DNA from: a virus
IMG/VR virus record: IMGVR_UViG_3300046820_001517
Span: 1 to 26,038 of that record
Direction: 5' to 3' (one strand)
DNA length: 26,038 nt
In this document: in pieces, positions 1-26,038 of the stretch
How the letters are laid out: every line of letters starts with the position of its first letter
Numbering within the stretch: the stretch's first letter is position 1
The notes under the pieces: generated by a model
Seen by the model: the letters and a program-made list of their open reading frames with translations, nothing else
Database searches by the model: none
Told to the model about the DNA's origin: nothing
Position numbers and translations under genes: made by a program

Positions 1-76
1 TGTTGCTGTCTTTCGATACCAACCCTTCGGCTAAAACACCATTGAATGCATTTGTAATTTTACCAAAATTTTGCAT
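1..76 (-). CDS. 5' end of a gene running off the left edge (25 codons)
   Basis: An ATG at 76-74 opens a frame that stays open to the window edge; the visible protein starts MQNFGKITNAFNGVLAEGLV. It lies directly downstream of the portal gene on the same strand and has its own ATATTTATT motif 15 nt upstream (92-100). In T4-like phages the genes after the portal encode prohead core proteins, the prohead protease and the major capsid protein, so a head-assembly role is a positional inference only. I cannot name the protein from 25 residues. Confidence 0.7.
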   Translation of the reverse strand, partial: MQNFGKITNAFNGVLAEGLVSKDSN

Positions 77-91
77 ATGTTTAATTTTATT

Positions 92-100
92 AATAAATAT
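92..100 (-). promoter_or_regulatory. ATATTTATT late-type promoter motif
   Basis: Reads ATATTTATT on the minus strand, 15 nt before the ATG at 76. It belongs to the recurrent class described in the findings. Confidence 0.55.
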
Positions 101-121
101 TATGGTTTCTGTCAAAAAGAC

Positions 122-2143
122 TTATTCGTCTAACATTTTATCGATATCTCTAATCATCGAATCAACGCTCTCATTTATCTTAACGTTTTTGTCGTAAATT
201 TTAACTTTTTCTTCAGATTTATTTTTAGCGTCTGGTTTAACTGACTCTACTAGAGCGTCAACCCACCTATTTTGATATTTCTGTGTTCTTTGATTAAGTT
301 TTTTATTTAATAACTGTTTTTCCTCTGTTAATAGCTTGTTAACTCTTTTTAATGATTCAGCAACAGTCTCAGCTTCCGCACCTGTTTCAGCCGCACCAGC
401 CTCTGCACCAGCTTCCGCTTCAGCACCGCCTTCTATTTCTGTATCACCGAAGTCTAGGTCTTCACCACCAACACCACCGCCACCGAATGAACCACCTAGG
501 CCACCGCCTCCACCGCCACCTTCAGCACCGCCTTCGCCACCTTCGGCACCAGCACCACCTCCGTTAAGAGCAGCTTTGAAATCACCATAGATTCTATCTA
601 CGGTATCGAACATTCCAGTATGTTTAATAACACCAGCAGTATTAGCCAATTCAGCAGCAGCTGCTTTTTCCATACGTTGTTCAAGTAAATCTTGTTTGAT
701 TTCATCATCAGACCAACCCATGATATCTCTATGTGCACGTGTCCATGACATTGTACCAAAACCATTCCCAATATCAGATACCGCATCTTTAAGAAGGGTA
801 ACTTTAAGTTGCATATGTTCAACCTTGAGCATTTCAGCTTGTGTCGATGGGTTGTTAAGTGTAATTGTAAAGTTATCTAAATCCTCTTCAAAACCTAAAA
901 TATATAAATGGATAATAGCCAATTTATTAAGCTCTTGAAGCATTGATTGTTGAATACGGTTAATAGTTCTAGAGAAACGAATATCTTGCAATGCTAAGTT
1001 CTTACCATCACCAGTCGCTTCCTCAAACCCTAAGAAAGGTTTTGGAACACGCAAAGCTGTAAATAAGTTTCTTTGCAAGTACTCGATATCTGCAATTTGG
1101 TCTAGGTTACTAGCACCAGGCAAAGTATCAATCGGATTCGGTGCATCCTCAGTTCTAACTGGGATAAAGAAATCTTGGTCATTTGCTAATTGGTTGTAAC
1201 GTAAATCGATTTGACCTGTTTGTGGGTCAGTAATTGGCATACGCTTAAATCTATCAGCAATCGTGTTTACGTATGCTTCTACATCCGCATCATCAATGTT
1301 ACCGACATAGATTTTATAAACACGTCTTTCTGGTGCTCTAGTAACACGATATACTAACATAGAGTCCTCAGATAAAATAAGTTGTTTCCAAATACGTCTA
1401 GCTTTCTCTAAGATTGAAGTACCATAAGGTAAACGTCTATCGTCACCTAATAAACGGAAGTGAGCAATTTGCCATGAATTGAATTCAACGTCACGACCTC
1501 TCCAGAAGAATTTAACTTTGTCAGACGTAGCTTGTTCTTCTCTAGGAATTTCTCTACCAGAAACCATATCAAATAAACCAGCCTCTCTACGTTCCATTTC
1601 ATAGTTAGGCATTTGTTTACCACCCAAAATACCGTGACTATCATCGATATTCAAGTAAACAAAGTTATCACCGTATTTACATGTGTTTCTAGTCCACATT
1701 GGTAATGATGTATGGATATCAAGTCTATTGAAGAATAAATCCTCAAGGATACCTTTTACACGCTTGCTATCAGAATAGATGTTAAGTACTCTACCATGGT
1801 CATTAACCGTAGTTGATTCTTCCATCATTACATCTAATGCTGCTGCAATTGTTGGGTAAAACTCCATCGCCTCGAAATCAGAATATGAACCGATACGTGT
1901 TGTTTCGTAATTGATAGATTGTTGAAATAAACCACTCTCTACCTTTTTCCATGTATTACCCAATAATTTGTTTTGTTGGGCTTGTAATTTAGCTCTTTCG
2001 TACTCACCTTTGTCTGTGGTTCTAAGCAACTCACCACTACCGATATTATATCGTTGTGTAGGTTGTTTTTGTGTAAGCTTAACAGTATCTGGGCCTAATA
2101 CTTGACCCAATCTTTGAAATATTGTTAAATTTTTATCTGCCAT
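122..2143 (-). CDS. Portal protein, T4 gp20 family, with Gly/Ala/Glu-rich C-terminal extension
   Basis: Probably the dodecameric portal vertex through which DNA is packaged and the neck attaches. The core (roughly residues 80-500) has features I associate with T4 gp20: the segment around EFYPTIAAALDVMMEEST (94-111), the wing/stem region with RVTRAPERRVYKIYVGN (266-282), and the crown segment with PKPFLGFEEATGDGKNLA (368-385). T4 gp20 is about 524 residues; this protein is 673. The excess is a low-complexity tract (about 527-595) of Gly, Ala and Glu, followed by a Lys-rich predicted coiled coil (about 596-650) and a C-terminal VKINES peptide that resembles a tag found in other proteins here. 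It starts at an ATG with an A-rich leader and no Shine-Dalgarno. It lies downstream of TerL and a small 81-aa gene, the expected packaging neighbourhood. The core assignment is firm; the function of the extension is unknown. Confidence 0.93.
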   Translation of the reverse strand: MADKNLTIFQRLGQVLGPDTVKLTQKQPTQRYNIGSGELLRTTDKGEYERAKLQAQQNKLLGNTWKKVESGLFQQSINYETTRIGSYSDFEAMEFYPTIAAALDVMMEESTTVNDHGRVLNIYSDSKRVKGILEDLFFNRLDIHTSLPMWTRNTCKYGDNFVYLNIDDSHGILGGKQMPNYEMERREAGLFDMVSGREIPREEQATSDKVKFFWRGRDVEFNSWQIAHFRLLGDDRRLPYGTSILEKARRIWKQLILSEDSMLVYRVTRAPERRVYKIYVGNIDDADVEAYVNTIADRFKRMPITDPQTGQIDLRYNQLANDQDFFIPVRTEDAPNPIDTLPGASNLDQIADIEYLQRNLFTALRVPKPFLGFEEATGDGKNLALQDIRFSRTINRIQQSMLQELNKLAIIHLYILGFEEDLDNFTITLNNPSTQAEMLKVEHMQLKVTLLKDAVSDIGNGFGTMSWTRAHRDIMGWSDDEIKQDLLEQRMEKAAAAELANTAGVIKHTGMFDTVDRIYGDFKAALNGGGAGAEGGEGGAEGGGGGGGLGGSFGGGGVGGEDLDFGDTEIEGGAEAEAGAEAGAAETGAEAETVAESLKRVNKLLTEEKQLLNKKLNQRTQKYQNRWVDALVESVKPDAKNKSEEKVKIYDKNVKINESVDSMIRDIDKMLDE

Positions 2144-2189
2144 AAGTTTTTTTATTATATTATAATGATTTTTTTAGGAAATTAAATAG

Positions 2190-2435
2190 TTACTGAACAT
2201 AATCACACTCAACGTATGCTATATGTTCTTGTTGACCAACATTCAATACCATGTTATAACAATAGTTTGAAATCCAATCTTGACCTTGCGAACCGCTAGT
2301 TGCGTTACAAAAATAAGGTTTAGCAGAACCAGCCGCCATTCCTTTTCTTTTTGTTAAATCATTCGGTAAAGGTGACCATTTATACAGGTCAAACCCACCG
2401 CTTTTTAATGTAAATACTTTTTGTCCTAATCCCAT
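2190..2435 (-). CDS. Small protein between terminase and portal, unknown
   Basis: An 81-aa protein whose ATG lies 5 nt after the TerL stop codon, so it is probably translated from the same transcript. It is rich in Gly, Ser and aromatic residues, has three Cys (in YFCNATSG, NYCYN and VECDY) and no membrane segment. T4 encodes sheath and tube proteins between terminase and portal; this is far too short to be either. A small virion or head-completion protein is an inference from position. I do not recognise the family. Confidence 0.8.
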   Translation of the reverse strand: MGLGQKVFTLKSGGFDLYKWSPLPNDLTKRKGMAAGSAKPYFCNATSGSQGQDWISNYCYNMVLNVGQQEHIAYVECDYVQ

Positions 2436-2440
2436 TTCTA

Positions 2441-4210
2441 TTATCTTTGTTTATTCATACCACCAAATAACCACATGTGCTCACCTCTAGGGTCTTGAGC
2501 GTTACGATATGCAGTATGTTGCGGGTTTATTTTTGTTTCTTTTTTACCAGTTTCTTGATTGACAACAGTTGTTGTTGCTTTATTGTTAGAACCAGCCAAC
2601 CAACTATTCAAAATAGCTTTGGTTTGTTTTTCAAGTCTTTCTAGATTTTTAAATGAATGCTCAATAACCCATAAACACATAGCCATGGCCATAAGTAAAT
2701 CATCATGGTAACCTTCCATATGGTCTGGTCTACCATTTTTGTAGATAAATGTTTTCATCTCTGAAATCATTCTACTAGAACGTATTTTAACACCGTTGGT
2801 TCTAATCTTATATTCTAAATTAGAAATCATTGGTAAACGAACAGATGTTGCGTGGAAACCTGGTATTTTGTTATTTTTATCGTAAGAACTTAATTCTCTT
2901 TGTCTAGCAGACAGAATCTTTCCATTCGCATTATCATAATGTAATAATTTGTAATCAAATTCTAGAAGTTTTAATACGGTTGAAACACCCATACCCCCAG
3001 TTACATCGACCACAGTATAAGCTTTGTATCTCTCACCATATTCCTCAACGATTTGTGCGAGTAAATCTGGTTGTATCTTACCTTGATACTCCATAACCTG
3101 TTCCATAGTCGTAAAATCAAGTATAACGATAGTAGAGCTATCCTCACCATCACCTCTGGATACATCGACACCCATTATATATTGGTGACCCTCTATTGGT
3201 TCAGCCCAAACCCATGTTTCTTCTTCAGAACCAAAAGTAACCTTTGGTTCCATAACATTAGTTTTATTTTGTTGTTCGATGTGTTCTTCATTGATTACGT
3301 TACCACCAGACCCAATAAACGATACATCAAGCTCTTGTGCAATCATCTTAGCGTCATTGTTCATACCTAAACACATTTCCTCATACCATGACGAGGTTGG
3401 TTTCCACCCATCGGCTAACCATCTGTTGTATGAATCAAAAGTAAATTCAATTTCTTTTTCAATTTCTTCACCTCTAACCCATCTTAAATCTTTGTTGTAA
3501 CGCAAATCCTCATACCACTTCATCTCAACAATATTGAAGTTGTTCTTTTTGTTCTTTGCTTGGTCGTAGGTTTTGTAGTATAAGGCATCCATACCACGTG
3601 GTGTAGAAATTAGGGTTGCTTTACCCCCAGTACCTAATGCGGTTAATGCAGCACCAAACACTTCGGCACCGTTATCGATATAGGCAGCCTCATCCATGAT
3701 AAGGAAAGTAGGTGTAAATCCACGAAGTGCATCTTTAGAAGTTGCCACCGCTTTTACACGACTACCATTAGGTAGTTTAATTTCTTTCTTAGAATCAGTA
3801 AGGAAAATTGATTTAGATTCATTTTTAGCATTACCATAATAGTCACTACCCCAAACCCATCTAGGTAATTGGTTTAAGAAGTCCTTAATCTTGCTCAAAA
3901 ACTCAAAAGCAAGTTCTTGCTTATTTGCAATAATTAGAATGTTTTCTGGGTTATCTGAATCAGCCCAACCAACTTTTATTGACATATATGCGGCAGTTGT
4001 TGTTGACACACCAGCCTGTCTAGGTTTTGTTACTAAATTAAATCTATGTTTTTCGTATGCGAGAATAATCTCCTTCTGTCTAGGAAATAACTTGAAAGGC
4101 ACGAAACCCTCCTGTGTCTTATCGAATGTTTCCAAATACGTTTCAATAGCGTAAGCTGGATTCATCAGACACCTTGTATATTCTTTAAATATTTCCTGTG
4201 TTGTTAGCAT
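2441..4210 (-). CDS. terL: Terminase large subunit (packaging ATPase/nuclease)
   Basis: The DNA-packaging motor, which translocates DNA into the prohead through the portal and cuts concatemers. The N-terminal ATPase has a deviant Walker A, KPRQAGVST (62-70), Walker B TFLIMDEA (168-175) with the catalytic Glu, and a coupling motif TLISTPRG (199-206). The C-terminal RNase-H/RuvC-like nuclease has acidic residues in YIMGVDVSRGD (Asp349), YTVVDVTGG (Asp402) and GYHDDLLMAMAM (Asp503/504). At 589 aa it is close to T4 gp17 (610 aa). The P-loop has Val where gp17 has the catalytic Lys, and a Lys at the start of the motif, as in lambda gpA. The ATG lies 13 nt from an ATATTTATA motif (4224-4232), and a terminator separates it from the upstream 442-aa gene. 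Confidence 0.96.
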   Translation of the reverse strand: MLTTQEIFKEYTRCLMNPAYAIETYLETFDKTQEGFVPFKLFPRQKEIILAYEKHRFNLVTKPRQAGVSTTTAAYMSIKVGWADSDNPENILIIANKQELAFEFLSKIKDFLNQLPRWVWGSDYYGNAKNESKSIFLTDSKKEIKLPNGSRVKAVATSKDALRGFTPTFLIMDEAAYIDNGAEVFGAALTALGTGGKATLISTPRGMDALYYKTYDQAKNKKNNFNIVEMKWYEDLRYNKDLRWVRGEEIEKEIEFTFDSYNRWLADGWKPTSSWYEEMCLGMNNDAKMIAQELDVSFIGSGGNVINEEHIEQQNKTNVMEPKVTFGSEEETWVWAEPIEGHQYIMGVDVSRGDGEDSSTIVILDFTTMEQVMEYQGKIQPDLLAQIVEEYGERYKAYTVVDVTGGMGVSTVLKLLEFDYKLLHYDNANGKILSARQRELSSYDKNNKIPGFHATSVRLPMISNLEYKIRTNGVKIRSSRMISEMKTFIYKNGRPDHMEGYHDDLLMAMAMCLWVIEHSFKNLERLEKQTKAILNSWLAGSNNKATTTVVNQETGKKETKINPQHTAYRNAQDPRGEHMWLFGGMNKQR

Positions 4211-4223
4211 ATTGTTTTTTACT

Positions 4224-4232
4224 TATAAATAT
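4224..4232 (-). promoter_or_regulatory. ATATTTATA late-type promoter motif (terL)
   Basis: Exact ATATTTATA on the minus strand, 13 nt before the terL ATG and just downstream of a terminator, so it is well placed to start a new terL-portal transcript. Confidence 0.65.
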
Positions 4233-4261
4233 GCTGAAATAAAGTAAAATTGATTGTATGG

Positions 4262-4289
4262 AATGATAAAGGCCCCAAACGGAGCCTTT
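4262..4289 (-). terminator. Rho-independent terminator after the 442-aa gene
   Basis: On the minus strand, stem AAAGGCUCC / GGGGCCUUU with a GUUU loop and a short interrupted U tract. It lies between the stop of the 442-aa gene and the terL promoter motif. Its stem is nearly identical to those at 18969 and 21632. Confidence 0.75.
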
Positions 4290-4313
4290 AAATGTTTATT
4301 ATGTGTTTTTATT

Positions 4314-5642
4314 TTAGAATAATTCACCAAATTCGAATCCTTCCTCATCGTCTTCACCATCATCGGAATGACCACGGGAATCATCGATACCTAAACCACC
4401 CATAAGCTCTTTAAAATCAAAGCCTTCAGCGTCATCTGAACCAACGGAATTTTTTTCCTCGTAACTACCTATTTCGTTCATAGCTTCGTTGAATTCATCC
4501 TCTTTTAACCCTTCTCTAACTTCGTTAACGATGTTCTTTATAATCTTCTTACCTTCCTTGGTTCCAGCCATAACTTCTCTCATTTTATGATTGAATTCTC
4601 TTACTGGCAAAGCAGCCATTTCAGAGTATACATGGTGTTTTAATTCGAAATCATCTGGTTCGATTGCATCGGTAAATCTAGTCCACAATGCTGGTCCTAT
4701 TCTCATATCCCATGGCTCAGCCGCCAAGAAATCTGCTTTATTGATTACGTATTCACCAGTCTTTTTGTTTTTAGGTAAACCATGTGCTGAAAGCAACTCC
4801 ATAACACCTTTCACCAACTCATGAATAAGCACTGGGAAAACCATTGCTTGAACGTGAATAACGGCTTTAGTGTTATTTTTATTAGGGAACTGAACTCTAA
4901 CAACACCACCAGTTGTACCGTTATCCATTTTAGGTATAACATAGTACATGTAATCAGCCGCAGCCATCATCTTAGCGTATTTGTTAGAAAGTTTTGGGTT
5001 CATATCGGTTAACTCATCATCTACCATATGGAACATGTGGCTACATTTCTTAGCAGCACCTTGCGTCATTGCGTTAAGGAATCGTCTTTTGTAAACTTCT
5101 TCGTTGGCGTTAACCATAGCATCATGGTCTTTGAATTGCATTTCTACAGCCATAGGCTTAGGGTTTTTCTTGGTCCCAATTAAACTTATGTTAGGAGTCA
5201 ATTCTGCGTGGATTTCAACTACGTCTTCACCCATGTTATATTCTTCACGAACCATTCTAACAGCTAGTTTTTCTAACTCTTTTTTATGCTCTGCTTCCAA
5301 AGCCATAGACTCATGAACCAAAGGCATCATTTCGCTCATCAACTGACTGTTATCGATACTATCACAATCAAAAGCTCTTTTGTAACGTTTAGCTACTTCG
5401 CTAAATCTTTCACCCATAATTTTTTGTTCAAACGAACATTCATCACCTTCTGGGAAAACTGGGTGTTTACCTAATGAGTGTTTACGCTCCGCTAATTCAG
5501 ATTCTAAAGTAGGGTGCATTCTCTCATTAAGACCTTCTGGGTAAACAACGCTTTCGTTTAGAGTAGGTTTACGCAATAAATTTTCTTTAGCTAATTTAGC
5601 TTTTTTCAAAGCATCTTCAGCTATTTTTTTATAATCTGCCAT
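4314..5642 (-). CDS. 442-aa probable virion/head-assembly protein, unknown
   Basis: Mostly charged and helical at the N-terminus (Lys/Glu-rich, about 1-130) with PTLNES and YPEGLNER peptides. A mixed alpha/beta middle (about 135-330) includes a hydrophobic segment with FPVLIHELVKGVMELL. The tail is strongly acidic (last ~50 residues, Asp/Glu/Gly) and ends FEFGELF. The IHELVKG segment resembles a zincin helix but lacks the second His of HExxH, so I do not call it a peptidase. It starts with an ATG that overlaps the stop of the 319-aa gene (TAATG), so the two are translationally coupled. It is last in the head operon before a terminator. A structural or scaffold role is inferred from position only. 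Confidence 0.85.
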   Translation of the reverse strand: MADYKKIAEDALKKAKLAKENLLRKPTLNESVVYPEGLNERMHPTLESELAERKHSLGKHPVFPEGDECSFEQKIMGERFSEVAKRYKRAFDCDSIDNSQLMSEMMPLVHESMALEAEHKKELEKLAVRMVREEYNMGEDVVEIHAELTPNISLIGTKKNPKPMAVEMQFKDHDAMVNANEEVYKRRFLNAMTQGAAKKCSHMFHMVDDELTDMNPKLSNKYAKMMAAADYMYYVIPKMDNGTTGGVVRVQFPNKNNTKAVIHVQAMVFPVLIHELVKGVMELLSAHGLPKNKKTGEYVINKADFLAAEPWDMRIGPALWTRFTDAIEPDDFELKHHVYSEMAALPVREFNHKMREVMAGTKEGKKIIKNIVNEVREGLKEDEFNEAMNEIGSYEEKNSVGSDDAEGFDFKELMGGLGIDDSRGHSDDGEDDEEGFEFGELF

Positions 5643-6601
5643 TATTTTATGTCTTTTATTTTGATTGTTTTTATTACATCTCTAGTACCCATCGATTCTA
5701 ATAATTGATTTTTGGTAATTCTCTTTGATTCAGCTACAGATGATTGTTGTTTAGAAATGTCTTTTAAACCACTTATCAAGGTAGACAAACCATTTCTAGG
5801 AATACCTATCATCTCAGCAAATGCCGCAATTACTTCTCTTTGAGCTACTGGTGTTGTTATTGTTGAAATAATATTAGCTGGAATACGTTTAGTTATCATA
5901 TCCATTAATTTTTTAGCTTTAAGGTTCATTTCCTCATCGCTTTCTTCACCAGTAACACCTACTTCATTTAATGTTTCGCTTTTTCTTCTAGAAGAACCAA
6001 ATAATTTTTCATTCATGTACTTCTTAAAGTTACCAACACTCATATATTCTTCATCACCAGATTTTTCACAAGAAAGCATCTCACTGATTGTTTTAAATTT
6101 TTTAATTTCGTTTGTTGATTTATTAACCAAATAATGTTTATATCCTTCGTAAGTCTCTTCAAATTTTTCCTCACCCCCAACATTTTCTTTCTCCAACATT
6201 GGTTTAGCCACATTATTTTCAAATTCCTCTATTGATTGAATAATATTTTCACCAGCATCATTCATATCATCAAAACAATAAACAGCCATAACAACCTCTT
6301 TTGATGGTGTTATACCTCTAACCATTTGATATCTCTTATCAGCAATAGTAAACGGTTCAGATGTTTTGCCCGTCTCAACGTCTTTTACGTTAGATAGATA
6401 CTTGATAGTTGCTTGGTCTTGTGGTGCAATAACAGCCTCAACTTCTTGCTCATCAACAACGTTAACACTAACATTTGTACCTAGTTTTTGAATATTAGAG
6501 GTTACTTTAGGGTCACCTAAATCTTTTTTATTGATGTTTACTGTTGTTTTTTTTGCAGTAGAAGCACCAAGCACGTCTTCTTTAATTTTATTTTTGTCCA
6601 T
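5642..6601 (-). CDS. 319-aa operon protein, unknown
   Basis: A hydrophilic protein with a Lys/Val-rich N-terminus (about 1-60) and a middle domain (about 70-215) including ADKRYQMVRGITPSKEVVMA and DDMNDAGENIIQSIEEFEN. The C-terminal helical part (about 225-319) ends in KTIKIKDIK. Short E-S/E-V peptides such as SETLNEVG and ITKNQLLES recall those in neighbouring proteins. Its ATG overlaps the end of the 136-aa gene by 14 nt, and its stop overlaps the next ATG, so it is in the middle of a tightly packed operon between the mosaic protein and terminase. No family recognised. Confidence 0.85.
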   Translation of the reverse strand: MDKNKIKEDVLGASTAKKTTVNINKKDLGDPKVTSNIQKLGTNVSVNVVDEQEVEAVIAPQDQATIKYLSNVKDVETGKTSEPFTIADKRYQMVRGITPSKEVVMAVYCFDDMNDAGENIIQSIEEFENNVAKPMLEKENVGGEEKFEETYEGYKHYLVNKSTNEIKKFKTISEMLSCEKSGDEEYMSVGNFKKYMNEKLFGSSRRKSETLNEVGVTGEESDEEMNLKAKKLMDMITKRIPANIISTITTPVAQREVIAAFAEMIGIPRNGLSTLISGLKDISKQQSSVAESKRITKNQLLESMGTRDVIKTIKIKDIK

Positions 6602-6998
6602 GGTTTTTTAATTTATAATTTAGTATTAGGTCTTTTTCATATAGTTTGGTCTCAACTTCCTCAATCGGTTCACCAAATTTAAAACAAAGTCTTTTTTCTG
6701 GGTAAGCATCATATGCGTTAATATTTTCCCAAGCTAAAGCTATCACACCATCAACAGCATCCCAAACAGCAAATGTATCACTATTTTGGATTACATCTAA
6801 ATTAAGTTCGGACTCTAACCTACCAACGTTTTTAATAAAATTGTCGTGCGGAGCCTCTGGTCTACCAGAAGCTGGGAATGTATCCCATTCCTCACCGTCA
6901 ATGTTGGCCGTAGTATCAGAAAAGATAAATTCATAAATAAAATTACCCTTGTAATCCTTACCGACTAAATTAACATATATTAAAAACAAACCCTTCAT
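6588..6998 (-). CDS. 136-aa conserved phage-type protein, unknown
   Basis: A compact acidic protein opening MKGLFLIYVNLVGKDYKG, with segments FIYEFIFSDT and DEEWDTFPASGRPEAPH-like composition (actual run GEEWDTFPASGRPEAPH, about residues 35-51). I have the impression of having seen this kind of sequence among hypothetical proteins of T4-like marine phages, but I cannot attach a function. The ATG is 2 nt after the stop of the mosaic protein and the 3' end overlaps the next gene by 14 nt, which supports a real, co-translated gene in the head operon. Confidence 0.85.
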   Translation of the reverse strand: MKGLFLIYVNLVGKDYKGNFIYEFIFSDTTANIDGEEWDTFPASGRPEAPHDNFIKNVGRLESELNLDVIQNSDTFAVWDAVDGVIALAWENINAYDAYPEKRLCFKFGEPIEEVETKLYEKDLILNYKLKNHGQK

Positions 6999-7000
6999 AA

Positions 7001-9151
7001 CTATGCTTGTGTATTATCTCTGTTGTTAGCCTTTGGGTCTGGTGTAACTTCTGGTATAGGCAAAAATGGTTTATTTTTTCTGCTTGGTTGAACTGGTTGA
7101 GCTTCACCTGGTTTAACTACTGGAGTTTTTACTGGTGCTGGTGCTGTTTGTGGTTCTGCATTTGTCATATCTTCTTGGTTAAAAGTTTCATGTAATTTAT
7201 TTACAAAGTAATTTTTTCCAAAGATACTATTTTTTTCTGTATTAATCAAGTTTTCTTCAACTATTTTAGACACAGGTTTTTTAGACCACATTTTGCATGA
7301 CCAGTATTTAGGTGTTGTTCTATCTTTAGCTTGAGCACATTTATGTCTAGCTCTAAATGATTTTCTTCTTTCTGGGTTATCTCTTTTGATTTCCATGTTA
7401 GGGTCACCGAAGTTAACTTTAATTACGTTTCCTTTTTTGTTTTTAACGTAAACTTTAAATTTTTTAACGTCACCTTTCATCGGCTTACCAAGTTTTTTAC
7501 CATCGTATTTACCTTCGTAAAGTTCACCACCTTCTACATTTCCGTACTCATCTTCGTAACCACCTTCAGTATCGCCATCGTAAGCATTTAATGTATTTGC
7601 TAAGAAATGATAAACTTCCTCCATATCATCATTAGATGTAGCTATATGGTCAATAGCCCAACCATGACCGTTTGAAAGTATTTCATCAACTATAGTTTTA
7701 TCCATTTCTAATAATTTACCAGAAGCATGTGCTATGGTTTTAAGACTAGACCAAAACATATAATTGTTAGATTCTCCAACATGAGCTTCCATCATATTAT
7801 GGGTTTCTAAATTACCTTCTAAAAAATGATAAACTTCTTCAATATCATCTTTAGATGTAATAACATGTTCTAAAGCCCATTGGTGACCATTTTCTATCAA
7901 TTCATCAACTGCCGATTTATCCATATGTAACATTTCAACAGCGTCATCATGAATACCTTTAAGGTTTAACCAAAACATATAATTGTTCGATTCACCGTCA
8001 TAGTTTTCATAGATAGTTAAATCTGATTCATTAGCAGCTTTTTTTCCCCATGAATCACCTTTACCCTTTGTTTTACAAGCACTAGGTGTTGGCCTACATG
8101 ATGGATATTTACTTCTTTCTTCACCATCTTTTCTACCACAGGGTTTACATTTTCCGTCTCTACACGTATTACAATCTACCCAACCTTGACTTCCTTCACC
8201 ACCTCTTCTAGAAAACCAACCATGTAAACCACTTTCTTTTTCTTTTGAAAAGTCAGTTTTTTTAGCCGCTTCTTCGATAGATTCATTTTGTTTTTTACGA
8301 CCTTGGCAATGTGCTTTTTGACTAAAGCCTTTTGGGTTATTACAATCTATGCTTTTTTTATATTTTTCTGACCATTCTTCATCAATTTGTTCATCGGTCA
8401 TGTTTTTAAAATCACCCAATTCTTTTAAATCTTCTTCCTTGAGTCCTTTCCAAATTTTACCTTGTCTGCATTTAACAACAGCACCAGAAGCATAAGCCGA
8501 TGGCCATACATCATATTTGCTTTTTGCAATTCTAGTACATCTATCCGCTTCTTCATCCAAGATGTCATTTGAACCTTCTTGGAACATATTGTTTTTCTTA
8601 GGGTTGGCTAAAAATAGGTCTTCATTTTCGTAGATATGGTATTCTTCCAAACCTTCTTCATCGCCCCCAGAACTAGGTTCAGTATCATCACCAAACCCAT
8701 TGTCACCCCCATCGTTGCCATCGTTTCCACTATCGGCATTATCGTCATTATTACCCAAATCAGAATCTTCTGAATCATCACTTCCAGCTGTATTTACTTT
8801 TTTAATTATATCTTTTTTATCCTCTTCATCCATTTCAGATGTGTGAGTTGCAGACAATAGAGAATTTATGGCAAATTTCTCTAATTCGAAATCTGGGCCA
8901 CCTTGTTCTTCTGTATATTTTCTTAGGGATTGTCCTAACTTTCCAGTTAATTGCTCAATGAATTTTTTTGGGTCTGTATCTTCGTCAGCCTCAACACCAG
9001 CATCAAATGGCTCGTCATCAAATGGTTTATTATCAGCTGCTGATTCTTCACCCGCTGGTTCCTCACCACCAAAATCGCCAAAACCAGCGTCTGCGGCTGG
9101 TTCTGTAGTAGGTTCAGCTGGAGCTGGAGCCGCTGGTGCGGCTAGCTTCAA
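7001..9151 (-). CDS. Large mosaic protein of small Cys-rich phage modules (likely C-terminal part of a frameshift fusion)
   Basis: A 716-residue frame from a TTG, with no ATG and no upstream ribosome site. The same frame is open back to 9202, into an A10 run at the end of the 289-aa gene (see findings). In order: Ala/Pro/Glu-rich acidic start (1-60); helical module with KFIEQLTGKLGQSLRKY (63-120); Asp/Asn/Gly linker (122-165); SKYDVWPSAYASGAVVKCR (211-229); DCNNPKGFSQKAHCQGRKK (269-287); GLHGWFSRRGG module with several Cys and SCRPTPSAC (299-360); two copies of a ~65-aa repeat (387-451, 460-523); a basic Cys-containing module with FGDPNMEIKRDNPERR (561-622); Pro-rich tail (665-705). Such modules recur in large phages and giant viruses, but their function is unknown. 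I infer a virion-interior or prohead-core protein from position. Cys/His content suggests metal binding. Confidence 0.85.
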   Translation of the reverse strand: MKLAAPAAPAPAEPTTEPAADAGFGDFGGEEPAGEESAADNKPFDDEPFDAGVEADEDTDPKKFIEQLTGKLGQSLRKYTEEQGGPDFELEKFAINSLLSATHTSEMDEEDKKDIIKKVNTAGSDDSEDSDLGNNDDNADSGNDGNDGGDNGFGDDTEPSSGGDEEGLEEYHIYENEDLFLANPKKNNMFQEGSNDILDEEADRCTRIAKSKYDVWPSAYASGAVVKCRQGKIWKGLKEEDLKELGDFKNMTDEQIDEEWSEKYKKSIDCNNPKGFSQKAHCQGRKKQNESIEEAAKKTDFSKEKESGLHGWFSRRGGEGSQGWVDCNTCRDGKCKPCGRKDGEERSKYPSCRPTPSACKTKGKGDSWGKKAANESDLTIYENYDGESNNYMFWLNLKGIHDDAVEMLHMDKSAVDELIENGHQWALEHVITSKDDIEEVYHFLEGNLETHNMMEAHVGESNNYMFWSSLKTIAHASGKLLEMDKTIVDEILSNGHGWAIDHIATSNDDMEEVYHFLANTLNAYDGDTEGGYEDEYGNVEGGELYEGKYDGKKLGKPMKGDVKKFKVYVKNKKGNVIKVNFGDPNMEIKRDNPERRKSFRARHKCAQAKDRTTPKYWSCKMWSKKPVSKIVEENLINTEKNSIFGKNYFVNKLHETFNQEDMTNAEPQTAPAPVKTPVVKPGEAQPVQPSRKNKPFLPIPEVTPDPKANNRDNTQA
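7583..7993 (-). repeat. Tandem duplication of a ~65-codon module inside the mosaic protein
   Basis: Two adjacent copies (protein residues about 387-451 and 460-523) share ESNNYMFW, a central LxMDK..VDE..xNGHxWA and TSxDDxEEVYHFL. At the DNA level both copies contain accaaaacatataattgtt, at about 7749 and 7970, so the duplication is fairly recent or constrained. Confidence 0.85.
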
Positions 9152-9180
9152 CTTATATTTTGTTTCTTCGTTTAAATTAG

Positions 9181-10050
9181 TTACTGGACTTTTTTTTTTA
9201 CACTAAGACCTTCGATAATAGCGTCCAAGTTTTCCATAGCTCTAGCAATAGACAAATGATGTTCATCAACTTTTTTACTAGCTCTTAAGTCAGCCAAGTC
9301 ATCAGCTTCAATATCACCATCGTGGTCAACATCCAATTTACCTTGGTTACCAACTAATTCGTCTTCTTCTTCTAACATTCTATCGATAGCTTCTTCAACT
9401 TCAGTCATAGCAACATCTTCATTCATGTAACCACATTCTTCCATGTAACCTTCTTCAGTCATTGACTCTTCAATACCTTTTTCTTTTTTAACACCCATAA
9501 CACAAGCTTCGTATTTTTCTTTGTCTTCTCTACCAACACTAGCAGTACAGATAGCCCATGGGTTATTTTTGTTTTCGTCTTTTCCTTCAAACATTGGAGT
9601 GTTGTGTTCCATGTTTCCTTCGTTAGAAAATCCGTTTCCACCGTATTGTGAAAAACCAGCAACACCAGATTCAGTGATAAGGTTATCATTTTTAAATACG
9701 TTGATATCACCACCTTTACCATAAGCCTCAGCCAATGACTTGAAGTTCAAGTTTAAGTGTTTGATTGCTTTAGCGTAAGAAGGATAAGCTTCTGATTTTT
9801 TGTTTTGTAAACCACCAATGTATTTAAAATCTTCAGATAATAAATTAGATGTTTTCTCAGATACTTTGATAAAGTATTCGTGATTTTCTCTTACGATTGC
9901 GTAAGATTTACCATCTGGTCCAATCTTAGATAATTCAACAACTGATGTTGATTTATTTTCATTAATAGGTTTGATACCCATTAATTCTCTCATACGTTCA
10001 TTAATCTCGTTTCCTTTAAGACCAATTGGGTTAATTTTGTTATTTTTCAT
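9181..10050 (-). CDS. 289-aa EF-hand protein with NPWAICTAS module
   Basis: The start chosen is ATG 10050 (MKNNKINPIGLKG); the frame extends further upstream but crosses the promoter motif at 10083-10091. Visible parts are: an N-terminal helical peptide with NERMRELMGIKPINENKS (17-34); an alpha/beta stretch (35-115); the module NPWAICTASVGREDKEKYEAC (163-183), which I associate with phage proteins of unknown role; an acidic Glu-rich helix (190-232); and DVDHDGDIEADD (240-251), which fits a canonical 12-residue EF-hand Ca2+ loop (D1, D3, D5, G6, I8, D12). The C-terminus ends in VKKKVQ, encoded by an A10 run where a -1 shift would enter the downstream mosaic frame. A virion or scaffold protein is likely from position; the biochemical role is unknown. 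Confidence 0.88.
   Translation of the reverse strand: MKNNKINPIGLKGNEINERMRELMGIKPINENKSTSVVELSKIGPDGKSYAIVRENHEYFIKVSEKTSNLLSEDFKYIGGLQNKKSEAYPSYAKAIKHLNLNFKSLAEAYGKGGDINVFKNDNLITESGVAGFSQYGGNGFSNEGNMEHNTPMFEGKDENKNNPWAICTASVGREDKEKYEACVMGVKKEKGIEESMTEEGYMEECGYMNEDVAMTEVEEAIDRMLEEEDELVGNQGKLDVDHDGDIEADDLADLRASKKVDEHHLSIARAMENLDAIIEGLSVKKKVQ
9190..9199 (-). other. A10 slippery run: candidate -1 frameshift site joining the 289-aa and 716-aa frames
   Basis: On the minus strand the zero frame reads GTA AAA AAA AAA GTC CAG TAA, giving an A-AAA-AAA heptamer 9 nt before the stop. Slipping back one base gives AAA AGT CCA GTA ACT and runs without a stop into the 716-aa frame. This is either programmed -1 frameshifting, transcriptional slippage, or a miscalled homopolymer. 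Confidence 0.5.
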
Positions 10051-10082
10051 ATCGTATTTGTTTGTTTGTTTCTTTATTTTAA

Positions 10083-10091
10083 TATAAATAT
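10083..10091 (-). promoter_or_regulatory. ATATTTATA late-type promoter motif (289-aa gene)
   Basis: Exact ATATTTATA on the minus strand, 32 nt before the ATG at 10050 and downstream of the 81-aa gene stop. Confidence 0.55.
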
Positions 10092-10111
10092 CCGTGTTTA
10101 TTACAAAGTTG

Positions 10112-10357
10112 TTAATTATATGTTGGACTTCCTTCGAACACATCTTGGTTTTCACCCATTAACCAACAACCAGTACCACCACTGACACTTCTAACCCAAA
10201 TTGATAAACTTGAAGATGAAGCAACGTTAACTACTACTCCGTTTATTGCAATTGTGCAACCAGCGGTCCCACCATAAATTTCTGTATAAGTATGTGCTGA
10301 AAGATTTGGACTCTGAGCTGGTACTATAATGCTATGTATGTCATTAATTTTTGCCAT
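10112..10357 (-). CDS. 81-aa small beta-rich protein at head of structural operon
   Basis: Starts at an ATG 16 nt from an exact ATATTTATA motif. Composition is Ser/Gly/Val/Ile-rich with alternating hydrophobic residues (CTIAINGVVVNVASSSSLSIWV), suggesting a beta-sandwich or decoration-like fold. It contains two Cys and has no signal peptide or membrane helix. It is the first gene after the terminator at 10392-10417 and so opens the virion block. A minor capsid or decoration role is possible but only inferred; no family recognised. Confidence 0.8.
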   Translation of the reverse strand: MAKINDIHSIIVPAQSPNLSAHTYTEIYGGTAGCTIAINGVVVNVASSSSLSIWVRSVSGGTGCWLMGENQDVFEGSPTYN

Positions 10358-10373
10358 AATTCTTTTGTTTCTA

Positions 10374-10382
10374 TATAAATAT
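10374..10382 (-). promoter_or_regulatory. ATATTTATA late-type promoter motif (81-aa gene)
   Basis: Exact ATATTTATA on the minus strand, 16 nt before the ATG at 10357 and 9 nt after the terminator stem-loop and T tract of the preceding unit. Confidence 0.65.
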
Positions 10383-10391
10383 TACCAAAAA

Positions 10392-10417
10392 CAAAAAAAA
10401 GCATCATATGATGCTTT
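10392..10417 (-). terminator. Rho-independent terminator after the membrane-protein gene
   Basis: A perfect palindrome, AAAGCATCATATGATGCTTT (10398-10417), followed on the minus strand by an 8-9 nt T tract. It ends the thymidylate synthase/membrane protein unit. Confidence 0.88.
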
Positions 10418-10420
10418 ATT

Positions 10421-10735
10421 TTATAATAACCCTAGAAGTACATATGATAACTTGTAACCCAAGAAGGCACCAAGTGCTGATGGTATAGGAAAGATTATCA
10501 GTCGACCCAAGTCTGTTACGTATTTTGGTCTGTTAACTATCTTACCCATGAACATGTAATACACTATATAACCTAGCAAAACCGCTATATCTGTTCTAGT
10601 TGCTATAAAGACTACCAAAGTGGCACCAATAAAACCAAATAAAAAGTTATCTCTAATACCTTCCCATATTTCTTTATTGGTTGCGTTCTTGTATTCTTTT
10701 ACCAATTTTCTTACCTTTGCTGCATTTCTACTCAT
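10421..10735 (-). CDS. Small integral membrane protein (three predicted TM helices)
   Basis: A 104-aa protein with a basic amphipathic N-terminus (about 1-28). Three hydrophobic segments follow: about 31-48 (FLFGFIGATLVVFIATRT), 51-66 (AVLLGYIVYYMFMGKI) and 78-104 (LIIFPIPSALGAFLGYKL and onward). The ATG is 1 nt after the thymidylate synthase stop, so it is co-transcribed with it. A strong terminator follows. Small phage inner-membrane proteins include holins and lysis or superinfection proteins. No endolysin gene is visible next to it, so I do not call it a holin. Confidence 0.85.
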   Translation of the reverse strand: MSRNAAKVRKLVKEYKNATNKEIWEGIRDNFLFGFIGATLVVFIATRTDIAVLLGYIVYYMFMGKIVNRPKYVTDLGRLIIFPIPSALGAFLGYKLSYVLLGLL

Positions 10736-10736
10736 T

Positions 10737-11993
10737 TTAGTTGCTTAAAGGTGCTTTAATTGTTGGGTGTGATTCGTAGTCAAATAACAAAACATCTTGT
10801 ATTGATGAACAGAAGATTCCATCCCTAACGTGAACCCTAGGTAATTTCATTGGTTCTCTGGTAATTTGTTCTTTGGCTTGTTCAATATGGTTTGAATACA
10901 AATGAACATCGCCCAAGTTTCCAATCAATTCGTCTGGAACCATATTCATTTCATCTGCTAACATCATTAACAATAATCCATAAGAAGCAATGTTGAATGG
11001 TAAACCTAAGAATGTATCTACTGAACGTTGATTCCACATTAAAGAGATTGCTCGACTTGGAATATTAGCTCTATCCCAAGATTCTACTGTGATTGGTGAG
11101 ATAAATTCTGAATCGTGATTTGCTAATTTTCTCCTCTCTTCTATACTCAACTCTCTTGTATAAACTTGAAATCCATAATGACAAGGGGGAAGAACCATTT
11201 GGTCTAATTCTCCAACATTCCAAGCATTGACCATTAATCGTCTTGAGTCTGGATTTGTTTTAAGGTCGTTGATTAGATTTTGGATTTGGTCTACTCCTCC
11301 AACATATTTGTCAAACTTATCATCAATTACTTTAGCAACTTGAATTGGACAAAAAGATTCATTATAACCAAGTGTTATATTTTTATAGTAAACTTTTTTA
11401 CCTTCATCTTCATCACTGTAAAAAGATTGGTCAGAATACAGAATTGGTGTTGTTAACCACTCAGTACCATTAGCAAATGAATGTAAATCGCTCCACTTAA
11501 CAGACCAACCATTATCAGTTTTGTGTAAAAAACCTGTTTGTTTGGTATCTTTCCATCCACCCCATTTTCTCCATTGCTTACCATAAATTGGACCCAAATC
11601 ACCATACCACTTATTGAAGTCATCATCAGACATTATCCTTTCTTCAAACTCTTTTTCAGTAAGACGTGTTGGGTAAGGAGCACTAAATGGTGGGTGTTCC
11701 CTATCAAAATCTTTATCATATACTTTATAAGCATCACCTGTCCATATATGACAATTATTTTCCAACAAATATCTTAAGTCAGTACGCCCTTGAAGAAACC
11801 ATAACAACTCTGTTACGATGGTTTTGAATGGCATCTTCTTTGTCGTCAACAAAGGAAACCCTTCTGACATCTTGTGTCTGATTTGTCTTCCGAATACCGA
11901 AATTGTTCCAGTACCCGTTCTGTCAGTCTTTTCCCTACCGTTATTTAAAATGTCTTGAAGTAAATCTGTATATTGTTTATCCAGTTTATTCAT
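10737..11993 (-). CDS. thyA: Thymidylate synthase (ThyA type) with two large insertions
   Basis: Converts dUMP to dTMP using methylene-tetrahydrofolate and so supplies thymidine for phage DNA synthesis. Conserved blocks are DRTGTGTISVFG (24-35), TELLWFLQG (61-69), GDLGPIYGKQWR (131-142), PDSRRLMVNAWN (248-259), PPCHYGFQVY (269-278) with the nucleophile Cys271, and NQRSVDTFLGLPFNIASYGLL (321-341). Typical enzymes are 264-316 aa; this one is 418. Extra material lies at about 144-233, between the GPIYGKQWR block and the dimer Arg pair, and at about 281-315, after the catalytic-Cys strand. All catalytic motifs are intact and in frame, so it is probably active. Its start overlaps the stop of the 71-aa gene. 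Confidence 0.96.
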   Translation of the reverse strand: MNKLDKQYTDLLQDILNNGREKTDRTGTGTISVFGRQIRHKMSEGFPLLTTKKMPFKTIVTELLWFLQGRTDLRYLLENNCHIWTGDAYKVYDKDFDREHPPFSAPYPTRLTEKEFEERIMSDDDFNKWYGDLGPIYGKQWRKWGGWKDTKQTGFLHKTDNGWSVKWSDLHSFANGTEWLTTPILYSDQSFYSDEDEGKKVYYKNITLGYNESFCPIQVAKVIDDKFDKYVGGVDQIQNLINDLKTNPDSRRLMVNAWNVGELDQMVLPPCHYGFQVYTRELSIEERRKLANHDSEFISPITVESWDRANIPSRAISLMWNQRSVDTFLGLPFNIASYGLLLMMLADEMNMVPDELIGNLGDVHLYSNHIEQAKEQITREPMKLPRVHVRDGIFCSSIQDVLLFDYESHPTIKAPLSN

Positions 11994-12201
11994 TGGTGAA
12001 ATGTTTTTTAATCATCTCTAACCTATCTTCAGCATCAGCTAAAAGATTCAATGACTCCGTAGCGTCTTTTAAAAAATCATTTGCTGTGTGGTCACCAATA
12101 CCAACAGCGTTGTTTTGTAATAAATCTAATGCCATCAAAGCTTTTTCTTTGTCGGCCAATGCTTGTGCTTTTAAAGCTGCAATTACTCTTGTTTTTCCCA
12201 T
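11986..12201 (-). CDS. 71-aa helical protein, unknown
   Basis: The start chosen is ATG 12201 (MGKTRVIAALKAQALADKEK); the longer frame to 12261 has no support and would span the promoter-like motif at 12219-12227. It is entirely helical in composition, with repeated Ala/Leu, and contains the segment NNAVGIGDHTANDF (about 30-43). I have an impression of similar small proteins in T4-like phages, without a known function. Its last codons overlap the thymidylate synthase start (ATGAATAA), so the two are translationally coupled. Confidence 0.8.
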   Translation of the reverse strand: MGKTRVIAALKAQALADKEKALMALDLLQNNAVGIGDHTANDFLKDATESLNLLADAEDRLEMIKKHFTNE

Positions 12202-12217
12202 TTTTGTATTTTTTAGT

Positions 12218-12307
12218 TTATAAATCCCAAATAGATTTTCGTTTTCTTTTAAATTTATCAAATATTAATTGAATTAAAAAAGAAACGATTTGAATCAATT
12301 TTTTCAT
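12218..12307 (-). CDS. 29-aa membrane-like miniprotein
   Basis: Its ATG overlaps the stop of the KTSC gene (TAATG), typical of translational coupling. The product is MKKLIQIVSFLIQLIFDKFK followed by RKRKSIWDL: a 16-residue hydrophobic/amphipathic helix and a strongly basic tail. This composition fits a small membrane-associated peptide. It fills what would otherwise be the empty gap between the KTSC and 71-aa genes. Support is only from position, coupling and composition, so confidence is moderate. Confidence 0.5.
   Translation of the reverse strand: MKKLIQIVSFLIQLIFDKFKRKRKSIWDL
12219..12227 (-). promoter_or_regulatory. Weak late-type motif GGATTTATA (71-aa/thyA unit)
   Basis: Reads GGATTTATA on the minus strand, 7 of 9 identical to ATATTTATA, 17 nt before the ATG at 12201. 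It overlaps the end of the 29-aa frame. Confidence 0.35.
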
Positions 12308-12771
12308 TAACTATTAACTTTATCGATTTTTGAGTCAATAGTCTTATCATATTCAACAATAGCTTCTCTAAGCTTTGTCAACAATCCAGTCTCAACATCT
12401 CCAGTTGTGTCATAATACTGAGAGACTTCCTTCATTTTATCCACCATCAATTTAATGGCGTAATCAATTTTAATCTTATCCTCAGCATTTTTGATTGAAT
12501 CCACTTCAACCAAGATATCCTTAACGTCAACTTTATCTAGTTTGCTGAAAGAATATTTCTTGATATGTGTATTAAACACAGCACCTTGACTATCAGCTAA
12601 TTCGAATCTAGCGTAGTCTGTTCCAGATACACCTTCGTAAACATATTGTCCACCGTTATTAAAGATGATAGTCAAACTTTGTGTTTGTTTATCATACGTT
12701 GAAGCACAGATATTCGAAGATGAATAGATTGCTTTGACTTTGTTTTCTTTTTCTTGTTTTTTTAAAATCAT
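12307..12771 (-). CDS. KTSC-domain protein
   Basis: Residues about 16-72 match the KTSC domain pattern: SSNICASTYDKQTQSLTIIF, then GGQYVYEGVSGTDYARFELA, then SQGAVFNTHIK. KTSC is a small beta-rich domain often found alone or next to lysyl-tRNA-synthetase-like or nucleic-acid proteins; its function is not well established. The C-terminal 80 residues are helical and charged and match nothing I know. It is downstream of the 79-aa gene (20-nt gap), so it is probably driven by the host-type promoter at 13047-13054. Confidence 0.8.
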   Translation of the reverse strand: MILKKQEKENKVKAIYSSSNICASTYDKQTQSLTIIFNNGGQYVYEGVSGTDYARFELADSQGAVFNTHIKKYSFSKLDKVDVKDILVEVDSIKNAEDKIKIDYAIKLMVDKMKEVSQYYDTTGDVETGLLTKLREAIVEYDKTIDSKIDKVNS

Positions 12772-12791
12772 TTTGTTTATGTTTATTTTTA

Positions 12792-13031
12792 TTATTGTGC
12801 GTGTGTTTTGTACGCTGAAACTTCCTTTAGATTAAAAACCCTACCCGTGCTAGTCAGTGTATTATTTATTTCATCTCTTTCATCAATAATCACGATGATG
12901 TGGTCTCCAGTTATCATTAAACCACAATCCAAAAATTCTAACTTAACCACTGAAGTTAAGTCATTTGGTTTCAGATTATTCTTAAATAAAAGCTCCACTT
13001 TTCCGAATTTCGGTGCTGTATTTGTACTCAT
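12792..13031 (-). CDS. 79-aa protein, unknown (host-promoter driven)
   Basis: The start chosen is ATG 13031 (MSTNTAPKFGKVEL). The upstream ATG at 13049 lies inside the -7 box and so cannot be transcribed. The protein is a compact alpha/beta polypeptide with a hydrophobic strand HIIVIID (about 44-50). The promoter predicts a leader of about 10 nt, A-rich with no Shine-Dalgarno. First gene of the unit that continues into the KTSC protein. Role unknown; early expression is inferred from the promoter class. Confidence 0.78.
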   Translation of the reverse strand: MSTNTAPKFGKVELLFKNNLKPNDLTSVVKLEFLDCGLMITGDHIIVIIDERDEINNTLTSTGRVFNLKEVSAYKTHAQ

Positions 13032-13046
13032 ACTTTTTATTTTATG

Positions 13047-13077
13047 CAAAGATACGAATATTTATCTTTAGAATCAA
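13047..13077 (-). promoter_or_regulatory. Bacteroidetes sigma-A-type promoter (79-aa/KTSC unit)
   Basis: On the minus strand, -33 TTG (13077-13075), a 20-nt spacer, and -7 TATCTTTG (13054-13047). This matches the Bacteroidetes TTTG / TAnnTTTG consensus. Confidence 0.8.
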
Positions 13078-13078
13078 G

Positions 13079-13109
13079 TTGATTTTATAAAAAACTTTTA
13101 GTACCTTTG
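13079..13109 (+). promoter_or_regulatory. Bacteroidetes sigma-A-type promoter (clpC)
   Basis: On the plus strand, -33 TTG (13079-13081), a 20-nt spacer, and -7 TACCTTTG (13102-13109), 26 nt before the clpC ATG. It is back to back with the minus-strand promoter; the two -33 boxes are separated by one base in CAAGTTG. Confidence 0.85.
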
Positions 13110-13135
13110 CTAAAAGAAAAACTAATACCAAAGTT

Positions 13136-15649
13136 ATGAACAGAGAGATTTACCCGAAAGTTAAAATTATTATGAGTCACTCAGTAAAAGAGGCGAAATC
13201 TTTCGATGATGTTAAAGTTAGACCAGAACATATTATCTTGTCTATCTTACAAGACAATGATAATGAATGTGTTAAGACATTAGAAAGCTTAGACATTGAC
13301 TTAACAAACCTATATGATAGGATTGCTGAGTTTTTAAGACAAAGTGATTTAACACCGAGAGTTACACCAACAACCAGCAGAAGAACACTGCCGTTTTCAG
13401 ACGAAACCAAAGCAATCATTAAAACGCTAGATGCTGAATGTGAAAAATTAAATGATACCATGATTGACACAACACACGTTATGTTAGGTATCTTACTGGC
13501 AAAATTACCAGTTAACACAATGATGGCTAAACTTGGGATTACGTATAATAAGTTTTTAAAAGCAATAAAGGATATGAATAAACATGAAATCAAGAACAGT
13601 GCGTTAAGTAATGACGAACAAGAGGAAACGAACGAATCGTTGAGAAGAAAACAAAAACAAGGTGATACCAAAACAAAAACGCCAGTATTGGATAATTTTT
13701 GTCGAGACATATCAAAAGCTGTTGAAAAGGGTGAAATAGACCCAGTTGTTGGTAGAAGCGTTGAAATCAAACGTGTTTCCCAAATTCTTTCTCGTAGAAA
13801 GAAAAATAACCCAATCCTTATCGGAGAACCAGGTGTTGGAAAAACATCTATTATCGAAGGCTTAGCCCAACTTATCCAAGATGGTGAAGCACCTAGACCG
13901 TTACATGGTAAACGAATCTTCACACTAGACTTAGCATCTATCGTTGCTGGAACCAAATATCGTGGTCAGTTTGAAGAAAGAATGAAAGCAATATTGGAAG
14001 AATGTAAAGCCAACCCAGATGTTATTTTGTTTATTGATGAGCTTCACACTATTGTAGGGGCTGGAAATGCAAGTGGTTCTTTGGATGCATCAAATATCTT
14101 CAAACCAGCTTTGGCTCGTGGTGAACTGCAAGTAATTGGGGCGACAACACTTGATGAATACCGTGAAAACATTGAGAAAGACGGTGCTTTGACCAGACGT
14201 TTCCAACAAGTACTTGTTGAAGAACCGACATTAGAGGAAACAAAAATTATCCTTATGAACATTAAGGACAAATATGAAAAACACCACAAGGTGAAATATA
14301 GCGAAGACGCTATTGACGAATGCGTTAAATTATCTGCTCGTTACATCATGGAAAGGTCTATGCCAGACAAAGCTATCGATGTATTGGATGAAGCTGGTGC
14401 TAGTACAAATGTTAGTGTTGAAAAACCAGAAAACATTAAAGACCTAGAAGCCAAAAAACGTGACATCAACGAAAAGAAAAAAGAAGTCGTTCAAAAACAA
14501 AAATACGAAGAGGCTGCTAAACTTAGAGATGAGGAAAAGAAAATAATAGAAGCTTTGGAAAAAGCAACTACTGAGTGGCAGTCTAAATTAGATGGTAAAG
14601 TAACCGAAGTTGGTGTAGAACTAATTTCAGAAGTTGTTTCCATGATGACTGGTATTCCTTTGAATAAGATTTCAACTCACGAGAGCAAGAAACTTATGGA
14701 AATGGACAAAACCCTTATGGGTAAAGTTATCGGCCAAGATGCGGCAGTTACGAAGGTTGTTAAAGCAATCAAACGTAATCGTATCGGAATCAAAGATAAA
14801 AACAAGCCTGTTGGTTCATTTATCTTCTTAGGACCAACTGGTGTTGGTAAAACATTGTTGGCTAAATTATTGGCCGAACAAGTGTTTGGTGATTCTGATG
14901 CTTTGGTTAGAATGGACATGTCCGAATACATGGAGAAACATTCAGTATCTAGACTTGTTGGTCCACCTCCTGGATATGTGGGATATGACCAAGGTGGTCA
15001 GTTAACTGAAAAAGTTAGAAGAAAACCACATTGTGTTATCTTATTTGATGAGATTGAAAAAGCACACGAAGACGTATTCAACTTATTGTTACAATTACTA
15101 GACGAAGGTCAATTAACTGACGGGTTAGGTCGTAAAGTGAACTTTAAAAACGCACTTATTATCTTGACATCAAACATTGGTGTTAGAGAAGTTAATTCAT
15201 TCGGTAAAACAATGGGGTTTGAAACGCCAGCAAACATCTTGAATGAAGAAAACAGAGCACGTGCAATCATTGAAAAAGCTCTTAAAAAGAAATTCAAACC
15301 AGAATTCCTTAATCGTATTGATGAAGCGATTATCTTCAATGGATTGAACAAAGAAGATATCAGTCAAATCATTCATTTAGAAATCGCTAGCCTTGAAAAA
15401 AGAATTAGCGAGATGAATTACAAGATTGAAATCAACGATGATGCGATTGATTATTTAGCAAAACAAGGTTATGATGAAGCTTATGGTGCCAGACCATTGG
15501 CCAGAGCTATCCAACACTACGTTGAAGACCCAGTGGCTGATGAAATCTTAAACGGGAATATCTTAGAAGGTGAAACGATTATGATTAGCTTTAATAAAGA
15601 AACCGAAGAAATCGTAGTCCAAGCTAAAAAGACTAAAAAAGGTAAATAA
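13136..15649 (+). CDS. clpC: ClpC-like AAA+ unfoldase
   Basis: A hexameric two-ring ATPase that unfolds proteins, normally feeding them to ClpP. It has an N-terminal Clp_N repeat region (1-150), D1 Walker A GEPGVGKT (230-237) and Walker B VILFIDE (296-302). A short middle domain carries a UVR-like motif, [14 protein letters not shown] (456-469), rather than the long coiled coil of ClpB. D2 has Walker A GPTGVGKT (566-573), the pore loop GPPPGYVGY (609-617), Walker B VILFDE (634-639), and sensor residues in EFLNRIDE (723-730). Length (837) fits ClpC. SFGKTMGF (688-695) sits where ClpC proteins carry the [VLI]GF loop that docks on ClpP. No clpP gene is in the window, so a partnership with host ClpP is a reasonable inference. 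It has its own host-type promoter and terminator, so it is monocistronic and plausibly early. Confidence 0.95.
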
Positions 15650-15654
15650 TTATT

Positions 15655-15681
15655 AAACCCACAATTTTTTGTGGGTTTTTT
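15655..15681 (+). terminator. Rho-independent terminator after clpC
   Basis: AAACCCACAA / TTGTGGGTTT stem with a TTTT loop and trailing T tract, 6 nt after the clpC stop. The next late-type motif begins immediately after it. Confidence 0.9.
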
Positions 15682-15682
15682 A

Positions 15683-15691
15683 ATATTTATA
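15683..15691 (+). promoter_or_regulatory. ATATTTATA late-type promoter motif (GNAT-peptidase gene)
   Basis: Exact ATATTTATA on the plus strand, only 3 nt before the ATG at 15695. If it acts as a -10 box, the transcript would be leaderless. Confidence 0.55.
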
Positions 15692-15694
15692 AAC

Positions 15695-16429
15695 ATGATA
15701 GAAGATATTTTAAAAGGTAGATACGGTGACTATTTAGTTGGATTGGATATTTATGAAAATAAAACTAGTTTAGTTTTGTCTAGAATCATCGTTAAAGATG
15801 AATTTAGAGGAACTGGCATTGGGTCTAAAATCATGGAAGACTTAATAAACTACGCTGACAAAAATAACCAAATACTTGCCTTGACACCATCTGGTGACTT
15901 TGGTGGTAACAAAAACAGATTAATTCAATTCTACAAAAGTTTTGGGTTTAAACACAATAAAGGTCAATACAAACATTTCGGTTTTCGAGATAGTATGATT
16001 AGATATCCTAGAATGAATGAAACTATGAAACCAATGATTAAAAGTTTACTTAGAGAAGGTTTACTAACACAAGAAGAAAGTGACGTTAGAAAAGTTGCTG
16101 ATTTTGTTAATTTCGCTAAAGATTGTTTAGACATCAATGATGATGTTAAAGTAGAACTAGCTTTTGAAAAAACACCAGATATTAGAACAACTGCATATTA
16201 CAATAATGGTGATAAAAGAATGAAAATATACGTTAAGAATAGAGCAATTATTGATATTTGTCGTTCAATAGCACATGAATTAGTTCACCACAAACAAAAC
16301 ATTGACGGAAGATTTGATGATGCTGAAGACCCAGGTGCAGACGGTAGCGAATTTGAAAATGAAGCTAACGCAGTTGCTGGAGTAATAATAAGAAAATGGG
16401 GTAGATTACACCCAGATATATACGATTAA
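15695..16429 (+). CDS. GNAT acetyltransferase fused to an HExxH metallopeptidase-like domain
   Basis: The start chosen is ATG 15695; a GTG at 15671 lies inside the clpC terminator. Residues 1-105 form a GNAT fold: beta strand LSRIIV, acetyl-CoA pyrophosphate-binding loop RGTGIGSKIMEDLINYA (38-54), and the C-terminal FYKSFGF (79-85). A linker follows with MNETMKPMIKSLLREGLL (107-124), resembling a peptide shared by other proteins here. Residues 126-244 contain HELVHHKQ (194-201), a zincin helix with two His ligands and catalytic Glu195, and a downstream EFENEANAVAG (219-229) that could supply the third ligand. The two domains are known separately in phages; the fusion is unusual to me. Substrate unknown. 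The next gene starts 2 nt after its stop. Confidence 0.88.
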   Translation: MIEDILKGRYGDYLVGLDIYENKTSLVLSRIIVKDEFRGTGIGSKIMEDLINYADKNNQILALTPSGDFGGNKNRLIQFYKSFGFKHNKGQYKHFGFRDSMIRYPRMNETMKPMIKSLLREGLLTQEESDVRKVADFVNFAKDCLDINDDVKVELAFEKTPDIRTTAYYNNGDKRMKIYVKNRAIIDICRSIAHELVHHKQNIDGRFDDAEDPGADGSEFENEANAVAGVIIRKWGRLHPDIYD

Positions 16430-16431
16430 TT

Positions 16432-16740
16432 ATGGAAAATAAATTAAAAGGTGGTAAATCAGATAAATTATCAGTAAAAAACATTGCGGCTAAGTTTGAT
16501 GTTTCAAAAGAAACAATCGAAGACCAAATTGAAAAGGGTGTTAAAGTCGAAATGGAACACACTGACGATAAAGAAAAAGCAACTGAAATTGCAACTGACC
16601 ACGTATCTGAATTTCCAGACTACTACGACAGACTTGAAAAGATGGAAAAGGAAGCCGATAAGGAATTGAAAACATCTGAACCAACCGAGAACACCAAAAA
16701 ACTAATTAAACGTCTTATGCGTGAGAATTTAGGCTTGTAA
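16432..16740 (+). CDS. DUF5661-like protein
   Basis: A 102-aa protein with a helix-turn-helix-like N-terminal piece (SVKNIAAKFDVSKETIEDQI, 14-33) and then KGVKVEMEHTDDKEKATEIA and DHVSEFPDYYDRLEKMEKE. I associate the latter with DUF5661, a short phage and bacterial domain of unknown function. The C-terminus NTKKLIKRLMRENLGL resembles the linker helix of the upstream GNAT-peptidase. It is co-transcribed with that gene (2-nt gap), and its last 12 nt overlap the convergent GNAT gene. Domain recognition is from memory of the motif. Confidence 0.82.
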   Translation: MENKLKGGKSDKLSVKNIAAKFDVSKETIEDQIEKGVKVEMEHTDDKEKATEIATDHVSEFPDYYDRLEKMEKEADKELKTSEPTENTKKLIKRLMRENLGL

Positions 16741-17148
16741 TCCAACATACTCGTGACTAAAACATATTCGTTTATTGTCAAAGTAATGTTCCTTATACAT
16801 ATTGGCTAACGAAACATCTTTTCTTAATTTTTTGTTCTTGCTAGTTGGTTTCCAAAAATCAGAATGTTCTCTGTAGTAACCCATTCTTGGGTGGGCTGTT
16901 CTAGAGAAATATCTATGACCTTCGTCTAAATGAATCTGAGCAATCGCATCAGAAAACCTAACACCTAAACCCATACCTTGATAATCTGGAAGGATTACAG
17001 TTCGATGACCTCTCCATGCGTTTTTTAACGTACCGCTAGGCATAGTAATAGTAGCACCAAAAGCAACTACATTCCCTTCCCATACACCGACATAACATCT
17101 AGAAGCTTTGTTTATATTTCCATCTAAATAGTGATGGTCTTTAAACAT
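16729..17148 (-). CDS. GNAT-like domain, probably the C-terminal half of a split ABC-ATPase/GNAT protein
   Basis: 139 aa from the first ATG, but the same frame is open upstream through DVYRTNYDNWG and ARPQIKL to a T9 run (17211-17203) inside the preceding ABC ATPase. The GNAT features are CYVGVWEGNVVAFGATI (18-34) as central strands and HRTVILPDYQGMGLGVRFSDAIAQIHL (48-74), with QGMGLG as the CoA loop. HHYLDG and NAWRGHRT are motifs I recall from intact proteins that join a small ABC ATPase to this GNAT. I therefore read it as the 3' portion of a gene that begins at 17813 and is broken or programmed to shift by -1. As an independent gene it would lack a promoter and a leader. Confidence 0.75.
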   Translation of the reverse strand: MFKDHHYLDGNINKASRCYVGVWEGNVVAFGATITMPSGTLKNAWRGHRTVILPDYQGMGLGVRFSDAIAQIHLDEGHRYFSRTAHPRMGYYREHSDFWKPTSKNKKLRKDVSLANMYKEHYFDNKRICFSHEYVGLQA

Positions 17149-17813
17149 TCCCCAGTTATCATAGTTTGTGCGATATACGTCAAGTTTGATTTGTGGGCGG
17201 GCAAAAAAAAACCGTCCATCAGCTCACCTGTGTCCGTATTCAAAACCCAATCTGGTTCTAACCATTCTAAAATATCGTGATGACATGTAGATAACACTAC
17301 GTTTTCTAAACCATTGTTTTTTATGTATCTAGACAATGAAATACTGGCTGCTTTTGCAACAGTCCTATCCACAACACTAGTGAATTCATCGATAACGCAA
17401 TTTGATTTTATTTTACGAGCCAAGTCAGCTCTGAATTTTTCACCATTAGAAAGCACGTGATATGGTTTATACCATGACGGCACAGAGTTTAACCCAACAC
17501 TACCCAATTTATTTATTGCGTCATCTGGATTTTCAAAATGTGATACTATGGATTTATTTGAATCCCATTGTGGTGTTTCTTCGATACCAAAATTCTTCAA
17601 TAGCGTTGACTTACCAGAACCACTGGAACCAACGATAATACCTAGTTTAAAATTCTTAGGGAGTTTACTTGGAAATTTCCAAGGGTGGAACTTAGATGTT
17701 CCGTCAAAAGCACAATCAAATGCTTTTTCGCTGGCTGTGATGAAATCATCTCGTTCAACGCTAGATACCAAGGGCTCGGCATCTTTAATTAATTTTTCTA
17801 TAACTTTACTCAT
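17124..17813 (-). CDS. ABC-type ATPase domain protein (N-terminal half of the split gene)
   Basis: The start chosen is ATG 17813 (MSKVIEKLIKDAE), 17 nt from an ATATTTATT motif; a TTG at 17831 lies in the motif. The protein has Walker A VGSSGSGKST (61-70), signature VLSNGEKFRADLAR (120-133), Walker B NCVIDEFTSVVDR (138-150) and switch His in LSTCHHDILEW (174-184). There is no membrane domain, so it is a soluble ABC ATPase rather than a transporter. After residue 201 the frame becomes unconvincing (FFLPAHKSNLTYIAQ onward). In the -1 frame from the T9 run the sequence reads ARPQIKLDVYRTNYDNWG and continues into the GNAT domain. The fusion would be about 360 aa. Confidence 0.85.
   Translation of the reverse strand: MSKVIEKLIKDAEPLVSSVERDDFITASEKAFDCAFDGTSKFHPWKFPSKLPKNFKLGIIVGSSGSGKSTLLKNFGIEETPQWDSNKSIVSHFENPDDAINKLGSVGLNSVPSWYKPYHVLSNGEKFRADLARKIKSNCVIDEFTSVVDRTVAKAASISLSRYIKNNGLENVVLSTCHHDILEWLEPDWVLNTDTGELMDGFFLPAHKSNLTYIAQTMITGECLKTITI
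17203..17211 (-). other. T9 run: candidate -1 frameshift site joining the ABC ATPase and GNAT frames
   Basis: In the coding sense the zero frame reads GAC GGT TTT TTT TTG CCC, giving a T-TTT-TTT heptamer. A -1 slip yields TTT GCC CGC CCA CAA and continues into the GNAT frame. Ten T residues instead of nine would make one continuous gene, so a homopolymer miscall is an alternative. Confidence 0.55.
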
Positions 17814-17829
17814 AATGTATAACTCTAAC

Positions 17830-17838
17830 AATAAATAT
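17830..17838 (-). promoter_or_regulatory. ATATTTATT late-type promoter motif (ABC ATPase)
   Basis: ATATTTATT on the minus strand, 17 nt before the ATG at 17813 and downstream of the preceding terminator. Confidence 0.55.
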
Positions 17839-17857
17839 ACTGAGTTTTTATTAAAGT

Positions 17858-17904
17858 TATAAAAATAAAATAGCTAGGGTCGTTGTAGTAACACCCTAGC
17901 TATT
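17858..17904 (-). terminator. Rho-independent terminator after the 71-aa coiled-coil gene
   Basis: A 12-bp stem, AATAGCTAGGGT / ACCCTAGCTATT, with a 12-nt loop, followed on the minus strand by TTATTTTTATAA. It lies between the 71-aa gene stop (17927) and the ABC ATPase promoter motif. Confidence 0.82.
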
Positions 17905-17926
17905 AATATCTTTTTAGTAAATTAAA

Positions 17927-18142
17927 TTATTTACCTTCAGTTAATCTGCTAACTTTCGCCTCTAACGCAGCAAGTTTGCTTTCCAAAACAGCAGTTTTGT
18001 TGTTTTGTTTTTTAGCTTGTTCGTTAATCCACTCTTGTTTTTTTACAGCAACAGCTTCGTTTACGATGTTATCGATTAAATCAACCAAATGAGATTCTTT
18101 GATTTTTACTGTTTTTGTTGCAACTGTTTTTACGTTTGACAT
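17927..18142 (-). CDS. 71-aa coiled-coil protein with IKES tag
   Basis: The N-terminus is basic (MSNVKTVATKTVK) and is followed by VKIKESHLVDLIDNIVNEAV (about 12-31), which resembles peptides in at least six other proteins of the window. The last 25 residues form clear heptads (ESKLAALEAKVSRLTEG), a short coiled coil that probably oligomerises. It has its own late-type motif 34 nt upstream and a terminator downstream, so it is monocistronic or ends the unit containing the 51-aa gene. It is reminiscent of abundant small virion-associated proteins, but the function is unknown. Confidence 0.82.
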   Translation of the reverse strand: MSNVKTVATKTVKIKESHLVDLIDNIVNEAVAVKKQEWINEQAKKQNNKTAVLESKLAALEAKVSRLTEGK

Positions 18143-18176
18143 ATGTTTTAAGGTTTAAATAAATCTTATTTTCTAT

Positions 18177-18185
18177 TATAAATAT
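18177..18185 (-). promoter_or_regulatory. ATATTTATA late-type promoter motif (71-aa coiled-coil gene)
   Basis: Exact ATATTTATA on the minus strand, 34 nt before the ATG at 18142. Confidence 0.5.
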
Positions 18186-18212
18186 ACTGAAAAATAGAAA
18201 AGTTTAAAATTA

Positions 18213-18368
18213 TTATCGAATAAACAGTTCTACCTCAAAAATTTCTAACAAATTATTAAGACTCATTTTTTTAATAGCGGCAAAATTTTCTGCGGCCTCT
18301 ATTTTATTTGTGGCCGAAGTCGTGTTAATTACCTCACCAGATTTGGTCATCAATGCAAATTTCTTCAT
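18213..18368 (-). CDS. 51-aa small phage protein
   Basis: An ATG at 18368, 15 nt from an exact ATATTTATA motif, opens a 51-codon frame. It begins MKKFALMTKSGEVINTTSA, continues with IEAAENFAAIKKMSLNNLLE and ends IFEVELFIR. The pattern of a two-strand start, then an A..FA..KxLs..LL.IF helix pair, is familiar from small uncharacterised phage proteins. The promoter-like motif, start and stop are all clean, which supports a real gene despite its size. Function unknown. Confidence 0.75.
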   Translation of the reverse strand: MKKFALMTKSGEVINTTSATNKIEAAENFAAIKKMSLNNLLEIFEVELFIR

Positions 18369-18383
18369 GGGATTTTGTTTTTA

Positions 18384-18392
18384 TATAAATAT
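18384..18392 (-). promoter_or_regulatory. ATATTTATA late-type promoter motif (51-aa gene)
   Basis: Exact ATATTTATA on the minus strand, 15 nt before the ATG at 18368. Confidence 0.6.
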
Positions 18393-18422
18393 AGAACAGA
18401 ACCCCACAAAGGAAATATATTA

Positions 18423-18935
18423 TTAACATTTTTTATCCGCTGCTGTAGACGCAGCCCACGCATCTGGCTTAACTTTGAAGTCATATCCCATACCTAAAAT
18501 GTACCCAACTGCTTGTTGTAGAGCTTTGTTAGAATCGTGTTTTGGGTCTGGGTTGATGTCAGCATGAATCTCTAATTTTATTTCATACAAATCTAACAAA
18601 GCTGCAATTTCATACGCAACTTCGACTGATTTACCAACCTCAAATATCATTCTTTCGTTTACTAGTTCTTTACTATTGTGTTGTTTAAAGTCATGGTAAT
18701 AGGTTGCAGCTACAATCATACCACCACGGCCCACAACAATACCACCACCCAAATCCTCAGATGTGGTGATAAGTATAACTGTGGCGAACTTGTAAGTAAA
18801 CTTGCCAGCTTTTTGCGAGTCAGTACCAACAGATACTTTTAAGGTTCTCCCTTTTTCTAACTCGGCATCAAATAATTTTTCTAAGTAATCTACTATTGGT
18901 TCTTCAATTAACTTTTCATTTCTTTTCCATTTCAT
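18423..18935 (-). CDS. YkuK/DUF458-family RNase-H-fold protein
   Basis: A 170-aa protein matching the YkuK-like (DUF458) family, which is predicted to adopt an RNase H fold. Features are the first strand with the acidic residue in KVSVGTDSQKAG (33-44), the Gly-rich segment GGGIVVGRGGMIVAATYY (63-80), an RMIFEVGKSVE helix, the second acidic strand IKLEIHADINPDPKHDSNKA (118-137), and the C-terminal VKPDAWAASTAADK (154-167). The Asp/Glu positions resemble RNase H active-site residues. Biochemical activity of the family is not established to my knowledge. It starts just after the terminator of the LRR gene and has no exact late motif; a TATAAATA in the opposite sense lies at 18958-18965. Confidence 0.85.
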   Translation of the reverse strand: MKWKRNEKLIEEPIVDYLEKLFDAELEKGRTLKVSVGTDSQKAGKFTYKFATVILITTSEDLGGGIVVGRGGMIVAATYYHDFKQHNSKELVNERMIFEVGKSVEVAYEIAALLDLYEIKLEIHADINPDPKHDSNKALQQAVGYILGMGYDFKVKPDAWAASTAADKKC

Positions 18936-18964
18936 AACTTTAATGTTTTTGGTTTTATTTATAA

Positions 18965-18990
18965 TAAAAAAGGCCCCTTTCGGAGCCTTT
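18965..18990 (-). terminator. Rho-independent terminator after the LRR gene
   Basis: On the minus strand, AAAGGCUCC-GAAA-GGGGCCUUUUUU: a 9-bp stem with one G-U pair, a GAAA tetraloop and a U tract, 8 nt after the LRR gene stop. Confidence 0.92.
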
Positions 18991-18997
18991 CATCTGT

Positions 18998-20413
18998 TTA
19001 ACTAATAAATGTTGTTGGTAACAACTCTTTTAGTTTTTGATAATTCTCTGCTCCTATGTCTTCTTCACGCACACCGATTCTATGTAGCGACCCACCATTG
19101 CTTTTATCTAAATAGGCAATCTCAGACGGAATGTCTTTTATTGGGTTACCGATAATGTTTAAAAACTGTAAATTTTTTAACGCACCAATTTCCTTCGGTA
19201 ATTCTTTAATACGATTTTCCGTCAATACCAACATTTCTAAATTGGTTAGTTTACCGATAGATGGGTGCAACTCAACCATCTTAGCATTTGTAATGATAAG
19301 CTGGTCAAGCAATTTGAACTTGCTAATATCTGGTAATCTTGGTATTTCTCTAGTCATAAATTTTATTGACGGTGTTGTTTCTTCTAATAACTCAAAAAGG
19401 CTTTCTGCAAATCCAAATTGAATCAAGTAATCTAAATATCTGTTATTCTCTAATCCTTTGCTATGGTTCTTAGCCATACCCATTAACTCTTCGTAAAAGA
19501 AATTTGAAATCCCTTCACTTTGGTTAATCACATCTTCAAAAATACTAACGTTTTGTCCGTTTCTGCTATCCTTTAACTGATTGGTTTCAAAGTGTATTTG
19601 ATATAACTCTTTTGACGTTCCTTCAAAGAACTTGTTATTAATTATTATATAAATATCAGACTTTTTACCATTCGGCTTTTTATGGTTTTCAGTATAGCTT
19701 TTAAACATCCCATTTCCAGCTCTAGCCGTACACCAGTTTGCAAAATCTTCAAACACAACACTTGCATCTGTAGTCTTCGGAATGAAAAGAGTAAACTTTC
19801 TATCCTTTACTGGTATTACCGCTTGTCCAGCATCCACAAATTTTTGTAACTTTCTTTCAATTGCACTTGCATCCTTTTCAATAAAAGGGTCAACTGAATC
19901 AAATAATTGTGACAAAGATTTATATTGGTTAATATTTGTTGGGTCTGTAATACCCTTCAAACTGTAACTAACTACACATAACTCTTTAAACTTTCGCTTT
20001 CTTTTATTTTCCTCAAACAAAGTTAAATATTTATTTGCTTGTGGCAAATCCTCCTCAACAAAACGAATCGCTGCATCAGTACTGGTTTGTTTACCATCTT
20101 TAATCAAACGTGAAAATAAGTTAAGCATCCACTGCAAATAAATTTTCTTTTCTGTTGGGTCAGCTGCAATCATCGCAGCAAAAACATCAGAACAGACACT
20201 AACTTTCTTTAGTGTTCTCTCTTTGTCATTTTGCTTCAAAGATAAAATTGCCAACACATCACCGCTGTGAGATGCAACCAAAGATGTCATATTCTCGTTT
20301 TTCTTCAATGACTCTAACTTCTCTTCTAATTGAGAGTTCTCCACATCACATTCAAATACATCGAATATTTCAGCCAAATATGTTAACCTGTCGGTTACGT
20401 TACTTTCTTTCAT
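18998..20413 (-). CDS. Leucine-rich-repeat protein with a WCTA / YQIHFE domain
   Basis: The start chosen is ATG 20413 (MKESNVTDRLTYLAE); the frame extends upstream but crosses the -7 box. 471 aa. The N-terminal 200 residues are helical. A middle domain contains NWCTARAGNGMFKSY (226-240), DIYIIINNKFFEG (253-265) and LYQIHFETNQLKD (270-282), a combination I associate with uncharacterised phage proteins. The C-terminal part (about 370-440) has three to four leucine-rich repeats, for example LTNLEMLVLTENRIKELPKE and LKNLQFLNIIGNPIKDIPSE. LRRs imply a protein-binding surface. It is monocistronic, with a host-type promoter and a strong terminator, so it is plausibly early. An interaction with a host protein, possibly a defence component, is speculation. 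Confidence 0.88.
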   Translation of the reverse strand: MKESNVTDRLTYLAEIFDVFECDVENSQLEEKLESLKKNENMTSLVASHSGDVLAILSLKQNDKERTLKKVSVCSDVFAAMIAADPTEKKIYLQWMLNLFSRLIKDGKQTSTDAAIRFVEEDLPQANKYLTLFEENKRKRKFKELCVVSYSLKGITDPTNINQYKSLSQLFDSVDPFIEKDASAIERKLQKFVDAGQAVIPVKDRKFTLFIPKTTDASVVFEDFANWCTARAGNGMFKSYTENHKKPNGKKSDIYIIINNKFFEGTSKELYQIHFETNQLKDSRNGQNVSIFEDVINQSEGISNFFYEELMGMAKNHSKGLENNRYLDYLIQFGFAESLFELLEETTPSIKFMTREIPRLPDISKFKLLDQLIITNAKMVELHPSIGKLTNLEMLVLTENRIKELPKEIGALKNLQFLNIIGNPIKDIPSEIAYLDKSNGGSLHRIGVREEDIGAENYQKLKELLPTTFIS

Positions 20414-20430
20414 GGTATTATTTTTATACG

Positions 20431-20461
20431 CAAAGATACAAAAAATAAATGGATAAGGCAA
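20431..20461 (-). promoter_or_regulatory. Bacteroidetes sigma-A-type promoter (LRR gene)
   Basis: On the minus strand, -33 TTG (20461-20459), a 20-nt spacer, and -7 TATCTTTG (20438-20431), 17 nt before the ATG at 20413. Confidence 0.8.
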
Positions 20462-20464
20462 GTA

Positions 20465-20806
20465 TTAAATAAAGAATCTTTTAAAATAATCTTCTTCTAC
20501 GTATTCTTCTATTCTTCTTTTCAAAAACCACACCAATCCAGTTACGGTATCTACCTCCCTTTCAATGATGTCCAACATTACTTTATTTGGGTCTTCACCA
20601 TCAGTCAATCTATATTTTATCTCTTTAAAGCAGTCTAGGTTTCCTTGTTCTATTAATTCTTCAATTACTAAGTTATAAGTTTCCCACCTGTTTTCCTGTT
20701 CCTCATCTAGCGAGCCCAAGATATAATTAATGTGATTATAATAAGCTTTGTCTAATGTAGTTCTCTTACCATGACTTGCCTTGAATAAAAAATTATTAGC
20801 GTTCAT
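20465..20806 (-). CDS. 113-aa protein, paralogue of the 106-aa protein at 20934-21254
   Basis: A helical, charged protein. The core RWETYNLVIEEL, then KEIKYRLTDGEDPNKV and IIERE, aligns with EWLTYNQVILEL, then KELQYKLTENVDPNEV and VIEPL, of the neighbouring 106-aa protein; the two are diverged duplicates. No catalytic motif or membrane helix is seen. It has its own ATATTTATT motif 30 nt upstream of the ATG. Function unknown. Confidence 0.82.
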   Translation of the reverse strand: MNANNFLFKASHGKRTTLDKAYYNHINYILGSLDEEQENRWETYNLVIEELIEQGNLDCFKEIKYRLTDGEDPNKVMLDIIEREVDTVTGLVWFLKRRIEEYVEEDYFKRFFI

Positions 20807-20836
20807 CGGTGTAGTTTTAGTTTAATGTTATTTAAT

Positions 20837-20845
20837 AATAAATAT
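20837..20845 (-). promoter_or_regulatory. ATATTTATT late-type promoter motif (113-aa paralogue)
   Basis: ATATTTATT on the minus strand, 30 nt before the ATG at 20806, in the otherwise empty 127-nt gap between the two paralogues. Confidence 0.5.
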
Positions 20846-20933
20846 CTTGAAACCACCAATAATACCTTACTAATATGTTAAGATTTTAAGTTTTAATTGA
20901 TAATCAACCTACTAAGAAATAAATTTTTTTTAA

Positions 20934-21254
20934 TTAAAAATTTCGGATTTTATAATACAGTCTTTCTAGCTCTTTAGTCTGGTTTTTAAGGGGTTCGATG
21001 ACTTCAATACAGACTTCGTTTGGGTCAACATTTTCGGTTAATTTGTATTGGAGTTCTTTTACCTTGAGCATATTTTTAAGATTGTTTTTCAGCTCTAAGA
21101 TGACTTGGTTGTAGGTCAACCATTCTTGTTTTTTTTCGAGGTCACCAACGATAAGATTTTCTGTTAATTTGTTTTCATACTCATGTTCCAAATAGGTTTC
21201 GAAGTCACCGTAGTGTTCTCGCAAGGCCAACCGTATTTTTTCCTTAAGTATCAT
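20934..21254 (-). CDS. 106-aa protein, paralogue of the 113-aa protein at 20465-20806
   Basis: Opens MILKEKIRLALREHYGDFET, a tag-like basic helix, then TYNQVILELKNNLKNML and LQYKLTENVDPNEVCIEVIE, shared with the 113-aa neighbour. Predicted all-helical and charged, with no motif of known function. Its ATG is 12 nt after the stop of the 113-aa ITESQ-tagged gene, so they share a transcript. Confidence 0.82.
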   Translation of the reverse strand: MILKEKIRLALREHYGDFETYLEHEYENKLTENLIVGDLEKKQEWLTYNQVILELKNNLKNMLKVKELQYKLTENVDPNEVCIEVIEPLKNQTKELERLYYKIRNF

Positions 21255-21266
21255 CTCATCATTTAG

Positions 21267-21608
21267 TTATTTTATCGGTACGTTTTTAGATAAACTATAA
21301 TCATCCGTTATTTTGTTGAACATCCAATCACTTATTACTTGTTTTGTAAACTCATCGCCCATTTTATACTTAAATTTCATGTAATCAAATAAAGCTTTTG
21401 GTGATATGATTTCTTTGTCAACTTTAACTGTAACCATAGGCATATTGTGATACTCTCCACCCTCACGAGCATATTGTTCGGTTGGTGTGTAGTTTGCATC
21501 TAATTCAGCTTTCATTTGTTTAATAATGCTAGACTGAACATCTGACTCAAGTATATAAGTCTTCAAACGCTCTAACTGGCTTTCGGTTATTATTAATTTA
21601 GTTTTCAT
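21267..21608 (-). CDS. 113-aa protein with N-terminal ITESQLERL tag
   Basis: The N-terminus MKTKLIITESQLERLKTYIL is an example of the recurrent peptide seen also in the 152-aa protein at 23605-24063. The rest has a two-part composition: a short polar region (about 25-50) and a domain with MVTVKVDKEIISPKALFDYM and ISDWMFNKITDDYSLSKNVP. An exact ATATTTATA motif ends only 3 nt before the ATG, implying a leaderless or near-leaderless message if it is a promoter. First gene of a two-gene unit. Function unknown. Confidence 0.82.
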   Translation of the reverse strand: MKTKLIITESQLERLKTYILESDVQSSIIKQMKAELDANYTPTEQYAREGGEYHNMPMVTVKVDKEIISPKALFDYMKFKYKMGDEFTKQVISDWMFNKITDDYSLSKNVPIK

Positions 21609-21611
21609 ACT

Positions 21612-21620
21612 TATAAATAT
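21612..21620 (-). promoter_or_regulatory. ATATTTATA late-type promoter motif (ITESQ-tagged gene)
   Basis: Exact ATATTTATA on the minus strand, 3 nt before the ATG at 21608 and immediately after the thioredoxin terminator. Confidence 0.55.
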
Positions 21621-21627
21621 CTTAATA

Positions 21628-21658
21628 ATAAAAAAAGGCCCCGTAATAGGACCTTTTT
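21628..21658 (-). terminator. Rho-independent terminator after thioredoxin
   Basis: On the minus strand, AAAAAGGUCCU / GGGGCCUUUUU stem with an AUUAC loop and a U tract running to UUAUUAUU. It lies 20 nt after the thioredoxin stop. Confidence 0.9.
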
Positions 21659-21678
21659 ATTTTTAATGTTGTTAATTT

Positions 21679-22005
21679 TTATGATAATTCATCGATTACC
21701 GCTTGATATTCGTCTTTACTCATTAGCCCAACCTTTCTGGTCCCACTAACTTCAGCACCATCTTTGAAGAAAAGAACACATGGTATCCCTCTAACACCAA
21801 ACTGGGCTGCGATTGAACCGTTCTCGTCAACATTTAACTTACCGATTGTAACATTATTATCCTTGTTGTCATCACTCAGCGTTTCAATCACTGGTCCTAA
21901 CATTTTGCATGGGCCACACCATGGGGCCCAAAAGTCAACTAGTACTGGGTTTTTTGCGTTTAGTACTAATTCTTCGAAATTTTCTTTTGTAATCTCTAAT
22001 GCCAT
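21679..22005 (-). CDS. trxA: Thioredoxin
   Basis: A 108-aa single-domain thioredoxin. The redox motif FWAPWCGPCK (25-34) and the cis-Pro loop VRGIPCVLFFKDG are intact. The residue after the cis-Pro is Cys where E. coli has Thr, giving a third Cys next to the active site. Phage thioredoxins can serve as electron donors to ribonucleotide reductase or as DNA-polymerase processivity factors (as host thioredoxin does in T7). No RNR is in this window, so its partner is unknown. It is a single-gene unit with an exact late-type motif 28 nt upstream and a strong terminator. Confidence 0.97.
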   Translation of the reverse strand: MALEITKENFEELVLNAKNPVLVDFWAPWCGPCKMLGPVIETLSDDNKDNNVTIGKLNVDENGSIAAQFGVRGIPCVLFFKDGAEVSGTRKVGLMSKDEYQAVIDELS

Positions 22006-22033
22006 TTACTTAAATTTTGTTTTTTGTTATAGT

Positions 22034-22042
22034 TATAAATAT
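22034..22042 (-). promoter_or_regulatory. ATATTTATA late-type promoter motif (thioredoxin)
   Basis: Exact ATATTTATA on the minus strand, 28 nt before the thioredoxin ATG. Read on the plus strand it is TATAAATAT, upstream of the divergent 83-aa gene. Confidence 0.6.
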
Positions 22043-22064
22043 ATTAATTCAAAACCAAAAATCA

Positions 22065-22316
22065 ATGACAGATTCATCAATTATATGGAAATTTTTATCT
22101 CGTGAGTTCCCAGATGACCACGTAGTTATCTATCTATACGTCTGTGGTAATGTCAGAAGCCCACAGAACGCAATGGATAAAGCCATGTTAATCACTGAAA
22201 AAATCTTTTGCCCACCACTGGATGTTATTTTTGTTAAAACAGTACTTAAAGGATTCCTAGATATGAAAAAGGAACAATACAAAAAAGCACTAATCAAGGT
22301 TAAACCAATCTACTAA
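22065..22316 (+). CDS. 83-aa protein, unknown
   Basis: The start chosen is ATG 22065 (MTDSSIIWKFLSREFPDDHV). The longer frame from 22017 would cross the divergent thioredoxin promoter and would begin with an implausible hydrophobic peptide. An alpha/beta protein with VVIYLYVCGNVRSPQNAMDKA (about 20-40) and a basic C-terminal helix. It is divergent from thioredoxin and convergent with the 105-aa gene (4-nt overlap). No family recognised. Confidence 0.72.
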   Translation: MTDSSIIWKFLSREFPDDHVVIYLYVCGNVRSPQNAMDKAMLITEKIFCPPLDVIFVKTVLKGFLDMKKEQYKKALIKVKPIY

Positions 22317-22630
22317 CCAGAAGTCGCTATTGGGTAAAACTCCAAAACAGACCTAACAGCTTTTTCAAATTGAAATATTTTATCTCTTTCAAACAAGAAA
22401 TAATCAGCTATGTAAACACCAGCTTCCTCATTGCTTAAGCCGTATATTTTATCAAGTGTGCTCATTATTTCAGTTAAAACAGATTTTTCTTTGGTACCTA
22501 AATTACCCGATTTAATAGCGTGACCCATACCAACACAATAATTTACAAATGTCATGTATTGTGATTTCTTAAATTGCTTTAAAGAAACCTCACAAATGGT
22601 CAATAAAATATAGTTGTCTAGTTTGTTCAT
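22313..22630 (-). CDS. 105-aa protein, unknown (host-promoter driven)
   Basis: A helical protein starting MNKLDNYILLTICEVSLKQF, with Cys and aromatic residues in YMTFVNYCVGMGHAI (about 25-39) and an acidic segment LSNEEAGVYIADYFLFERDK. No membrane helix is clear. A -7-type box TATCTTTG lies 8 nt upstream of the ATG, so early expression is likely. Function unknown. Confidence 0.78.
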   Translation of the reverse strand: MNKLDNYILLTICEVSLKQFKKSQYMTFVNYCVGMGHAIKSGNLGTKEKSVLTEIMSTLDKIYGLSNEEAGVYIADYFLFERDKIFQFEKAVRSVLEFYPIATSG

Positions 22631-22638
22631 TTATTTTA

Positions 22639-22646
22639 CAAAGATA
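22639..22646 (-). promoter_or_regulatory. Bacteroidetes -7 box TATCTTTG (105-aa gene)
   Basis: TATCTTTG on the minus strand, 8 nt before the ATG at 22630. The -33 element 20 nt upstream reads TTT rather than TTG, so it is weaker than the other host-type promoters. Confidence 0.6.
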
Positions 22647-22668
22647 CGAATTATTATCGAAACATAAA

Positions 22669-22677
22669 ATATTTATG
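22669..22677 (+). promoter_or_regulatory. ATATTTATG late-type promoter motif (81-aa plus-strand gene)
   Basis: ATATTTATG on the plus strand, 13 nt before the ATG at 22691. Confidence 0.45.
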
Positions 22678-22690
22678 ATAAAAAGTTATT

Positions 22691-22936
22691 ATGTTTGACG
22701 AAGAATATAAAAATATGATTGTTACGTTTCTCCAAAGAAATTACCCTATAGCCAGAGTGAAACACGAAAATCGTTTTAGACGTGCCATCGTTTTAGATGG
22801 ACACGAGCCTTATTTTCTCGCAAACACATCTTCCATGCTTCCAATCAAAGTTAACCTCGCAAACACGCTTAAAACAATTTTTGATTGCGATAGAGCCTTG
22901 GCTGAAGAACTTATTAGCAAAGCACTTAGCATCTAA
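22691..22936 (+). CDS. 81-aa protein, unknown
   Basis: A small alpha/beta protein: MFDEEYKNMIVTFLQRNYPI, a basic stretch with RVKHENRFRRAIVLDG (about 22-37), then a polar loop and an acidic helical C-terminus. The basic patch could contact nucleic acid, but nothing confirms this. Its stop abuts the 3' end of the convergent lipoprotein gene (22937). Confidence 0.72.
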   Translation: MFDEEYKNMIVTFLQRNYPIARVKHENRFRRAIVLDGHEPYFLANTSSMLPIKVNLANTLKTIFDCDRALAEELISKALSI

Positions 22937-23536
22937 TTACCATTCTTCTATTTTCTCTAACGTTAATTCAGACCAATAATGGCAGTTGTACCCGTTGATA
23001 CTCCCTTCCATCTCTTGTATCTGCATCCTAACAATCTTATTTGCATAATCAACCGTTTGACCACTAAATGGTCTACTTGAACCACCCATCAATTGCTGAG
23101 TCATCCCATATACTGGGTCTTCTACAATTGTCTTATTTTGACCAATAAAATATACAGCATAGTGTTTTGTCGAATCTGAGTTCAATTCAAACTTACCATA
23201 ACCAGGATAATTCACTGGTTGGTAAAAAGAGTAAGTAGTTTGATTTTTAACGATTGTTTCGATGTCGAACTGGCTACCACCCCATCTAAGACTAGATGTG
23301 TCTTTGTTCGGACCAAAATGGTCAAATACAAAACGTTCACCAGTTTCTTTGTTATCCACATACATGACACCACTAATAACTCTAAACTTACCCCATAAAC
23401 TAATAGCTGGACTATTATCTATCGGTGCTAAAACTATTCCATAGCTATCACTTGGATACGGATATTCTTTTTCACAAGATGTTAGCAACATAAAAAATGC
23501 CGCTACGACTAAAAAATGTAATTTAAAACTTTTCAT
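22937..23536 (-). CDS. Phage-encoded lipoprotein
   Basis: The N-terminus MKSFKLHFLVVAAFFMLLTS-C is a lipoprotein signal peptide with lipobox LLTSC and lipidation at Cys21. The mature protein is about 179 aa and rich in Tyr, Ser and Gly, with beta-strand-like alternation. The residues after the Cys are EKEYPYPSDS. Bacteroidetes use an acidic signal after the Cys for surface export, and this one is only partly acidic, so inner- or outer-membrane location is open. It has a full host-type promoter, so early synthesis and a role in altering the host envelope (for example superinfection exclusion) is a plausible inference. No homologue recognised. Confidence 0.85.
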   Translation of the reverse strand: MKSFKLHFLVVAAFFMLLTSCEKEYPYPSDSYGIVLAPIDNSPAISLWGKFRVISGVMYVDNKETGERFVFDHFGPNKDTSSLRWGGSQFDIETIVKNQTTYSFYQPVNYPGYGKFELNSDSTKHYAVYFIGQNKTIVEDPVYGMTQQLMGGSSRPFSGQTVDYANKIVRMQIQEMEGSINGYNCHYWSELTLEKIEEW

Positions 23537-23554
23537 ATTTTTCTATTTAGAATA

Positions 23555-23586
23555 CAAAGGTAAGAATAATTTCTCATTCTACCAAA
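23555..23586 (-). promoter_or_regulatory. Bacteroidetes sigma-A-type promoter (lipoprotein)
   Basis: On the minus strand, -33 TTTG (23586-23583), a 20-nt spacer, and -7 TACCTTTG (23562-23555), 18 nt before the ATG at 23536. The best match to the full consensus in the window. Confidence 0.85.
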
Positions 23587-23604
23587 TATTTTTAGAAAAA
23601 AATT

Positions 23605-24063
23605 TTAAAGTCCGTAAACAGCAATCTCTACATCACTAACAAAAAGGTTGCCTTGCTCGTCATTTCGTAGGTTAATTTCAACCTCGTCAGCAACTGTAAT
23701 AACACCCTCACCGTTATATGTTTCCATTTTTAATTTACTCCAATCGATAGCCAACGTGATTACATCATCATTTGTCTCATCATCATTAAGATAAAAATTA
23801 ATCTCAGTTTCAATCTCACTAGGTCCAGTAATATTTGACAAAGAAATACCCCTTACACCCCAGCTCTTGATATCCATATCAATAATATAAGACAATCTAA
23901 TAGGTGCCGCAACCATGTCGTTGATTTCCATACCTTTATAGGTAGTATTAGGGTAATGGTTAAGAACAACTTTAACTTCTCTAGAATAAGTGTCATCAAC
24001 ACTACCTTCACTTAAATTTTTTTGAAGTCTCGAAAATTGAGACTCAGTTAATTTTAATTTCAT
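23605..24063 (-). CDS. 152-aa protein with N-terminal LTESQFSRL tag
   Basis: The start chosen is ATG 24063 (MKLKLTESQFSRLQKNLSEG), which lines up with the start of the 113-aa protein at 21608. A longer frame from 24102 would begin inside the promoter motif at 24081-24089. After the tag, residues about 25-152 are beta-rich and acidic, with alternating strands such as IETEINFYL and ITVADEVEINL, suggesting a beta-sandwich. Function unknown; the shared tag is discussed in the findings. Confidence 0.82.
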   Translation of the reverse strand: MKLKLTESQFSRLQKNLSEGSVDDTYSREVKVVLNHYPNTTYKGMEINDMVAAPIRLSYIIDMDIKSWGVRGISLSNITGPSEIETEINFYLNDDETNDDVITLAIDWSKLKMETYNGEGVITVADEVEINLRNDEQGNLFVSDVEIAVYGL

Positions 24064-24080
24064 AATATCTGTGTTTTTTA

Positions 24081-24089
24081 AATAAATAT
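24081..24089 (-). promoter_or_regulatory. ATATTTATT late-type promoter motif (152-aa gene)
   Basis: ATATTTATT on the minus strand, 17 nt before the ATG at 24063. Divergent from the plus-strand motif at 24115-24123. Confidence 0.55.
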
Positions 24090-24114
24090 CATTGATACAC
24101 AATAAAATTACGCT

Positions 24115-24123
24115 ATATTTATA
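24115..24123 (+). promoter_or_regulatory. ATATTTATA late-type promoter motif (HNH gene)
   Basis: Exact ATATTTATA on the plus strand, 12 nt before the ATG at 24136. Confidence 0.6.
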
Positions 24124-24135
24124 TTAAACATTTTT

Positions 24136-24768
24136 ATGTGTGCAAAAACAAAAACCCCAAAGTTATCAATAGAACTAATCCCGTCAACCTGTCACTTCTC
24201 TAATGTACGAACAACAGTAAAACCATCAGAATGGGATAAGATACGTTTTATTTCCTACGAAGCAGCCAATAACAGATGCGAAATCTGTGGCGATACTGGA
24301 AAGAACCAAGGATACAAACATAATGTAGAATGCCATGAGATATGGGAATATGATGATGAAAACCACATTCAAAAGCTTGTGGGGCTTATTTCATTGTGTC
24401 CAATATGTCACCAAGTTAAACACATCGGAAGAGCCATCGCCATCGGAAAACAATACCAATGTTTCGCACAATTGGCCAAGGTAAACAAATGGACCCAAGC
24501 ACAAGTACAAGAACATTTGGTAGCTTCATTTGCCGAACAAAAAGAACGTTCAAAGTTCCAATGGGAATTAGATTTGTCTTTGTTAACCCAAGAACCTTAT
24601 TTGATAAAATTAAAGAAAACAACCACTAGGATTTTTGAGGTTAAAAAATACAAAAAGAAACCCAAGAAAAAGTCCGCAACTGGTGTAAAGAAAAAACACC
24701 CTAAAGCAAAGATAGCAGCGGCTTTGAAACCAAAAACATCAACAAATAAACGTCCACCAAAAAAATAA
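24136..24768 (+). CDS. HNH-type zinc-binding protein with Lys-rich tail
   Basis: A 210-aa protein. The central part has NRCEICGDTG (about 46-55), NVECHEIWEYDD (63-74) and LISLCPICHQVKH (83-95). Two CxxC pairs for zinc plus CHE and H-xxx-H type His residues fit an HNH/treble-clef endonuclease. The N-terminal 35 residues are polar. The C-terminal 55 residues are extremely basic (KKYKKKPKKK and repeats of Lys/Pro/Ala), resembling a DNA-binding tail. Free-standing HNH proteins are common in T4-like phages as homing or packaging-associated nucleases. No intron or interrupted gene is seen next to it. The start is ATG with a short leader. Confidence 0.87.
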   Translation: MCAKTKTPKLSIELIPSTCHFSNVRTTVKPSEWDKIRFISYEAANNRCEICGDTGKNQGYKHNVECHEIWEYDDENHIQKLVGLISLCPICHQVKHIGRAIAIGKQYQCFAQLAKVNKWTQAQVQEHLVASFAEQKERSKFQWELDLSLLTQEPYLIKLKKTTTRIFEVKKYKKKPKKKSATGVKKKHPKAKIAAALKPKTSTNKRPPKK

Positions 24769-24800
24769 TGTTTACTTAATGTTATTAATACTTTTTATCT

Positions 24801-24809
24801 ATATTTATT
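24801..24809 (+). promoter_or_regulatory. ATATTTATT late-type promoter motif (small GNAT)
   Basis: ATATTTATT on the plus strand, 15 nt before the GTG at 24825. Confidence 0.5.
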
Positions 24810-24824
24810 TACAAAAAAAGATAA

Positions 24825-25145
24825 GTGAATATAGTACACGTAAAACCCAATGGACAAGAAATAGAAACATGGATAGCCATGATAGACAATGAAGTCGTTG
24901 GTCACATTTTTATGAAAATAGAAAGTGAAAACAAAATCAAATTTTTAGATGCGTGGGTCCACGATGAACACAGAAGAAAGGGAATCTTTAGAACCCTTTG
25001 GGAAACTCGATGGGAATATGTTAAAGAACACTACAAAAACCACACAATATATGCATGGTGTAAAGACACTAGCTTACCCCTATTATTAGAAAAAGGGTTT
25101 GAAGCTGGTGAAATCTGCACATACGTTGAGTTTAAAATTCAATGA
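24825..25145 (+). CDS. Small GNAT-family N-acetyltransferase
   Basis: A 106-aa frame from a GTG; no in-frame ATG lies nearby, and the spacing to the motif supports this start. The GNAT core is visible: VVGHIFMKIE (23-32), LDAWVHDEHRRKGIFRTLWE (41-60) with RRKGIF as the CoA loop, and the final LLLEKGFEAGE (86-96). Short for a GNAT (usually about 140 aa or more) because the N-terminal helices are minimal. Substrate unknown. It is the third GNAT-type domain in the window. Confidence 0.85.
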   Translation: MNIVHVKPNGQEIETWIAMIDNEVVGHIFMKIESENKIKFLDAWVHDEHRRKGIFRTLWETRWEYVKEHYKNHTIYAWCKDTSLPLLLEKGFEAGEICTYVEFKIQ

Positions 25146-25150
25146 AACGG

Positions 25151-25546
25151 TTAATTCTCGTATGTACATTTAGTTAAACACAATCTAAAGTATTTCATGT
25201 CTTTTTCATCAGAATAATAATAAAAGTCCAAGGTATTTGATTCCTCATCACATTTGTCAATTTTTATTCTAATTATCTCTCCCCTCCAATCATACGCACC
25301 ATACAAAAAACTATCAAGTCTGATAAACTGTTGTTTAGAAATAACATCGTAAACAAGCATAAATTTTTCGGTGATAATAATTATCTCTTTATTTTGTTCA
25401 TCTATCTGTACCTCACCAGACATGTTAATAATATTCCACCCATCTGGTGTTCTTTTATCAAAAGTTTGGAATTCATATACTTTTGCTTGTGACCATGAGC
25501 TAACAACGGTTAGCATTAAAACCAAGAATATTAATCTTTTTTTCAT
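25151..25546 (-). CDS. Secreted/periplasmic protein, unknown
   Basis: A 131-aa protein with a clear Sec signal peptide, MKKRLIFLVLMLTVVSSWSQ, with cleavage predicted around SQA-K; no lipobox Cys. The mature protein is beta-rich and acidic with Cys residues at KCDEES, LCLTKCTYE. The ATG is 4 nt after the stop of the zinc-ribbon gene, so it shares that host-type promoter. An exported phage protein suggests envelope modification, but nothing more can be said. Confidence 0.82.
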   Translation of the reverse strand: MKKRLIFLVLMLTVVSSWSQAKVYEFQTFDKRTPDGWNIINMSGEVQIDEQNKEIIIITEKFMLVYDVISKQQFIRLDSFLYGAYDWRGEIIRIKIDKCDEESNTLDFYYYSDEKDMKYFRLCLTKCTYEN

Positions 25547-25550
25547 CTTA

Positions 25551-25952
25551 TTATAAGTTTTTTTTATTTTTAGCTAGTATCTCAGCCAACTGTGCTTTCA
25601 TTTCATCGTTTTGTGTTAACATAACTTTAAATTTATCACTTCTCTCACCGCTTTCACTATGCCATGCAACTTGACAATTACCGCATTGGTAATACCCGTC
25701 CATCCCAGTAGCGTTGTAGTCTCCATCAGATAATTCAATAAAAATCAAATTGCTCATTCGCTTTTGATTCTCTTCCGACCATCCATAGATTCTTTTGGCT
25801 CTTTTGATAGCTTCCTCTCTAGTAGTTTCAATCCCATTGGCTTTGTCGTTCTCAATAATTACATCCAAAACATTACCTCTATCCCAATTATGACCACAAT
25901 CTGGACAGCTAACACAGTGATTTGTCTCATCTATCTTATAAATTTCTTTCAT
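25551..25952 (-). CDS. Zinc-ribbon protein
   Basis: A 133-aa protein with two CxxC knuckles: VSCPDCGHNWD (about 14-24) and YQCGNCQVAWH (about 88-98). Together they could bind one zinc as a zinc ribbon, with a helical insertion between them containing TTREEAIKRAKRIYGWSEE. The C-terminal helix is Lys-rich. Such small zinc ribbons in phages can act as transcription or RNA-polymerase-binding factors, but nothing specific shows this. First gene of a two-gene unit under a host-type promoter. Confidence 0.82.
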   Translation of the reverse strand: MKEIYKIDETNHCVSCPDCGHNWDRGNVLDVIIENDKANGIETTREEAIKRAKRIYGWSEENQKRMSNLIFIELSDGDYNATGMDGYYQCGNCQVAWHSESGERSDKFKVMLTQNDEMKAQLAEILAKNKKNL

Positions 25953-25968
25953 ATTTATTATTTTTAAG

Positions 25969-25999
25969 CAAATATACTAATTTTTATCCACAAGTCAAA
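25969..25999 (-). promoter_or_regulatory. Bacteroidetes sigma-A-type promoter (zinc-ribbon/secreted unit)
   Basis: On the minus strand, -33 TTTG (25999-25996), a 19-nt spacer, and -7 TATATTTG (25976-25969), 16 nt before the ATG at 25952. Confidence 0.75.
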
Positions 26000-26008
26000 A
26001 TATTTATA
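26000..26008 (+). promoter_or_regulatory. ATATTTATA late-type promoter motif at right edge
   Basis: Exact ATATTTATA on the plus strand, 17 nt before an ATG at 26026. Confidence 0.5.
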
Positions 26009-26025
26009 TAAAAATCTTTAATCGA

Positions 26026-26038
26026 ATGAAATTATTTT
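26026..26038 (+). CDS. First codons of a plus-strand gene cut by the right edge
   Basis: An ATG preceded at 17 nt by an exact late-type motif; only MKLF is visible. Called solely from promoter spacing and start codon. Confidence 0.4.

Follow-up and report, generated by a model that had tools for sequence, protein, structure and literature searches.

The late promoter of phage T4 is TATAAATA, read with the sigma factor gp55, and a passage on phage Aeh1 places the T4 box at -13 to -6 (PMC2988020). In cyanophages the late promoter is NATAAATA (PMC2984593). The Bacteroidetes housekeeping promoter is of a -33/-7 type, TTTG / TAnnTTTG, with TAnnTTTG at -12 to -5, 4-5 nt before the start, and with AT-rich motifs at -18 and -28; leaders in F. 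johnsoniae average 33 nt and 87% of them exceed 10 nt (PMC6847099). The jumbo phages AR9 (PMC5312081) and phiKZ (PMC10612078) have their own multisubunit RNA polymerase and early and late promoter classes. Among the literature matches listed, none dealt with the box described here or with a late promoter of a Bacteroidetes phage; bioRxiv and most subscription journals lay outside the coverage.

We observed that a short box, ATATTTATA, recurs before genes in 26,038 nt of viral DNA (IMG/VR record IMGVR_UViG_3300046820_001517; hereafter the window) and in its relatives. We propose, with a probability of about 0.84, that it is the late promoter of T4-like, Bacteroidetes-type phages and is used by the host RNA polymerase, most likely with a phage sigma factor of 242 aa. 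Judged from sequence, it very probably turns on the late, virion-building genes of a large, mostly uncultured T4-like group.

The window holds 11 exact copies of ATATTTATA, compared to a mean of 1.04 and a maximum of 4 in 100 shuffles, and 22 places when the ATATTTATN and NTATTTATA variants are included. Placement was assessed against 34 hand-picked window starts. Fourteen of the 22 exact or near boxes lie in gene sense no more than 60 nt upstream of a start, and a further two (the first and last boxes of Table 1) precede frames cut by the window edge, so that 16 of 22 fit. The six that do not are at 13058 (+, ATATTTATC), 15747, 19648 and 20027 (inside coding sequence), 18955 (+) and 25951 (+). 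An earlier note on this DNA had counted about 17 boxes, nearly all before genes; its six example coordinates were all exact, and its range of box-to-start distances, 3 to 34 nt, is also that of our 14 sites. Six antisense boxes occur in the same 34 start regions. Four of them belong, in sense, to a divergent neighbour or to the truncated gene at 26026, which leaves two. With any one mismatch allowed, the count rises to 42 compared to 26.7 after shuffling, and one shuffle in 100 was as high. This weaker excess indicates that the signal belongs to the box itself and not to AT-rich sequence generally. A strict pattern with a fixed 14-nt spacing found no match in the window because the spacing varies.

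Table 1. Boxes and host-type promoter sites in the window, with the starts that they precede.
Feature	Position	Strand	Context
Box ATATTTATT	92..100	-	15 nt before ATG at 76; frame runs off the window, to the end of L001
Box ATATTTATA	4224..4232	-	13 nt before terminase large subunit 2441-4210 (TerL by PHROGs)
Box ATATTTATA	10083..10091	-	32 nt before ATG at 10050
Box ATATTTATA	10374..10382	-	16 nt before 81-aa gene 10112-10357
Box ATATTTATA	15683..15691	+	3 nt before ATG at 15695; GNAT-domain protein; predicted leaderless
Box ATATTTATT	17830..17838	-	16 nt before ATG at 17813
Box ATATTTATA	18177..18185	-	34 nt before gene 17927-18142
Box ATATTTATA	18384..18392	-	15 nt before 51-aa ORF 18213-18368
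Box ATATTTATT	20837..20845	-	30 nt before gene 20465-20806
Box ATATTTATA	21612..21620	-	3 nt before ATG at 21608; predicted leaderless
Box ATATTTATA	22034..22042	-	28 nt before gene 21679-22005, presumably thioredoxin-like (by eye)
Box ATATTTATG	22669..22677	+	13 nt before gene 22691-22936
Box ATATTTATT	24081..24089	-	17 nt before ATG at 24063
Box ATATTTATA	24115..24123	+	12 nt before gene 24136-24768; divergent partner of box 24081..24089
Box ATATTTATT	24801..24809	+	15 nt before GTG at 24825
Box ATATTTATA	26000..26008	+	17 nt before ATG at 26026; gene cut by window end
Host-type TTG-N20-TACCTTTG	13079..13109	+	before ClpB-like gene 13136-15649 (Pfam)
Host-type TTG-N20-TATCTTTG	13047..13077	-	before start at 13031
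Host-type TTG-N20-TACCTTTG	23555..23585	-	before gene 22937-23536
Host-type TTG-N20-TATCTTTG	20431..20461	-	before start at 20413 (LRR protein)
Host-type TTG-N19-TATATTTG	25969..25998	-	before gene 25551-25952

We determined how many 50-nt upstream regions carry the box in sense, in antisense and, on average, after shuffling. The counts were 53, 16 and 8.3 of 367 for G001; 32, 6 and 5.2 of 370 for G002; 25, 5 and 2.6 of 142 for G004; 29, 6 and 3.9 of 213 for the isolated Flavobacterium phage immuto; and 16, 1 and 3.1 of 232 for Mel-JY01. The relative G003 has the box as well. The G001 antisense count exceeds its own shuffle mean (16 vs 8.3) and was counted against the promoter reading. An unbiased 8-mer screen returned ATATTTAT as the top word in G001, G004 and Mel-JY01 and TATTTATA in immuto; in G002 the highest-ranking words are of the host type, with ATATTTAT at a z of 17.9. 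The same screen recovered TATAAATA from T4 and ATAAATAA from the cyanophage P-HM2, which shares with the present phages a late box before T4-type late genes. The negative control, the crAss-like Cellulophaga phage phi14:2, showed no enrichment (1 sense, 5 antisense, 1.0 shuffled, of 106). LR756508, of whose 484 kb a portion of 140 kb was sampled, likewise showed none (2 sense vs 0.5 shuffled), and 200 kb of LR745206 showed little or none (11 vs 9.5 shuffled). Among 80 TerL loci, 78 have upstream DNA (all except L056 and L079; 53 of the 78 contexts are distinct), and every one carries [A/C]TATTTAT[A/T/G] within 70 nt of TerL together with a T-tract upstream, with A at position 12 in 68.

The sequence around the box is also conserved. 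Position 12 of the box frame is A at 94 of 100 deduplicated sites, and a T-tract lies upstream of the box at 68, including 48 of the 75 sites that have no upstream hairpin; in immuto the conserved A is at position 13 (26/29 sites). In the window's clade two elements accompany the box, a T-tract around -28 and an A where +1 is predicted. Of 165 boxes located elsewhere in the genomes, 57 still have the T-tract, which was counted against the promoter reading. Both flanking elements are fixed to the box while its distance to the ATG varies from 0 to 49 nt. Over five genomes this distance peaks at 11-18 nt, with no sites at 2, 6, 7 or 9; the 14 sites at exactly 3 nt are all in G001, G002 and G004, and three immuto sites have 4 nt. 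Genes of 112-113 aa with a 3-nt spacing like that of the 21608 start also occur in G001, G002 and G004. The near-invariant A, 3 nt past the box (4 in immuto), is likely the start site, and a message whose ATG falls on it would probably be leaderless, so the earlier suggestion of leaderless messages stands for a subset of genes. Five sites with 0-1 nt spacing clash with the predicted +1.

Counted from the conserved A, the box would be a single 8-bp AT element at the -10 place before late genes, with no host -35/-33 element, as in the T4 late promoter; an AT-rich segment after the box and genes on either strand are further common features (PMC2988020). The phages also share with T4 a T4-like terminase and portal and, in the relatives, a divergent region-2-like sigma. 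The predicted 3-4 nt from box to +1 is shorter than the 5 nt of T4 (PMC2988020) and than the 5-10 nt expected at first. The element had also been described as -10-like without a host -33 box; TTG is indeed missing, but the box is not alone, since the T-tract and the A co-occur with it. The T-tract, the predicted leaderless subset, a 242-aa sigma with an extra C-terminal region and the T4 clamp family, not found in 10 relatives, set the window's group apart from T4. The consensus is TATTTATA here and TATAAATA in T4, identical in the same sense at six of eight positions. A reading as the T4 promoter in reversed sense fits by reverse complement, but because the box is nearly palindromic it can equally be read as a variant in the same direction, in which TT replaces AA. 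The cyanophage core is that of T4 and not TATTTATA (PMC2984593). In immuto the box has the register of the Bacteroidetes housekeeping -7 element, in the window's clade it is one base off, and the T-tract sits where Bacteroidetes promoters have their -28 AT-rich motif (PMC6847099).

A second promoter class in the relatives has the host-type pattern TTG-N19/20-TAnnTTTG. In G001, G002, G004 and immuto (host-type pattern in immuto, TAnnTTTAG), both classes occur on 2, 2, 2 and 0 genes, compared to 10.0, 9.3, 4.9 and 3.3 expected. The median gap to the upstream gene is 57, 75, 61 and 38 nt for box genes in these genomes, and 4, 3, 5 and 3 nt for genes with neither element. Box genes thus tend to head operons and to avoid host-type promoters. 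A Bacteroidetes -33/-7 promoter, TAnnTTTG with TTG upstream, was considered for the box and rejected: the box lacks TTTG, and TTG 23 nt before the TA was found at 24 of 25 host-type sites in immuto and at 0 of 29 late sites (2/53 in G001, 4/32 in G002, 2/25 in G004). In immuto the box precedes, among others, the genes for TerL, portal, tail sheath, tail tube, baseplate hub, tape measure and a tail spike, and likewise GroES and numerous hypothetical genes. The genes for the major capsid protein, the prohead protease and head completion lack a box of their own. Exceptions in G001 are a DnaB helicase with the box and a baseplate wedge with a host-type site, and of its ten largest box genes six gave no match to PHROGs at 1e-5. 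We infer late timing from these gene products, which support the late-type assignment made at first reading.

A candidate reader of the box is encoded by 12 of the 16 large relatives, as a divergent sigma-region-2 protein of ~242 aa. It was not found in G003 (122 kb, with two sigma70-type matches instead) or in G012, G013 and G014 (48-67 kb), all possibly fragments. Homologues are present in immuto (KNV73_gp118, annotated 'hypothetical protein'), in Mel-JY01 and, despite the absence of box enrichment in the sampled part, in LR756508 (E 5e-53). A diverged phage sigma, as the earlier note had postulated, is therefore present in relatives; the window itself showed no gene for one. Relatives of the protein were confirmed in 253 of 341 candidate stretches for the window's clade and, for the immuto type, number at least 600 (600/600 confirmed among the matches listed); the Mel-JY01 sigma gave 8 stretches in viral_contigs, 0 confirmed.

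By hhalign, the 242-aa protein matched the gp55 alignment over region 2 with E 5.5e-4 but a probability of only 30, and ordinary phage sigma70s with a similar score (E 1.2e-3). Of 16 records, 8 had a match to phrog_234 (E 5e-5 to 0.03 for searches of one genome each); in seven of these the matching protein was that of 242 aa, and in G005 it was a different ORF. Against the whole library, three single proteins had E 0.0075-0.048. T4 gp55 gave no phmmer match in G001, G002 or G004. A structure model built from 36 sequences (mean pLDDT 68; an earlier one from 9 close sequences was poor, 54.6) had T4 gp55 in 7d7c (7d7c_F) as its top VIA-align row (Z 9.8, rmsd 2.9, 105 aligned), tied within 1 Z with sigma-E and other sigma factors. 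Foldseek found nothing in the PDB below E 0.001 and one viral model below threshold (E 4.1e-5), and a PDB sequence search with the sigma profile gave one weak match to an uncharacterized protein (E 1.1). The protein is likely, though not proven, to be orthologous to gp55. For the C-terminal region, assignment to region 4, which gp55 lacks, was unsupported (hhalign vs phage sigma70 region 4, E 0.02-0.55; no Sigma70_r4 match in Pfam); helices are predicted there that by eye could form a helix-turn-helix.

An alternative sigma of the host, or the additional sigma70-type phage factors, could instead recognise the box, which we consider unlikely. One or two such factors are encoded by each of G001, G002 and G003 (regions 1.2, 2 and 4 in three examined), G003 has the box while the 242-aa protein was not found there, and a sigma that contacts two elements could make use of the T-tract around -28. 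However, only 3 of the 16 large relatives gave strong sigma70 matches, and immuto and Mel-JY01, in which both the box and the divergent sigma are present, gave none; such absences are weak evidence, as many records may be fragments. The crAss-like phi14:2 lacks box enrichment. The 242-aa sigma is most likely the one that reads the box.

A phage RNA polymerase was also considered and rejected. The phages resemble AR9 and phiKZ in having large genomes and early and late promoter classes, but a motif search of G001, G002 and G004 gave no clear beta-prime signature, DFDGD being absent save for one G001 ORF with no Pfam match. T4-type late promoters are activated by the replication clamp gp45 and the coactivator gp33. 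The T4 clamp family phrog_223, found in T4, had no match in any of 10 relatives, nor did bacterial clamp domain 3 in 11 records, searches that could miss diverged clamps; a small gene beside that of the sigma is a candidate coactivator. Among 11 records only immuto had a family-A DNA polymerase match.

Since the box directly precedes starts and Shine-Dalgarno sites are nearly absent (3/367, 1/370, 2/142 and 4/213 vs 78/244 in T4), it might act in mRNA as an AU-rich ribosome-binding element in place of the Shine-Dalgarno sequence. This is very improbable: operon-internal genes mostly lack the box, which takes the same slot as host-type promoters and avoids them, and the T-tract and A keep their distance to the box and not to the ATG. 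Moreover, Mel-JY01 has Shine-Dalgarno-like sites (21/232 genes), yet 10 of its 17 boxes lie 27-40 nt off. Chance occurrence of an AT-rich string in AT-rich intergenic DNA (genomes of 31-35% GC, a modest window excess with one mismatch) is refuted by the strand and shuffle tests, with placement across genomes, the computable part of the check proposed earlier, not random in position or strand, and is further contradicted by phi14:2 (29.6% GC) and the TerL conservation, which leaves it a negligible probability.

On the late-promoter reading, the host RNA polymerase would act most likely with the 242-aa sigma, whose residues ~13-123 resemble region 2 and, by predicted fold, T4 gp55. It would melt the DNA at [A/C]TATTTATA and start at the conserved A after 3-4 nt. 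The promoter of the window's clade would thus read T-tract (~-29 to -26), 13 nt, ATATTTATA (~-12 to -4), 3 nt, A(+1)AA. Late messages would have leaders of mostly 8-15 nt, or none where the ATG coincides with +1, and the remaining genes, presumably early and middle, would use the host-type promoter. More tentatively, and at somewhat less than even odds, a large T4-like lineage may have re-specified a gp55-type sigma to TATTTATA, uncoupled late transcription from a T4-type clamp and made part of its late regulon truly leaderless in a host without Shine-Dalgarno sites, with the box at a constant distance from a +1 that falls on the A of the ATG.

In conclusion, the box would offer a readable late promoter for widespread, mostly uncultured phages, so that sequence alone could suffice to identify their late operons, and immuto, as an isolated Flavobacterium phage, is a direct test organism. 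It illustrates a way in which late transcription of the T4 type may be fitted to a Bacteroidetes-like polymerase and to ribosomes that do without Shine-Dalgarno sites.

The virus record (26,038 bases, GC 34%) encodes a portal protein and a T4-type terminase large subunit (TerL) by PHROGs and tblastn, and within it ATATTTATA was found 11 times, against 1.04 expected. The earlier note had claimed about 17 ATATTTAT[A/T/G] boxes before genes. We observed ATATTTATN or NTATTTATA at 22 places and 16 of these bear the claim out: 14 have the orientation of the gene and lie no more than 60 nt from one of 34 hand-picked starts, and two more stand before genes truncated by the window ends. The remaining six do not fit a gene start. 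Starts in the window were curated; genes elsewhere are mechanical ATG-only ORFs of at least 60 aa. In the window stretch 7001-10155, the frames 7001-9151 and 9181-10155 begin with non-ATG starts, and the late box at 10083 is better matched by the ATG at 10050, such that start assignment there needs care. The box had also been described as a reversed T4 late promoter. While TATTTATA is indeed complementary to TATAAATA, six of eight positions are identical in the same direction; reversed and same-sense origins are indistinguishable by the data, and a "reversed" mechanism is unnecessary.

Next, enrichment was assessed across genomes. Exact boxes within 80 nt upstream of genes numbered 149 sense vs 4 antisense (window plus 80 TerL relatives, 992 kb, mechanical ORF call), a count that includes related sequences repeatedly. 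Single genomes are free of such redundancy, and in the window-clade genomes G001, G002 and G004 the box occurred in 53, 32 and 25 of the 50-nt upstream regions in sense (n = 367, 370 and 142), compared to 16, 6 and 5 antisense and shuffled means of 8.3, 5.2 and 2.6. The AT-rich Bacteroidetes-phage control, Cellulophaga phage phi14:2, gave 1 sense, 5 antisense and 1.0 shuffled (n = 106). In T4 the pattern was mostly antisense to genes (21 times vs 6 sense), in keeping with the complement of TATAAATA, whereas in the window's clade it is sense. An unbiased 8-mer screen was validated by its return of the known TATAAATA from T4 and of ATAAATAA from cyanophage P-HM2. This screen yielded ATATTTAT from G001, G004 and Mel-JY01, a further phage with the box, and TATTTATA from immuto, an isolated Flavobacterium phage; in G002, host-type words came on top and ATATTTAT had z 17.9. 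Upstream of TerL, the box ([A/C]TATTTAT[A/T/G], within 70 nt) was present at 78/78 loci with enough upstream DNA (53 distinct contexts; L056 and L079 excluded). Its novelty is judged against open-access literature only. LR756508 has a sigma of the divergent family described below and no clear box enrichment in the 140 of 484 kb sampled. In the sampled pieces of the huge phage LR745206 (L348-L357), a different upstream word is strong, AATATATA/TAATATAT (57 and 52 of 293 regions), and may mark a further phage-specific promoter.

With position 0 set at the first A of ATATTTATA, 94 of 100 deduplicated sites in the three clade genomes have A at position 12, and 68 have a T-tract (three or more T among the four bases at -17 to -14), which was also found in 48 of 75 deduplicated sites without an upstream hairpin. 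TerL sites have the T-tract in 78/78 and A12 in 68/78. For upstream boxes in these genomes the figures were 75/114 and 106/114, compared to 57/165 and 75/165 for boxes elsewhere, some of which may be promoters of uncalled small genes. Immuto sites are without the T-tract and have a conserved A at position 13 (26/29).

The distance from box to ATG in the clade genomes, immuto and Mel-JY01 has its main peak at 11-18 nt. Gaps of 3 nt were found at 14 sites (12 of the 100 deduplicated clade sites), of 4 nt at four, three of these in immuto, of 5 and 8 nt at one each and of 0-1 nt at five; none measured 2, 6, 7 or 9 nt. At a 3-nt gap in the window's clade the A of the ATG coincides with A12, and at a 4-nt gap in immuto with A13. 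The simplest reading is that the conserved A would be +1, so that genes with their ATG on it would be leaderless. The 0-1 nt sites do not agree with this predicted +1 and may be mis-called starts. Most leaders of F. johnsoniae mRNAs exceed 10 nt (PMC6847099); leaderlessness would therefore be a phage feature. The same paper gives -12 to -5 as the position of the host -7 element and describes AT-rich motifs at -18 and -28. Relative to these reported positions, the immuto box is in the register of the -7 element, the window's clade is one base off, and the clade T-tract lies near -28.

Late boxes coexist in the same genomes with host-type sites, defined as TTG followed by TAnnTTTG (TTG to TA 23 or 22 nt; TAnnTTTAG in immuto). 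In immuto, TTG at -23 was present in 24/25 host-type vs 0/29 late sites. Both types stood before one gene in 2/367, 2/370, 2/142 and 0/213 cases (G001, G002, G004 and immuto), below the expected 10.0, 9.3, 4.9 and 3.3. In the same order, the median gap to the upstream gene was 57, 75, 61 and 38 nt for late-box-only genes, compared to 4, 3, 5 and 3 where a gene had neither element. In G002 (L097-L108), judging by the overlap of top words, many host-type promoters appear to have an extended run, TACCTTTGTACTCTAATC; in immuto (L212-L215), extended TATATTTAGGTATCAATAATTAAAA is common to many of them.

Among the 29 immuto late-box genes are those for TerL, portal, tail sheath, tail tube, baseplate hub and tape measure, a virion structural gene and a tail-spike gene; GroES and many genes annotated hypothetical have the box as well. 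The genes for the major capsid protein, the prohead protease and head completion are without their own box. Of the immuto host-type genes, 20/24 lie at 60-77 kb and are mainly small and hypothetical, with one annotated endolysin. G001 genes were picked by size, omitting a 647-aa host-type gene that spans two sequence pieces. TerL, a tail fibre, one DnaB helicase and one gene of unknown function are among the ten largest late-box genes; for the other six, PHROGs gave no match at 1e-5. DNA polymerase, an RNase II/R-like nuclease, NAMPT and a Clp ATPase are found among ten large host-type genes; a baseplate wedge in this set is an exception to the class rule. In the window, a ClpB-like double AAA ATPase (13136-15649) has a host-type promoter, and a similar G001 gene is likewise in that class.

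We infer all promoter and sigma readings here from sequence. A Sigma70_r2 search matched 13 of 16 large relatives, and in 12 the matches included a divergent protein (open frame ~242-251 aa; 318 in G016), the candidate reader of the box; nine aligned copies have a mean column identity of 88%. This search did not find it in G003 (122 kb), which has two sigma70-type matches in its place, or in G012, G013 and G014 (48-67 kb). Immuto has a homologue annotated hypothetical (35% over 125 aa), and Mel-JY01 has another (28% over 168 aa). Compared to T4 gp55, the PHROG match (phrog_234) was weak, phmmer with gp55 against G001, G002 and G004 returned nothing, and hhalign gave E 5.5e-4 (106 columns, probability 30). 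For an AlphaFold model (36 sequences, mean pLDDT 68), the VIA-align top row was gp55 (7d7c_F; Z 9.8, rmsd 2.9, 105 aligned), in a tie with other sigma factors, and Foldseek against the PDB found nothing below E 0.001. The protein looks like a region-2 sigma; orthology to gp55 is plausible, not proven. Since neither a late box nor a host-type site lies in the 90 nt upstream of its gene (5/5 relatives checked), this gene is apparently transcribed as part of an operon.

G001, G002 and G003 have extra sigma70-type factors (L124, L126 and L125) with regions 1.2, 2 and 4, possibly middle-gene sigmas; G001 and G003 each have a second Sigma70_r2 match. No sigma70-type match was obtained in immuto or Mel-JY01. 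Directly after the late sigma gene, the four genomes examined have a gene of ~116-131 aa, a candidate coactivator or simply a late operon member; immuto and Mel-JY01 share 41% identity in this protein.

Gene following the putative late sigma gene
Genome	Coordinates	Strand	Late box before gene
G001	65631-66014	-	yes
G002	16943-17332		yes
immuto	78906-79256		yes
Mel-JY01	159540-159935		no

T4 has a clamp of family phrog_223, in contrast to 10 relatives with no detected member (0/10); bacterial clamp domain 3 was matched in 0/11 records, and a diverged clamp could escape either search. The TAnnTTTG/TTG promoters and near-absent Shine-Dalgarno sites (3/367, 1/370 and 2/142 in G001, G002 and G004, 4/213 in immuto; T4 78/244) point to a Bacteroidetes-like host. 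Since the Mel-JY01 record gives a cyanobacterial host, it may be the phage sigma, and not the host, that the box follows.
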